In this document: positions 1 through 64,000 of the stretch, in pieces
Position numbering within the stretch: position 1 is the first letter of the stretch
How the letters are laid out: each line of letters starts with the position of its first letter
NCBI GenBank assembly: GCA_949358305.1
Contig: OX442315.1
Location: 1,922,001 to 1,986,000 of the forward strand
Reading direction: 5' to 3'
Source: Strigamia acuminata
Taxonomy: Eukaryota > Arthropoda > Chilopoda > Geophilomorpha > Linotaeniidae
DNA: 64,000 bases
The notes under the pieces: generated by a model
What the model saw: the letters and a program-made list of their open reading frames with translations, nothing else
Told to the model about the DNA's origin: nothing
The model's database searches: none
Made by a program: the position numbers and the translations under genes

Positions 1-894
1 AGTCACTGCTGTTATATAATCTCCATTCTCTTCACTAGTCATCCCAAGTGACACATTTGGAATGTGAGTTATGAACGTGGTTTCAAATGTCATATTTGTC
101 ATATTTGGATTTGCATTTTCAAAGCTCTTAACATCTGTATCAAGTTGAGGAGACCCTGAAGATTTAGTCAACTCTTGCTGGCAGATGCGTTTTTGTTTTA
201 AACAGTCATTTTCATAAAATAAGTACTGTTTGATGAAATATTTATCTTTTTTCACAAATATTTTTTCTTTATCGTCTAAAAAATAATTATTATTACAGTT
301 TATGGTTATAATTTTGCTAGCATAGATAATAGTTTCTTCATATCTGTCAGAGGATGCGACATATTGCTGTAAAAATATCGAATTATTAAAGATTATACCA
401 ACACAGTCATTTGAAAGAGTGTATAATTGCAAATGCGACTTATCCATGAATTGGAGATGTTTTCCGCCTAGCACTAAGTTAAATAAGTGGCCAGTGTTAT
501 AATTGTAGCCATGAAACACATCGCCTTTAATCAAGTATGGAATATATATTTTTAAATCATTAAAAAAACACGTCTTTGGTACTTGACAGGTGTCCTGATA
601 AAATAGTAAATGGGAAAACTCTCTGCTTGTATTTGTTTGCCGTATAAACATTAACTTATTGTACTTTGTATCTACGGAATGGGTTTTGCTATTTCCATAA
701 TCACGTATGAGAATAGTTGTGCTGTTAGGAAAAAACCAGAGAAGATGCGGTATAACACCAACATTTTGTTGCTTGTTATCATATATCTCGATTACATCGT
801 TATCAGGATTTGTTTTAAAACTTGAAAATTGTATATAGGTTGAGTTACCACAATGTAATAAAAAATTAATAATAAATAATCCCAGCAGTTTCAT
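1..894 (-). CDS. Putative secreted/virion surface glycoprotein, 3' end outside window
   Basis: An open frame starts at an ATG at the right end and stays open for 298 codons to the left edge of the window, so its C-terminus is missing. The first ~20 residues form a hydrophobic signal peptide (MKLLGLFIINFLLHCG). The rest is hydrophilic with several N-x-S/T sites and about eight cysteines, as in an extracellular or virion envelope protein. I recognise no family. Very AT-rich codon use resembles the viral islands rather than the host genes, so I infer a viral origin. A C-terminal transmembrane segment, if any, would lie outside the window. Confidence 0.6.
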   Translation of the reverse strand, partial: MKLLGLFIINFLLHCGNSTYIQFSSFKTNPDNDVIEIYDNKQQNVGVIPHLLWFFPNSTTILIRDYGNSKTHSVDTKYNKLMFIRQTNTSREFSHLLFYQDTCQVPKTCFFNDLKIYIPYLIKGDVFHGYNYNTGHLFNLVLGGKHLQFMDKSHLQLYTLSNDCVGIIFNNSIFLQQYVASSDRYEETIIYASKIITINCNNNYFLDDKEKIFVKKDKYFIKQYLFYENDCLKQKRICQQELTKSSGSPQLDTDVKSFENANPNMTNMTFETTFITHIPNVSLGMTSEENGDYITAVT

Positions 895-1557
895 GTTTTT
901 TAATTACTGACATTTTTATTTTAATTACAAAAATTGTTTAAATTACTTTTTTTTGTATTCCATGTCTCATAACAAATAAAAATGTTTTCAAATAATGATA
1001 ACACCATTATACCTGTTTTTTTTCTTCTCTTTTATGATATATGCTTAGTTAAAAATATTAAATTTGAATTGTAAATTCCAAAGGCATGAAAGAGTATAAA
1101 AAGTATAGAAGTGGTGATTGGGACATTTGATGTAGATCATGGCATCAGGATTAGACTGTAGATCCAACAAGACAACATCATCGCCATCGTGTGGTGGAAA
1201 CACATCAACTAAGGAGTTCCCCTACTTCCTCTTTTACTATTATGGTGCTGTATAAATCTCAGTTCAGCACAAAAGTTAAGATAGACTACTTATGTAAGTG
1301 AAAGAGTTAAAATTAACTATCATAATTCCTTAAAAATAAAGAAGAAATTCAACAGATAACCTTACGGACTAGTGCCGAAAACCGAGACGAGGTGTCAACA
1401 ACGTCTTCACCTTTGCATAATAACATTTTGTGTGAATCAACGCCGGTATTCATACAGTAAGTCAATATTAATATTTTATAACGTTATTAAAAATAATAAT
1501 CAACTAAAAAACAACTATTGAAACTTATCATGTATGAGACCCCTTTTCTCACGCTAG
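895..1557. other. Intergenic; possible 5' UTR exon and intron
   Basis: AT-rich sequence without a convincing long frame. A 38-codon frame begins with ATG at 1139. A consensus donor (GTAAGT) sits at 1457 and an acceptor (CTCACGCTAG) ends at 1557, directly before the ATG of the next frame. This suggests a non-coding exon spliced onto that gene. There is no transcript evidence. Confidence 0.3.
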
Positions 1558-2265
1558 ATGGCGCCGTATCGTTTAAAAAGAAAGAAGTTATTGGAATTAT
1601 TTCGTTTTAAGCAAAACATGATACGGAAGAGTCAACAGAAACAAAAATACACCGTTCTAAATTCTACCTCGTCAAGGGAAGAGTCAATGGAAGCAACACC
1701 CGTGGTCAATACGACCAATAGGATCGTCAGAGCACCGAACACACTTATCGCTATTGACCAGAAAAGTTGGGATATACTCAGTTGGACCCGAAATTATCCG
1801 AAATTACTTCCTGATGACATTCATCCCAATGATGCCCCACCCAAAATCACCAAATTGACTGAAAGTGGGTACGTGATTCCCAAAAAGGCTCCTGTTAAGG
1901 ACAGCTTCAGTGGAAATCATGAAACGACAAAATTGAATGCGCCCAGCACTAGCCGATCTCGGACAATCGAGGTGGTACAACGAAATAAGGATCTAATTCC
2001 AAGAAACCAGGTAAACATAACTGAGTTGTTCGAAAAAGAAAGAAATCAAAATTCAAATAATTATCACCCGCAACAAGCGGAACTCCGGAACAAAGACGCT
2101 TGTGAACACGTGACATTCAATGAATCACCTAAGCAAAGCGGAGAAAACTGCTATTTTCCCAAGAAGAACTATATTTATTCGAGATCAATAATAAATATTC
2201 GAAAATCTCGTACAATACACTGGAAAAAAATGCAAATTTCAAAACATTTTCAAGTTGAAAATTGA
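1558..2265 (+). CDS. Hypothetical basic protein, possibly host exon
   Basis: A 235-codon frame whose ATG follows immediately on a good splice acceptor (TTTTCTCACGCTAG). The product is basic at the N-terminus (RLKRKK), rich in Asn, Ser, Lys and Thr through the middle, without membrane segments or a recognisable domain. Its base composition is less AT-biased than the viral islands, which favours a host gene or an old transposon frame. The C-terminus becomes low-complexity and may read into non-coding sequence. I do not recognise the protein. It could be a single exon of a longer spliced gene. Confidence 0.35.
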   Translation: MAPYRLKRKKLLELFRFKQNMIRKSQQKQKYTVLNSTSSREESMEATPVVNTTNRIVRAPNTLIAIDQKSWDILSWTRNYPKLLPDDIHPNDAPPKITKLTESGYVIPKKAPVKDSFSGNHETTKLNAPSTSRSRTIEVVQRNKDLIPRNQVNITELFEKERNQNSNNYHPQQAELRNKDACEHVTFNESPKQSGENCYFPKKNYIYSRSIINIRKSRTIHWKKMQISKHFQVEN

Positions 2266-3290
2266 TATGGAAAATTTGAATTTCCTATCATGTGAAAATT
2301 TAATGAAATAAGTTGGAAATATCCACGCATTTACAAACTTCTGAAAAGTAGTAGTAAATCCTAGAGATGAAAACTAATATTTCCAATAAGTTTTAAATCC
2401 TTTGTTCAAATCAAATTTATTTTATCTGGAAATGTGTTGTAAACTTCATTTCACAATGATTGTAAAAATAATGTAAAAGCAAGAAAATACTTGAAATTTA
2501 AATGTAACATCCACAAATAAATAAATAAATAAATAATCAATGGGAGATTAATTGTATTTTTAATACAATGAATCACAAATAGATTATTTGTGAATTCAAA
2601 ATTATTTAACAAAGAAGTTACTATATAAAGGAAATTATGCATAAATTATTATAAACCATAATAGCCTAGTGAACAGGGCAGTGGTCTCCAGAACAAAAAG
2701 GTCCCAGGTTCAGTCCCAGGAATGGCAATTGTAAGTGCAGAGAAAACCAAAGGATAAGTTAAATAAAAATAAAGTCTCATAAAACATTACCAATTGTACT
2801 AAAATTAATAAAAATTAATTGCAAAATGGTATACGTAAAAAAAAATCAAATAGATTCAGTCTAAATTTAATAATGAATTATTATAATAAAATAAAATCTT
2901 TACTAAAGTTCATCAGTAAAAAGGTTTCAGTCTAAATTTAATCAAAATGTACTAAAACAATTAAATGATAAAAAAAAATTGAGCTAGTATATTTAAAATT
3001 TTAAAAATGGGGGGCAGTAGATTTTTTTCTTTGGTATAAAACTTGGAACATATTGGAAATTTATAGGAAATACATTGTGAAACTTTAAATTTTCACAATT
3101 GAAAATGTTTGTAAAGTTATTTTAAAAAAGTTATGGAAATGGTCTCTTTCCTAGATTGTAAAAATGACGAGAAAGGACTTATTTCCAATTGATTGTAAAT
3201 CCAATTTTCAAAGTTGTAAAATCCATCTACCTATATACTGCTAGTATTTACAATTCTTTACAAGTGAGTAAATCTGTTTTTTTCTAGTGA
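2266..3290. other. AT-rich intergenic sequence
   Basis: Strongly AT-rich with short words such as GGAAAT and GTAAA recurring on both strands. Apart from the SINE-like head described separately I see no gene. Confidence 0.5.
2660..2730 (+). mobile_element. Candidate tRNA-derived SINE head
   Basis: An A-box-like stretch (TAGCCTAGTG, near 2662) and a B-box-like stretch (GGTTCAGTCCC, near 2707) lie about 45 bases apart, the spacing of an RNA polymerase III internal promoter. No cloverleaf acceptor stem can be closed, so this is not a functional tRNA. An A-rich tail follows. This fits the tRNA-like head of a short interspersed element, but I see no second copy here to confirm it. Confidence 0.4.
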
Positions 3291-3630
3291 TACCAAGATC
3301 TGATCAGCAAAAAAATCACTGACAAGGTCAAGCAAATTCAACTAAGAAAAGTAGAATGTGCTTGTGATTTAGCAAAAGAAAAATCTTATGACGATCTACC
3401 AATCAACAAAAATGAGATTCCGTGTCCATTTTGCTCAGCAATGGAATGGATAGCACCGGTTGCTATTTGACAATTTGTTTTAACTGCTTAAGAGTAAGAA
3501 ACGTCCAAAGAACCAATCCTGGAATTCGGAATTTCTACCTGATGTGGTAAATGGCATGTTTTGCCGCCACCACGATTGTGAGCTACTTGCCCAAAATGCT
3601 ATATTTTTTTTGAGGACAGAAAAACTTTTT
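3291..3630 (+). pseudogene. Frameshifted zinc-ribbon protein remnant
   Basis: Reading from 3291 gives about 59 codons ending in a CPFC knuckle. A one-base shift then restores a frame with a second knuckle (CFNC). Together they give C-x2-C ... C-x2-C with an 'EIPC' lead-in, like the intact protein encoded from 42504. No ATG begins the frame. I read it as a decayed relative or unspliced exons of a host small zinc-ribbon family. Function unknown. Confidence 0.35.
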
Positions 3631-4088
3631 TATACTTAAAATATATTCCTGAAATCTCGCGATAAAATAAAACTAATTTTGATTGAATTCTGAATGAAAT
3701 TCTGACTAAACTGAACGTTTTACTTGAGACGAATAAAAATCATACTTGATGGTTAAAGACAAGATTTATTGTGTTTAAAAACCGGGGTTCGCATATTACA
3801 AATCAGAAACAAGAAGTAAAACTTGAAAAAACATGACCAAAACAGCGACTTCCGTTTCCGCGTCATTCAATCTTCAAAAGCGCCACCTCGATGTTGGCTT
3901 CACTGCGCGACTCTGCACATTGACACTCGTCCTTTCGCACCTAAAACGCTTTGATTTTCACAATATTGTTAAAAATGTCAATTAAAATTCTAATTAAATT
4001 AAAAAAATAGACAACCGTATCAGCAAATTTCTTTTTTATAAAAAACTTAATTTAAACTTTTTTATTCCTGGTGTTATTTAAAACAAAC
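3631..4088. other. Intergenic sequence
   Basis: No gene seen. A GC-richer patch around 3840-3960 has no long frame on either strand. Confidence 0.4.
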
Positions 4089-4538
4089 ATGATTGTGGAT
4101 TTTAATAAACCGGTAATAGAAATAACGGAATTAGATAGGTTAAAGACGAAAAAACGTAATTTCAAGTATAAAAAATTTAAAAATACGGGTATTATTATTT
4201 TATCAAGAACATGCCACGCGTGTGGAATGACAGAGATCAAATCATTGAGACAACACGATTTAATAAATATATTTTGTCCTTGGTCAATATATCGAACAAA
4301 GCCTTTGGTTTCATTTTTTATAAACTCCAAGTCAATCATACATTTAAAATGTGGCATTCATTTAGGTTCAAACAAAATTATAGAAAATGCTTTCATAATG
4401 TTTAGATGTAAACATATTGTATGTATTCCTTGTGCTATGTCAATTATTCCTTATAAATGTCCATACTGTCAATTGAAATTGTCCACTAATATTAATGACT
4501 TACCGTTATCATATATTGTTAGATATTATTGTACTTAA
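4089..4538 (+). CDS. RING-finger-like zinc protein, viral-type
   Basis: A 149-codon frame. I chose the first ATG (MIVDFNKP) rather than an in-frame GTG 18 bases upstream. The product has a CHAC pair near residue 45, then a C-x-H cluster and a C-terminal C-x2-C, C-x2-C pattern (CKHIVCIPCAMS, CPYC) like the second half of a RING finger. RING proteins are commonly E3 ubiquitin ligases, and viruses of the baculovirus group carry many, but the metal-ligand order here is incomplete and activity is an inference. It is very AT-rich and intronless like the viral islands. A T-run followed by an A-run lies about 50 bases upstream. Confidence 0.55.
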   Translation: MIVDFNKPVIEITELDRLKTKKRNFKYKKFKNTGIIILSRTCHACGMTEIKSLRQHDLINIFCPWSIYRTKPLVSFFINSKSIIHLKCGIHLGSNKIIENAFIMFRCKHIVCIPCAMSIIPYKCPYCQLKLSTNINDLPLSYIVRYYCT

Positions 4539-5012
4539 TTTATCAGATATTTATCTGCTGAATGCATTGAAAGGTCTACTTAACGAATGGCGCAAGTAAT
4601 AGTTCTAAACAGTGATTCATTCAATTAAAAATTTTAAACGAAAGGTCTACAACTGCAATAATCAAAATATATAATACAGTTGTAATTTATTATAATTTAT
4701 TTCTTTATCGTATGATAAAACAACAAAAATATATTTTTTTAAATTATAACGTAGGTATATCTCTTGAAATTGCAACAAATATTCATCTAAAAACACTAAA
4801 TAAAACCTCTGGTAGCAACTGTGGTGATTCATATTCTGTTACACAAAAAGTCTCAAAATTATCCCAAATCAAGCTTGGGATAAAAAACACATCTATTTCT
4901 TCAAATAACACTAAATTTTTAATTAATTGGAAGTATCTAAAAATATATTATACACATGCACATTGGTGTCAGAACAAAACATTATCTGAAATCATAAGTA
5001 CAACCTAACAAC
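4539..5012. other. Intergenic, includes possible LTR of the copia relic
   Basis: A 98-codon frame (about 4712-5008, plus) shows no family features. The stretch lies just beyond the purine-rich tract of the minus-strand copia relic, where its 3' LTR would be expected. I cannot define LTR borders because no second LTR is visible. Confidence 0.3.
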
Positions 5013-5349
5013 AATAATAACAAATCTCCTCCTTGGATTTATGATAAATACAAATATTATTAGGTTAACATAAGCTTAGCTTGTTTAAGTAATCCCTCCT
5101 CATCATCCCCATTCAATCCTTTAGTTAAAAACGAGCAAACATCTTTTTTTTCCTTCTACATAAATCATAGTAACTTTGCTTTCTTTCAACTCATCCTTCA
5201 CACATCGCATTTTTCTATTAAAATATTTGGTTTTGTATTTTTTATTTCCGTTTTAAATAAACTTACAACATTTAAAATATCACAAAACAATTTTACATCA
5301 TTTCCATTAAACAGTCCAACTTCTTCCAATAGTTCTTTTGTCTAGACTA

Positions 5350-5671
5350 CCGTAGCCCCCCGTTTAAACGCCCGGGCGTTTATTTCTTTTTCTGAGCTGC
5401 TTCTCCCAGCGTCAATATGAAACCCGGCGATTAAATGAACCCGGCGCATAACCGAAAAATCGGCGATTTTTCTGCAAAAAAAGGCGATTTTTCTGCAAAA
5501 AAGGCGATTTTTCTGCAAAAAAATCGCCTTTTTTTGCAGAAAAATGGTGATTTTTGTGGACCCGGCGCTTATTCGGGACCGACGTTAATTTAGTAAATCG
5601 CCGATGACTGCCCGGCGCTAAAACTGGGCCGGCGCTTTATTGAACCCGGGCGTTTAAACGGGGCGCTACGG
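5350..5671. mobile_element. MITE with ~27-bp terminal inverted repeats
   Basis: The ends are near-perfect inverted repeats (CCGTAGC.CCCCGTTTAAAC and its complement). The interior carries three direct copies and one inverted copy of a GCGATTTTTCTGCAAAAA word. It has no coding capacity. It interrupts a copia pol remnant, and comparison with the uninterrupted copy near 58235 suggests duplication of the trinucleotide CTA, which flanks the element (5347-5349, 5674-5676). The right end has two extra bases (CG), so the exact border is uncertain by a base or two. Confidence 0.7.
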
Positions 5672-5857
5672 CGCTAAATCTTTTAGTCTTTCATTTACCA
5701 AGTACCCTTCACCATTAAATTGCGAAAGTTTTGCTTTTCTTCTTTAATGTTCTCACCATTATAAATCGGCTGAAATCATCTATTACTGTAAAAAAGCATT
5801 TTGATACTCCTAGAAATTCCGGCATAATGAACCAAAGATCAGTGTAGAATAATTCCA

Positions 5858-7093
5858 TTATTTTCTTCGTTTGTATTCTACAATTCTTTTATGTAGTTTC
5901 CTCCTTATCTTGCCCTTTACACAGGTTTCACACACACTTTTAACTTCTTTGGTTCCTTTAAAACCTAATACTAATTCTTTTTTCTCCAGTTGTTCAATTG
6001 TCTCGTGACTTATGTGTCCTAATTGCTGATGCCGTTTTCTGATTATATTTTCAGCTTGATTTGCCTCTCCAGCATTCAATGCTCGTCCTATTGCTATGAA
6101 CTCATTTCTCCTTCTTTCCGCAATCATCAAAGTGATATCCATCTTCTCATTTTTTACTGTAACTTGCTTTTTTTGGAATTCAACGACAATATTTTCATTG
6201 TCAACTAGCTTGGATACTGACATCAAATTGCATCCCAGCTCAGGAACATGCAATACATTTTTCAATTTTAAGTCTTTATTTTGTTTATCTTGATGCCATA
6301 TAATGTCTCCTATTCCAATGGCTTTTATCGTTCCCTCTTTCTTTGCCAATGCTATGTCGATATCGCATTCTCCATATTTGCAAAAGCTATCCTTTTCCGT
6401 TGTCATGTGACTCGTTGCTCCAGAGTCTATCACCCATTTTAGCCCGGTGTTCGCTTCTATTTCTCCGACACAATATGCTGAAATTCCTGCAATTTCATCT
6501 TTTTTTGTTGCAACACGCTTTTTATTTTCTTCGTCTTTTATTTCGTCTTTTTCTTCGTCTTGTATTTTGTTTTTTTCTTCGTGTTGTATTTCGACTTTTT
6601 CTTCATTTTTTCTTTTTTCTTTTTCTTCATCTGGTATTTCGTCCTTTTCCTGTGCCACCATCGTAAATTCTTCATATTTGTCTGTCAAGATTTCGCTGCA
6701 CATCCTCTCACATTTTCCTTCATTTCCGTGTTCCCACACAGTTGATGCTACTTCTGGTTTTGATCGTCCCCTTGCGCGTTGTACACTTCGTCCTCTCCCG
6801 CCAGAGTTTGATTGAACTTCCAACTTTTTGCAATCAGCTGCCATGTGTCCTGATCCATTGCAATTATAGCATTTGACTTTGCTCCTACAATATTTCGACA
6901 AGAGGCCAACTTTTCCACAATTGTAGCAGGTCTTGTTTTTCTGCATTTTACTTCTTTCGTTTTCTCTGTGTGCTGTCTCTTTTCCAAATTGCTTCTTTTC
7001 TCTTTTTGTTTTGGCAAGTCGTATTTCATCTCTGAGTAATTGGTCGCGAATCATATTCATGTCCAAATGTGCCTTTCCTTCTAATGTTCGCAC
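5858..7093 (-). CDS. Copia Gag-protease-pre-integrase fragment
   Basis: 411 codons. Residues ~57-90 carry two CCHC zinc knuckles (CYNCGKVGLLSKYC and CYNCNGSGHMAADC) as in Ty1/copia nucleocapsid. A Lys/Glu low-complexity linker follows, then the aspartic protease motif WVIDSGATSHMT, then a GAG-pre-integrase domain (QLGHISHETIEQL ... CETCVKGK). The frame stops right after this domain, before the integrase DDE core. The start of Gag upstream of the first visible Met is also short for the family. A dead fragment of the retrotransposon. Confidence 0.85.
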   Translation of the reverse strand: MRTLEGKAHLDMNMIRDQLLRDEIRLAKTKREKKQFGKETAHRENERSKMQKNKTCYNCGKVGLLSKYCRSKVKCYNCNGSGHMAADCKKLEVQSNSGGRGRSVQRARGRSKPEVASTVWEHGNEGKCERMCSEILTDKYEEFTMVAQEKDEIPDEEKEKRKNEEKVEIQHEEKNKIQDEEKDEIKDEENKKRVATKKDEIAGISAYCVGEIEANTGLKWVIDSGATSHMTTEKDSFCKYGECDIDIALAKKEGTIKAIGIGDIIWHQDKQNKDLKLKNVLHVPELGCNLMSVSKLVDNENIVVEFQKKQVTVKNEKMDITLMIAERRRNEFIAIGRALNAGEANQAENIIRKRHQQLGHISHETIEQLEKKELVLGFKGTKEVKSVCETCVKGKIRRKLHKRIVEYKRRK

Positions 7094-7230
7094 CTAAGAG
7101 TCAATTTTATGCAAACTAAATATGAAATACGCAGAATAAAAAAATTATTTGAGTAAAATCAAGTGTTAAATAACAACTTAATGTCATTTCGAATCATAAC
7201 TTAATAAAAATAACACATTCAAATACTCCA

Positions 7231-7755
7231 TTAATCGATTTTAGATGTAGTTAAACTTCCTTTATTCAATTCTTTTATTTTATTCAACACTACTTTCGGA
7301 TCGCTGTAATAATTATATTTTCCATTTGAATAAAGGCTATACAATAACCATAACTGACGAATTTCCGAAAAACAATCCGACACATCAGCGGATGTATGTA
7401 TTATAATTTTATCCGTGCTGCTTATTCTGTATTCTAATCCGCAAATTGCATATCCTTCACTGGGAAAAATATTTAACTTTTTACAAACTTCGAAATAAAT
7501 TCTTAAAACGATTTTTAAATGTTTTATATTATACGAAATTTCGTTTCGTTTTTTACAATCAATAATTGGTTTTCCTAAACTTGTATACAATTTATTACAG
7601 TAAAAAAAATAAACTTGGTGTTTATTTTTTAATTTTTTTAAGAAGTTGCTTGGGGAACGGATAAATTTAACAATTTTGAGTATAATCAACTGTTTTAGAA
7701 ATATGTGAATGCAATCAGACATTAAATCATTTGCAATTAACGTGTGTTTTCTCAT
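7231..7755 (-). CDS. Hypothetical protein, viral-type
   Basis: A 174-codon frame with a clear ATG (MRKHTLIANDLM). The product is basic and rich in Ile, Lys, Asn and Tyr, with no membrane segment or recognised motif. Composition and lack of introns match the viral islands. It lies between the copia relic and the primase-helicase island. I do not recognise it. Intactness in such AT-rich DNA, where chance frames of this length are rare, supports a real gene. Confidence 0.45.
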   Translation of the reverse strand: MRKHTLIANDLMSDCIHIFLKQLIILKIVKFIRSPSNFLKKLKNKHQVYFFYCNKLYTSLGKPIIDCKKRNEISYNIKHLKIVLRIYFEVCKKLNIFPSEGYAICGLEYRISSTDKIIIHTSADVSDCFSEIRQLWLLYSLYSNGKYNYYSDPKVVLNKIKELNKGSLTTSKID

Positions 7756-8152
7756 AATGCTGGATGATTCTGAATGACTGTTGGCAATTGAATTATTATT
7801 AAGTTACGAATGTAATAGTAATATCAAATGTTTAATTCTCAATAATAATAATAAGAATCGCTTATCAATTTGTTTAAAAATTCAAAAAGCTGGCATTAAA
7901 TGATTTAATCGGAATAACGTCTATTCAAACAGCTAATCTATCTGTAGTAGCAGTTTATCATGTCGTAACCGTAAAATAATAATGTAATAAATATTTCAAA
8001 ATTTTATTCAAATGATAATTATTTTATTTTTAAATTAATTATTCCTAAATCAAAACATCAACAAGGAGTATATAGAGGCCGATCGGTACATACCGTTTTA
8101 TAATCTCTTCAGTATTAGACATACTGCAGTTGGTATATTAGCCTCAGCAACT
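7756..8152. other. Intergenic sequence
   Basis: AT-rich, no long frame. A TATATAG word about 80 bases before the next ATG could be its TATA box. Confidence 0.35.
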
Positions 8153-8683
8153 ATGCAAAAAAAACAACCAAAACTTGAAGATGATTTGGATACTTTGAAG
8201 CATAGAGTTAAGAAGATAGAGCCAGTGGCAGTAAAGGATGACTATGTGTTACCTGATGCAGATAAAGACCCGAGTGTTGGTAGAGAAACGAAGCCATCGA
8301 GTGTTGGTACAGAAACGGAGCTATCGTTCGGTATATTAACGATTCTTGCACGCTACTCGTTTATGGTATTGGTTATAGCATCTATACCGCTAATACATCA
8401 CATTTTTTGGAGCCCATCTATCCTAGTTTGTTTCGATGAGTCACAATCAGGACCGTTGCTGCATTCCGTCAACAAAACACCGAGCTACAACCCTTTAAAC
8501 AAAATGCCGCCTACAGACACCATGCCTCTTGATGGATCAGAAAATAATGCAATTGTGGACTCTGTAGATTATTCCAAGACAACAGTGGGGTCTAAAAATG
8601 GCCAAACTAAATATACTGTATTTCTGGAGGATGAAGACCATCCTAAGACACCTGCAATTTTGAAACACGACAAATATGACTGA
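8153..8683 (+). CDS. Hypothetical single-pass membrane protein
   Basis: 176 codons. An acidic, charged N-terminal segment with a short duplicated Ser-Val-Gly/Glu-Thr-Glu motif is followed by one hydrophobic helix (about residues 60-82, ILARYSFMVLVIASIPL) and a polar C-terminal tail. No family recognised. Base composition is less AT-biased than in the neighbouring primase-helicase gene, so it may be host-derived. It runs convergently toward that gene. Confidence 0.4.
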   Translation: MQKKQPKLEDDLDTLKHRVKKIEPVAVKDDYVLPDADKDPSVGRETKPSSVGTETELSFGILTILARYSFMVLVIASIPLIHHIFWSPSILVCFDESQSGPLLHSVNKTPSYNPLNKMPPTDTMPLDGSENNAIVDSVDYSKTTVGSKNGQTKYTVFLEDEDHPKTPAILKHDKYD

Positions 8684-8714
8684 CCAATGTGGCAGACAGC
8701 AGTATTTGAAATCT

Positions 8715-8790
8715 TTAAATCTCTTGTTAATCTCCTTTGTGTATCTAATCTTGTTAATCTCCTTTGTGTATCTAATCTTGTTAATCACAT
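8715..8790. repeat. 27-bp direct repeat, about 2.5 copies
   Basis: The word TCTTGTTAATCTCCTTTGTG followed by TATCTAA occurs in tandem downstream of the membrane-protein frame. Identical copies indicate recent slippage. Confidence 0.8.
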
Positions 8791-8868
8791 TCTTATATAA
8801 TCCATAAACTTCCTTCAAACACATTGCTATGGTATGTCTGTAAATCAAGTATAATAAAAACAATTTGA

Positions 8869-11724
8869 TTACCAAATGAAAGATTCAGTGTTCTTTTCAC
8901 TAATTAATTTATAAATGCATTGCTTTTCGTCATTAAAAGGAAATCTTCTTTTTAGATTCTCCAGAAATTCAAATGCGTCTAGTTTAACCTTATTTGATTG
9001 ATTGTAATCACCCACTGTGCGCTTAATTGAGTCGTATGTAACAAAATGCTGCTCACAATCGCTTTCTGTTAAATGCATTTGCATAAGTTTAGCCTCGATA
9101 CCGTCTAGACTGTTTACAATATCGTTCTTAAATTTTATTAACTTGGACGGTATTTGTAACTCTCTCAAAATGTCATCTTGCATAGAAATTATTATTCTTG
9201 CATGACATAAGCTATACAATTCCTTTGCTAATAAATGATAATCTGTATTGCCGAATTCAACCGCTTTATATACGTGTTTTTTTTCGTTTACTTCGTTGGC
9301 GTGGGGTGTAAAAGACGCAGAGAATGGAAAAATAATCAATCTTTTTATTATAGCTTCTGTATATTCCATGTTTGGTAGCCCATTACCTGCCAACACTAGC
9401 ATACCATTAAATTCAACACGATTTCCCGATTCGTAAATACCCCGTACATATGCTGCAGAGTTTCCAGTTAACATTTTTATCATCGATGTATTTAATTTCG
9501 AATTGGAACAGATCTCATCCACAACCATGACTTTAGACATGGAAGCTAACAATAAATCGTTGTTTGTTTCTGCCATACCTTTTTGCATTGTTCTGTGTGA
9601 CACGTAACACAACATTTCACCAAAAAGGTTCTGTAATATTTTTAGGAATGTAGTTTTTCCATTATTAGCAGATGCCCCGTGTAAATATAAAATAATTTTC
9701 ATCGTTTTACCCATGATTATGTCGCAAAGAATATCTATCAAAAAATCGCTAAACTCATCGTTTTGTTTACATATTTTTGAAATAAATACCGTGACATTAC
9801 ACCATTCGGTCCGGGCTCTGGCATGTTCTTTAAAATACACATCTTTTTGTTCGTAGGTAGATTCGAGAACGTTTTTCATTTCTGAATAAGATAGATTTGA
9901 TTTAGTACTAACGTGAAACAATGGTAACACGGTTACTGCTTTTTTTATTTGATAATCGAAAACTATGTGATCGTTTAAAGCAAACATGGAGCTATGTAAA
10001 TTTAATGGTGTGAAATCCTGCCAAAATAATTTTGAAACATTGACAAAATTTAGAATTTCTCCTTTTTCGGATGTTTTTTTGGTGTGCGTCTTTTCTTTGT
10101 AATTCTGTTGATCAGTGTCATCAAGATCGTAAACCTCATCGACTACAGTATTATCTTCATTTTTCCTTTGTTGGGCTAGACATTTTTGGACAATGACAAA
10201 TTTCAATGCGCATAAATGTAAAATATTTGCTAATTGTCTGTTGCCACAAAAATGCCATTTACTTTTAATGTAATACATCAATTTTTCACCGTTCATTACT
10301 ATTGGTGTAATGTATGGAATTAATTCTTCTATGGGTACATTCTTTTCGCTAATGAAATCAATGACTATCTCACTTAGAGACTCGCGACCGTAGTAAACCT
10401 TTATACAGCTGCATGATTTATCAATAGGTTTACTTTTATTGCTATTGTAATTAAAGACATCAACGAGTAAGGATGAAATGGCAGCTTTGTTTTTACATAC
10501 GTGATAAAGTTTAGTCGCATCAAAAATATCTAACAAATCACGAATTCCCAAGTATGAAATGATGTCATTCACTTTATCCAAATCAAGTTCGTAATACGAC
10601 AATAAAGCATAGAGGATTTTATAGCTATTGTTGACTGCTAAATTCCCATAATATCTTAAAATGTTTGTGTTAATGGGTAAAATGTGATCCTCGAAGTCTT
10701 TGATAACATCAGATTTCTCTGATTCTTGATGTGGGTGTTTACCCCAAGGGTACTCGAGAAAAGGTTTAGGCTGAAAACAATAATTGTAATGTGTCTGACG
10801 AAATTCAAAAATCAGTTCTTCATTTTGTTTATCGTACGGTCTGAGTGCACTGCACACCTTACCTATCGACTGTTTTGGCCAATTTGTATAAAAAATCGGT
10901 TCGTAGCAATCGTCCATGGTCGAATTGCCGTCATGGGAGAAATATTTCGTATCGAAAGACCACACGGATGAGACGTCAGTTGCCACCACATTAATGAACG
11001 TGTTTATATAATCACTTTTCGAAAACGTTGTGATGGGAACGGTGTTATTAGGCGAAGTGTAGTACACGCGATATGGAAAATAAACGTCACTAATGTTACC
11101 AGATTTAGACGAAAACGGTAATGGCCAGTTTCTGATTGAGACGTCGAGCGTCCATTTCGCATCCCGGACTGTGTTTTTTAGTAAGTATTGCAGTAAGACC
11201 AAGTTATCAATTCTCGATAAATAAATTCCTGTGACATGAATGTGTAACCCTCGTCCTTTTGATGTTCCACCATATTTACACAGACAATACACGGAAACGC
11301 TTTCTACGTTTTTTAACAATGTAAACAATAAGGAAGTTATTGTATTTTCGATGTCTTGATGACATTGTTCATCGAGGTCCTCCTTTGTGTCGACATCGAT
11401 GACTATTTCGTGATAATTAGCATAGTACAGGCTTAAAACAACTGTTGTGGACGGTAAATAGGAATCTAGTAACATTTTGTTATAAGAAGTTATAAAATCG
11501 GTGTTGTCTGTAAACTTGTGATGAAATGTATCACGAATACCCATAAAATGGTATGGAAATAAATGAAATTCTTCCTTTTTTGTCGATTTGTGACATTTAG
11601 TTCCAACGAATGGGACATATTTCGAATTATTAAAATTAAACTCGTCTTTATTCAATGTACAATCAACAATACGTACCTGATCAACACCCATTTTTTTATT
11701 AAATGAAATGTATTTTGTTGACAT
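8869..11724 (-). CDS. D5-like primase-helicase (archaeo-eukaryotic primase + SF3 helicase)
   Basis: 951 codons, intronless. Residues ~90-230 show the archaeo-eukaryotic primase fold: the metal-binding pair IVIDVD (D110, D112), the SKGRGLHIHV nucleotide-binding strand (155-164) and a later acidic strand (WTLDVS, D194). Residues ~675-800 show superfamily 3 helicase motifs: Walker A (GASANNGKTTF), Walker B (KVMVVDE) and motif C (MLVLAGNG). Proteins of this layout make primers and unwind viral DNA at the fork, as D5 of nucleocytoplasmic large DNA viruses. It heads a minus-strand island with three small frames upstream. All key residues are present, so it looks functional. The separate CHC2 zinc protein encoded near 48.6 kb may act with it. 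Confidence 0.9.
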   Translation of the reverse strand: MSTKYISFNKKMGVDQVRIVDCTLNKDEFNFNNSKYVPFVGTKCHKSTKKEEFHLFPYHFMGIRDTFHHKFTDNTDFITSYNKMLLDSYLPSTTVVLSLYYANYHEIVIDVDTKEDLDEQCHQDIENTITSLLFTLLKNVESVSVYCLCKYGGTSKGRGLHIHVTGIYLSRIDNLVLLQYLLKNTVRDAKWTLDVSIRNWPLPFSSKSGNISDVYFPYRVYYTSPNNTVPITTFSKSDYINTFINVVATDVSSVWSFDTKYFSHDGNSTMDDCYEPIFYTNWPKQSIGKVCSALRPYDKQNEELIFEFRQTHYNYCFQPKPFLEYPWGKHPHQESEKSDVIKDFEDHILPINTNILRYYGNLAVNNSYKILYALLSYYELDLDKVNDIISYLGIRDLLDIFDATKLYHVCKNKAAISSLLVDVFNYNSNKSKPIDKSCSCIKVYYGRESLSEIVIDFISEKNVPIEELIPYITPIVMNGEKLMYYIKSKWHFCGNRQLANILHLCALKFVIVQKCLAQQRKNEDNTVVDEVYDLDDTDQQNYKEKTHTKKTSEKGEILNFVNVSKLFWQDFTPLNLHSSMFALNDHIVFDYQIKKAVTVLPLFHVSTKSNLSYSEMKNVLESTYEQKDVYFKEHARARTEWCNVTVFISKICKQNDEFSDFLIDILCDIIMGKTMKIILYLHGASANNGKTTFLKILQNLFGEMLCYVSHRTMQKGMAETNNDLLLASMSKVMVVDEICSNSKLNTSMIKMLTGNSAAYVRGIYESGNRVEFNGMLVLAGNGLPNMEYTEAIIKRLIIFPFSASFTPHANEVNEKKHVYKAVEFGNTDYHLLAKELYSLCHARIIISMQDDILRELQIPSKLIKFKNDIVNSLDGIEAKLMQMHLTESDCEQHFVTYDSIKRTVGDYNQSNKVKLDAFEFLENLKRRFPFNDEKQCIYKLISEKNTESFIW

Positions 11725-11795
11725 GTATACTTATGATCATTTAATTACATAATGCAATTAGATATTTCCATTAATTTTAATATTACAGTTTAACA

Positions 11796-12320
11796 TTAAG
11801 AAGATTTTTTTTTTACAAGATTTTTTAATATTTTTTTATGATGAAACACCATATCGCAGAAATGGAATTGCTTTGTCTGGTAACGGCAGGTGCATATTGC
11901 AATAGGAACAAGATATGTCCGATTTATAGTGATGTATCCATGATGGTACAGGTATTTGATACTGGTTACAAAAGAATTAACTTTGAGATAAACAGGATTA
12001 AACGTGACTACCATTATGGTTTCATCAGTTCGTCCATAATTAGCGTGTTTGCTAAAACCAATGTTTGTGATCTTAATGTCTATTAATTTACTTGTACTAT
12101 TGGAACTAGGATTTTGATTTAAAATACAATCCGCCACAAACTCTTTTTGAAATAATTCGTCAGTCGACAGCAAATTCGTCATTACATCATTTATTCTAAT
12201 TTTATATATTTTTGTTTTACCCATTGCGATGGTAAAAACAGGTACGCGACATCGTATTCGATTTAATTTAATTACTGAGGTGACGCTAGGACAATACGAA
12301 TTTGCAGCTGGCTGTTTCAT
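11796..12320 (-). CDS. Hypothetical viral protein
   Basis: 174 codons from the first ATG. A second in-frame ATG (MGKTKIYKIRIND, codon 33) is a plausible alternative start. The product is a mixed alpha/beta soluble protein with a basic C-terminus (KKILKNLVKKKSS) and several cysteines, with no recognised motif. It is colinear with the primase-helicase gene 70 bases away and ten bases from the next small frame. That tight same-strand packing is typical of a viral cluster. Confidence 0.5.
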   Translation of the reverse strand: MKQPAANSYCPSVTSVIKLNRIRCRVPVFTIAMGKTKIYKIRINDVMTNLLSTDELFQKEFVADCILNQNPSSNSTSKLIDIKITNIGFSKHANYGRTDETIMVVTFNPVYLKVNSFVTSIKYLYHHGYITINRTYLVPIAICTCRYQTKQFHFCDMVFHHKKILKNLVKKKSS

Positions 12321-12329
12321 ATAGATGTA

Positions 12330-12533
12330 TTATGTTGAATTGAATTGTTTGGTCCATTCATTTAATATAGTTGATACTAAAGGAAATGACTCGTATACTT
12401 TTTTGTTGACTTCTTTAACACCTGTGAGTGATACAGAAGTCCCATTCCATAATAATATTTTATCAATAGAGGTAATCAGTAAATAATAAAGAAATGTATT
12501 ATATAAACTAAATAAAATTAAATTTGTTATCAT
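12330..12533 (-). CDS. Small membrane protein, viral-type
   Basis: 67 codons. An N-terminal hydrophobic helix (LILFSLYNTFLYYLLITSI) precedes a short polar domain. The size and N-terminal anchor recall small occlusion-derived-virus membrane proteins, but no specific family can be named. It is packed between two same-strand frames. Confidence 0.45.
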   Translation of the reverse strand: MITNLILFSLYNTFLYYLLITSIDKILLWNGTSVSLTGVKEVNKKVYESFPLVSTILNEWTKQFNST

Positions 12534-12569
12534 TATGAGAAATCTAACTAAATAAATGTATTTGAAATT

Positions 12570-12866
12570 TTATCTCAAACACAAATTAATTTTTTTATTC
12601 AATTTTTTTCTGTTTAGATAAAAACAATTCCGTGGGAAACTATGTTGTTTCAACTTAAATTTAATTTTTTTTAAACAAATACGTAAGCTTTGATTTTTAT
12701 AACATGTACAGTTACGAAAAGTACACACATCTTCACTCGTTAAAAAAAGACGTATAATTTGTTTATAATTACATATGCTGCAACGGTGGAGGCCTTCCTT
12801 TGGTAAATCGTAGAAAAAATGTGTTTTAATTGGATTCAAGCACAATCCGATATTTACATTAGACAT
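12570..12866 (-). CDS. Cysteine-rich small protein, viral-type
   Basis: 98 codons with about nine cysteines, including a CSIC pair near residue 29 and CTFRNCTC near 48, then a strongly basic C-terminal half. It could bind zinc and nucleic acid. No known family recognised. It begins the minus-strand island; its upstream region is shared with a divergent plus-strand gene. Confidence 0.45.
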   Translation of the reverse strand: MSNVNIGLCLNPIKTHFFYDLPKEGLHRCSICNYKQIIRLFLTSEDVCTFRNCTCYKNQSLRICLKKIKFKLKQHSFPRNCFYLNRKKLNKKINLCLR

Positions 12867-12924
12867 AAGCTTTTATTATTTTTTAAATATATTAAATTAT
12901 TTAATTAATTTTAATGCATGTTTG

Positions 12925-12963
12925 TATATAAAAGCTGGTTTGCAATTTTTTTTATTTAAAAAA
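12925..12963 (+). promoter_or_regulatory. Candidate promoter of the divergent viral gene pair
   Basis: A TATATAAAAG box and, about 20 bases later, T-rich DNA followed by TTTAAAAAA lie 50-90 bases before the ATG at 13013. The T-then-A arrangement recurs upstream of several other viral-type genes here. Confidence 0.4.
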
Positions 12964-13012
12964 GGAACAACAAAGACACATTTATTGCTTTTAATTTTCT
13001 CTGAAGTTAACG

Positions 13013-13729
13013 ATGCGGTGTTTAATTACTGGTGTTTACATATGGAAAAACATAAACAGATGGGAAAATCCAACCCCTGATTCTACAAATATTGATACGG
13101 TGTTGATCAATCAAGAAAAAAGCCAATACATTTACTTTGTTGAATTATGCATCGCGGAAATTGAGTCTAACATACTTATTGTTCCCAAGAAACCAATGTA
13201 TGGTAAATTACGATCTAAAAATATTTCTAGAGTAGATTTAGCTCGCGTGGGATTGCGAATATCAGCACCTAATCGCCCCAGTGTGAAAACTTTTTCCCAG
13301 ATGGAATTAATAACTGAATCTAGAAATATATTTGAACAATTCATTCTTAGAATGGTGGGGACAAATGAAGATGATACCATACTAGAAATAAGCTATATGG
13401 ACGAAATAATCGGTCAATTTATTAACTTAGTGTTTGACGGGTTTGACGCCGTTGGAGAAATTGCCATTCAGCATAAATTTGTAAACAAAGGAAAGTATTT
13501 GACTTTCTATCACGAACGCACAACGCAATTTGAACCCTATACGATGCAAATGACGTTCCCTTACGTGCACAATAAATTCACAATGTTTTGTCCACTTCAC
13601 GATTTCGCTTGCAAGCACGGTTCAAATGTACACTTCTCGAAATGTTCATTAACAAAATTACTTTTACTAGGATCTGCACTTGAATGGGAAGCTGTAAACA
13701 AAATGCCATCAGCGTCTTTTGAAATGTGA
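13013..13729 (+). CDS. Hypothetical viral protein
   Basis: 238 codons with a clear ATG, transcribed away from the primase-helicase cluster. No signal peptide or membrane helix. The C-terminal third has scattered Cys and His (FCPLHDFACKHG) that could bind a metal. I do not recognise a family. The gene ends about 190 bases from the 3' end of the host CPEB gene, so a viral/host junction lies in between. Confidence 0.5.
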   Translation: MRCLITGVYIWKNINRWENPTPDSTNIDTVLINQEKSQYIYFVELCIAEIESNILIVPKKPMYGKLRSKNISRVDLARVGLRISAPNRPSVKTFSQMELITESRNIFEQFILRMVGTNEDDTILEISYMDEIIGQFINLVFDGFDAVGEIAIQHKFVNKGKYLTFYHERTTQFEPYTMQMTFPYVHNKFTMFCPLHDFACKHGSNVHFSKCSLTKLLLLGSALEWEAVNKMPSASFEM

Positions 13730-13922
13730 AGAAACATTTACAAGATTTTACTTTATTAATTTATTTGAACATCATAAAAAAAATTATAAACCACCACTTA
13801 GAGTTCATATAAAATATATATAAATAATGATTTTCATTTGTCATCGAAAAATTTCTATGAAATAGTTAGTTCTAACATAATTATCTAGTTCAAATTATAA
13901 ATGTAATGGACACCCGTGCACT

Positions 13923-15701
13923 TTAGTCGTCACGTACTGTTGTACGTTTGTTAATAAACATAATCTGCTTATGATGGTTCAACGCCCAGGATGCGTGATG
14001 TTTTTTCCAACAAGACTTACAAAAATAGTTGAAACATAAAATGTCCCGACAAAAATAAAGTCCATTTTTATCTTTGCACATTGAACATAAGGAGTTTTCC
14101 AGATATGGAAACACTAGTATCTAAAAAAATAATTATTATTCGATACATAAGTTGTTAAACATATTTCTATTTATTTAATCACTTTTTTCATAATCTTAGC
14201 TGTCTTGATTATAAAAGAGGTCGCGGTGATTGCTTTCATAAATGATAGCCGGTCACTGAATCCCACATTCGCTGTTCCTAACAATTTAAAACATCATAAA
14301 GAAAAAATTGGACTCTTCATGTTTCATACCAACCATTTGGATAATCTTCCTTGTTTGTATTATACACAACATAAGAAACGCATTCAAAAAGCTCATTCAT
14401 AATTTCATATATTCCTTGTGCAGTGAATGTTCCATGAATTCCACATATGAAAGCTGTTAGCTTTACATCTAGCACTAGAGGTGTGCATTGAGGATAAACA
14501 CAGTTTTCTTTTATCCATGGAACTATCTGAACCTGTTTGTAATAAATTATAGTATAGTAGTTTAAAAATGTCTGGACTGTTTGATACATACAAACTTTGT
14601 CGCTTGTGGACTTGAGATTGGATAATACCAGTTTTTGTCGTAGTAAACACATTGTCCCAAAAGATCTTTGACGTGTTTTGCAGATTTGAACACAATATAA
14701 GTATAACCTGCATGATAATTTAAAAGAAATAAACCAAACTTCAATTTGATGTCTTACCTCTTGTGCGACTTTCATTTATTCCTGGCCAATTAATTTGATC
14801 TATTTTAAACTGATTGAATGCAATCGTTAACACATCTAAGGTATAAAAAGGTAATTAAAATTCCATACAGAACTCTAATCTCAGAATAAAACATGTTTTA
14901 TTCAACGCTCTAATAATTGTTACCATCTGTGACATCAAGAGGAAGACCTCCAATGAAAATTTGTTTTGAATAAGTTTTGTTAACGTTTAATTGACATAGA
15001 ATCTCGCCATTCCAAATATAGCTGTCATCGCGAAAATCTGAAAGAGCCAATTTTGAAATAAAATTTTAACTCTGACTATCAATGTGTAGATTAATTTTGT
15101 ACCTTTTCTGGTTATTTCAAAATTGTTGGCAGTGTGAGGCATGAGAATGGAAGTTCCAGTTGGGTCAAAGTTATTTGAATTAGGCATAATAATGGAATTT
15201 CCGATTGTGTCAAGTTTGTTTGAATCAGACATCGTAATGGAAGTTCCGTTTTTCAAATAATGATCTATGAAAAGATTAATGAATACATTCACATGTTCAA
15301 TCTTACCTCTGATAGCACTATTAGTGTCAGTTGATGGTGGTAGAGCTTGCCAACCCGAGCTCAGCAATATCCTATTCTGAATAAATAAAAGGTTTTATCC
15401 AGTTATTCTTGTTGATTAAAATGTTTAGATATAAGTTGTTCTTACTATACGTTCTGAAAGACTTTCTCTTTTTCTGTCGCCATCGATGTCTGCTGGGAAA
15501 ATAGGTCTTTCTTCATCACACTTCTTCATAATCATGTCACTGATGGGTAAATCTTGATCTAACCTGCTTTTTTTTTTCCTTAAAAAAATATTTGAATGAA
15601 TGGCGTTGATCTCATACATTGTTAAAAGATAATATTTACCTAGTCTTGTCAAACACTATTGCGTTTGATAAACTTGGTGGTGAAAAGTATTTCGATTGCA
15701 T
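13923..15701 (-). CDS. CPEB: CPEB-type cytoplasmic polyadenylation element-binding protein, ten exons
   Basis: A spliced host gene. Exons on the minus strand: 15701-15640, 15563-15446, 15376-15307, 15264-15103, 15037-14924, 14835-14758, 14707-14592, 14532-14334, 14277-14183, 14120-13923. The phases agree at every joint and give 403 residues. RRM1 starts with QIFIGGLP (about 160-240), RRM2 with LTAFICGIHGTF (about 262-338), and the C-terminal zinc-binding ZZ domain keeps CSMC, YFCRDILC, YFCKSCW and HH. CPEBs bind U-rich 3' UTR elements and control mRNA polyadenylation and translation in germ cells and neurons. The N-terminus is short and carries a threefold NGTSI-type repeat. Most introns have GT..AG ends with GTAAG-type donors; the donors at 14333 (GTTGGT) and 14182 (GTGATT) are weak. 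Confidence 0.9.
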
Positions 15702-16633
15702 TGTTAAACTGGAAAGCATGCGCTAGTAGAATGTTTGTTAGACGAGGGATACTCCAATATTCCTGAACAAAATGAAAGTGACAGTAGCCCCATGAACAGA
15801 ATATATATACATACTTGTATATCAAAATGTTTTCAGTAATTGGTAGTCAATTAAATCAGCACCGTATACATTTGTATTTAGATTTTCATTCCACTCAGTT
15901 TCCCAAGTGTAGTGGATTTTTTTAAATGTAGCTATTTTTATTTAAAACTTTAAATTTCAAAAAAAATCAAGACATTAACTGCATTCAAAAATGTCATGAC
16001 CTCATTAACCACCTGATGTTATTGTCTGTGTGTTTAAATGTTTTGTATATTGCTCACGGGAGAGAGGAAGGAATTCTAATAGTGTGTGACCAATTAAAAT
16101 TAAGGTCACTAACAACATCAATACAAAGCAATAACTTGATTATTTGTAGATATAACATGGATAACAAGAAAAGAAGAAATTAATTAATAATTGTCTAAAA
16201 TATACAAAAATCTATACCCAAACAGAATTGAATAGTTTGTTTCAATGATTTAGTTGATTTCTTTCGTATTTATGTTTATTAAACCCATAAAAAATCACAA
16301 ATAATAATAAATTCTAAGTTTTTATATTTAGGTTTATATAATTGTGATTTTTTTTATGGTGTTTCTCATAAATAATTGTCAACAAATACAACAAAGCATT
16401 ATACAAATGCACTCTGATAGGCTGTACTATTAATTTTGTCCGTCATATGTATTCGGACGCACGCGCCAAACATTCCTCTGGTGACATTGACTGACGTTAA
16501 CTTCCAATATGTCTGCAGGGTTTGAATTGTTGCCAGTCATGTTTAAATGTTTCGCCTGGCACGGCAAAATTACCACATTTCGACCGTGTTTGAGATCTCG
16601 AAGGCTGCTGGCTATGTTTAAATTCCCCGCTAT
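15702..16633. other. Intergenic / CPEB upstream region
   Basis: No long frame. A TATATATAC word lies around 15800, about 100 bases upstream of the CPEB start codon, and may be promoter. The rest is AT-rich with no recognisable element. Confidence 0.35.
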
Positions 16634-16635
16634 AT

Positions 16636-17016
16636 GTGGAAAATCTTATACTCAAATTTAGATTCAAATATTCAGTTTTTTTTAGAAGTTGTGTTGATGA
16701 ATCAATCGATCGCTTCAAGGACAACATTAAAATGGATAAAACACCAATTAAGTTTAGATTTTTTGGAGAAATTGATGGCTTGGCATGCACAATTTGCGGG
16801 TATTCATATGATCCAAGATTGCAAGATGGAAAAAAAATATGTGACAGGTTATAAATGCGCATACTGTGTAAGCCGTGTGTCCTGGACATAGCATCGTCCG
16901 GACAGGTTTGCACGGACCCGGACCCAATTACCGGTAGTAAAGACCAATGCAAATTTTGCTCTTTGGTCCGGACAGCCCCCTTCCGGAGTCCCGACAAACC
17001 AATGCGTCCCGTATAG
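16636..17016 (+). CDS. Cysteine-rich host-type frame split by one stop codon
   Basis: Two in-frame pieces are separated only by a TAA at 16852-16854: an upstream part (likely start ATG 16732) with CTICGYSYDP and a downstream part, ATG at 16855, with CKPC, CTDPDP and CKFC. Together they give a zinc-binding-like run of C-x2-C pairs. A donor-like AG|GTTATA at the end of the first part could instead splice to an acceptor at about 17127 (TTATTGCAG). I cannot decide between a nonsense mutation, splicing and two genes. It may belong to the same small zinc-ribbon family as the frame at 42504. Confidence 0.35.
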
Positions 17017-17263
17017 GAAAAATCGCTGTGTAGACCGGAAAAAACAAAAAAATGCCGATTTTATAATAAAATAAATTGCAAAGAAATAAAGACACTAAAA
17101 TTTAAATAAACTATTAATTTATTGCAGATTCACAAGGGTTGGAAAGAAAATTAGAGTTAAAGGTACCGTTACGCCAGGTACAGGTACAGCATGGTTTCAT
17201 TTATGACCACATAACACGAGCAGTTGAGCTTGGCAAATGATAAGACTGTTGTTTCTTTTCTAG

Positions 17264-17450
17264 CTACCGGACCAAAGAAACTTTAAATATGTTTTTTTTT
17301 GGACCATGTTTCAGATGCAGGTATAAGTTGCCCATTGGTCAAGTACACAGAAATGTGAACTGTAACCATTGTTTCTTCCAGCGCCGCTGTTGGAATGATG
17401 AAATGATATTTTATGACATTTTGCTTTCAACTAAACGCTGTAAAAAGTAG
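17264..17450 (+). CDS. Cysteine-rich terminal exon
   Basis: A good acceptor (GTTTCTTTTCTAG) precedes a frame with CFRC, CNHC and further Cys (KLPIGQVHRNVNCNHC) ending in a stop at 17448. The C-x2-C-x(17)-C-x2-C spacing suggests a zinc ribbon. The required phase (two bases carried from the previous exon) does not fit the most obvious upstream donor, so the partner exon is unresolved. Confidence 0.35.
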
Positions 17451-18101
17451 TGTTAAAAATAATAATAATGAAAATTTGTTTGCTTTATACAAGTGTTTAT
17501 TTTTTTATTAATTAGTAAAAAAAATAAAAATAAATACAAATGTAAGAATTCCAACTACTTCGAAAATAAAATGGTGCCTAGTGGTGTGATTAAAGCTGAT
17601 GGAATTACAACAACAGCTCTGTAGATAAGTCCTTATTGAATTTTGTTTGTTAAAACTCCTATTACAAAGTAGTTATTATTGGCTTACCTCCTTTCCTTAT
17701 CTCATTCTGGTTTCAATTCTGGGGATTCTCCTCGTCTATAACACTGGATAACAGGGATGATGAAAGACTATACTAATAAAGATTAAATAAAGATTTGAAT
17801 GAGAAACCGTCTTTTATTAACAGTTTTGCCCGAGAAAATTTTTTTTTCGTAATTAAGCTTGCGTTTGATAATGCCCCTGTCATTATATTCTAAGAGCTGA
17901 ATAAACCAGCGGTCGCGGTTGCATCTCTTATGGGGTGGGCGCTGTTCTTGTCCAGCTCGACACACAAGGGACGTCCACGGTTTAAAACGGATACATTCCC
18001 AAAGTTACAAACTTTTGCTATGAAGATCTGGTTACAAAACAGATCTTTTTATCCTCAATTTTTATCCTCAGCTCTAATGTTCAGTGTCTCAAATATAGCG
18101 T
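17451..18101. other. Intergenic sequence
   Basis: No gene seen. A GC-richer patch (17885-18000) next to the FEM-1 3' end has no supported frame. Confidence 0.4.
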
Positions 18102-20069
18102 TTAGCGTCCAGTAACATCAATAAATCCATGAAGTTCAATAAAACGGTGTAAAATTTGTGGTACGCGTTCGCGATGATATGGAATCTTATATCTGCACAC
18201 TGCTTTAGCTGCAATACATCCGAGATTTAGTTTGGAATTAACTAGTGCAAGTAATGTACTCTTGGTGTTACAATTAGTTGCAACCTCGTACGGGGTCTGT
18301 CCATTGTTGTTGACAATATCCAGGTGCGCCTTACTGTTTATCAATTCCATTAATACCGAATGGCTTACGGAACAGTCAGTGTTGGGTATCTGGTAAATGG
18401 CAATTAAATGCAAAGGAGAGTTTCCGTTCTTGTCACGAATGTTCACTTCAGCACCACACTTAATCAACAGTCTGACAACGTCTGCGTTGGCAATACAATC
18501 ATAAAAATAGTTACCCCTCACCATTTGTGGATGCACCACAATATGCAGAAGTGAATATCTGTTATATCTAGTAGTTGGTCGGAGATAATTCAATTTAGAT
18601 ACCAATGTATAAATGAGCTCCTTCTCTTCCTTCGATGTATTCTCAATCTTTTTTGTTACTAAAATAAGTAAATATACAATCGTCACAACGTTGTTGTCCA
18701 TTTCACCTCTATAAATTTTATTTTTGCCGCTGTTAAGCCAAGCTTGGTTGTGCTCCAACTCTAAAATGCCTCTTTTAAGCACCTGGCTCAATATCTCGAA
18801 TGATATATCAACTCTGTTGGTTGTTGCAACACAAAACACGTATACAATTTTATTCAAGATTACGGAGGCAGATGTATGGATGTCCTGTTGTAGTCGCAAA
18901 GCATAAACCCATAGTTCTATACACCGATCGTAGTTTAACGACGCAAAAAACTCTCGTCCACACAAAATCGCCGTATCAGCGACATTGGGGTTGTGCGCTC
19001 CAAGAATCCTCTCCCAAATCACCAAAGCCTCCATTTTTAACTTGTAGTAATTTGTTTTAATTAGCATAAGCTGATCCATTGTTTGACACTCCGTATGGTT
19101 CTCGTACACTATCAATTTGAGACACTCGGGTTTCAACACTGGTTTTAATCCTGCATGAAATCGGAGCTCCATACCCCGAAGCAAGTATTTGAACGCAGTG
19201 CTCATGACATATTCATTGTGGCTTTTAGCTGACATAGAAGCTCCGACTAATTCCAAACCATGGATTTTCTCTTCTCGCGATACATTGCCCCACAATAAAA
19301 GGAACTCAACTACTTTGGTGTGGGTTTTTGCGGCGGCGGATAGCAGCGGCGTCATTCCGTACTCATCTCGGAGATTTTCAGCACCTTTTTGTATCAGGTT
19401 TTCCACGATCTTAAGGTGATCGTGCTCCGCAGCATAGTGTAACGCCGTCGCGCCGCTGCACGATTTGGTATTAGGATTAGCACCTCTTTCCAATAGGTAA
19501 GATACGACATGCGAATAGCCTTTCCTGGCTGCTATCATCAAGCATGTGTCTTGGTGGGTGTCCGCTAGGTGTATGTCCGCATTATTTTCAACTAGGTATT
19601 GTACGGTATCCAAACTGCCCGTTAAACAGGCAGCGTGCAGCGGAGACGATTTCGTTTTGGTCAAGTAGTTTATGTTGGCATTATTTGTAATTAAAGTTTT
19701 TATAGTTTTTAATGCCACTCCTAAGGCGGCACAATACAGAGGAGTGACACCTTCGATTATACGACCATCGATTAAAATCGCACCTTCTTGCTGGATGATT
19801 GGTTTGAATTTCGTCAATAAAAGTTTCACGACATGTTCGTGACCTTTAAAGGCTGCAATTAGGAGAGGTGAGAATTTCTGTTCGTCTAGTTCTGTTATGT
19901 GACTTAGAAGGTGGGCAATTTCGTGATCGAGTTTACCGTCCAGGAGAATGGATAAGGCAGAGTGATTTCCTTCACGCGCTGCAGTGTAAACGCGTTGTTC
20001 GAGAGATTCCGATGCTGTTATGGTAGTCGAAGGCGGTGGGGTTTCGCATAGAAAACAGATTGATGGCAT
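18102..20069 (-). CDS. FEM1: FEM-1 homologue, ankyrin-repeat substrate receptor of CUL2 ubiquitin ligase
   Basis: 655 residues in one exon, the usual FEM-1 length. The N-terminus (VYTAAREGNHSALSILL) opens an ankyrin array to about residue 260, with typical TPLYCAALG, SPLHAACLTG, TCLMIAARKGYSHVV and TALHYAAEHDHLKIV repeats. A helical FEM-1 middle region follows (IHGLELVGASMSAKSH ... LLRGMELRF), then two further ankyrin repeats near 510-600. FEM-1 proteins recruit C-terminal degron substrates to CUL2-elongin ligases and act in sex determination in nematodes. The gene has visibly higher GC than the viral islands, so I call it host. Lack of introns could reflect a retrocopy or a compact gene. Confidence 0.9.
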   Translation of the reverse strand: MPSICFLCETPPPSTTITASESLEQRVYTAAREGNHSALSILLDGKLDHEIAHLLSHITELDEQKFSPLLIAAFKGHEHVVKLLLTKFKPIIQQEGAILIDGRIIEGVTPLYCAALGVALKTIKTLITNNANINYLTKTKSSPLHAACLTGSLDTVQYLVENNADIHLADTHQDTCLMIAARKGYSHVVSYLLERGANPNTKSCSGATALHYAAEHDHLKIVENLIQKGAENLRDEYGMTPLLSAAAKTHTKVVEFLLLWGNVSREEKIHGLELVGASMSAKSHNEYVMSTAFKYLLRGMELRFHAGLKPVLKPECLKLIVYENHTECQTMDQLMLIKTNYYKLKMEALVIWERILGAHNPNVADTAILCGREFFASLNYDRCIELWVYALRLQQDIHTSASVILNKIVYVFCVATTNRVDISFEILSQVLKRGILELEHNQAWLNSGKNKIYRGEMDNNVVTIVYLLILVTKKIENTSKEEKELIYTLVSKLNYLRPTTRYNRYSLLHIVVHPQMVRGNYFYDCIANADVVRLLIKCGAEVNIRDKNGNSPLHLIAIYQIPNTDCSVSHSVLMELINSKAHLDIVNNNGQTPYEVATNCNTKSTLLALVNSKLNLGCIAAKAVCRYKIPYHRERVPQILHRFIELHGFIDVTGR

Positions 20070-21909
20070 CTCTGCTGTCCGACGATAGTCGAATTGTCAC
20101 GTTTGAATGTCCAATGCTGGTGTCGCATTAGCTGCAATGCTGCGCTAAGTAATTTTGATTTTATACAAAATGACATTAAATCTCACCTATTTGGATCGCA
20201 GACCAGCAATTATAATCTAATTTTTTAGTTGAATTATAAATATAAAATTTAATAATATTTTTTTTGTACAATTTTAATTTTTTATTTTCGTGATTATAGT
20301 TGCTATCCCTGAGCTTTGCTACTACACACGTTTATTTGAAATAAAAAAAACTGTTCCAATGCAAACGTAATACTTGTCTAATCTAATTAACAGCATTTCT
20401 AAATAAAATCTTTTGAAAAAAATGAAAGTTTTGGCATAGTTTTTCTAATCATGAAAAACAATGTGCCATATTAGATGCAAATCATTTTCGCAATTTTAAA
20501 TATTAAATGTATTGCAAAAGGTTTCAATTGTTTTGACTACTGTATGTCACATGTTAATAGAAACACAATTTATTTATTTATTTTTTATTTTATTTTTATT
20601 AAAAATATGCTTTCAAAAATTACAAGATCACAAAATAATTTTATATTTTCTTCATAAATAGCCGCAGATTGACTATTTTACCTAGAAACATATCACAAAA
20701 ACCTGTCCTTTCGTTTGGTTTCTAGTCGCATCGTCTGCTCAGAGCGTTTGGCCTTGATCGCTGATCGCGCGCTCATTCCTAGAACAAGGTGGTTATCGCT
20801 TCAACCGACTCCAAATCCATTTTCTCGTCAATAAATGGATAGTTGGTCGAGTTCTTGGTCGACATAGACCAATTCGACCCGCTTCTGTCGATTCCGCCAC
20901 TTAGAAAGGGCGATTTCGTGGCCCATAACCGCTAAATCGACGTTAGAAGTGGTCGGGAGCAGTTGTCGTGTCTGGCGATCCGCCATTTTGTCTCTTTTCA
21001 AGCGTCGGCTCGTTCGTTTTGATTTCCGCTTTTGTTTCCACTTGTTTTGAAGTAATTTGAGCATCCTAGGCTCATATTAGCTTTCCATTAAAGATTCAGC
21101 ACGTTTTAGGACCGTTTAGATTTGAATTCGAGGTCATGTGACTTTCGTCGCCATTGCTCGGTTCGTTTTCCGTCGCGACCGGGTATAATCGCGACCCTAC
21201 GAGTGTGCGCCGTTCCAGCCGCTGGTTTCGCCTATTCTGGCAGGTTTGATCTCGTGTTTGTGCTCAAAACGTGCTGTTAACCCCTTGTTTACCCCTTGAA
21301 GTACTTTTTTTGACCACTCAACGGTCGGAAAAGTAGTTTTCTGAACTTTGGTTCCCTATGCCTGATCGGTATCGGGTTTAGAGCGAGCCGGAGCAGCTCG
21401 CGTCGTCTGCACGACCACCAAACCCGTTTTAGGGCTATTTTCAATAGAATTAAAGTGGTTTGGGCGCGCGCCTGCTACACGGGAACAGCGAAATGTCCTA
21501 AAATGGAATCTTTTTGGATGTTATCAAATGGATAGACATATGTGAGCAAATAACCAATTAAAAATATAGATAAGTTTATAAGAAGGTTTAAACGTGGAAC
21601 CAAATCGCTACACATAGTGTGATCATTTATTAACAAAAGTTCTTGTGTCACAAATATATGATTAAAATAAGGATCACCAAAATACTTCCTTTTCAGCAGT
21701 GTCCCAGAAAAATTGGACGTGCTGGTGTGGTAGAATGTCTGAACATATTGTCACTGAATTTCAACTAAATCATAAAAAGCGTTTTATTCATAAATCGCGG
21801 ATTGTACAAGAAATAAACATCATCATCTCATGTAACTGTATGAGTGTTGTACAATATATGATCTGATTTTTATAAAACTTTTTCAAATTTGAATCAAACG
21901 GTGAATTGG
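20070..21909. other. Intergenic; GC-richer repeat-like block
   Basis: 20070-20700 is AT-rich and empty. From about 20700 to 21480 the composition becomes GC-richer with CG-containing words; a 78-codon basic frame on the minus strand (20828-21064) has no recognisable features. This block may be the LTR or 5' part of a transposable element, but I see no matching second copy. Confidence 0.35.
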
Positions 21910-21926
21910 TTTTTTTAAAAAAAAAA
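21910..21926 (+). promoter_or_regulatory. T-run/A-run promoter-like motif
   Basis: Seven T followed by ten A about 40 bases before the ATG of the first paralogue. The same arrangement precedes several other viral-type genes in the window. Confidence 0.4.
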
Positions 21927-21963
21927 GAATATCTTCCCATATTAAAAAATAACAATATTTGAT

Positions 21964-23325
21964 ATGACAACAGTACCATTTGTACCTTCTTACGAGAACA
22001 CGTTTGTAACTGAACTTGCACAAAATTCGCATTGTTTAAATCTCGATTGTGCCCTGAGTCATAATTTAGCATCAATCGATTCTAAAAATTTCGGTAAACA
22101 TTATTCGAATCCTTCTGAGCCAACCAATGTATTTCCAAGAATCTGTCAAAATTGTTTGCGGGCCAAATTCGGAATATACGAAACAAGTGCTACAAGTTTG
22201 TCTTTATTAAGTTGTATACTAATGAAAACGCTCAATATGTCTACCGAGAAATCAGTAGAAGGGCCATTCTTAAAAGCATGTAAACCTGTACAGAATTTAA
22301 TCCCTCAGAAGCAGATAGTTTTTAAGGCTAATACTTTAGTATTTCCTTCTGGACAAATTTTATTGGAAATACTAATGAGTTTGAACACTAAATTGTATAA
22401 TGCAAATATTAATATCCCCCAAGTACAATACAGGCCCGATCCCACTGTTACATCTACAATTAAAAATACAACAAATAATGTGCTTACTTTAAATCCATAT
22501 TTATATGCATATTTTAAACACTTACATGATGTAAAAAGTCATCCATCTAATTACTCAAAAACATTACGCAAGGGAACGTACTCAACCATCGATGATTATT
22601 TGTGGTGCGAAAATTTCGATCCTAAGCATACCCCGCTGGAAGCAACGTATGATGTGGATGCTCTAATGATAGGTAATCTCATTTCTCCTATGTCCAGCTT
22701 ATCTAATTACGTTAAAACAGCAGAATCTTCTATAATCGGAGCAAAAAAAATATTATATTACAAAATAAAAGACTCTATTAAGCTAAGAAACGAAAAAAAT
22801 GATGATCATGAATCGCTGTTACATGCCATAACCACTACGAACTTATTAGAAAAACTATATAAAGTAGGTAGTCGAAAAATCCAACTTCTAAATGAAATGT
22901 TATTCACTCATCTTTTATCCATGAAGCAGTTGATAGTGAATCGAAAACAATATCTACTAGAATTGTATAGTGGCGTATCTGAAAATACGAACAGCGCAAT
23001 TGAATTGCATATTTCTTCGTTTTGTCTTCCTTCTATAATAACAGAGGATGATCAAGCTAAAGTGTTCAGAGAACACAGACCTAATGTCACATGGGAAGAG
23101 GGAATTGGACTTATAACGACGAGAGATATTTGCGAAAACGACTTGTTAATAATAGACCAGCAAATAACGATAAGAAATTATGTCAAATTGAAAATTAACG
23201 TTTACAAAGATCATTTATCGTATAATACGATACATTTGCCACACCACGATGAAACGGAAATGCCAATTTTAATGGAGGGTCGAAATACTGGTGTGACTAA
23301 AGAATGTATTTATAAATTTCTGTAA
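21964..23325 (+). CDS. Viral paralogous family protein, copy 1
   Basis: 453 residues, no signal peptide. Shares with three other proteins here an N-terminal zinc-site-like block (C-x4-C-x-LSH ... RICQNCL..KFG, about residues 22-70), a middle block ending PSGQILLEILM, a long variable region, an LNPYLYAYFKHLHD block, a (L/M)RQLIVNRK helix and a C-terminal block GIGLITTRDICENDLLI. I recognise no known family. The last block faintly recalls the start of SET domains (G-x-G-L-x-x-T-x-x-I), but the rest of a SET domain is not evident. First of three tandem copies. Confidence 0.7.
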   Translation: MTTVPFVPSYENTFVTELAQNSHCLNLDCALSHNLASIDSKNFGKHYSNPSEPTNVFPRICQNCLRAKFGIYETSATSLSLLSCILMKTLNMSTEKSVEGPFLKACKPVQNLIPQKQIVFKANTLVFPSGQILLEILMSLNTKLYNANINIPQVQYRPDPTVTSTIKNTTNNVLTLNPYLYAYFKHLHDVKSHPSNYSKTLRKGTYSTIDDYLWCENFDPKHTPLEATYDVDALMIGNLISPMSSLSNYVKTAESSIIGAKKILYYKIKDSIKLRNEKNDDHESLLHAITTTNLLEKLYKVGSRKIQLLNEMLFTHLLSMKQLIVNRKQYLLELYSGVSENTNSAIELHISSFCLPSIITEDDQAKVFREHRPNVTWEEGIGLITTRDICENDLLIIDQQITIRNYVKLKINVYKDHLSYNTIHLPHHDETEMPILMEGRNTGVTKECIYKFL

Positions 23326-23394
23326 ATAAAATTCGCGACGTGTGTTAATTTTAGTTTTTTTTAAATTGACCGCTTTATAAGCGCAGTAATTTAT

Positions 23395-23859
23395 CTAATT
23401 ATTTATGTTTACTACAGATCTTTGTCTAGGTTGTGGATAAAAATCGTTGTTTCCGAATTGTGCTCCACGAATTAGACTATTTGTAAGGTCCCCCAGTGCA
23501 TTATTGAGTCCTTCCGATCGTGCTTCACCTTCTCGATTGTCCAATAGTCCTGGCAATTTATCTATTATACTTGAAGTTGATTTTTCTATAACATCACTGC
23601 GAGCAGACCGTTTTCTTTCGTTTTCTAATTGTCGTTTGAATCGATTGCTGATTTGTTGTACTTGTTCGCTGACCCGCAGATCAAATGCTTCAAGATCTGG
23701 GGGTGGTTGCGGAACTTTGGGTATTGTCTGCGATTCGATGAATTTAGCAAATTGTTGTATTTGAGGTAAAACAACTTCGGGTGTTTTATCTATATCTCTT
23801 AAAAGAGTCTCTAGACCTGTATTTAATGTCGTAAGAGTGTTATCTTCCGGATTAGTCAT
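23395..23859 (-). CDS. Hypothetical coiled-coil viral protein
   Basis: 154 residues from the ATG I prefer (MTNPEDNTLTTLNTG); an upstream in-frame ATG would add 37 residues of unlikely sequence. A Pro-rich hinge (VPQPPPDLEAF) is followed by a charged coiled-coil-like stretch (VSEQVQQISNRFKRQLENERKR) and an Asn/Gln-rich tail. It may be a structural or scaffolding protein. It is encoded opposite to, and between, paralogue copies 1 and 2. Confidence 0.5.
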   Translation of the reverse strand: MTNPEDNTLTTLNTGLETLLRDIDKTPEVVLPQIQQFAKFIESQTIPKVPQPPPDLEAFDLRVSEQVQQISNRFKRQLENERKRSARSDVIEKSTSSIIDKLPGLLDNREGEARSEGLNNALGDLTNSLIRGAQFGNNDFYPQPRQRSVVNINN

Positions 23860-24015
23860 ACTAACGTAACTTATCAGAATTTCGTATTCAAATTTTAAAG
23901 GGAATGATGATTGATGACAATTTATTAAAATTTGAGTTTTTTTTAATCTCTTTAAAAAAATATTCATCATAAAATAATAATATTATTATAACAAGACTGG
24001 TATCAGAATATAAGC

Positions 24016-25353
24016 ATGTACATACCATCAGTGACAGATTTTCGCGTACCTTTACTTTCACTCTCACCATTCTGTAATGATCAAGATTGTTTGTTGTCAC
24101 ATAAACTAATCAGTTTTGACAAAAAAAATTTCGGGAAGTATTATAACAATACAGGCTATCCTACAAATTTATTTCTTCGTATATGTAACAACTGTCTTTT
24201 GGTTAAATACGGCCTTTATGAAGCCTATCATTCAGAAAACGTGAGGAGTTTAAACTGCATGTCAAAAAAAACTCAAACAGACGACGAAAATGGCCCCAAA
24301 GAAGGTCCGTTCCTTAAGGCGTATAAATCCATTCCAGGATTACTAGATGATGACCAAATAGTATTCAAGAAAGATACTATAATACTACCCTCTGGTGTAC
24401 TGCTAATCGATTTGCTGATGTGCGATCGAGAAAATTTATTCAACATTGATTCAAAAATACCCATTGTTAAAATTAGCGGCAAACCTTATTCGATCAATCC
24501 TTACATATTTGGTTACTTTCATCACATTCACGATATTCAAACGTCTCCTTCTACAAATACGCAGTTAGATATAAGCAAGATTAAAAACTTTGAAGACATG
24601 TTGTATCAGAGTTCTGATAACAAAGACAATACGAGATGTTTGGCAGGGGTTTATGAGCAAGAAGCAATTATGATGAGCAATTTGATCCATCCATTAGCTG
24701 CAAAATCCACGTATGTCGAGAAAGGAAAAAATTTCCATTTAAACGTGGATAAAACTTTGACGATGGAATTGCTCCCGTCTGTATTTAGAGATGCTGCAAA
24801 TGAAACTCTCATTAAAGAAAAGCCTGAATTAGCGACGCAAGAAATCCATAATGGTTTGACATTAAATGTAACAAATCCATTACCCGGTGAAGCGATATTG
24901 ACTTCTATCAAACTTAAAGGATTAAACAACCTGCTTCATTTGGCTGGATTATCTATGAGGCAGTTAATTGTAAATAGAAAGAAGGGATTACTAAATTTCT
25001 TTGACAGTACACGAGCCAGAATGTACTCAGCGATGGCTTTACGCACATTGTCATTCTGTGTCCCCAGTGTAATAGAAGATTCGAATAATGTAGTTTTTCG
25101 TACTTTATTACCTAATGTGACATTTGTTGAAGGTGTTGGATTAGTCTCAACTATCGATATATGCAAGAATGAATTGTTAATTGCAGACACGAAAGTCTCG
25201 CTCAATGATTTCATCAGATTGAAAATGAATACTTACGAATCGTCTTTGAAATATAACAAGCGAACGATGTCCGCGGATTCATTGCCGCTAACTTACAAAT
25301 ACGAAGGACGAAATCCTGAAAAGAATAAAATGTGTTTATATGCAAACTTTTAA
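24016..25353 (+). CDS. Viral paralogous family protein, copy 2
   Basis: 445 residues. It has the same order of blocks as copy 1: C-x4-C-x-LSH and RICNNCLLVKYG near the N-terminus, EGPFLKAYKS, a PSGVLLIDLLM block, INPYIFGYFHHIHD, MRQLIVNRK and GVGLVSTIDICKNELLI near the C-terminus, ending in a shared aromatic/basic tail (YEGRNPEKNKMCLYANF). Conservation of Cys pairs and block order against much sequence drift implies old duplication under selection. A T-run/A-run motif lies about 55-65 bases upstream. Confidence 0.7.
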   Translation: MYIPSVTDFRVPLLSLSPFCNDQDCLLSHKLISFDKKNFGKYYNNTGYPTNLFLRICNNCLLVKYGLYEAYHSENVRSLNCMSKKTQTDDENGPKEGPFLKAYKSIPGLLDDDQIVFKKDTIILPSGVLLIDLLMCDRENLFNIDSKIPIVKISGKPYSINPYIFGYFHHIHDIQTSPSTNTQLDISKIKNFEDMLYQSSDNKDNTRCLAGVYEQEAIMMSNLIHPLAAKSTYVEKGKNFHLNVDKTLTMELLPSVFRDAANETLIKEKPELATQEIHNGLTLNVTNPLPGEAILTSIKLKGLNNLLHLAGLSMRQLIVNRKKGLLNFFDSTRARMYSAMALRTLSFCVPSVIEDSNNVVFRTLLPNVTFVEGVGLVSTIDICKNELLIADTKVSLNDFIRLKMNTYESSLKYNKRTMSADSLPLTYKYEGRNPEKNKMCLYANF

Positions 25354-25605
25354 AAGTACTCTTAGAAGTATAATACACCTGCCTCAAATATTGCGGTCTG
25401 AGCTTCATCTTCTATAATTAGAATTATTTGTGACAATTACGATTATATTTAGTGACTGTGTGAGACTGTTATGTGCACAATAAGCTGATTAACTTAGCAG
25501 ACATCCAAATAAAAATTTTGGGAATACATACACGACATGCTATCCAAATAGTTTGCTATCCAAATAGTTTGATACGTTATAAATAATAAAATTTGTTTTT
25601 ATTCG

Positions 25606-25616
25606 TTTTAAAAAAA
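25606..25616 (+). promoter_or_regulatory. T-run/A-run motif abutting a start codon
   Basis: TTTTAAAAAAA ends exactly at the ATG at 25617. The position at the start codon suggests very short or leaderless mRNAs, as in some late viral promoters. Confidence 0.4.
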
Positions 25617-27008
25617 ATGACAACAAATACAGCCTCTTCGGTAACCTCGATAAATAATTTTTTATTATCGGATTTTGCAAAATCTCCTATATGTATACAA
25701 CAAAAATGTGTATTAAGCCATAGATTAGCAGAGTCTGACGCAAGAAATTTCGGTCAGCAGTACACAGAAATAGAGAAAAATACTCATATTTATCCTCGAA
25801 TTTGTTCTAATTGTCTCATTTCAAAATATGGATTATATGAATCAATGCACAAGGAAACAGTAACTTACATGTCCTGTATAAATACTCAAACACAAGGTCT
25901 AGATATTAATGATAGAATAGAAGGCCCATATTTGAGAGCCTTCAAATCAGTGAAAAATATTATACCAGAGTCCGAGGTAGTTTTTAACAAAAACACTATT
26001 ATTCTTCCATCGGGACAACTTTTAATCGATTTGTTAATGTCAAATCCTGAAATTTTATTTAACAAAAACACTGACATTCCTAAAATAAAGATTATAATTA
26101 CTGGTAGAGAACCAAAACCTCTAGAAGCTTTAACTGAATTAAACCCCTACATATACTCTTACTTCAAACATTTACATGATTTTTTAACTTTACCAGATCG
26201 AAAAAACAATACCTCAAAACGTGAATATAAATATTTAGAAGATATCTTATATGTAGAAAAAAACGTGGATAATGCATGCCTAGATGCTACGTACGAAATA
26301 GATGCATTACTAATGAGCAATTTAATTAATCCCATTGCATCTCTATCTCATTATGTTAAGGGGGCAGAGAATATACATCCCACAGATAACAAACAATTCA
26401 TAATTTTAGACAAATTTCCTACAGCAGAAGTTAAACCAACTAAACCCGAATTATCAAATAATGACAAAAGCGATCATGCAGAAATATCATTTACAACAGA
26501 CAACACCGCCGTTCCTGTCGGTACCACAAAAATTGAATGCGTGACGCCAGAAAAACTCCAGCATTTAAATTCGTTATTGCATTCGTATGTAATAGGAATG
26601 AGACAGGTTATTGTAAATAGACAGATGGGATTGTTAGATTATTTTATTGAAAATACTACGTTGTACAACCTACGATCTGCTATTTCTCTTCACGTTGCGA
26701 GCTTCTGTCTTCCATACAAGATTGTTGATGGTGGTGTTGTCCATCGTATGTGCAAAGCAAACGTGGAGTGGGTTGAAGGTGTGGGATTGGTATCTACTGA
26801 AGCAATTTGTGCCGATGAGTTGTTAATAATTAATCAATCGGTGGAACTGTCAAACTTTGTCAGATTAAAAATGAGTAATTACGAACAGACTATAAAATAT
26901 TCGGATCCTGACGTAGACGACAGTGCTGTTCGTGGCGATAAATTAAGCTACGATTATGAAGGGAGACAATCTCGGCAGCCCAAAATGTGTTTATATGCAA
27001 AGACATAG
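25617..27008 (+). CDS. Viral paralogous family protein, copy 3
   Basis: 463 residues from the ATG (MTTNTASSV); an in-frame TTG upstream is not used because the promoter-like motif abuts the ATG. All family blocks are present: C-x4-C-VLSH, RICSNCLISKYGLYES, EGPYLRAFKSV, PSGQLLIDLLM, LNPYIYSYFKHLHD, MRQVIVNRQ and GVGLVSTEAICADELLI. It is closest to copy 2 by eye in the N- and C-terminal blocks. Function unknown; possibly a structural or regulatory protein expanded in this virus. Confidence 0.7.
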   Translation: MTTNTASSVTSINNFLLSDFAKSPICIQQKCVLSHRLAESDARNFGQQYTEIEKNTHIYPRICSNCLISKYGLYESMHKETVTYMSCINTQTQGLDINDRIEGPYLRAFKSVKNIIPESEVVFNKNTIILPSGQLLIDLLMSNPEILFNKNTDIPKIKIIITGREPKPLEALTELNPYIYSYFKHLHDFLTLPDRKNNTSKREYKYLEDILYVEKNVDNACLDATYEIDALLMSNLINPIASLSHYVKGAENIHPTDNKQFIILDKFPTAEVKPTKPELSNNDKSDHAEISFTTDNTAVPVGTTKIECVTPEKLQHLNSLLHSYVIGMRQVIVNRQMGLLDYFIENTTLYNLRSAISLHVASFCLPYKIVDGGVVHRMCKANVEWVEGVGLVSTEAICADELLIINQSVELSNFVRLKMSNYEQTIKYSDPDVDDSAVRGDKLSYDYEGRQSRQPKMCLYAKT

Positions 27009-27124
27009 GATGTGATATTGTTGCAGATAATAATTAATGTACATCATTGTATACCGGTACAACAGTTTACTTTCAAAGGGATTGCATCATGGAAATACAA
27101 CAGGAATATAAAGTGGGTCGGGGC
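27009..27124. other. Junction between viral and repeat sequence
   Basis: Short non-coding stretch between the third paralogue and the foldback-like repeat. The viral island boundary lies here. Confidence 0.3.
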
Positions 27125-28265
27125 TTTGCCAGCGTCGAAATGCGCCAGCTTCTCGTGCTGTAGCGTCTGTCTATTATTATTTTTATTATTATTTTCAATA
27201 ATATTTTGCCAGTTTCGGATGTTGCCAGCGTCTATTGTTGCCAGCGTCAATAGGTTTTAGCGCCTATTAAATTAGGTATTAAATAAAATAATAAGTAAAA
27301 AAAAAATATAATAATAATGGGTTGGGGCTTTTCCAGCGTCGAACAACTGCACCCGATGGTTGCGGCTATCTGCCACCAAAATCTGATGCGCCGAATTGAC
27401 AGCCACGTCCCACGGGTAATTCAACTGCCCATTGCCCGTGATGATGAACGCGATGATTATCCGCGATGATTATCCTTGTCCACGACAATAATTCGGCAAT
27501 ATCCCTCGTCCACGATCCCTCCTACCGGCAAATTGAATTGTCCTTCGTCCGAGCCGTGGGCGCCGAATTTGAACAAGAACTGGCCGTTGATGTTGAACAC
27601 CTGCACTCTGTGGTCAGGTCGCGAACGTGCACGTGGACGGTCACTGGGCTGTTTGCGACGTGTTGGTTGAGGATTTTCACCGATATGTTGATCGTCCCGA
27701 CGGTGGTGGGGATGTACTTGTATCTGACGAGGAATTTGGTTCTGTGGCCATCTTGCGGGATTAGATGGAAATTGTCGACTTTGTCGCATTGGATGCTGAC
27801 GAAGCTTTGGTCGAGTGGCGTGGCTTCGTTGGAGACGTCTCGGACGTGGATCGTGAAGGTTGAGAATTGGTTGATGACTGATTTGTTGGTTTCTTGCCTG
27901 ATTACGAGGCAGAGTGGGAGATACGGGAATGAGAGTGTGGTGCCGTCGGGGTGGTTGATGAACGGCAACAAAAGGCGGCGTTGGTTGGTGGTCGGCTGGC
28001 GGGGTACGCAACGTGCACGCGACGCGTACGTTACGCGAAAACGAACGCTGGCGGTCAACACGCTGGCACGGAGAGAAGCTGGCAAAAAAAAACGCTGGCA
28101 CTATAAACGCTGGCAGTATAGACGCTGGCAATAACAAGGCTGGCACAAACATTAATATAAATATATTTATTTATTTAAAAATGACGCTCAAAAGCCTATA
28201 AGCTGGCAAAATACAAAAATAATACAACAAAGGCTGAAAATATCCACGCTGGCAGCCTTAGTCGC
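27125..28265. mobile_element. Foldback-like element with captured filamin-NHL fragment
   Basis: The left flank (27125-27260) contains repeated TGCCAGCGTC words and the right flank (28040-28260) repeated ACGCTGGCA words, the same motif in inverted orientation. Long terminal arms made of short inverted direct repeats are typical of foldback transposons. Between the arms lies a GC-rich decayed gene fragment. I infer a foldback element that captured host coding sequence. Isolated TGCCAGCG words also occur around 36770-37030. Confidence 0.5.
27325..28085 (-). pseudogene. Filamin-NHL (TRIM71/LIN-41-like) gene fragment
   Basis: On the minus strand a filamin repeat is readable (FTIHVRDVSNEATPLDQ ... 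TVGTINISVKILNQHVANSP), then after frame changes NHL beta-propeller repeats ([52 protein letters not shown]). Filamin plus NHL is the C-terminal layout of TRIM71/LIN-41-type RNA-binding regulators. At least two frameshifts and the absence of RING, B-box and most NHL repeats mark it as a fragment. GC-rich compared with the surroundings. Confidence 0.75.
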
Positions 28266-29319
28266 TGTAATTTTCACGTTTTTAGTCAAAAATTAGTTAC
28301 TATAATAATTTTGTTGACGTTAAAGGATTACTCCTTTATGCTTCGCTGCCTTGCTTCGAAATTATTGAAACGACAAAGTTCGGCTCATAACTTCATTTAA
28401 TGTGTGTCCATTCATCAATGACAGTGGTTGGAATGATAATAAGCATGGTGTCAAACAGAAATGAAAACACTCAATTCTTGACAATGTATATAAAATTTAA
28501 TGTTCAAACAAGGAAAGTAAATATTGTAATGGACTTAAAGAAATTTTAAAATATAATACCAACAAGTTGAAAATAAAATGTAAAAAAAATATTAAAAATC
28601 ATTTAAAAGAAAATTAAAAATCTTTTAAAAAAAAATTAAAAATCTTTTAAAAAAAAATTAAAAATCTTTTAAAAAAAAATTAAAAATGTTTTAAAAAAAA
28701 TTAAAAATCTTTAAAAATAAATTAAAAATCTGTTTAAAAAAAATTAAAATTAATAATTAATCTGTGAGGGAATGCAGAATTGAAGATTATTTTTATTAGT
28801 ATTATTAGTCATTAGTTTGATATTTGTAGTTTTAATCATTATATCCTTTGCCAATAGTCGGCGCTAGGTGCCCACAGTTCAGATTTGTTTGTGTTTATGT
28901 TTGGTTAAAGTTCAGGTTTGGGCTTGACTCAAACCTTAGTTTTTGTTTTGGTTTTGTCTTCAAAATGTAAAGAAAAGCAGAATAAATCAGCTCTAAAAAC
29001 AAGTGGTTTTTAATTAGAAACACTCACCACAATCTATTAAAAAATTATCTCAAGGTTACAATCACAATACAATTCCTTTCCTTTAGCTGAAATTTTTAAT
29101 GTTTAGTTTTTACTGCATGTAGCTAGTTCAATATAGTCTCTCAAGGGCACCATTTCTTGTTTTGATAGTTTAAGGAGATAGGTATATTTAATCTGCGTTT
29201 TTAGAGAAAACTATTAGCTTTTTAAAAAAATATAATTGAGGAAAACCTTTATTTAAAATTATAATTGTTTTACAGTTTTTTTTTACAAAAATTGTCTCAA
29301 TTTCTTGTAGTAATTGTGA
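28266..29319. other. Intergenic; includes AT-rich tandem array
   Basis: No gene seen. The 28590-28745 array is listed separately. The rest is AT-rich with no recognisable element. Confidence 0.45.
28590..28745. repeat. ~22-bp A/T tandem repeat, about 7 copies
   Basis: Units of the form ATCTTTTAAAAAAAAATTAA vary in A-run length. Simple slippage array. Confidence 0.85.
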
Positions 29320-32300
29320 TTAATTGCTGCTAAGGTTTTTAAGAACAATTATCTTTTCAAGACAATCACTTATTTGTAATGTTTCTGAATCAAAAACACC
29401 ATATCGTGTAACGTGAAATCGTGTTTGTATATCAGGATCTTTAGTAACAAGACAAAGAATTTCTGATAAGAATTCATTTAATCTCCAATCCGATTCTACG
29501 ATTATTCGAAAGCATGGTTTTACTTTAATTTTGTTTAAAAACCATTTTTCCAATATTACTAGTGATTTCCATTCAGACAAGTGATTATTATCTAGATAAC
29601 AAAATCCTTGATTTGGTATCCATTTTAAATCGATTTTTTTCGTTAATGAAAGTTTAGAATCTTTGACTGATTTATGAAACACATTGTGTTTGATCGCAAA
29701 GTTATACCAGTCCTCAAAAAAACTCCTAACATCCGGAACACTTCCTAATACATTATTTCTCTTTGAACCCCAAGTCAAAAAATCGACTTTATTTTGAATC
29801 GTAACTAATCGCGTTGATTTTAATCTATTAGTTGCTTCTTTAAAAGTATTATCTAAATATTTAATATTTAACCCGTAAACAATATTTAAAAGCTTATTGA
29901 TTTTTCCAGTGTAAGGTGATACAAAGAGATGTAAATTAATAGTTAATTCAATCGAATCTTTAGATAATTCGTAAAAGGTGCCGACCCAATTACTCTCGAT
30001 ATCTTTTATGACAGGTACGTAATAAACATGTCCATCTGTATTAGACAAATCAATTCCTCGATCCAATAGATCACGTGCAAATACAATGTGGGGTAAATTA
30101 CATTTTTTTGAATAAAGATATAGATTAGGTTTAATTTTTTTCATTTGAATAAATTTCTGAGGATCTTTGGTTAAATCAACAAAATGTTGAATTTTGTGCC
30201 TTAACCATTCTTTAAATTGATTTACATCGAGCCTTATGTCTATTTTAAAAATAAAATCGACAAGATCATTAAAGAAATCCGAAATACAGACGGGTATTTT
30301 TTTCTGAAATCCGACTATTTTGTACGATTTGCTGGTTTTCAGCCCAATGTAACATTTTTTTGACAATATTATAAGTTTTTCGAAAATATCCTCCATTTCC
30401 AGTTTAGGGAAATCACTTTTCATCCATTTATGAAATTTGATGACCAGTTCCTGTCCTATTTCCTCATTGATTTTTATGTCTGACAAAATTATACCATCAT
30501 GTTTTTTCTCACACACAAATACAGAATCCGTGTCTCCGTAAATTACAGAAAATTTATTTAATTCGAAGAATTCTTCACAACGGTTCAGAAATTGTCGTCC
30601 GTATGCTGTAACCGTCGCAGCTACGTTTTGATCGCCAATAAAAGTAGAAGAGCCAGTTAAACCGTACAACGAGTTCGCCAGTAATTTCAAAGCTTGTTCC
30701 ATGACAGAATAATAAGCAGATTCATTTTTTTTCTTCTTGAAAATTGACCGCTGTTCAATCAACATTTTTTCTATGCTTGCAAGAGGGGTTGCATCCATAT
30801 TTGAGGATTTAGGGGTTAGATTAATATGTGTGTTCATGTCTTTAGCGTGGAAATTTTCATCATAAAAATCTTTTTGGTCCTGGTATTCGTTCTTGCTTAT
30901 GGCGTACAAATAAGATGGAGAAATGTTATATTTAATAATCACACTAGGATAAAGCGAAGCGTAATCAAACACCATAACATTATTATAAATTCCACATTTT
31001 GGATCGATTATGTGAGCACCTTGATACTTGGATTTATTCGCGACTCCTGTTTCATTTTCGATTCCTTTTTCCCTTTCAACAAAAGAAATTCCAGTTGTTA
31101 AGTTTCGTTGGTATGAAAATGGTTTTTTTTCCGGATAAAACACTCTGTACAGTACGCAATTGATCGATACAATAGAGATGGGTCCAAATATATTTTGAAT
31201 GTTACAAAAAGTTAATGTACATAACACATTAACAAGATTGAAAACATTCAGTTTATAGAATAAATCCAACGGTAATAGAGAGTCGACTTCCATATAGACA
31301 CAGAGGTCATCTAGAAACGATGTTTCACCAGATCCATTATATAAATTAGAATACAATTTGTGAATCTGAAAAACTTGAAACGCCGTTTTCTTCTGCCCTA
31401 GAATAGTTTCCGCAACATCGTCTAATTTGTAAGAAGGAAAACTTTTCCCCTGATAATATCGCTTAAAGTACGGGAGAAGATCTATATTATCCTGATGATG
31501 TAACACAAAGGGCGTTTCCTCGTAGTCATATTTTGTCAGCCATTCCAATATGTTAACATTTCTCTGTGCACTGAATAATTGCAAATCAATGTGAAGAAAC
31601 AAACAACGTGCTATTAATACGTTGTTATCAAACATGTTGCAATTATATCCTATAATAACATGAAAATTTGATGTGAAATCCAAATAATCGAGTATCATAT
31701 CCTTTTCACTGTGGAAAACGTTCACGAAAGAAATTTGACTCAAAGGAGGTACATATTGCACACAAGAAGGAACTAATAACCACATTTTTCTGTTTCTAGA
31801 CATTGGTAACTCTTCACCGGTCATACCATTTAGATCAGAAAATGTGGTCGAAATTCCAACAATTTTCTCGTGAATATTTAATCCATTTGGAAATCCGCCC
31901 TTTCCGTTAGTGATTGCAACTTCTAGATCAAAAGATAAAATTTTTAAATTTTGTCTGTATTTAAATTCCGAAGACACGAATTTCACGTGATCAAACGGGT
32001 CCTGGATATATATTCCATCTTTTGTACGAGTGTACCTAACTTCGAATAACCCTATACTCGAAAAATCTTTACCACAGCGGCGCAATTGTTGTATAAAATA
32101 TTGCGAGTTTATGAGTTGAAATCTATCTGGGTGTAGAGATGCAACATCGTGGATACCAAACACGTGTCGATTGGTGTATATGAAATTTGCATACTTGTGC
32201 AAGTCTAAAGAATTGAAATAAACATAATAGCCGTAATTAACGTGTCTCTGTTGCACAAAGTCATGGCAGTCGTAGTTGGTATTTGCACACCACCATTCCT

Positions 32301-32541
32301 TTTTCGGATCCACGTCCATGCCTGTTACATCCATGAATTTAAAAAATTTCAAATTTAGATTTAGAGTTTCCACAAAAACCAATAGCCAATTGCAAGCATT
32401 TGTCTCGAATGACAAGTTAATTACTCCCTTAACTGTAACACCTGTATTTAAAATACCATAAAAAACACCTGGCTGGTGTCTGTCCCACTTGTAAATCCAG
32501 ATGTTTTCACGCTGGACATCATAACAACCTGTCTCCGCCAT
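29320..32541 (-). CDS. dnapol: Family B DNA polymerase (viral)
   Basis: 1073 residues, using the ATG (MAETGCYD) four codons inside a GTG-started frame. The 3'-5' exonuclease shows Exo I (LSFDLEVA, ~203) and Exo II (IIGYNCNMFDNN, ~294). The polymerase domain shows motif A (VFDYASLYPSVI, ~525), motif B (KLLANSLYG, ~620) and motif C (YGDTDSVF, ~668), all with catalytic Asp residues. This is the replicative polymerase type of baculoviruses, nudiviruses and other large DNA viruses, and the length fits. It is intronless and diverges from the PIF-2 gene across ~70 bases, so the two share a promoter region. Nothing suggests decay. Confidence 0.95.
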   Translation of the reverse strand: MAETGCYDVQRENIWIYKWDRHQPGVFYGILNTGVTVKGVINLSFETNACNWLLVFVETLNLNLKFFKFMDVTGMDVDPKKEWWCANTNYDCHDFVQQRHVNYGYYVYFNSLDLHKYANFIYTNRHVFGIHDVASLHPDRFQLINSQYFIQQLRRCGKDFSSIGLFEVRYTRTKDGIYIQDPFDHVKFVSSEFKYRQNLKILSFDLEVAITNGKGGFPNGLNIHEKIVGISTTFSDLNGMTGEELPMSRNRKMWLLVPSCVQYVPPLSQISFVNVFHSEKDMILDYLDFTSNFHVIIGYNCNMFDNNVLIARCLFLHIDLQLFSAQRNVNILEWLTKYDYEETPFVLHHQDNIDLLPYFKRYYQGKSFPSYKLDDVAETILGQKKTAFQVFQIHKLYSNLYNGSGETSFLDDLCVYMEVDSLLPLDLFYKLNVFNLVNVLCTLTFCNIQNIFGPISIVSINCVLYRVFYPEKKPFSYQRNLTTGISFVEREKGIENETGVANKSKYQGAHIIDPKCGIYNNVMVFDYASLYPSVIIKYNISPSYLYAISKNEYQDQKDFYDENFHAKDMNTHINLTPKSSNMDATPLASIEKMLIEQRSIFKKKKNESAYYSVMEQALKLLANSLYGLTGSSTFIGDQNVAATVTAYGRQFLNRCEEFFELNKFSVIYGDTDSVFVCEKKHDGIILSDIKINEEIGQELVIKFHKWMKSDFPKLEMEDIFEKLIILSKKCYIGLKTSKSYKIVGFQKKIPVCISDFFNDLVDFIFKIDIRLDVNQFKEWLRHKIQHFVDLTKDPQKFIQMKKIKPNLYLYSKKCNLPHIVFARDLLDRGIDLSNTDGHVYYVPVIKDIESNWVGTFYELSKDSIELTINLHLFVSPYTGKINKLLNIVYGLNIKYLDNTFKEATNRLKSTRLVTIQNKVDFLTWGSKRNNVLGSVPDVRSFFEDWYNFAIKHNVFHKSVKDSKLSLTKKIDLKWIPNQGFCYLDNNHLSEWKSLVILEKWFLNKIKVKPCFRIIVESDWRLNEFLSEILCLVTKDPDIQTRFHVTRYGVFDSETLQISDCLEKIIVLKNLSSN

Positions 32542-32588
32542 TCTATTTGCCACTTTCCGTTGCAGTAATTATTTTATACGAACGTCAC

Positions 32589-32605
32589 TTTTTTTTTTAA
32601 AAAAA
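32589..32605 (+). promoter_or_regulatory. T10-A7 motif in the dnapol/pif-2 divergent promoter
   Basis: Ten T followed by seven A, five bases before the PIF-2 ATG. The strongest instance of the T-run/A-run motif found before viral-type genes in this window. Confidence 0.45.
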
Positions 32606-32610
32606 GGCAA

Positions 32611-33627
32611 ATGCATACGAATTATTCAGTGCAATTTTTATTATGCGGGTTATTTCTATTAAACATGTTGTATACACTGAACTATTTTTATAATGCTAAT
32701 ATAATTGTTAAAAAACACGAATTAAAAAGAAATTCTCAATTTAAATTACCATTTACTTTGCGTAATGAATTATTAGTTACAAACAAAATCAGCGACAATG
32801 ACAATTTAATAGTTAATTCGTGTTCTGATATTCCATTTAAATGTATTGATTCAAATTGCGAATGCGCAAAGATCTGTCAGGATGATAATTATGAATTGAT
32901 TAAAATCGAAGACTCTAGTGTCGTGTATAACAACACTTTGTTAAGCAACGGGTATTATTGTATGACAAAAAAATACGAAAATAAATGTTTGGCTAACGTA
33001 TCGGCGGCTGTATTTGAAGATGACAAGTGGCATTGTTTATGTAAATTTCCCACTATTTTCTCGGGAGAATATTGCTCAGATTTCATTGCCTGTAAGGTTG
33101 CTTATCAGTCGAGTAAGTCTTTATTATGGGATTACAAACTTGACAAGAAGGCAGATTTAAGAGTTAAACACGATTTCTTCGAATATTTACCAAATACTTC
33201 AACTTTTCGGTTTAGATGCAGCTGCGGCGGATTAGACGAAATGGGAAATAAAATGATCGAGTTAGATTTTGCCCCATTTGAATGTTTTATTGATCCATGT
33301 AAAAGCAATATACCATTCAGTAGTGTGAAGGGTTTCAATCATACAACAAACCAGTGTGATTGCGGCGATTTCAATCTTACCAGACAGAAGAATGTCATTG
33401 AAAATGATAAGCGCTATCCTTGCACTCCTTGTAATAGTTCCGTGTCTAGTTCAGTGTATGGTAATGTAGTGAATTTTGCAGCTCATTGTTATAATGACCT
33501 TTCCAATACCACAGATTTCGAATTTGATTTTTATCCGTGTATCAATTTTACCACACACGTCACTAACTGTGGTGTTGCATCTTTAACTTTTTACGATAAG
33601 CCTGCTTATCCTCCTACAAATGTTTAA
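32611..33627 (+). CDS. pif-2: PIF-2-like per os infectivity factor
   Basis: 338 residues. An N-terminal hydrophobic anchor (about residues 7-28) is followed by a cysteine-rich ectodomain with roughly 25 cysteines and many N-glycosylation sites. Order and spacing of conserved pieces (CAKICQDD, LLSNGYYC, KWHCLC, FRFRC, FECFIDPC, QCDCGDF) match the PIF-2 family. PIF-2 is a core envelope protein of baculoviruses, nudiviruses and relatives and part of the PIF complex needed for midgut infection. The gene is intact and divergent from the DNA polymerase. It is the clearest marker that the element belongs to the Naldaviricetes. Confidence 0.85.
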   Translation: MHTNYSVQFLLCGLFLLNMLYTLNYFYNANIIVKKHELKRNSQFKLPFTLRNELLVTNKISDNDNLIVNSCSDIPFKCIDSNCECAKICQDDNYELIKIEDSSVVYNNTLLSNGYYCMTKKYENKCLANVSAAVFEDDKWHCLCKFPTIFSGEYCSDFIACKVAYQSSKSLLWDYKLDKKADLRVKHDFFEYLPNTSTFRFRCSCGGLDEMGNKMIELDFAPFECFIDPCKSNIPFSSVKGFNHTTNQCDCGDFNLTRQKNVIENDKRYPCTPCNSSVSSSVYGNVVNFAAHCYNDLSNTTDFEFDFYPCINFTTHVTNCGVASLTFYDKPAYPPTNV

Positions 33628-34045
33628 ACATTGCAGAAGTAATCAAATAATATCACGCGCATTAAGATAGGAACAGTGCTTTTTTAATGAATTTATAATT
33701 TTATAATTTGATTTGTATCTTTAATTAAATTTCCTGTTTACATTATAAATATTTTCAATCTATTGTACTGCTACGGTAGTTTCAATTTCCTGTTTATATT
33801 ACATATGTTTTCAAGCTATTGTATTTTTAATTTCCATGTTCACTCACATGTAAAAAAAGGTGTTAATTCACTGCTAGATTAATTCAAGTTAACTCATTTT
33901 TCTTGATTTAGATTTGTTTCTTAGATTTTAATCACAAACTATCTATAATGAAAGTGGATGCTATATTGGACAAAGTTGAGGATTTCTATTCAAATTTTGG
34001 GATAACCAAATCCTACTTCTCTTCTTCATTTTCATATTTACAACT
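33628..34045. other. Intergenic sequence
   Basis: AT-rich, with a twice-repeated TTTCCTGTTTA word. Viral/host boundary between PIF-2 and the THAP gene. No gene seen. Confidence 0.4.
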
Positions 34046-36233
34046 TTATTTCAAACTTTCTAACTTCTGTCTAAGCAATACAATTTCCTGTTTGTTAAGT
34101 TCATTCTCAAGTCTCAGTCGTTCTAACTCTTTGTCAAAGTAACACAATGTAAGATTAAACATAGGATCTTGATGGATGCGATGTTTCATATCGTATGTGC
34201 ACAGATGCGATGTTGTACGAAACGTCGGTGCTTCTGGGATGGTTTTTCCATCCTCTTGGCATATTTGTTGTACATTCTTGCAAATCTGTTCTTCGCCACG
34301 ACAGATTTGTTCTTCGCCACGACAGATTTGTTCTTCGCCACGACAGATTTGTTCTTCGCCACGACAGATTTGTTCTTCTTCGCCACGACAGATTTGTTCT
34401 TCTTCGCCACGACAGATTTGTTCTTCTTCGCCACGACAGATTTGTTCTTCTTCGCCACGACAGATTTGTTCTTCTTCGCCACGACAGATTTGTTCTTCTT
34501 CGCCACGACAGATTTGTTCTTCTTCGCCACGACAGATTTGTTCTTCTTCGCCACGACAGATTTGTTCTTCTTCGCCACGACAGATTTGTTCTTCGCCACG
34601 ACAGATTTGTTCTTCGCCACGACAGATTTGTTCTTCGCCACGACAGATTTGTTCTTCTTCACGACAGATTTGTTCTTCGCCACGACAGATTTCTTCTTCG
34701 CCACGACAGATTTGTTCTTCTTCGCCACGACAGATTTGTTCTTCTTCGCCACGACAGATTTGTTCTTCTTCGCCACGACAGATTTGTTCTTCTTCACGAC
34801 AGATTTGTTCTTCGCCACGACAGATTTGTTCTTCACTCTTGACTACTGCTTTGAGATCTGAGTTTAACTACAATAACATATAAACAAATAAAGATAATTA
34901 ATTTAAAATAATCCAGAGAATATTAGAAATAAAATTAATGTAGAAATAAAAAAAACTCCAATCCTATGTCTAAAAAAAAAAATGATAAAACAAGTCAAAC
35001 AAAAAAATACGTTTTTGGAAAAAGGCCTTTATGCTGTATTCCTGCGAAATGTGAATCCAGACTAAAAATTTTGCAAATAACAAATCGTTATTTTAGCAAA
35101 TAAAAAAAATGTAGCTCTGATCAAAAGTTATCAGCATCATTCAAATGAGCGGCATATTTTACACTGGAAGCATTACACGTATGCAGACATTTAAATCGGT
35201 CAATTTTCAAGTTTGTGGTTTTTTCACGATCATACAAAAATGTGCCTTTTTTCAATCAAATCCAAAAAAATACACGGGCTTGTGTGGAATTGTATCCTTG
35301 TCAAAATGAGTATGGTTTCAGAATTTTAACATTTTATTTTAGTACCCAAAACATTAAAATTTGTATCTAATGAACAATTTAGCATTCACCCACCTCTTTT
35401 CACTAGGACACAGGTGGGTGAACATTGGGGCATCCATTAAAGGCGCTCTAATTTGCCTACATTTCGCCGTAAATTAGGGCACGCAAACATTCAATTTGTT
35501 TGTAATTTGTATTTCTAGTCCACAACGCTTAAAAATGAGTTTTTTTTTTTTTTTTTTCTAGTGTGTGGAATGACCTGTTTTAGGACGCTACGAGCCCAAA
35601 TGTTAATTTTTTTCAATTCTTAATTGATTTGGGGAAAAATAAACAAACCAGAAGTTGAAACACACCCACACAAACGTTCGAGTCAAGTTAAATAAAAGCC
35701 TTTAAAAAATTTTTTTTCACAGGTAATAACAACTAAATAAATTGCCTTACTTTTTCTCTGTAACTTGTTATAACATCATAATGTTTCTTGTGTGTATTAT
35801 TGGAGATGTGTGGATGACTACCAACATATTCTTCCTTTTTACATAAATAAAGGAAATTATTATACAAATAAAAATATAATCATTTCTCTTGACTTACTCT
35901 TGCTGTTGAATACCATTCGAATCTGCTTGGGACTGCATTCTTGTTTAAATAGCGCCGTTTTGAATTTACCAGTTGTCTGAAGTCTTGTGTATTAAAGTGT
36001 CTGGAACATATTTTTCTATGGATGTTGATAGGTGATTTTTGTCCCAAAACGCTACGAATTATTACAAGCCATAAATGTCGCCGATCCCGGTTGGTGGGAA
36101 ATTGATGAAAACTAATTCTTTCACCAGTTTTTTGAGAATCGATGGGGCACCAAGGTATAACACACAAATGATAAGATTTACGTTGTTTCTTATATTGTTG
36201 TGCTTCAAGCAGTACAGATTGTTTACATTCCAT
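34046..36233 (-). CDS. THAP-domain protein with EEQICRG repeat array, two exons
   Basis: Host spliced gene: exon 1 36233-35898, intron with GTAAGTC donor and TTATTGTAG acceptor, exon 2 34867-34046; both exon ends are phase 0 and the total is 385 residues. Exon 1 encodes a THAP zinc-dependent DNA-binding domain (CVIPWC ... FHQFP ... W ... ICSRHF ... NAVPSRF). Exon 2 opens with a short lead-in, then about 26 units of EE(E)QICRG, and closes with a leucine-rich coiled coil (ELERLRLENELNKQEIVLL). THAP proteins are transcription regulators or are derived from P-element transposases. Repeat units vary only by whole codons, so the frame is kept, which supports coding use on this strand. Confidence 0.75.
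34280..34836. repeat. 21/24-bp tandem repeat inside THAP exon 2
   Basis: Plus-strand unit TTCTTCGCCACGACAGATTTG, with or without an extra TTC, about 26 times. All length changes are multiples of three. Confidence 0.95.
34868..35897. other. Presumed THAP gene intron
   Basis: Lies between the two THAP exons. AT-rich, no competing frame. A run of 17 T occurs near 35541. Confidence 0.5.
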
Positions 36234-36627
36234 TGTAAACGTGAGCACAAACAAATCAACAACCGGAAATAGTATTTTTGTCTCAACAAGGGGGTTAATA
36301 ACCAAGAGAAAAGAGACGATAGAGGACTGTCTAGTGACCAAATCAACAGTTCAACTTATTCGTGCTTAAATTAAGCACACTATATATATTCAAGCTCACA
36401 GTTACTAGCCTTGTAATTACTTACAAGGATACGATAATTAAAGCTATAAAACCAATTAAAGCTTAAAACCATCGTATATATTTTTTCATTAAACATTGAG
36501 GATAAAAACTCCGTAATTTTTTTCTTAATTATTTAAATGAAGATGAAATAAAGTCTACATAAATTATTTTATTGATAATAAACACAATTTTATTTTAACT
36601 TAAAAGTACACAGAACAAGGTCATTCC

Positions 36628-36765
36628 ACGCACTATAAAAAAAGAAGGAAACAACAACTCATTTTAAATATTCAATTGAAAAAAAGAAGGAAACAACAAC
36701 TCATTTTAAATATTCAATAGAAAAAAAGAAGGAAACAACAACTCATTTTAAATATTCAATTGAAC
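36628..36765. repeat. 43-bp direct repeat, three copies
   Basis: AAAAAAAGAAGGAAACAACA followed by ACTCATTTTAAATATTCAAT occurs three times with almost no change. Confidence 0.9.
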
Positions 36766-39140
36766 CAAGGAGTAGTCAGCGTTTTTAAGTGCTGGTGTTC
36801 TATCGTTTTTGTAATACGGAGTATTATTTATATTTGTTTTTTTTAATTTTTTTAATTTCAGCTTTTTTTTTTTACCAACTTTCTTTTCCCAGCGTTAATT
36901 ATTTCTAGCGTTTTATAATGCAAGTCAAATAAATAAATTATTAAATTAGCCTGCAGTTTATTTTTCAGCTTTTTTTTAAATTTAATATTGAAATAAATAA
37001 GATTAGTACATTGAAAATGCCAGCGTTAGTCGTGTTTAGCTTTCAGGCTTAAGTAAATCAAGGACGACGCCTTACAAGCGATGCACTACATTGTTTCCAG
37101 CAACAGGTGATCGCGACCGTCTTGGACTACAGCAAAACGTAAAATAAAGACTCGTGCCAATCACTGCGCGATCGAGTTTGGTCGGATCAAAATACTCGGC
37201 CATCTGCAATTTCATCTCTCTCGATGCTTCCTGTAACTCGTTATGCCCGGTCCGTCTCAAATGGCTCAGGTGACGCTTCTTGGCAAGAAACCTCATCGCA
37301 AGACGTCTCAAAAGACTTGGGAGAAATCGGAAAGAGAACGACAAGATGGCGCCTACTTCAAAACTCGCGCGCGCTAATGAAAAATACGTCATCTGAAGAA
37401 CAAATATAAAAGCGATGTTTATTCATCAGAAGTGAACATAATAACTAACTTTACAATCGCTGCTCTCGTGCCACGCTCGATAAAACAATAAAGGATGACA
37501 CGGGTGCATTATTAAAGAAATAAACGATAATAAATATACAACTACTGTCTCAAACGGGTCTCCGTACCTAAGCAAAAGGGAGAAACTGTTAAGACTTCAA
37601 ATATAGTCTCAAACTTAAACTAACATCAAAATATATTATCAATAAACACAACAGATTGAGGTAAATGTTTAATAATAACAGTGACTGTACAAGGAGGTGT
37701 AAAAGACCTCAAAAACCCCCAAAAAAGGAGCCGCGTAACACATTGACGGGGAACAACCAAAACCCGAAATTGCACCAAACTCGCGCAAGGCGGAGTGGTA
37801 ACGTTTTCAACAAGTCTTAACTCAAAATCCCCGAAACGACTCAAACTCTTAAACATAAATGCATTATTCTTAACGAATAAATCAGTCCCTTAACTTTATC
37901 ATCCGATGCACTCATATAACACTTTATTAAAGCGACGCAAACTCGAAATGCTTTAATCTGAATAATTTCAAGTAAGAACCGAGGACACACTAAAACCAGA
38001 ACTCGGTGGAACCAACATGTCTCTAGTCACGTGATCACCGAAATAATAAATAGTGAGTACGAACTAAACGTATAACCCGCGAATATCTAAATAATTAAGT
38101 CCACTACGGGTCCCGAAATAAATAATACGCAAATCCGAAGTCGAATAAACTGCTTTTATGCCAAAACTAACATCTGAACGAGAACGAGGCTCGTTGCAGC
38201 TACGCCCTGCAATGGCGGCTCCAAGTTTCCGGTCACCGCTCGCCGATCAGCAACGAGGTTGCTTCCAACACGAAACGGCTTAATCCTCTCGAAAATACAC
38301 GTAAATATCAAGCTCGAATTACTCTTCAATACATCGGTCACGTTTGCAAATAAGTAATCATCTCCGGTAGGCTTACATGAAGATTTAACGTCCACGCTTC
38401 AAGTCGAGCCAGACGTTAACGCCCGAGCAACTACTAAGCGTTCGCCTTTAGCTCTAAGAACTCGCTTTATTCCGAAGACAACTCGAGCAACGTTCAACCT
38501 GAAGGCCAACCCAAATTCAGATAAGTTATCGCGATTTAATTCCAACCGAAAACCAATATTAAAAACCCAATTTTTCATTCGTACAGATAAACTCGATGCT
38601 TGAACCCAACACGAGATGGCGCTAGGCACTCAAACCTCTTATTCACTGTTGAGACTCTACAAAAGTAGGACTTTGCTAAAATCTAACGACCGAAACACGT
38701 GTATAAGACCGACAACTCTGAAGCGAACTTCTAGTAAATTCTAATTCGAATCATGCAACAAGAATCGAGGTCCTTTCCCCAATCCATCAACTATTTGTTG
38801 CGTTCTTGCTCGCAACAACATCAAAGTGATTTTATTCATTCAACATTTCATTACAGGTAAACACCTGCGCCAGGTGTCACCGTACATGCTGCGCCATCTA
38901 GTGGCAGCTCTTGATAATACAGAATACCATAGCGTTTATTTTTTTCAGCATTACCGGTATTTTACTTTTGGAAAATTAAAACATTTTAAATTTTGCCTTT
39001 GTTGCACGTGCGTGTACGTAGACAAACATAAACTTGATGTTAAACTTGAAGTCATTTTGATTTAAACATACTGACAAATGTAGTATGAAGAGTTAAAGAG
39101 ACGAATATCTGCGATTTTCTGCAGCAAAAAACCAAGTTAG

Positions 39141-39378
39141 ACATCCAACTAGATAAACAGAGGATGTACAGCATGGATAATGACAATTTAAAAGTTTCCT
39201 TATCGGATGCGGTTTTCAGCTTTGAAAATACATCAAGAGGTAAAGCTAATGACATTTAATTCCAAACGAATTAATTTTTATCGGTTTTATTAAACTCAAT
39301 TCCATCGCTTTTAGCACAGAAAACTTGAAAATTGTCATTATCCATGCCGTATATTCTGTTTTTATCTAGTTGGATGTT
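39141..39378. repeat. Imperfect inverted repeat, ~55-60-bp arms
   Basis: Arms at 39141-39195 and 39320-39378 share CATCCAACTAGATAAA and GCATGGATAATGACAATTT in opposite orientation. The left arm contains an ATG that opens a 28-codon frame. Transcripts could fold into a long hairpin. Confidence 0.75.
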
Positions 39379-39608
39379 TACTTAAGAGTTTGAAGCATCG
39401 TTCAAAGAAGTAAACAGAGTTCAGAGCTCCGGTAAACACAAGCAAAGGTCGTCTGGTCTGAATGTATATTGGTTCCCACATACGTAGGCTGAGGAATTTG
39501 GTATTGTTTAAACATACATAAATATTGAAAATGTTGACAAACTCTTACTATGTAGTACATTTATAAAACAATTATCAAAAAGTCTACATTTTTTTTAAAT
39601 TATTCTAT

Positions 39609-39734
39609 ATGATAAGGGTTGGAGACTCCAAGTCAATCAAAATCTTTGATACCCTCGAAATCAATGTAAATGATGATTGTGGTGAGAAATATTTTCACGT
39701 ATTTGGTGATGTGTGGCTTTTAGAGTATCTATAA
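39609..39734 (+). CDS. Possible 41-residue viral protein
   Basis: A short frame (MIRVGDSKSIKIFDTLEI...) converges on the RNR gene with its stop 15 bases from the RNR stop. A T-run then AAATT precedes it, resembling the viral promoter-like motif. The sequence is not low-complexity, but at this length chance cannot be excluded. Confidence 0.3.
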   Translation: MIRVGDSKSIKIFDTLEINVNDDCGEKYFHVFGDVWLLEYL

Positions 39735-39748
39735 TCTACCGATCTTAT

Positions 39749-42067
39749 TTATGAGCACGAATTACACACAACCGGATCAGAAACAATGATTTCACTTGCA
39801 ACTTTTTCATGTTGGCCTCCAGATGATGTGGGGAGCGTGAATGCTGTACATTTTACTTCCGGATTTGTTCGCAAATAATACATTCCTGTTTTCAAATTCT
39901 TGCTCCAGGAATAAAAATGAATATTAGTTAAAGTATTGGAAGATGGATTAGCTATATGTATATTTAACGATTGACTTTGGTCTACGTATGGAGCCCTATC
40001 TGCAGCCATGTCAATGATAACCTTATGTGGAATTTCCCACACAGTTTTAAAGATAGATTTGATTGTTTCTGGGATATATTCTATATTTTGTATTGAACCT
40101 CCATGTTGTAGGATATCATTTACTGTGTTTTTATTCCACAAATTTTTATTCGCTAACATTTTGACGAGGTGGCGGTTCACAATTTTAAATTCGCCTACTT
40201 GCGTTCTTCTCAAGTATAAATTGGCAGTATAAGGTTCTATTGACTCATTGTTACCCAGCACTTGGGATGTGGTCGCAGTTGGCATTACAGTAATTAATAA
40301 ACTATTTATTATTCCGTGTAATTTGATGTCCTCCCTTATGTCTGACCACGTATTGTCGTCAAACATACTGTCTAAGTTTTCCCATTGATCATGGTGTAAG
40401 ATTCCATCGTAATACTTGGATCGATGGAAGTTCACAAAGGGTGATTGTTTACCGGCAATTTTACAGCTTTCCGCAATTGCAGAGGAATACATTGTTTCAA
40501 AAATATTTTTGTTTAATGTTTTAGCTAATTCACTTTCAAATGGTATTTCCAGCTCTGCAAATACATCAGCCAAACCCTGTACACCTATTCCAATAGGTCG
40601 ATTGTCCATATTAGAATTGTATGCTTCCTTGAATAAATATTTGTTTTTATCTATTACTTTGTTTAAATTTCTAGTGACTAATTTCGTGATTTCAGAAAGC
40701 TTCTGATAGTCAAATTTCCCATTAATTATACATCTAGGTAAAGATATCGAAGCCAAATTGCACATTGCTATGGAATTAAACGATGAGTATTCTATAATTT
40801 CCGTGCACAGATTCGAATTTCGTATGACACCCAAATAACTTTGCATGTTAAATTTGTTACATGTGTCTTTGTACAACATATATGGCCCACCAGTTTCTAT
40901 CTGCGACGTTATTATTGATCTCCAAATATCACGAGCTCTAATTGTTTCATACACATATTTATTATTGATTTCCATCGCCTCGTATAATTCTTCAAATTGT
41001 GATCCGTAAGATTTACTGAGTTTTATGACTCGTTTGTTACGTGGATCAAATAGTGTCCACATTTCATCATGAAATACTCTTTTCATAAAAAGATCAGGCA
41101 CCCATAATCCGTAAAAGATATCACGTGCTCGTAATTCGTCCTTCCCCGTTTGTCTCTTGAACTGCAAAAATTCCATTATGTTTGCGTGCCATGGTTCGAT
41201 ATAAATAGCGATACCACCTGCACGTTTCCGCGTACACGAGTTTCCAAGATTCAAACATTCGTTTGCTATTTTGACGCAACTTATAAATTTGTCGCTTGGA
41301 ATATTGTTAAAATTTATCCCTATTCCACCAGTTCGTCTATTTATTTCTATGCATTGTGTCATGGTTTTCATAAAATTACCTACAGAAAAAGGTGGAATAC
41401 TCAAAAGAAAACAGCTAGACAGCTGTGAGGTTATCGTTCCTGAATTACTCATAGTGGGCGAGCCGTGTATATAATTTTTTTTTGATAAAGAATCATAAGT
41501 TTCTATTAACGCGTCATAATTGTCGTAATGGAGAAACAGGGCCACTCTCATAAACATGTACTGAGGTCTTTCCATTATCTTGCCTTGAATTCTCAATAAA
41601 TACAACTGTTTCATTGTCTCCAATCCAAAATACGTAAAGTCATAATCTCTGCTGTGATCAATAATTTTAGACAGATCACCATACTTCGAATTTATTTCAT
41701 GCAACTTGACACCCATTGTTTCATCGATAATTTTAGCATTTATTAATTCTTGCATGGTGTCACTGAACGACTCAGATGTATACTTGTGTAATTTTGTAAT
41801 TGCGACTCGCACAGAGAGCTTGTCATAATCTGGATGATCATCCATAAAGTAAGATAATTTTCTTGCCATTGCATCATCTAAATCGCTAGACGGTTGATTG
41901 TTGTAAACATCATGGCTTATCAAATGTACCATTTTTTTTACGTCAATAAACGGAGTGTCTAACTTCTTACACTGTTTTTCTATTCGTTTAAATATTTTAG
42001 CCAGGCTGAATGCTTCTTTTCGACCATCCCTTTTTAATATACTTGCATTTAGTTCTTTGCCGTCCAT
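39749..42067 (-). CDS. rnr1: Ribonucleoside-diphosphate reductase large subunit, class I
   Basis: 772 residues, full length for the family and intronless. N-terminal ATP cone (ILKRDGRKEAFSLAKI). Catalytic cysteines are present: C219 (SQLSSCFLL), the radical Cys C421 in the NLCTEI motif, and C436 (AMCNLASISL). The radical-transfer tyrosines (GMYYLRT, about 727) and the C-terminal redox pair (CNSCS, C768/C771) are kept. It reduces NDPs to dNDPs together with a small subunit, which is not in the window. Large DNA viruses including nudivirus relatives often carry it. The neighbours are repeats and a host-like gene, so viral origin is inferred from AT-rich composition and absence of introns; a host retrocopy is possible. 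Confidence 0.93.
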   Translation of the reverse strand: MDGKELNASILKRDGRKEAFSLAKIFKRIEKQCKKLDTPFIDVKKMVHLISHDVYNNQPSSDLDDAMARKLSYFMDDHPDYDKLSVRVAITKLHKYTSESFSDTMQELINAKIIDETMGVKLHEINSKYGDLSKIIDHSRDYDFTYFGLETMKQLYLLRIQGKIMERPQYMFMRVALFLHYDNYDALIETYDSLSKKNYIHGSPTMSNSGTITSQLSSCFLLSIPPFSVGNFMKTMTQCIEINRRTGGIGINFNNIPSDKFISCVKIANECLNLGNSCTRKRAGGIAIYIEPWHANIMEFLQFKRQTGKDELRARDIFYGLWVPDLFMKRVFHDEMWTLFDPRNKRVIKLSKSYGSQFEELYEAMEINNKYVYETIRARDIWRSIITSQIETGGPYMLYKDTCNKFNMQSYLGVIRNSNLCTEIIEYSSFNSIAMCNLASISLPRCIINGKFDYQKLSEITKLVTRNLNKVIDKNKYLFKEAYNSNMDNRPIGIGVQGLADVFAELEIPFESELAKTLNKNIFETMYSSAIAESCKIAGKQSPFVNFHRSKYYDGILHHDQWENLDSMFDDNTWSDIREDIKLHGIINSLLITVMPTATTSQVLGNNESIEPYTANLYLRRTQVGEFKIVNRHLVKMLANKNLWNKNTVNDILQHGGSIQNIEYIPETIKSIFKTVWEIPHKVIIDMAADRAPYVDQSQSLNIHIANPSSNTLTNIHFYSWSKNLKTGMYYLRTNPEVKCTAFTLPTSSGGQHEKVASEIIVSDPVVCNSCS

Positions 42068-42503
42068 ACTTTTAAATTTAACTTATACGAGGTATATTTA
42101 GTGAAAAAAACTGTAGATAAAAGATTTTTGTGATTAAAAAATAACGTTGCTTTTAGTTATATAGCGATCTGTTATGTAATAATTTTTTTAGCAGATAATT
42201 AATTTATTTCATTTCAAATGTTAATAAATTATTATTTTCTTTTTAAATTTGAAATGAAATAAAAATAAAAATTTAAACATGTTTTTAATTACAGACAAGT
42301 GAGATCATAGTTTCACAAATTTTTTTTCTTTTTTTTCTTAAAAAGAAATTCATTTAGATTTGCATTCAATTTGTATGGATTTTTGAATGTTCTTTTTAAA
42401 AATATAAAATAATTAAAGTAGAGGTTCAAATTGTATAAATAGGACGATCTGACTTTTAGTTCACAAGCTTTGGCTGATCTGCGTTCACACAGATATTCTT
42501 GAT
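42068..42503. other. Intergenic with host-type promoter
   Basis: AT-rich; holds the upstream regions of RNR (minus) and of the zinc protein (plus). A TATA box is listed separately. Confidence 0.4.
42434..42442 (+). promoter_or_regulatory. TATA box of the 42504 gene
   Basis: TATAAATAG about 70 bases before the ATG, followed by a plausible initiator region (TTAGTTCACA). Confidence 0.5.
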
Positions 42504-42950
42504 ATGGCCACTACATCCATTCTAGAAAATACACAAACTGAAAATGAAGGTGAAGTTGAAAGAGACTTGCTGGAAATTGAGCCCATGGATTTAATAGCAC
42601 AAACATACAAAAAACTTGGAAGGAATCCAGATGATACGGAAATTCCTTGTTACGTATGTAAAGGATATACGTATATGATATCACCTGCAGAAGGAGAATA
42701 TTGCATTTTTTGCGATAATTGTAAAGCCGAAGGAGTAGTAAAGAAGAATAAGCCACAAGATCCAAATATTTTCGACAAATGTCTTCTAACTGTAGAAGTC
42801 AAACGTTGTCCAAGACAAATCCAGGCGAAGACAGGAGATGACATGATATTTGAAATGGAATCAGGCGACAGTAGTCAGAGCACTAGCGAAGATGTTGATC
42901 CGATGTCACCACCACCAAAACAGAAAAATGTAAGCAGATCATTATATTGA
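42504..42950 (+). CDS. Small zinc-ribbon protein, host-type
   Basis: 148 residues. Acidic N-terminus, then a C4 zinc ribbon (EIPCYVC ... CIFCDNC, about residues 50-78), a basic linker and a Ser/Asp-rich tail (ESGDSSQSTSEDVDP). A consensus donor (AAT|GTAAGC at 42929) lies just before the stop, so the last residues may instead be intronic and the real protein longer. It has a TATA promoter. A decayed relative lies near 3291-3630. No function known; zinc-ribbon proteins often bind nucleic acid or protein. Confidence 0.55.
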   Translation: MATTSILENTQTENEGEVERDLLEIEPMDLIAQTYKKLGRNPDDTEIPCYVCKGYTYMISPAEGEYCIFCDNCKAEGVVKKNKPQDPNIFDKCLLTVEVKRCPRQIQAKTGDDMIFEMESGDSSQSTSEDVDPMSPPPKQKNVSRSLY

Positions 42951-43095
42951 CTTTTTATTTACACTATCATCTACTATCATCTATCTTTTAGATGATACTA
43001 AAAGAGAGCAGTGATATACGACTGATTGACCACGGAGACGACTGATTGACCACTGTCCATATTTTGTCAACATTATTTCCTTTTTTCTAGATTAT

Positions 43096-43315
43096 TATTA
43101 AGGTTTTTGTTTTGGTTTTTGGTTTGGGTTTTTGGTTTTGGTTTGGGTTTTTGGTTTTGGGTTTGGTTTTGGGTTTGGTTTTGGGTTTGAGTTTTGGGTT
43201 TGGTTTTGGGTTTGGTTTTGGGTTTGGTTTTGGTTTGGGTTTTGGTTTGGTTTTGGTTTGGGTTTTGGGTTTTGGGTTTTGGTTTTGGGTTTTGGGTTTT
43301 TGGGTTTTGGTACTG
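43096..43315. repeat. G/T-rich array of GGTTTT/GGGTTT units
   Basis: About 220 bases of irregular TTTTGG and TTTGGG words with no A or C on the plus strand apart from rare exceptions. Resembles degenerate telomere-like or simple-sequence DNA, with G-quadruplex potential on the plus strand. Confidence 0.9.
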
Positions 43316-43517
43316 CTTTGAATATATACACATACACCGTGTATCTTCCATTAGCACCCCGTGAGCTATATGCACCAAAAAATTTGTCCGCGCGCTAATC
43401 GAGCACTAACCGACGGAGCGGGTTATTTACACGTTCAAAAAACACAGCACTGGCCAATTGGCTGATGCTGAGTTTTTTCAACGTATATGAACAAAAAACT
43501 GCAACAGGGTGACAAAT

Positions 43518-43571
43518 AAAACGTTTCCATACGTTTCGGTACTTTACGCCGAAACGTATGCAAAACGTTTT
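43518..43571. repeat. 22-bp-arm hairpin
   Basis: AAAACGTTTCCATACGTTTC and its near-perfect complement are separated by about nine bases. The CGTATGCAAAAC word recurs in the larger palindrome near 58.6 kb. Confidence 0.75.
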
Positions 43572-44636
43572 GCCCCGCGCGTTGTTCGAGGTCCGCGCGC
43601 TATATGCATCGGCGATTTTTTCTCAACCTCGTTAATCGTGGTCCGCGTGCAAATAGAGACCCGCGGACAAATGGAAGATATACGGTATACTTACACTTAT
43701 ACACTTATATATACACTTATAATACACTATTAAACTGGGTATAAGGGTAGTAGTTATTATAAATCCTACTTTTATTTGATGATTGCTTAAGTGAAACTTC
43801 TTTAGATGTATTGTATACAACATACAAAGAAACATTATATCGGATTGTATAACTACTTGATTGCCAATGATATAAATACATTGGTATTTGTTAACTTCAA
43901 AAAATCATGTACCATTAAAAAAATAAAAAAAAAGAGGAACTTTTGGCTACTATTCATTTTTAAATAGATTTCAAAACCTTAATTATCAGAAATCTAGTCA
44001 ATCATATTTAAACGTTGAATGACGACTAGAAATTTTCAAAAATCTAACTGTTGCACATGCGCAATTTGAAGCAGCATTCGTATCAACTTTCTATTTAGTA
44101 ATTTCAAATGTTTGATTAACTTTATGTTTTGGAAATTAAGAAAATCAGCAAAAATTTAAGAAATCAAAGTACAATAATTTATTAATTTTTAATTTTTATT
44201 AAACCACAACCACAACCACTTACAAGGATGACATAAAATTAACGAGTAAGTTGAATTCTATTTTGAATAAAAATAGAAAAGTTTTTAAACGGCCGCCATT
44301 TTGTCCATTCTACCCTTTGACCATAATAGTAGAAGGGAAGTAGCGAAACTCCCTACTTCGGGTGTTGCTCCGCATGATGGCGCCACTGTCTTTAGGGCTG
44401 GACTCGACATGGCATACGCCTGACACATTTGAGTGCATCAAATACATTTTGATAGTAAGCAACAGTTACATTATCGCTTTTTGCTTAGAAACTCAGAAAA
44501 ACAATCTGAGAATTTATTAATAAAAAAAGGTTTGTTTAATAACTTTTAATGTTTATGATGCTACGGTGTTTGATTACTTTAATTATTAATTTTAGAGGAA
44601 TTGGTTTTGTCTTAAATGTTTTACACAAGTAAATAA

Positions 44637-44694
44637 ATAAAAACACAATTTCAATGAACAAAACGCATTTTGTTTATTGAAATTGTGTTTTTAT
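44637..44694. repeat. 27-bp-arm hairpin
   Basis: ATAAAAACACAATTTCAATG... pairs with its complement across a four-base loop with one mismatch. Probable MITE or hairpin element. Confidence 0.8.
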
Positions 44695-44893
44695 TTAAAA
44701 ATCATCATAATTTACACACCTAGCTATCTGTATTCACTGAATTACCGACACGAATAATAGAATTTAATAATTTATTGCTGAAAATGTAAACTGCTGATGG
44801 GAATTACTGTGGAGCAATCAATTGCAATAAAGTGAATTCAAAAGAAAATAAAACCCAACAAATCAAAACCAAATAAGACTACACATTTATTTA

Positions 44894-45799
44894 TTAAACA
44901 ATTTTTTTCATTAAATCCATGACTACAACTGCCATCACTAACACGATGACGACCACGACCTGCGCGAGACTGAACACCGAAACGGCGACGGTCACGACTA
45001 CGACCAGCTCGAGTCTAAATACTAGCAGCGTAACTACGAGTAGCACGAGAACTGCCACAATAACTGCCCCGAGAATTGGAACCGAATTCCTCCAGTTCGA
45101 GCCTGAATACTGATACGACCACGAGAATCCGTGCGAATACTGCCCGGGAAAGAGAATTGACAACATGCTGATAAATGCCGTGACAACTAGCATCATAATT
45201 GCCTTGAAAATTGACAACATGCCGGCAAATGCCGCGAGAATTAGCGTCATAACTCTCACGAAAACTGGCACCATAACTCTCACGAATGCCACGAAAACTG
45301 GCACCATAACTCTCACGAATGCCATGAGAACTAGCACCATAACTACGAGAACTGCCACCATGTCTGCCCCGAGAATTGGCACTGAATTCCCCAAGCTCGA
45401 GTCTGAATACAGATACCCGTGATACGACCACGAGAATCCGTGCGAATAGAATACTGCTCGGGCGAGAGAATTGAAAATTCGCTGATAAATGCCGCAAGAA
45501 CTAGCATCGTAACTCCCACGAGAATTGACAACATGCCGGTAAAAGCCGTGAGAACTAGCATCATAATTGCCCCGAGAATTGACAACATGCCGGCAACATG
45601 CCGGCAACATGCTGGCACCATAACTCCCACGAAAACTGGCACCATAACTCCCACGAAAATTGGCACCAAGACTGCCACGAGAACTGGCATCATGAATACT
45701 ACAAGAACTGTCACAATCGTTGCCACGAGAATTGCCATTTGGTGCGGTCGTCCAAGCTGGAATGCCCTTTTCTCTGTAGAATTGTTTTTCATTTTTCAT
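44894..45799 (-). pseudogene. Degenerate repeat-encoded frame (SRGSYDASS-type)
   Basis: On the minus strand, short motifs such as NSRGSYDASS, FRGSYGAS and YRHVVNSRG recur but move between frames, with internal frameshifts near 45340-45500. A ~300-base segment is present twice (about 45045-45200 and 45350-45520). I see no known domain. It is either a decayed repetitive protein gene or a satellite with accidental frames; the consistency of the peptide motifs across frame changes slightly favours a decayed gene. Confidence 0.4.
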
Positions 45800-46174
45800 T
45801 TTATTAAATTTTAATTATTCTTTATCTATATTTTAATTTAATTTTTAAAAGGCTTCATGCAAGTAAATAAAACACAATACAATGATACAATTCGTTTGTT
45901 ATTTGTTTTTTTTTTACTTACAGCTTCAAATTACAGCTTCAAACTTTATTTTCTAAACACCAGATGTGAATTTAATTGCGATAGTGCGTGCTAAAAATAA
46001 TTATTTACTACCTGGACAAGTCAATTAAAATGGAATTCTTCATTTTTCTCAAAGACAATTTTAAAGGCGTAGGGAAGTAGCTCGAAGGGCGGAAATTGAG
46101 GAGTATTAAATTACTAAAAATGCTGACATCTGATAGAGATAAAAACATAACAGCTGATTTAACAGTGCTGGCAA
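45800..46174. other. Intergenic sequence
   Basis: AT-rich; boundary between the repeat region and the next viral island. No gene seen. Confidence 0.4.
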
Positions 46175-47344
46175 TTAAAAGTAGGTAGCGTTCTTATGTG
46201 CATTTATATTTAATTGTTCGAAGTCTTTGAATTTTATTTCAGCATCCCCAACTAATATTTCTTCATTATATATATCTTTCGTTGCCACCAAACCTACACT
46301 TGAAACCCATTGCACATTGTACTTATATTCACGAAATGTTTTGGGTGGTTCATCGTCTTGTAATATTTTATTCGGTATACAATGAGATATAATACGTTTT
46401 CCAGTAATTTCTTGAACATTTTCAAAATAAGGTTTGTATATAGTTTTTTCTAGCTCATCGATGTTGCTTATCAACGTACAAAAATCAGAAGAAAACAGCT
46501 GCTCAGATCCTCCAATTATCATGGCATTTTTGTCCTTTATAACTGGATGCGTGTTGTAACTAAACACTTTGTTTACAAACTGTTTGTCGTTTCCACCCTT
46601 TCCTTCCTTCTGAATAAACACTGAACTATTAGTACTAGGACGAACAAGCTCTCCTATTAACAACGCTTCAGCTTCATATGTAGACATTAAATCTAGCTCA
46701 TCGATTCCAACATTATAATTTAAAAACTTTTCTATCAAAGATAAATTTATATTTGTATGAAAACTGTATTTGTGGTATAATGCTTTAAAGTATTCATAAA
46801 TAAACGGATTAAAAATGTACTTATCATTTTTTATTTCATACATCGGAATTTTATCAGGATCGTGAAGAAATAAGCTTGCAGAATCAGTCATGAGAAAATC
46901 AAATAATAAATAACCACACGGTATAATGATTGTTGTTGTAGGGAAAACTATTTTTTTTTTGTGAGACAATGACGAATATGCTTGAAGATACGGTCCTTCG
47001 TTCATGTTTAAACTCCTATATTTCTCTATTGAGCAGTAGTTAATCACGGTGTGTTTGAATGTCTGTAACAATCCAAATTTTATAGCAAGACATGCTTTGC
47101 ATACTGAGGGAAAAACAGAAGCTTCATATTTATACTTTTCAAAGATTTCGTTTGAAGATCTCGAAAATGATAACCACTTATGGCTTAGCATACACTTATT
47201 CGAAATTTCTGTGCCAAACTTTAGTGCATTATCTATAGTGACTTCTACTAATGGTTTAAGAGATTTTAGAAAATTATCTTTTTCTGTTTTGGTTGGTGTT
47301 TCCAGCAACTTTTTGTTTCGACGGAAATTACGTGATACTGGCAT
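46175..47344 (-). CDS. Viral paralogous family protein, copy 4 (divergent)
   Basis: 389 residues from the ATG (MPVSRNFRRNKK); a TTG one codon earlier is ignored. The most divergent family member: the first Cys pair is reduced (KCMLSHKWL), but VCKACLAIKFG, NEGPYLQAYSS, IIPCGYLLFDFLM, FNPFIYEYFKALY and SVGLVATKDIYNEEIL line up with the tandem copies at 22-27 kb. A basic N-terminal extension is unique to it. The promoter region is shared with a divergent small membrane-protein gene. Confidence 0.65.
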   Translation of the reverse strand: MPVSRNFRRNKKLLETPTKTEKDNFLKSLKPLVEVTIDNALKFGTEISNKCMLSHKWLSFSRSSNEIFEKYKYEASVFPSVCKACLAIKFGLLQTFKHTVINYCSIEKYRSLNMNEGPYLQAYSSLSHKKKIVFPTTTIIIPCGYLLFDFLMTDSASLFLHDPDKIPMYEIKNDKYIFNPFIYEYFKALYHKYSFHTNINLSLIEKFLNYNVGIDELDLMSTYEAEALLIGELVRPSTNSSVFIQKEGKGGNDKQFVNKVFSYNTHPVIKDKNAMIIGGSEQLFSSDFCTLISNIDELEKTIYKPYFENVQEITGKRIISHCIPNKILQDDEPPKTFREYKYNVQWVSSVGLVATKDIYNEEILVGDAEIKFKDFEQLNINAHKNATYF

Positions 47345-47350
47345 CAAAAG

Positions 47351-47369
47351 TTTTTTTTTTAAAAAAAAT
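47351..47369. promoter_or_regulatory. T11-A8 motif in a divergent promoter
   Basis: Lies between the start of copy 4 and the divergent small gene at 47402, six bases from the copy-4 ATG. The A/T-run junction is symmetrical, so it could serve both genes. Confidence 0.4.
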
Positions 47370-47401
47370 AACTTATATTGTTTTTATAATTGACTGTTTA
47401 G

Positions 47402-47701
47402 ATGGATCAAAAAATATCAAATTCGAAACGCCAGTGGATTCAATCACGGGATATATATAAAACATACAGCAATGATATTAGTGAATATTCTAACATTGTA
47501 GCAAAATGTTCGGAAAGCAATATACACAATTGGGACTGTATAAAACACCATTTCGATGTTCTAGCAGAAATGCGACATAATCTGCAAGTGGAACCACCAA
47601 GTAATTTAAAAAACTACGACAAAAACAAATTTTTTCAGTATATTGTATATTTATTAATTTCAACGATTGGATTTACGTTTGCGGTTCGAAACAACTATTA
47701 A
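47402..47701 (+). CDS. Small tail-anchored protein, viral-type
   Basis: 99 residues, polar N-terminal region and one C-terminal hydrophobic helix (YIVYLLISTIGFTFAV) followed by RNNY. Tail-anchored topology fits a virion or nuclear-membrane protein. No family recognised. Its 3' end overlaps the convergent next gene by 29 bases. Confidence 0.55.
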   Translation: MDQKISNSKRQWIQSRDIYKTYSNDISEYSNIVAKCSESNIHNWDCIKHHFDVLAEMRHNLQVEPPSNLKNYDKNKFFQYIVYLLISTIGFTFAVRNNY

Positions 47702-47945
47702 ATATTTCATAAAGTTTGCTTTTATTTTGCAATTCAAATATATCTTCTATGTATTTATATTTGTTTGTCCAACATTTTCGTAGTCGGTCAGCATAGGCGT
47801 CTTTAAAAATATCCGATTCGAACCAACCTTGAGTATTTCTTAAAATAGAATCATATTGTTTGGAGGTAAACCGTGATTTATAAAACATTATGTGAAAAAT
47901 AACGGTGGAACTCAGGATAACTAGAATAATATTCAGCACGTTCAT
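47673..47945 (-). CDS. Small N-anchored protein, viral-type
   Basis: 90 residues. An N-terminal helix (IILVILSSTVIFHIMF) followed by a Lys/Arg cluster and a soluble domain with two cysteines. Such hydrophobic-then-basic N-termini act as envelope-sorting signals in baculovirus PIF proteins, and the size is near that of small PIFs, but I cannot assign it. Upstream it has TTAAAAAAAATG at the start codon. Confidence 0.55.
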   Translation of the reverse strand: MNVLNIILVILSSTVIFHIMFYKSRFTSKQYDSILRNTQGWFESDIFKDAYADRLRKCWTNKYKYIEDIFELQNKSKLYEIFNSCFEPQT

Positions 47946-48044
47946 TTTTTTTAAGAATTTTTTTAAGCAATTTGCAACGGTTAGAAAATAATGCTCAGAT
48001 TACACTCATTTTTGATTATTTAAAATTACTTGAATTATGTTATT

Positions 48045-48287
48045 TTAACGATCCAAACTTCGTACATTCTGATTTGTCATGTAAATTGTAAGTCCTGCAA
48101 GTATACATATTGCTGATTGCATACCCACTACTCCCCACATTACCTTTGTAAATGTTGGGTTTTCGCCTGCTTTAGTTTCGATAATTGTGACTACGCTATA
48201 TTTCACACATGTAATTACAATTAGCGTTGAAACAGCTAAAAGTAGCATCAATATGCACAGGGCGTAAAATATCATTGCTGACGACAT
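48045..48287 (-). CDS. Small two-pass membrane protein, viral-type
   Basis: 80 residues with two hydrophobic helices (about 5-28 and 47-68) joined by a short polar loop (ETKAGENPTFTK). The hairpin topology and size recall small virion-envelope proteins. No family recognised. Same strand as its neighbours, with a TTAAAAAAA stretch upstream. Confidence 0.55.
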   Translation of the reverse strand: MSSAMIFYALCILMLLLAVSTLIVITCVKYSVVTIIETKAGENPTFTKVMWGVVGMQSAICILAGLTIYMTNQNVRSLDR

Positions 48288-48345
48288 TGTTTTTTATTTC
48301 TTTTTTTAATAAATTAAATTTATACTTTATTGCAAAAAATAACAA

Positions 48346-48921
48346 TTATAATTTTTTTAATATTTGATGATTAATTTTTTTTAAATGTAAATATAAGCTT
48401 TTACAGCGTTTATTACAGGCGTAACATTTAAAATATCCACTTTTAAAATTATATTCTGCAGATGGATTAGTATCGTTGTGAAAAAAACACAATATTCTTA
48501 TCTTGTCCTTTGTCTCGTGTATATTACCATCAGTCCACAGATTTAAAATCTTTCGATTGCAAGATAAAATCTTAATATTACTTTTAGTTGAAGTTGAAAT
48601 AAAAGGCGCAGTTTTTAAAATATGTTGCTCTAATTTGTCTTTAAGAGATACAGCACAAGCAATTTGTGATCCCAGTACTGGCAGTAGTGATTGATCATTA
48701 GCCAAGACATCACTTAAATTTTCTAAAGGTACAAATACAACTTGCGTGTTATTATAATACATCATTAAGCATGTTACATCTGATTTAAACGTATTATTTT
48801 GAACATAACAACAAACAAAATATTTTTCGAACTTTTTATCGTAACAAAAATCTCCTGCAGTAGGTGCAATATCAAATTTCCTGTCCCACTGCCAATAAAA
48901 TGGTGATGGACCAAAATACAT
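48346..48921 (-). CDS. CHC2-type zinc-finger protein, possible primase accessory
   Basis: 191 residues. The C-terminal ~50 residues hold a CHC2-type zinc site: CFFH (C145, H148) with the NDTNPS signature and CYAC (C166, C169), as in DnaG-type primases where it recognises the single-stranded template. The N-terminal part is unassigned. No TOPRIM catalytic domain follows, so this is the finger alone. I infer it may supply template recognition to the D5-like primase encoded at 8.9-11.7 kb. Confidence 0.65.
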   Translation of the reverse strand: MYFGPSPFYWQWDRKFDIAPTAGDFCYDKKFEKYFVCCYVQNNTFKSDVTCLMMYYNNTQVVFVPLENLSDVLANDQSLLPVLGSQIACAVSLKDKLEQHILKTAPFISTSTKSNIKILSCNRKILNLWTDGNIHETKDKIRILCFFHNDTNPSAEYNFKSGYFKCYACNKRCKSLYLHLKKINHQILKKL

Positions 48922-49220
48922 TGCTTAATTATTTAAATCAGTATTACTGTCATTGCTTTTATACAACAGGTGTAAATTAATAAAATTATTGTAGAAACAG
49001 TCTTACAATAATCACTTCATTGGAAGAGTTTATGCAAATACAATTTCATTTTCTTTTAATAACAACTGAAAAAAATTTCAAATAACAAAAAGTTTAATCA
49101 CGTGACCCGATATTTTGATGAAACTCATATAAGCGAATGACTTAATCAAAATATGAAATTTATTTCAGACATCTGTAATTGAAAGGACGTTACACATCAT
49201 CGTAGTTAAACGCATTGAAG
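48922..49220. other. Intergenic sequence
   Basis: Boundary between a viral island and a host-like gene. A CATATAAGC TATA-like word lies about 95 bases before the next ATG. Confidence 0.35.
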
Positions 49221-49958
49221 ATGAGAAAAACAACACCTCTTAAACCTCCGCGGGAACTCATCATGACGGAAGACGAAATCAGAGCTCTTTTGGAAGGAGA
49301 GTTTGCGCCAGATAAATTTGTAAAGCAGAATGAAAATGCCAAAGCAGCCGATCCAAAGCTGGAAGACTCTAAAACAAAACATTCATCTAGGAACGTCCCC
49401 TTGCTCACAATGGACACTGGTGTATGGGGAACGGAGTCCTTGACTGATGAGGCCTCGGTGAAACTGCCAAAAATTGCAAAAATTGATCCGCGCCTTTGCA
49501 ACAAACCATTTTTGTCAACACTAAAGGGACTCGATGAAGAAGACATAATTACGACTAAAAAATACCCCATATTGTGTGAATTACTGACCAGGGAACCGCG
49601 CATTAAGGAGCCTATGTGTGCACTGACACTGATTGATGAACTAGTGCCAGATAATACAATTGTCTGCTCATTGCCATGGAATCAAGCTACTCCCTTCAGC
49701 GTGGATTGGGCCAGCCAAACGCGACTGTTTGAAACCATTGTCTTTTCTGACCTTAATTTAACCCATTCATTAGGAGAGAAAATTGTACTTCTAGTCAAGA
49801 AAACTTATCAAGTGTTCTTTCTTCAGCAGGTGAAGAAAGCAGTGGAGAAAAGTTATGTCACCTCAATTCACCAAGTGAAATTGATATTGCCAGGTGTAGC
49901 GTTGAAATTAGTCTACCAAATCATTGATGAGATGCAGAAGGGAGCATTCAAGTGTTAA
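49221..49958 (+). CDS. Hypothetical protein, host-type
   Basis: 245 residues from the ATG (MRKTTPLKPPREL); a TTG two codons earlier is not used. Charged N-terminal half, then a globular part rich in Leu and Val (DDTIVCSLPW-like segments, LGEKIVLLVKKTYQVFFLQQVKKAVEKS). No membrane helix or known motif. Codon use is less AT-biased than the viral islands. Single exon as far as visible. I do not recognise the family; it could be a host gene or an older viral acquisition. Confidence 0.55.
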   Translation: MRKTTPLKPPRELIMTEDEIRALLEGEFAPDKFVKQNENAKAADPKLEDSKTKHSSRNVPLLTMDTGVWGTESLTDEASVKLPKIAKIDPRLCNKPFLSTLKGLDEEDIITTKKYPILCELLTREPRIKEPMCALTLIDELVPDNTIVCSLPWNQATPFSVDWASQTRLFETIVFSDLNLTHSLGEKIVLLVKKTYQVFFLQQVKKAVEKSYVTSIHQVKLILPGVALKLVYQIIDEMQKGAFKC

Positions 49959-51247
49959 TTAAATCAACAAAGAAATTAGATATGTTTAAGCGCATATAAA
50001 GTTGAATTCACAAACTATTCGTGATTGCATTTAACTTACTCTATTCTAATTATGATTTGCCAATGTGTATGTTCCCTGTAAACATTTTGTCACAACAACA
50101 CAAATAAAAAGAAATGACAAATTCATGTCACAAGATATTGGTTATTGCAGACATACCGTCAAGGCTATTCTCATTTGATGGTCAGGACCATCAATTTCAA
50201 TTCTAATTTCAATTTTTGAATTTTATTTTTAGTTTTTCAATTTGAATTTTATTTTTAATTTTTTCAATTTGAATTTCATTTTTAGTTTTTCAATTTGTAG
50301 GTGATGCATCAGGGCCACCATACTTTACGGACACAACCACAGAATGAATAAAAAAACAAGTCTTTGATGCCAAATACTGATACAACGTCACTTTACAAAT
50401 ACACGATGTAAATTACAGTCCATCATTCAACTAGGGTGTGGCACATGGTGAGAGAATAGCAATGTGACGTCACCATCACAGAGATATGGAAGCTCAACCT
50501 TAAATCTTTTATACAATCTCAAAATTTAATATTGTCACAGGCCACTCGCGAGCTGGGAGGTTCTGGTAATAAGAATAAGGGAATAAATGGAGGAGACCGG
50601 TCGCCAACTCGAAGATGGTTAGGACGCTATTGTGTCGCAACTGAGTCCACTCAGTGAATGAATATTGTGAATTTTACATTAAATTTCATAAAGATTTTAA
50701 TATGTTTTTGTAGATTGTGATGATTTTTTTTTGTTTTGTTTTAGTTTTCTCAGAATGTCAAAATAAATTAAATTATAAAATAAAATGAAATAAATTTAAT
50801 TAAATTTACTCAAATTTAATTTAATTTACTCAAATTTAATTTAATTTACTCAAATTTAATTTAATTTACTCAAATTTAATTTAATTTACTCAAATTTAAT
50901 TTAATTTACTCAAATTTAATTTAATTTACTCAAATTTAATTTAATTTACTCAAATTTAATTTAATTTACTCAAATTTAATTTAATTTACTCAAATTTAAT
51001 TTAATTTACTCAAATTTAATTTAATTTACTCAAATTTAATTTAATTTACTCAAATTTAATTTAATTTACTCAAATTTAATTTAATTTACTCAAATTTGAT
51101 TTAATTTACGCAAATTTAATTTAATTTAATCAGCTGTCAAATTAAATCATGTGGAAGTATTTAATGGTGAATTTAATGTAAAAATTTTCATAATCGTCTG
51201 TTTCACCAGTAAAATATTCGATTATTACTATTTCCCACAACTCGGCA
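49959..51247. other. Intergenic with satellite array
   Basis: A short stretch (50205-50290) repeats AATTTTTAATTTTTCAATTTG-like words, and the 20-bp array is listed separately. No gene seen. Confidence 0.45.
50800..51130. repeat. 20-bp tandem satellite, ~16 copies
   Basis: Unit TCAAATTTAATTTAATTTAC is repeated without change for most of the array; the last two units carry substitutions. Confidence 0.97.
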
Positions 51248-51810
51248 ATGTCTAATGAAGTGTTTAAAGATATGACATCATCCAAAAACTGTTATCGTTC
51301 GCTCCTAAAAGTAATAAGGGAAACAACACCTCAACGATATACGTTGGGGAACTCACCTCCTTTAATTGCGACGAAGTTTACCCAGGAATTTTTATTGGCG
51401 GCGAAACAGTAGCAAGAACCCGAGATTACCTGAAAGTTATCGGCATTACACACGTAATCAACACTGCACAAGGCAACGAAATAACCCAAGTGAACACGAA
51501 CGAACATTATTACGAGCCTTCGGGAATAAAATTTCTCGGCCTACCTTTGATGGACACGCCCGAAACGAATATTTCAGTTCATTTTGTTGAATGTGCAGAT
51601 TTTATTGACGAGGCACTGAATGGTGAAGGCAAAGTTCTTGTTCATTGCTATGGAGGAATCAGTCGTTCAGCCACAATCGTCCTAGCATATTTAATGATGC
51701 GAAAAGGATTCACAGCGGAGGATGCAATTCGCGCCGTACGAAAACGCAGAGATATAACTCCGAATAATGGATTCTTACAACAGTTGTTTGATCTAAATAT
51801 CCGTTGTTGA
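51248..51810 (+). pseudogene. DUSP3/VHR-like dual-specificity phosphatase with a frameshift near the start
   Basis: From about 51271 one frame encodes a complete atypical dual-specificity phosphatase: EVYPGIFIGG, GITHVINTAQG, the catalytic P-loop VHCYGGISRSA (Cys plus Arg of HC-x5-R) with the following AYLMMRKG, and an upstream general-acid Asp in LMDTPE. The only sensible ATG (51248, MSNEVFK) is one base out of frame with it. The joint lies within TTTAAAGA. Family members of ~185 residues dephosphorylate MAP kinases or STATs. Either a sequencing slip in the A-run, an upstream exon or a true frameshift explains this. GC is higher than in viral genes, so I take it as host. Confidence 0.75.
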
Positions 51811-52501
51811 GAAGAACATCTGGATTGATTTTCTCAGTATATATGTGCTAAAAAATCTAGCATCATACTGCTGTAAGAGCTAGAAGTTTCAAGTCTTTTT
51901 TTAGGAAACAAAATTTTAGTAAACATCTATCTGCATTAAAACTCATAAATTCTACGTCAAAATACATGAAAATTAAAAATATAATAGCGAGTCGTGAATA
52001 TTTCCAGAACTACAGTAAACCCCCCGATTCAAGTAAACGAGAGTCCCTAGTTTGCTAGGTAGGTTTTATGGACAATTTACTGGAGGGGTTTTATGTATAC
52101 TGCGATCAGGAAGTTGCTCACTTTCTTGTAGAAAAGTAACTAGACACAGGTGCTAGACACTTTTAACCGATCAGTTTAAGTGTTGGCTCTGCATGACATG
52201 CTGCAGGGACGGCTCAGATGGGGTAGGCACTGGAGGGGTTTTATGCATACTGCGATCAAGAAATAGCCCACTTTTTTTGTAAAAAGGTAACTAGACACAC
52301 ATGGACTAGACACTGATCGGTTAAAGTGTTGGCTCAGCACGATTTGTTGCAAAACCAGCTCAGATAAGGTGAGACGCTTTCAACATGAAATTATTCTGAG
52401 CCCTGTACTTTGATAAATGACAGACCAACACACAACTCTGTTTTAAATACATCTATTTAATCTAATCAATTTATAAAATCTAATAAGTGTATATATAAAA
52501 A
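51811..52501. other. Intergenic with ~150-bp tandem duplication
   Basis: Two diverged copies (about 52079-52225 and 52226-52378) share GAGGGGTTTTATG, ACTGCGATCA, AACTAGACAC and AGTGTTGGCTC. No coding content. The next viral gene begins just after. Confidence 0.6.
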
Positions 52502-54505
52502 ATGGGAATATGGATAATTCCAGTATTGGTCAGTCTAAGCATAATGTGCATTGTTTTGATATTATTCCCCCCAAAGCCCATTAAAGAATGGAAAACATCC
52601 GGTCAGCAAAATGGCATTGCGTATTATAACAAACAGGAAAATAAACTGATAAGTTCACCAAATTTAACATACAAAAATAATTCTTTAATATGTAGCAATT
52701 TCATCCTTAATGGTGTGAACTTACAATTTAATGACATTCCAAATGGACTGCTGTTTTTAAATTCTGATGGATTTAATGTTTGTAAAGACATTTCGATTCA
52801 GGATTCTACTTTAAAATGTAAGATTTTAAAATTCAACGACTATACATTAAAAATCAATGTTGAAAATATCACTGCGGATTCAATTATGTTTTTTAAACCC
52901 TCACTTAGTGAAATTTATTTTGAAAAAAATAGATTTGTGCGTTTAAATACAAACACACATACCGCTCCATATTTTTCTATAGCTACATTTACAAACGACA
53001 ATAAAACTAATTTGTTATCATTATCTGGTTTTGGATTTAATGATTTAAATAATATTCTGTTAGATGGAATATTATTTAGAACAGGTTTTACTGGAATATT
53101 TAGTCAAAACATAATAACTCTACATGAAGATAAAAATATTATTCGTTCGTATGGAACAATCGGTGTGTATAAACAAGAATATGAATTAACTATTCTCGAG
53201 AAATTGAAACTAGATTTAGAAAAGTTATTTCACAATGACCTATGTCTACTACTACATTTGATATTTCACGAATCAACAAAAACATTTTTTCTTACAGCTA
53301 CTAGGAACTTTATAGAAGCTTTTAATGATGAAAGTGATTGCCGCTTGTACTTGTACATAACTTCCAAAAGTGGCAAATGGATAGAATTTGATTTTGACTT
53401 TGAGAAATCATCATTTCTTTTTTTCAATGGGTACCAGTTTAATCAGCAATTATCAATATTCGATAAAGATTATCACGAGCAATTTTTTTCCGATGATTCA
53501 ATGCCCTCTTCAACACTATACACGCATGAAGACCAACAGTTAGTAATTAACCTTGGAGGAAAATTTGAGTCGTCCAGCATCTTAATGATTATTGATCACG
53601 GTCATGCGGGTGAAATTGTAAGATCTCCAAACAACTATGTAAAAATGAAAACTATTAATAATAATTTTATACCCAATTCAAATAATTTATTTTATTTTGC
53701 TGATGAAAATTTAATCCAGCAATCTAATGTGCTGTTGGATTATACTACTCTTTATGATAATTGTTTAGTTGGACTGAAGTTTATAGATGAAGCGTCACAG
53801 ACCTTTACCTTAGGTTGTGTTGGAGACAGGCATTTGCATGTTCACAAACATGAGCTAGTTGATTTACCAGTGATACCTCTTCTGTCTTTACACGAGCGTA
53901 TGATTATTAATAAATACTGTATGTATTACAATTCTAAAATTGAGCAATATCAAAATGATCACCTTATCAAACTCAGACTCGGATCCTATTTGTTAGATGG
54001 ATTTAAATTTACTGGGGATGCAAGAGACTGTTTAGTAGTTTTAGACGAAAACAATACATTGTCTGTTGTTGACGATCTATTCGCACCAACGAATCTAAAA
54101 GCAATACATTCTGGTTCATTCTTTAAAAGCAATCTTGAGTTTACCAATGTGGATGGCAGCGTATTATACAATAATTCCGACCAATTAAAAAAACACATTG
54201 CACTACCATGCTTAACAGATTCATACGAAATGTATGTATACTTTGAAGTCAGATGGGACACAGATGCTCATCAAGACATGGCGTTATTTGAGATATCTGT
54301 GAAAGGCGATAAACACGCTGAGCCGTCAATATTTTATCAAATAGTCACACCTCCTCAGAAAGAAACTTTATACTCGTCTTCAGTGTTAATTACGGCCTTT
54401 TTAGAGTTTGAGGCATTTTCAAATGTCGACATTGTCGTGAATAAAATTTCAGGAAAATGTCAGATTGCTAAAAAAACGTTTATAAAGTTGATTTCGCTTA
54501 GTTAA
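52502..54505 (+). CDS. Large N-terminally anchored protein, viral-type
   Basis: 667 residues. Residues 3-23 form a membrane anchor (IWIIPVLVSLSIMCIVLILF) followed by a basic stretch (PPKPIKEWK), the pattern that sorts baculovirus PIF proteins to the virion envelope. The long ectodomain is beta-rich by eye, with many Asn and N-glycosylation sites and relatively few Cys, which argues against PIF-1 or PIF-2. The early part repeats hydrophobic N-x-L-x-x-N elements. No family recognised. I infer an envelope or oral-infectivity component. ATATAAAAA precedes the ATG directly. Confidence 0.65.
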   Translation: MGIWIIPVLVSLSIMCIVLILFPPKPIKEWKTSGQQNGIAYYNKQENKLISSPNLTYKNNSLICSNFILNGVNLQFNDIPNGLLFLNSDGFNVCKDISIQDSTLKCKILKFNDYTLKINVENITADSIMFFKPSLSEIYFEKNRFVRLNTNTHTAPYFSIATFTNDNKTNLLSLSGFGFNDLNNILLDGILFRTGFTGIFSQNIITLHEDKNIIRSYGTIGVYKQEYELTILEKLKLDLEKLFHNDLCLLLHLIFHESTKTFFLTATRNFIEAFNDESDCRLYLYITSKSGKWIEFDFDFEKSSFLFFNGYQFNQQLSIFDKDYHEQFFSDDSMPSSTLYTHEDQQLVINLGGKFESSSILMIIDHGHAGEIVRSPNNYVKMKTINNNFIPNSNNLFYFADENLIQQSNVLLDYTTLYDNCLVGLKFIDEASQTFTLGCVGDRHLHVHKHELVDLPVIPLLSLHERMIINKYCMYYNSKIEQYQNDHLIKLRLGSYLLDGFKFTGDARDCLVVLDENNTLSVVDDLFAPTNLKAIHSGSFFKSNLEFTNVDGSVLYNNSDQLKKHIALPCLTDSYEMYVYFEVRWDTDAHQDMALFEISVKGDKHAEPSIFYQIVTPPQKETLYSSSVLITAFLEFEAFSNVDIVVNKISGKCQIAKKTFIKLISLS

Positions 54506-55576
54506 ACAAAATCTTTTACAATACAGGCGTAACTGATCATACAGATAGCATACACATTTACATGTTTTATTTGCTGCGATGGTGGGGTTGTATTATTCGG
54601 TGGTCATACACCTTTAGCATAGCAACTAATATATACGACTAATTGGTAACTCGGTATCTGAATACCAAACCCAGACCAGACATAAGTCATACGCTTATCG
54701 CAATTTAATAAAAATAAAAGGTTGATTTACTACACTGCTGCAAAGAGAATTGTGGGATACCTGAAAGCAACTGTGAACAATGGACTGTTTTATGCAAGGC
54801 AAGACTGCGATTTAATTGCATTTACATATGCAAGCTAAAAAAAATCTGAAGATGTAAAATCTTGTGTAGAATTTATTGTGCAAATAGGACAATCATAGAC
54901 TAATTGGAGAAGCAAGAAGCAATCAAAGGTAGTTTGAGCACATGTGAAAGTGTAATGGAAAGCAGCCAGTGAATGACTAAAGATTTAGTCCAGGCCGAAG
55001 AATTATTGGAAGAAATTGGACTGTTTAATAAAATGATGAGAAATTGTTGAAATAGTTTAAAATAGTTTAAATGTTGTAAGTTTATTTAATTCAATAAATC
55101 ATCCATAGATAATGTTTCAATTGATGTGTGAAGAATACCTGAAGGGAACTGTGAACTACAGGTTATTTTATGCAAGACAATAATATGGCGATCTACATGC
55201 ATATCACACGTTGTCACAAGCGCAACAGCAAATTTTGTTTGTATGAACATCCAAGATGAGCGAAAATCCGTTTGTTTTTATTTGCAGAGTGGTGAAAACT
55301 TTCACTCATGTGAACTTTATTCAATATCATTGTCGCAATGGCAACCCTTTGTCAGTGGAACAATTTGCAGCCACACATATTGATGATTTCATCGATTTGA
55401 ACGTTGGAAATTAAAAGTTGAAACTTAGAATAGAAATCTTATTTTCTAGCAGTGGGCCAGGGTCATCAATCTGTGAGTTCAATTTCAAATTGTAAATAAC
55501 GCACTACTTATGTCGCTGTTAAAAATTATTAAGTTTATTAAGTTTTATTCTATAGATTGATTTGGTTTTTTTCTAA
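54506..55576. other. Intergenic with copia pol-tail fragments
   Basis: Apart from the copia fragments listed separately I see no gene. Confidence 0.4.
54720..55150 (+). mobile_element. Two decayed copia RNase H/pol-tail fragments
   Basis: The plus strand reads AAKRIVGYLKATVNNGLFYA, the copia RNase H entry motif, with later WRSKKQSK and EELLEEIGLFNKM pieces, broken by stops. A second YLKGTVNYRLFYARQ piece begins near 55126. Same family as the relic at 5-7 kb. Confidence 0.7.
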
Positions 55577-55585
55577 TTTAAAAAA
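55577..55585 (+). promoter_or_regulatory. T-run/A-run motif at a start codon
   Basis: TTTAAAAAA runs directly into the ATG at 55586, as at 25606. Confidence 0.35.
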
Positions 55586-56092
55586 ATGGAAAACATAGGC
55601 TTATCATCGGAAGACGTGAAAACATTCATAAAAACAGATAAACTTAACAAACAAATTTTAGGAATTCAAATGTTTGTATGGATAAAAGATTACATGTCTG
55701 ACGTTAGTTTTCAAATAAATTATATGGACACATATAAAAAAACGTTAAAAACACACATAGATAATTTAAAAAATAAAGTAATCATCGAAACAGATAAACT
55801 AGAAAAAAACCTTAATACTGTCACATTGAAGGCAACTACAGGCGATAAATTTATTTTTATTAATTTCTTTTACCTAAATGTGCTTGATTTATATAAAGAT
55901 AAATGTAAATTACATATTGAAAATTTGAATAAATATTTTACTGAGATAGCAACTTATACATTTAATATACGCGAACTAGGAAAATCTTACATACAATTTC
56001 TAGATGTAATAAAGAAACCAGATTTGCCACTTGTTGTGTCTTCCCCCATCCTTACAACAATACAAACATTGTATCATGTCATGGGTTGCTAG
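55586..56092 (+). CDS. Hypothetical helical viral protein
   Basis: 168 residues, Lys-, Asn- and Ile-rich, with long amphipathic helices (KKTLKTHIDNLKNKVIIETDKLEKNL; KCKLHIENLNKYF) suggesting a coiled coil. No membrane anchor or recognised family. The stop codon lies inside a perfect 11-bp hairpin. Convergent with the following minus-strand gene. Confidence 0.5.
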   Translation: MENIGLSSEDVKTFIKTDKLNKQILGIQMFVWIKDYMSDVSFQINYMDTYKKTLKTHIDNLKNKVIIETDKLEKNLNTVTLKATTGDKFIFINFFYLNVLDLYKDKCKLHIENLNKYFTEIATYTFNIRELGKSYIQFLDVIKKPDLPLVVSSPILTTIQTLYHVMGC

Positions 56093-56111
56093 GCTGAGCT
56101 GCCTAGCAACC
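56084..56111. repeat. Perfect 11-bp hairpin over a stop codon
   Basis: GGTTGCTAGGC and its exact complement are separated by TGAGCT. The left arm contains the TAG stop of the preceding gene. It could end transcripts, bind an RFX-type factor (GTTGC..GCAAC) or be a scar of an insertion. Confidence 0.85.
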
Positions 56112-56292
56112 TCGTTCGTTTTATTTTATTAAACTAGTCGACTTCCAAATCTACCACCGTATGCATTTACTCTCTTTGCTGGGCCTTAACCTGATTAGGC
56201 CCGTCACTATCCAGTCTATGAAATCCGCTTTGTGGACAGATTAGTGATGACAACCGGGGTTCATCACACCACTATTAGTATATATTTTTTTA

Positions 56293-57549
56293 TTAATATC
56301 GATGTGCAATATTGCTTAGGTTTAAAATATGTTTTACAAAGTTTGGCAAGTATTTACTGTCCATGAAAGTCATGGGAAACATTAACATTAACTGCTGATT
56401 GAAAAGGTCATCGTGCTCGCAACCACGACGCATATTATAACCTTTATCAAGGAAGGTGTTTACATGGGCAATTGCATGTACGCACATCAACACTAACTTC
56501 CACAGGACATTTTGGTTTGTTAAGTGTGTAATATCTGCATTTCTTTCAAAAGTAGACGAGTCATGTTCGTCGGATTCAGGATCAAATGGTAATTCGAGAA
56601 TTGAATTTGGTGGTTGACCAAACACCGAATGTAAGGAATTTTGTGTAAAAGCATGTATGGAATGCAAAGATGGTGCCTGTAACTCCTTTATGATACTCTC
56701 TGTATTAAAGACTAAATAAAAAAAATATTCGCATGTTTCATTCAGTACTTGTATATCGTCCTGCAAATCGTTTGAATTTCCGTCATTTCTGCCTTGTTTA
56801 CGTACCACACAAATTACAGGAACGATGTATTCTACTGTCTGATCATTTAATGCTCGCTTTTGTAATTCATGTACTTTGCTTAAGATATTGGCATCTGTTA
56901 TTATCTTCTCATCAGTAATCGAAAACCGCTTAATTAATTCTTTTTCTGTCATTGTTTTATAATATTCGTTTAACAAATAAAAATCAATCAACTTCCAAAT
57001 CTGTACAATTATCGATGCCATGTTATTCTCCAAATAACTGATGTCATCCAGATTAGTAAATTTTTCCTTTAATTCATACGCCAATATAGTCCATCGTCTC
57101 TGTAAAGTAACAATATAATTGCTTAATTTAGACGATGTTGGCAACAAGACGTGATCTCCAGGAGTTAAACTAACCTTGCTGTCAAATATTGCTCGACCAG
57201 TCACTTGGTTTACATTTTTATCAGTTATATTTATTAAATAATCTACAGAATTTTGTAAAATCGTTAACCGATCTGTTATTTTATCTGTTGCATAAACCTT
57301 TTCGGTTGAAATCCTACCACATTTGTCTACTAACTTACTATTTGAGTCAAACATGTTTTCGTCTGTTTCACTGTCATCAACCTGTTTAATCAGAGACAAA
57401 CCTATTCGTTTAATTTCCTTACGACTTGGAAATTCTTTGTTTTCTAATAAATATTGTTTAACAAGGTGGTGTTTATAAATTTTACTCAGAACATTACTAT
57501 CAAACCCCAAATCTTTATATTTTTTTACAAATAAATTCCAGGAATTCAT
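56293..57549 (-). CDS. Hypothetical viral protein, 418 residues
   Basis: The ATG (MNSWNLFVKKYKDLGFD) is chosen over an in-frame GTG 17 codons upstream. The N-terminal ~60 residues look like a small helical domain (LSKIYKHHLVKQYLLEN). A middle part has SLTPGDHVLLPTSSKLSNYI, and the C-terminal third is helical with a few His and Cys. No signal peptide. I recognise no family. Intact, intronless and AT-rich, as in the other viral islands; convergent with the 55586 gene. Confidence 0.55.
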   Translation of the reverse strand: MNSWNLFVKKYKDLGFDSNVLSKIYKHHLVKQYLLENKEFPSRKEIKRIGLSLIKQVDDSETDENMFDSNSKLVDKCGRISTEKVYATDKITDRLTILQNSVDYLINITDKNVNQVTGRAIFDSKVSLTPGDHVLLPTSSKLSNYIVTLQRRWTILAYELKEKFTNLDDISYLENNMASIIVQIWKLIDFYLLNEYYKTMTEKELIKRFSITDEKIITDANILSKVHELQKRALNDQTVEYIVPVICVVRKQGRNDGNSNDLQDDIQVLNETCEYFFYLVFNTESIIKELQAPSLHSIHAFTQNSLHSVFGQPPNSILELPFDPESDEHDSSTFERNADITHLTNQNVLWKLVLMCVHAIAHVNTFLDKGYNMRRGCEHDDLFNQQLMLMFPMTFMDSKYLPNFVKHILNLSNIAHRY

Positions 57550-58521
57550 TTTACATTTTTTTATAATACAAATTATTGGATGTAATATTTGCTCGTACAC
57601 GTATTACAAATTGGTAGTTTAACTTAAAATAAAATACAATGATTATCATTATTCATAATCATGTTGGATTAATTAATATTCTAGTACATCATTATACATA
57701 TATTTATAATAACAACAATAATAAAAAATCAACAACATGAAATTGTATTCTGATTTCTGTATATGCTGTCATTGAAGTTTCAGTTAATTCCGAATGGGTT
57801 CAATTTGAAAAAAAAATCTGGATGTTACGTGTTTTGAGGTTAATTCTTCTTGGTTGAAAGTAAGTAGCACCGTTATTATTGGGAATTTGTTCCATCACTT
57901 GATGGCGCCAAAGCAGTCTGTTCTACAACACATATTATCGGTAATAACATCTCCTTTCTTAAACAAGAAAAAACAAAAATTATTATTATTTTCTTTAAGT
58001 TGCTGAGCATATAATTCTACTGTAAAATGTGTATTTGTGCTAAGAAATTTAGAAATATGTTATAAAAGGTATTCCCCCATTTAGTCTAGTTGGTCATCAC
58101 ATGTCGTAGTGGCTAAACACCATCTATAGACTGTTTAATCAACTAAATGAACTTCTAACATTTAAACTATCTCAAAACAATTTCTCATCATTTCATTAAA
58201 CAGTCCAATTTTTTCCAATTGTTCTTTGGTCTGAACTAAATCTTTTAGGCTTTTACTGACTGCTTCCATTTCACTTTCACTCGTTGGTTTGTTTGTACAC
58301 TGAGATTTTATTTGTAGGCACTAAATAACTAGACAACTGGTGTGGTTTTACAAGATCAGTAAATTGATTTTATTACAGGGTTAATAAAAGGGAGTGCTGA
58401 CCAAAGGCAGTGTCACAAATACAAAAGGGCAATAAAAGTGCAAAGTTACCTGGGGTGAAAACACACTACTCGTGCTCAAACTATTCTGGATTGTTTCTCG
58501 CTTCTCCAATTAATCACTAGA
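57550..58521. other. Intergenic; copia pol-tail remnant
   Basis: 58140-58300 (minus strand) matches the copia pol end and provides the uninterrupted version of the MITE target at 5.3 kb. The rest is AT-rich with no gene. Confidence 0.5.
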
Positions 58522-58675
58522 TGCATTTAAAAAGTCTAAAACGTATGCAAAACTCGTTTCGTGTTTGTACGTGACGTCATTCCCATTCCCATTGAATAAT
58601 ATGTTATTCAATGGGAATGACGCCACGTCCAAACACGAAACGAGTTTTGCATACGTTTTAGACTTTTTGAATGCA
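58522..58675. repeat. Near-perfect palindrome, ~74-bp arms
   Basis: TGCATTTAAAAAGTCTAAAA at the left end pairs with its complement at the right end, and pairing continues through to a centre at about 58600 with few mismatches and almost no loop. Followed at once by a TA microsatellite (58682-58723). Confidence 0.9.
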
Positions 58676-58680
58676 CCTAC

Positions 58681-58681
<1 letters not shown>

Positions 58682-58723
<42 letters not shown>
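58682..58723. repeat. (TA)n microsatellite
   Basis: About 20 uninterrupted TA units. Confidence 0.98.
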
Positions 58724-58726
<3 letters not shown>

Positions 58727-59870
58727 CACGAAAGATTTTGCATATTCAGTTTTTTCAGCTTGCATATTGTCATGCGGTTGAGTCGCGTCGTCTGCCGACC
58801 GTCTCAAACCAGCACAAATGTTATTAGAATTGTCAAAATCTATCACTAGACAGCGTACGTAATGGTGACATCACGGACGAGTCAATTGGAACTAACTCAG
58901 GGGGGTGACTTGAGTATAAAAGAGCGACTTTGGCTCTTAGAGCTCAGTCTTCCCAGGACTTCTAATGATTAATGTTTCAGCCAGTATATGGCATGATTAG
59001 TTTGCAAATAAGAAAGAAGGTGTTATTCATGTCTTCAGTCTTAATGTTTACTTTGGTTTTAGGTTTAGTTTTATGATTTTAATTAAGTTTATGATTTGTA
59101 ATTAAAGAATAAAAGAACATAGTTTATATTTCAACTTAAACTCTGACTCCTGTTTATTTCACTCTTAGTTATTAAATGATGTTCATCAAAATAGTTATAA
59201 GTTACGTGGTCATTATTGGCCAGTTGGCCACGTAACAAAGTGGTGGAGATTGCGGTTTTCTTTTGAGACCCACTAATTGGTTGATAAAAGTAGTGAATAA
59301 GTAAAAATTTACAGTAAAATCAGCCAGTTTTGTGCTAAAATTGAGAAGTTAGAGCTAAAAAAAACCCGTAAAAACTCAGTGAAAATAGTAGAAATTCTTA
59401 TAAAATTTAGAAAGAGTGCAGATTAATTTGCATATTAGAGAAAATAAGAGTGAATCATAGAGTGACTCAGAGTTTGGAAGCAGTTTCTTAGTGAATAATT
59501 AATGAGATTGCATTGAATTAGATAATACTTTGGATTAAATTGTTAAAGTTGTTTAAAAGTGTTGAATATTAAATATTTAGAGGGAAATAATTTTGATAAT
59601 AATATATTTAATAAAGTTGTAATAAAATAATTTTTTTTTTCCTCCAGTAAAGATTATATTGATTCTAGTGATGACTAATAGTAATATTTGTCTATTTTCA
59701 GGAAATTAGTGACATTGTTGTTAATATTTTGAATTTAAATTGGTGTTTGTTGATAATAAATTAAATTTATTTCAGGATTGTGTGTTGGCGAATTGTGGTT
59801 ATTAGTGAATGTGTGAAGTGCATTATAGAGTAGTAAAAATAAAAATTATAGTGCAGTTCAAGGCTTAACA

Positions 59871-60215
59871 GTGGAGGAATCAGTAAAGCTTACACAAACA
59901 CAAACGGATTGTCTGCTAGATTTACAAAACCAAGAACTACAAAGGACAGTGGATAACCGTAATATCACAACTAAAAGAGGGAGTGGAAAAATAAAACACA
60001 CTAAACCTGAAGTTATAGAGGAAGAACAAGTTGTTGAAATAAAACAAGAGGAACCAGTTGTTGAGATAAACCAAGAAGAGCATTTCCAAGACTCATTGTC
60101 CCAACAGGAACTTGATTCTTCTTCACCTTTGAAATTAATAAAGCCAAAATTGTTGCAATCAGTTTTTGAATTATTAACACCAATAAAGATACAAACACCT
60201 TTTAGTAAATACTAA
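59871..60215 (+). CDS. Possible accessory frame of the retroelement
   Basis: A frame of 114 codons with a GTG or no ATG start, encoding a Glu/Gln-rich protein with tandem VVEIKQEEP/VVEINQEEH repeats. It lies between the leader and Gag. Coding status uncertain. Confidence 0.3.
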   Translation: MEESVKLTQTQTDCLLDLQNQELQRTVDNRNITTKRGSGKIKHTKPEVIEEEQVVEIKQEEPVVEINQEEHFQDSLSQQELDSSSPLKLIKPKLLQSVFELLTPIKIQTPFSKY

Positions 60216-60252
60216 TACTCAGGGATCCACATCAAAAGGAACGAAATCCAAG

Positions 60253-61255
60253 ATGGCGGACCCAATAGCAGTTCTAACTGACCTTTTTAAGAGTGTAATG
60301 ATACAAAAGCGGGATGTTATTTGTTATGACACCACAAAGGGAAATATTGACCAATGGCTAGTAGCGTATGAAGCCACAATAGGCACGGATGAGGAGAGAG
60401 TTAAACATTTACCATTAGCGTTAAAAACTGATGGATTGGCATGGTTTGTGGAGTTATTAAAAAAGAATCCAACATGGACTTGGACCGAGTGGAAACCACA
60501 ACTTGAAAAAAAGTTTCGTAGAGGCCAGGAAAATGTTTTAAATACTCTTCACTTCATGAGACACACAGAAGGAACAGCAGATGCCTATATGAAGAAAGTC
60601 TTGGCCGAATGTGCTTTTTGTGTTGCCGGCACTTACTGAAGGACAAAAAATTAATTATGTTTACCAAGGTTTGAAGCCGGCAATGCAGCAAATGATGGTG
60701 ACAGTATTCCCGACTAAACTGGCAGAGATGGAACAAAGACTTAAATTGTATGAGACTATGAAAGTCAAGGATCTAGCGGATGTGCTGCTGTCACTTTTCA
60801 AAAAGGTAGTGGACAAAAAGGTGACTCCAGTAACAGCAGGTAAACTGAGTGGAACTGTAGTAACCCCATTAACCCACGATGAGCTTTTAGCTGAGAATGC
60901 AAGGTTGAGGCAACAGTTATTAGCTTTTGAGACAGAGGATCCGGAGTCTGAAGTACCCATCTTAATAGGAAGCCAGTGGTATGCACCAATGAAGCAAAGA
61001 GGTCAGAATTTTCAATACAAGAATTTTCAAGGAAGTATTAATAGAGGTGGTGGTCAAAATTACAATACTAATAATAACAACAATAGTAATAATAATAATA
61101 CTCGTTTGTGCGGATGCTATCATCATTTTAGTTGCGAGTTCTATAATCCACCAAGATACCAACAGGATAGAGGTGGTAATGCAGGAAGACCAAGAAGACG
61201 TAGAAGAGAAGGTCCTAATCCTACAGTCAACACCCAACAGCAGACGGAAAACTAG
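60253..61255 (+). pseudogene. Retroelement Gag with internal frameshift
   Basis: The first frame starts at ATG 60253 (MADPIAVLTDLF) with a retrotransposon Gag capsid region (WLVAYEATIG ... WTEWKPQLEKKF ... LHFMRHTEGTADAYM). It ends at 60639, and a second frame overlapping from 60611 continues Gag (INYVYQGLKPAMQQMM), ending in a basic Gln/Asn/Arg-rich nucleocapsid-like tail. A single-base change near 60620 explains the break. No CCHC knuckle; a CGCYHHFSC cluster may stand in for it. Confidence 0.7.
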
Positions 61256-61257
61256 AG

Positions 61258-61812
61258 GATCGGCCACAAAGAAATTGTTACCATCCAAATAGAAGTAAGA
61301 AGAAGAAGACAAGATGGAAAAAGGATAAGATCATAATAATTGACGCAAAAATTTCGGAGTCATTGTTGGAAATCCCAGTAATTGTAAAGAATTTGGAAAT
61401 AAAAGCAGTCATGGACACTGGAGCAAAAAGTAACCTTTTGAGTGAAGAAATAGCAGAAATGTTGCAGTTGAATTACATGCCTACGCCAAACATTAGATTG
61501 CGAGGAATAGGTAATGATTTAATAACTCCAGTGGGCAAGATAAATTTGAATATTTACATAGGACAATTGCAGTATGCAGTTGAAGTTTTGATAGTTAGAA
61601 ATTTCAATTACCAGCTTTTATTGGGTGATCCATTCATGACATTTGCGAGGTGTGTCGTCGATTACAACTTACAAAAAATCTTTGTGGGCCGAAATAGCGG
61701 AGTAGAAGCAGTTTTCCCGATGAATAAGACGTATGTGGATCAGAATTATGTAGCAAGAGTGACAAAAAATATAGCAATTTCACCAATGCACGAATGTGTA
61801 GACCTAGAGTAA
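61258..61812 (+). CDS. Retroelement aspartic protease
   Basis: The protease frame is open upstream into the end of Gag, in the -1 frame relative to it, as in elements that make Gag-Pro by ribosomal frameshift. The catalytic motif is VMDTGAKSNLL; LLLGDPFM near the C-terminal end of the domain corresponds to the flap-distal ILG motif. The frame stops before any reverse transcriptase. Confidence 0.75.
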   Translation, partial: DRPQRNCYHPNRSKKKKTRWKKDKIIIIDAKISESLLEIPVIVKNLEIKAVMDTGAKSNLLSEEIAEMLQLNYMPTPNIRLRGIGNDLITPVGKINLNIYIGQLQYAVEVLIVRNFNYQLLLGDPFMTFARCVVDYNLQKIFVGRNSGVEAVFPMNKTYVDQNYVARVTKNIAISPMHECVDLE

Positions 61813-62061
61813 ACATGTGAAGGTATATTCAACTGCACAGTTACACAGCTGACTGAGAAGCAGGCATCAAATGCTTGTTCTCAAGTTTTTGCGTGGTATT
61901 GCACGCTGTTACAACAAAACAAAAGTATAACAGTCATTTGTTTATTTTACTTAAGACAAGAACTATGCATTTTTTTAAAATAAACTCTTTTCAATACTTT
62001 TGGAAAGAAGTTGAATATATGTTGACTCTTTACGCATCATCCTGGATGAAAATAATTACTT
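61813..62061. other. Short intergenic
   Basis: Retroelement/viral boundary; nothing recognised. Confidence 0.3.
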
Positions 62062-64000
62062 TTAAATATTTATTTGTTTTTCTACATCATCACAAATTAA
62101 ATGAATTAAAAAATTTGGTAATTGACGGGGAGCAGAAGGATTATCAAAGATGTGTTCGTATTTACGTGCTACCATCTTAGGATTTTTTCCTGTTGTATAT
62201 ACCGAGTCATTATAATGCAAACAAAGATCTTTACTACAAAATCCTATTTTAAATAGGTTGTATCCCTCAATAGATATTCCAAAGTTCGATTGTATGAGGG
62301 AATCGCGGGATGCTTGTGAGTGATTTACAAAATCCAAAATTCCTAAACCGTTTAGAAAGTTTCCACTGATCTTTTTATTATCAGCAAATGGTGTTTTGCA
62401 GTGAACAAACTTTCTTATTCCAATTTCTTTAACAATTTGAAAAATATGTAAACTATGAAACGAAGTGTTATCGACCACAAACCATGTAAAGGGATAGTTT
62501 TTTCTTCGTAATTGGTTTTCAAATACATTTACATCTTTTGAAAAATTTTTTTCCATGTCAATTAGATATTTTACAGAGATTCCTGCGCCTATATTCATCC
62601 ACATTTTTGTACATAACTCACCTTCCAGTTTGTGAAATAGATCAAATGTCTTTTTGGAGCCTTCTACACAATAATAACAATATAAAATTTTTTCGATGTT
62701 TTGACTATTTACGTCGACTAATCCCTTATACGCAGCCATCATGTCTTGACCAAACGATACTTTTAATTTTTGCAACGATGCCATATTAAATTCGGGATCG
62801 AGAAGTGTTTGACATTCTGCTATTACTTGTGGTGTGTCTAGTGAAATAATTTCAATTTCGTCTCCATCAAAATCTGCACCATTTCTCTTAGTAATTGATA
62901 TTGGAATACCAACTGTATGTAAACTTGTGATACCCACAACAGTGTGAAATGTAATATTTTGAAAATCTAAACTCGGATATCGAACCAATAAAACAGCTTT
63001 GGGATTTCCAAGTACTTCAAATATCTTCCGCGGTAATATTACTTGGTTTGCCTTTATATTAGGTGCTGGAGTAATCACAGATCGACCTGTGTACATTATC
63101 CTTTTCGATAGTAAATGTTTCCTGAAGAAGTTTTCTTTACCTTTCTTAAACCGTTCCTCCATGTTTCCATGAATGAATTTGGTGTACAAAAATACTTTAC
63201 GTGTTTTTACAGTCTTCGGTGTAGTTCCATTGAGAGTCTTCGGTGCAGTTCCGTTGCGTGTCGTCTTCGGTGCAGTTCCGTTGCGTGTCTTCGGTGCAGT
63301 TCCGTTGCGTGTCTTCGGTGCAGTTCCGTTGAGAATCTTCGGTACAGTTCCGTTGAGAGTCTTCGGTCCACTTCCATTGAGAGTCTTCGGTGCAGTTCCA
63401 TTGAGAGTCTTCGGTGCAGTTCCATTGAGAGTCTTCGGTGCAGTTCCATTGAGAGTCTTTGGTTCGTGAATCTTCTGCAGCTTATGAGGCATAATTAAAA
63501 CTCTATCAGACGTCTGTTTTTCTTTCATGGTATTTACAAGACATCTTTTTATTTGACTTAGACAGTACTTGCTTCCTAAATAAAATTTTATAGGTGGGAC
63601 AATGAATTGATTGTCTAACAATAACGAATACTTTTTATCGATTAATTGTTTGCATATTTTTCTTGAAGATTGTTGATTTTGACCGCTGATTTGTTGTAAC
63701 TTTCTTATTCTATATGGTTTAAATTTATAACGTTTCATTAAAGTAATTAATCGTGCTAAATCAAACTTCTTACACGTGGGTCTAAAACACGATTTACAAA
63801 TAGAACAGATGATTATTTTAGCTTTCATGCGATCTAGGTTCGGATAAAAACAAAGAGGACACAAGTATCTTGATGTGTCGTCAATGTAAGACAATTTTGA
63901 ATTTCTTATTGAATTGGCATAAATGTACCGGTCAACAGCTTGATTTGAGGTTACAACACCTAGTTTAGTAAATGTTTGTGATTCCACGTTTGACAATTTA
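62062..64000 (-). CDS. lef-9: RNA polymerase largest-subunit homologue, LEF-9-like, 5' end outside window
   Basis: The frame is open to the right edge (the first visible start-like codon is only a TTG), so the N-terminus is probably missing. Near the start lies a cysteine cluster (CPLC ... CSICKSC ... C). The double-psi-barrel region shows the clamp-side TGRSVITPAPNI and the catalytic metal loop NGADFDGDEIE (about residue 372), where the three Asp bind the active-site magnesium. Size and domain content fit LEF-9, the beta-prime-like subunit of the baculovirus/nudivirus late RNA polymerase, rather than a full RPB1. The motif is closer to the cellular NADFDGDE than to typical LEF-9. About ten copies of an in-frame 8-residue PKTLNGTA repeat are inserted at ~175-265. 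Confidence 0.8.
   Translation of the reverse strand, partial: KLSNVESQTFTKLGVVTSNQAVDRYIYANSIRNSKLSYIDDTSRYLCPLCFYPNLDRMKAKIIICSICKSCFRPTCKKFDLARLITLMKRYKFKPYRIRKLQQISGQNQQSSRKICKQLIDKKYSLLLDNQFIVPPIKFYLGSKYCLSQIKRCLVNTMKEKQTSDRVLIMPHKLQKIHEPKTLNGTAPKTLNGTAPKTLNGTAPKTLNGSGPKTLNGTVPKILNGTAPKTRNGTAPKTRNGTAPKTTRNGTAPKTLNGTTPKTVKTRKVFLYTKFIHGNMEERFKKGKENFFRKHLLSKRIMYTGRSVITPAPNIKANQVILPRKIFEVLGNPKAVLLVRYPSLDFQNITFHTVVGITSLHTVGIPISITKRNGADFDGDEIEIISLDTPQVIAECQTLLDPEFNMASLQKLKVSFGQDMMAAYKGLVDVNSQNIEKILYCYYCVEGSKKTFDLFHKLEGELCTKMWMNIGAGISVKYLIDMEKNFSKDVNVFENQLRRKNYPFTWFVVDNTSFHSLHIFQIVKEIGIRKFVHCKTPFADNKKISGNFLNGLGILDFVNHSQASRDSLIQSNFGISIEGYNLFKIGFCSKDLCLHYNDSVYTTGKNPKMVARKYEHIFDNPSAPRQLPNFLIHLICDDVEKQINI
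63205..63465. repeat. 24-bp in-frame tandem repeat in the LEF-9-like gene
   Basis: Unit GTCTTCGGTGCAGTTCCGTT GAGA on the plus strand, about ten copies; one copy has an extra codon. The reading frame is kept. Confidence 0.95.

Follow-up and report, generated by a model that had tools for sequence, protein, structure and literature searches.

An endogenous naldavirus-like genome in four chromosomal copies in the centipede Strigamia acuminata

A stretch of 64 kb from chr2 of Strigamia acuminata (the window, meaning the whole length of DNA that was analysed) holds genes resembling those of Naldaviricetes, all open, next to spliced genes of animal type, which raises the question of whether it represents the scattered remains of a virus, a maintained but dispersed virus, or one coherent viral genome. 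A first-pass annotation had seen viral islands among host and transposon DNA, interpreted either as an endogenised, broken-up provirus or as dispersal of the bracovirus kind, and had found the gene mix unfamiliar, a judgment that we share. With high confidence, the window comes from the central part of a large DNA virus that has become endogenous, a member of Naldaviricetes or of a close sister lineage, with integrations at four places in the genome. It is best read as a new lineage of centipede naldaviruses whose DNA was inserted into the germ line.

The window falls in the middle of a single provirus of at least 172 kb on chr2, and the provirus occurs in four copies, one on chr2, two on chr4 (chr4a and chr4b) and one on the Y. 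The chr4a copy covers 90.4% of the window and is collinear with it save for one 7.4-kb inversion; the "islands" thus belong to a single viral block, in which genes were captured and into which transposons later inserted. On chr2, the PIF-0 to PIF-3 genes cluster within 172 kb with those for the two RNA polymerase subunits; chr4 has this set at two places, and the Y carries parts of it. In bracoviruses, viral genes are dispersed and the DNA polymerase is lost. Neither dispersal nor breakage describes the centipede provirus, in which the genes lie together and the DNA polymerase is intact in every copy; what stands of the earlier interpretation is that a genome of naldavirus type is endogenous here and that its core genes are intact.

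Identity between the chr2 and chr4a copies is about 99%, while the Y copy is about 4% diverged. The chr4 pair is nearly identical (0/6231 and 3/4911 differences) with a constant offset of 455,817 bp at the PIF-1, PIF-3, RPB1-like and RPB2-like genes, which reflects either a single recent duplication or an assembly effect. The chr2 and chr4 copies keep most examined genes open and the Y copy is decaying, as judged over 27 ORFs (4 ORFs for chr4b). Piece borders or insertions cut the primase-helicase, FEM1 and RNR genes in chr4a, RNR and paralog 3 in Y, and paralog 3 in chr4b, and long "deletions" in these genes are therefore not real losses. The Y copy carries two LTR-type insertions with about 4 target bases repeated at their borders. 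Genome scans with the DNA polymerase and the RPB1-like subunit also found degraded relics at C1 (53%) and on the chr4 contig C5 (59%). These insertions and relics, like the absence of any N in the window, support residence in chromosomes. Contamination was rejected on account of the four chromosomal sites, the insertions flanked by target repeats and the absence of any N.

Table 1. Features of the 64-kb window on chr2, with the evidence for each and its state in the other copies
Feature	Positions	Strand	Evidence and state
Putative membrane protein ORF, 298 aa, runs off window	1..894	-	Open in chr4a; 71%-identical DNA adjoins the window outside, on chr2
Copia-type gag-pol fragment	5858..7093	-	Pfam Pol_BBD E 1.7e-19; same site in chr4a, 95.6% identity, one frameshifting indel
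D5-type primase-helicase, 951 aa	8869..11724	-	PF19263 (DUF5906) E 2.3e-7
Captured CPEB gene, RRM and ZZ domains	13923..15560	-	Nine exon stretches, one frame to stop
Captured intronless FEM1B-like gene, 655 aa	18102..20069	-	53% to Strigamia maritima FEM1B; tree support 100/99; also in chr4a and Y pieces
Paralog 1 of a family (function unassigned)	21964..23325	+	Alignment; absent from Y pieces
Paralog 2, same family	24016..25353	+	Alignment; open in chr4a and Y
Paralog 3, same family	25593..27008	+	Alignment; Y copy split by ~14-kb LTR-type insertion
chr2-private stretch with filamin-repeat piece	27113..28264		Filamin E 1.2e-7; absent from chr4a and Y pieces
Family B DNA polymerase, 1077 aa	29320..32553	-	E 1.2e-43; intact in 4/4 copies
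PIF-2, 338 aa	32611..33627	+	PF04631 E 9.9e-18, above cut-off; intact in 4/4 copies
24-bp tandem repeat	34281..34834		Array length varies among proviruses; mostly missing on Y
THAP-domain ORF	35880..36341	-	PF05485 E 2.3e-15; identical in chr4a, degraded in Y
Ribonucleotide reductase (RNR) large subunit, 772 aa	39749..42067	-	E 1.8e-168; partly compared across copies
Paralog 4, same family as paralogs 1-3	46175..47347	-	Alignment; one-base indel in Y
Small ORF, CHC2-like zinc ribbon	48346..48921	-	E 4.1e-4, below curated cut-off
Dual-specificity phosphatase (DUSP) ORF	51268..51810	+	PF00782 E 9.2e-33; most of it missing from chr4a; disrupted in Y
667-aa protein, hydrophobic N terminus, function unassigned	52502..54505	+	ORF
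chr2-private stretch, Ty3-type gag/protease frames	58768..61800	+	At one border of the 7.4-kb inversion
RPB1-like (LEF-9-position) RNA polymerase subunit, at least 645 aa	62062..63999, open at window edge	-	Rpb1 domain 2 E 6.5e-11; 4/4 copies

Pfam profiles were run over the genome at their cut-offs, with 14 prokaryote genomes as controls, which test for chance and not for animal look-alikes. Loci above cut-off numbered four each for p74/PIF-0 (PF04583) and PIF-2 (PF04631), in all four copies, and three each for PIF-1 (PF05092) and PIF-3 (PF05006), in three of the four copies with none on the Y; none of these profiles matched any of the 14 controls. The annotated PIF-2 is a single open frame with a significant profile match, and p74/PIF-0, PIF-1 and PIF-3 accompany it in the same 172 kb of chr2. 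The p74 frame measures 507 aa in three copies; the Y has two shorter ones instead, 158 and 227 aa long. On chr2, PIF-1 matches profile positions 112-323 only, in a 465-aa frame, as against 2-323 in a 610-aa frame on chr4, and because of this shorter match the chr2 gene may be broken. PIF-5/ODV-E56 (PF04639) gave no match in the genome scan; as the control genomes were equally silent, this does not amount to evidence of absence. A candidate P33 is a 225-aa ORF with a CGMC motif (L024:7523-8200), for which the PDB search returned Erv2 at E 0.31 and Pfam no oxidase match at E<=1. The chr2 copy also contains a 38K-like gene (38K/DUF705, E 2.3e-5), a BRO gene and a thymidylate kinase gene. A protein search with p74 scored 7999 candidates and found no relative at E<=0.001, and PIF-2 drew no relative from the IMG/VR scan and 0 matches from the PDB. 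Chance frames were rejected, as the matches exceed curated cut-offs and seven viral genes recur together.

The ORF first annotated as a LEF-9-like polymerase subunit resembles RPB1 instead, matching the Rpb1 profile and, in the PDB, RPA190/RPB1, with no LEF-9 family listed among Pfam matches at E<=1. Its structure model has a pLDDT of 30.5, and the IMG/VR scan gave no relative. An RPB2-like frame of 914 aa is found in three copies, with only a piece on the Y, and the LEF-8 profile (PF04941) found no match in the genome scan, where the control genomes were equally silent.

The family B DNA polymerase, the primase-helicase and RNR, the last as the large subunit, are each carried in one open frame, as had been annotated. 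Its nearest DNA polymerase relatives are four sequences from metagenomes (P0001-P0004; Logan, JGI), with 37-63% identity to the family B enzyme of the window over 79-100% of the searched stretch; they form one clade with the window polymerase (SH-aLRT 100), and each is known from one or two contigs. An IMG/VR scan with the polymerase alignment gave two loci at 23-24%. The primase-helicase is 99.7% identical to that of chr4a over the 61% compared, the remainder being cut by a piece border; it found no relative in the IMG/VR scan and 0 matches in the PDB.

Two captured genes stand out among the cargo. The CPEB gene, annotated as a host gene of ten exons, is indeed spliced, with eight introns of 42-88 nt between nine exon stretches (a tenth exon, at the 5' end, may exist), and encodes RRM_7 and CEBP_ZZ domains with CPEB1 as the best solved relative (E 2.1e-33). 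Its status as a host neighbour was rejected, as one ZZ exon occurs in each of the four proviruses and two other, ordinary CPEB loci lie elsewhere on chr2; CPEB is cargo repeated in the copies. The intronless FEM1B-like gene is centipede-derived, as its identity to the S. maritima protein and the tree show. The annotated THAP domain was confirmed.

Core genes (DNA polymerase, PIF-2, RNR, RPB1-like, primase-helicase and CHC2-like; for Y without the primase, for chr4b the DNA polymerase, PIF-2 and RPB1-like genes alone) have diverged under purifying selection with omega about 0.2. Between chr2 and Y, Nd is 66.8 and Sd 89.2 (omega 0.19), and between chr2 and chr4a they are 13 and 15 (omega 0.22); a neutral simulation gave a mean of 116.7 of 156 and a minimum of 98 in 2000 runs. 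The "rest" group leaves out copia, paralog 3, THAP and DUSP.

In the main reading, an ancestor would have infected centipedes by means of PIF entry proteins, relied on a polymerase and nucleotide-supply enzymes of its own for DNA replication, and used a viral RNA polymerase with a two-subunit core for late transcription. It would have entered germ-line chromosomes more than once, and the copies would now be passed on vertically. The cells on which CPEB (translation control) and FEM1B (a ubiquitin-ligase adaptor) act are probably those of the host germ line or infected ones, which is a guess. Points against the main reading are the silence of the PIF-5 and LEF-8 profiles, the lack of a LEF-9 family among the listed matches, the p74 search without a relative, the shortened PIF-1 match on chr2 and a P33 candidate recognised by its motif. 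A bolder reading, at somewhat less than even odds, is a giant provirus that is still or was recently mobile, of a centipede naldavirus lineage new at the family or order level, spreading vertically by germ-line re-insertion, with a two-subunit RNA polymerase closer to cellular RPB1/RPB2 than to LEF-9/LEF-8 and with spliced CPEB and FEM1B as cargo.

A less probable alternative to the main reading is one ancient integration, later copied by segmental or Y-linked duplication without further viral replication. The copia fragment at a site common to chr2 and chr4a fits duplication, as do the close identity of these two copies and the near-identity and constant spacing of the chr4 pair. However, omega near 0.2 in both comparisons is unexpected for silent duplicated fossils, and dS between chr2 and Y reaches 0.09-0.10 for the DNA polymerase and PIF-2, exceeding the 0.045 of other aligned DNA (stretches of >=85% identity only).

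It is rather improbable that the provirus is a domesticated viriform, retained by the centipede to make particles in the manner of wasps that carry bracoviruses. The presence within chromosomes of open genes that evolve under purifying selection would agree with such domestication. Bracoviruses (Polydnaviriformidae; PMC10271883) likewise have naldavirus genes that became endogenous in an arthropod. Unlike bracoviruses, however, the provirus has its genes clustered and repeated as blocks, one of them decaying on the Y, and retains replication genes; those for DNA polymerase, RNR and thymidylate kinase are present together with the genes for the two RNA polymerase subunits. That a free virus of the sequenced animal was mis-scaffolded into chromosomes is scarcely credible: the high copy identity and open frames would suit it, but the HiFi/Hi-C assembly places the four copies at separate loci, retroelement insertions are private to individual copies, the inversion is bordered by a retroelement, and the Y copy has diverged, all of which argues against it.

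Among known systems, endogenous nimaviruses of crustaceans are large naldavirus genomes in chromosomes, called giant transposable elements in PMC10871703. They resemble the centipede provirus in residing in arthropod chromosomes, keeping PIF genes and carrying captured host genes, some of the nimaviral ones with introns. The host differs, and so does the gene set: homologs of two RNA polymerase large subunits, along with a 38K-like gene, occur in the provirus but are not given for nimaviruses in Table 2 of PMC10271883; the absence of viral RNA polymerase subunits is a trait of Nimaviridae. Lefavirales, among them the LGDV/AmFV-type viruses of ants and bees with EVEs in 36 ant species (PMC12548425), share PIF-0 to PIF-3, a family B polymerase and viral RNA polymerase large subunits. 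In contrast to Lefavirales, the RNA polymerase genes of the provirus match cellular Rpb1/Rpb2 Pfam models, with the LEF-8 model silent and no LEF-9 family listed, and its copies are repeated blocks.

Among the open-licence papers listed in literature searches, none reported a myriapod naldavirus. Known hosts of Naldaviricetes are insects and crustaceans. If the lack of an earlier myriapod report holds, the class extends beyond these to centipedes, and the provirus shows a large DNA virus residing in chromosomes in several copies and partly intact. It opens the questions of whether viruses of this kind act like giant transposons, why PIF entry genes persist while integrated, and how the RNA polymerase of the provirus relates to cellular ones. 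If the mobile-provirus reading is true, this RNA polymerase is a possible link between the baculovirus type and cellular or nucleocytoviral polymerases.

The first-pass annotation had named PIF-2, a family B DNA polymerase, a primase-helicase and a ribonucleotide reductase (RNR) in the window, and Pfam scans of 20 of its 47 ORFs of at least 120 aa, followed by 20 more ORFs and pieces, bore this out. Significant profile matches were obtained for PIF-2 (E 9.9e-18), the DNA polymerase (E 1.2e-43), the primase-helicase (DUF5906, E 2.3e-7) and the RNR large subunit (E 1.8e-168), along with ankyrin, THAP, copia and Ty3-type pieces and a dual-specificity phosphatase. The polymerase subunit described as "LEF-9-like" matches RNA polymerase Rpb1 domain 2 (E 6.5e-11), and its alignment with RPA190 extends through the region of the NADFDGD active-site motif. 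Pfam contains a LEF-9 model, and that family was not listed for this RPB1-like ORF at E<=1. Four divergent paralogs (29-45% identity to one of them) have no Pfam match and share Cys residues conserved towards the N terminus. A 24-bp tandem repeat of about 24 copies, possibly an hr-like element or an origin, adjoins PIF-2; its array differs in length between the chr2 and chr4 proviruses and is mostly missing on Y. About 33 GGTTTT-like hexamers form an array beside the RNR gene.

The genome was searched as 237,517,015 bases in 157 contigs, including C1 (66,985,994), C3 (chr2, 37,788,348; 37.79 Mb), C5 (chr4, 16,989,096; 16.99 Mb) and C13 (Y, 10,344,242; 10.34 Mb). The assembly qcStrAcum1.1 is described as a HiFi and Hi-C assembly of one male with 237,534,282 bp in 158 scaffolds; the searched set is smaller by one sequence and 17,267 bases, the mitochondrion being the likely cause. 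On C3 the window occupies 1922001-1986000.

The viral genes had been thought to lie dispersed among host genes, and instead they form one provirus in four copies. A profile search placed PIF-2 at four loci (chr2, twice on chr4, and Y), all four of which also hold an intact DNA polymerase, and the RPB1-like ORF and p74/PIF-0 also have four loci each. PIF-1 and PIF-3 were found at three loci, none on Y, the chr2 PIF-1 match being shorter (a 465-aa frame versus 610). An RPB2-like frame of 914 aa occurs at three loci and as a piece within a 185-aa frame on Y; the host's own Rpb2 genes, elsewhere in the genome, give far stronger matches. On chr2, p74, the window, 38K and BRO, PIF-3, RPB2-like and PIF-1 follow one another over 172 kb, and the gene sets on chr4 cover no less than 159 kb and 190 kb. 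Of the core genes still to be sought on the same scaffold, p74/PIF-0, PIF-1 and PIF-3 are present; the Pfam models of LEF-8 and of ODV-E56/PIF-5 gave no match in the genome search, which does not show that either gene is absent. The PIF-0, PIF-1, PIF-2 and PIF-3 profiles each matched 0/14 control genomes, but these are bacteria and archaea with little bearing on animal look-alikes, so the assignments lean on the curated thresholds and on the joint recurrence of the genes. To the right of the window, chr2 carries an AlkB-type 2OG-Fe(II) oxygenase ORF (PF13532, E 9.1e-31); a second ORF there contains CGMC and may be the P33 sulfhydryl oxidase.

Positions of proviral features and related pieces (L024 and L043, sequence pieces)
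Feature	Sequence	Position	Remark
p74	chr2	1,881,954	first of gene order, before window
Paralogs	window	21964-27008; 46175-47347	
24-bp repeat	window	34281-34834	
Hexamer array	window	43102-43311	
38K and BRO	chr2	1,986,169-1,987,811	after window
AlkB-type ORF	L024 (chr2)	5397-6059	
CGMC-bearing ORF	L024 (chr2)	7523-8200	
PIF-3	chr2	2,038,451	
RPB2-like	chr2	2,042,359	
PIF-1	chr2	to 2,054,298	last of gene order
chr4 proviruses	C5	11.07-11.23 and 11.53-11.72 Mb	
p74-region duplicate	L043 (chr4b)	1-642	
Y provirus parts	C13	1,333,844 to 1,707,437	spread over 374 kb
DNA polymerase relic	C1	43257697-43257876	
RPB1-like relic	C5	7989135-7989533	7.99 Mb

Copies were compared via adjacent 10-kb pieces, eight from one chr4 copy and eight from Y, plus four chr2 flanking pieces. 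The first chr4 copy (chr4a) covers 90.4% of the window and the Y pieces 46.3%, and chr2/chr4a homology continues beyond both window ends. Three stretches are private to the chr2 copy: one of 1.15 kb that carries a filamin piece, one of 388 bp, and one of 3 kb and Ty3 type at the border of a 7.4-kb inversion. The Y copy carries two insertions (14.4 and 13.1 kb) that start with TG, end with CA and repeat about four target bases, borders that we read as those of LTR elements. Its p74 is split, leaving two frames (158 and 227 aa), its paralog 4 has a one-base indel and its CPEB ZZ exon contains a stop. The two chr4 copies differ at 0/6231 sites around DNA polymerase/PIF-2 and at 3/4911 around RPB1-like, and therefore either arose very recently as a pair or reflect the assembly; together with an offset of 455,817 bp at four genes, this hints at one large recent duplication or, again, an assembly effect. 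Next to p74, the second chr4 copy (chr4b) carries a duplicate of 642 bp of the p74 region.

The spliced CPEB gene proved real, with nine exon stretches, introns of 42-88 nt, a single frame through to the stop, CEBP_ZZ (E 1.5e-18) and RRM_7 (E 9.2e-18) domains and a PDB match to CPEB1 (E 2.1e-33). It is not a host neighbour, since its ZZ exon occurs at six genomic places, once in each of the 4/4 proviruses and at chr2 19.7 and 23.0 Mb, the latter two taken as the host's own genes; CPEB therefore travels with the element. An intronless FEM1B-like ORF is present in the three copies examined (chr2, chr4a and Y). Within a 23-protein FEM1 tree this ORF groups with Strigamia maritima FEM1B (support 100/99), with branch lengths of 1.53 for the proviral protein versus 0.058 and an unsure placement of such long rows. 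Strigamia maritima FEM1B is also by far its best search match (53%, the next 44%), so the gene was most likely acquired from a centipede.

Nei-Gojobori counts were made per gene for 27 ORFs and summed over the core genes, giving omega 0.19 for chr2 versus Y (Nd 66.8, Sd 89.2) and 0.22 for chr2 versus chr4a (Nd 13, Sd 15); the remaining genes were laxer (0.42 and 0.38). Other aligned DNA diverged by 4.5% (chr2-Y) and 1.0% (chr2-chr4a), and its transition bias was used for 2000 runs of a neutral simulation of four core genes, one or two fewer than in the observed sums. For chr2-Y, the simulation gave a mean of 116.7 nonsynonymous among 156 changes and never fewer than 98, and in the chr4a comparison 0.1% of runs yielded no more than 13 nonsynonymous changes among 28. 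The low omega and the simulation show that the core proteins were being used during the divergence of the copies, either in replicating virus or in the host.

The DNA polymerase search returned 518 proteins at E<=1e-5. Among the best 120 of these, four metagenome/Logan sequences share 37-63% identity with the DNA polymerase across 79-100% of the searched stretch, the fifth match drops to 26%, and none is named as a naldavirus, most carrying no name. In a tree of 43 rows, made by a quick method and with long branches flagged, the window polymerase and those four group together with an SH-aLRT support of 100, and the stem of this clade measures 2.98 changes per column. Degraded pieces with stops, one of DNA polymerase on C1 (53%) and one RPB1-like on C5 (59%), point to older insertions of related viruses.

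Of the genes that mark Naldaviricetes, PIF-0, PIF-1, PIF-2, PIF-3 and DNA polymerase are found in the provirus, alongside a candidate P33 and no match to the Pfam PIF-5 model. Like Lefavirales, it has its own RNA polymerase large subunits; it is not filed in that order because, of the marker genes covered, Pfam LEF-8 is unmatched and the LEF-9 family is unlisted. Among known comparators, endogenous nimaviruses are described as integrase-bearing giant transposable elements, with introns in some of the cargo (PMC10871703), LGDV-related elements are reported from 36 ant species (PMC12548425), and nudiviruses reported by a survey that included a myriapod library come from crabs (PMC6950620). Among the matches listed from open-licence papers, there was no naldavirus of a myriapod. 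The provirus is best read as a new lineage of endogenous naldaviruses carried by a centipede, present in multiple large copies and with core genes recently under selection.
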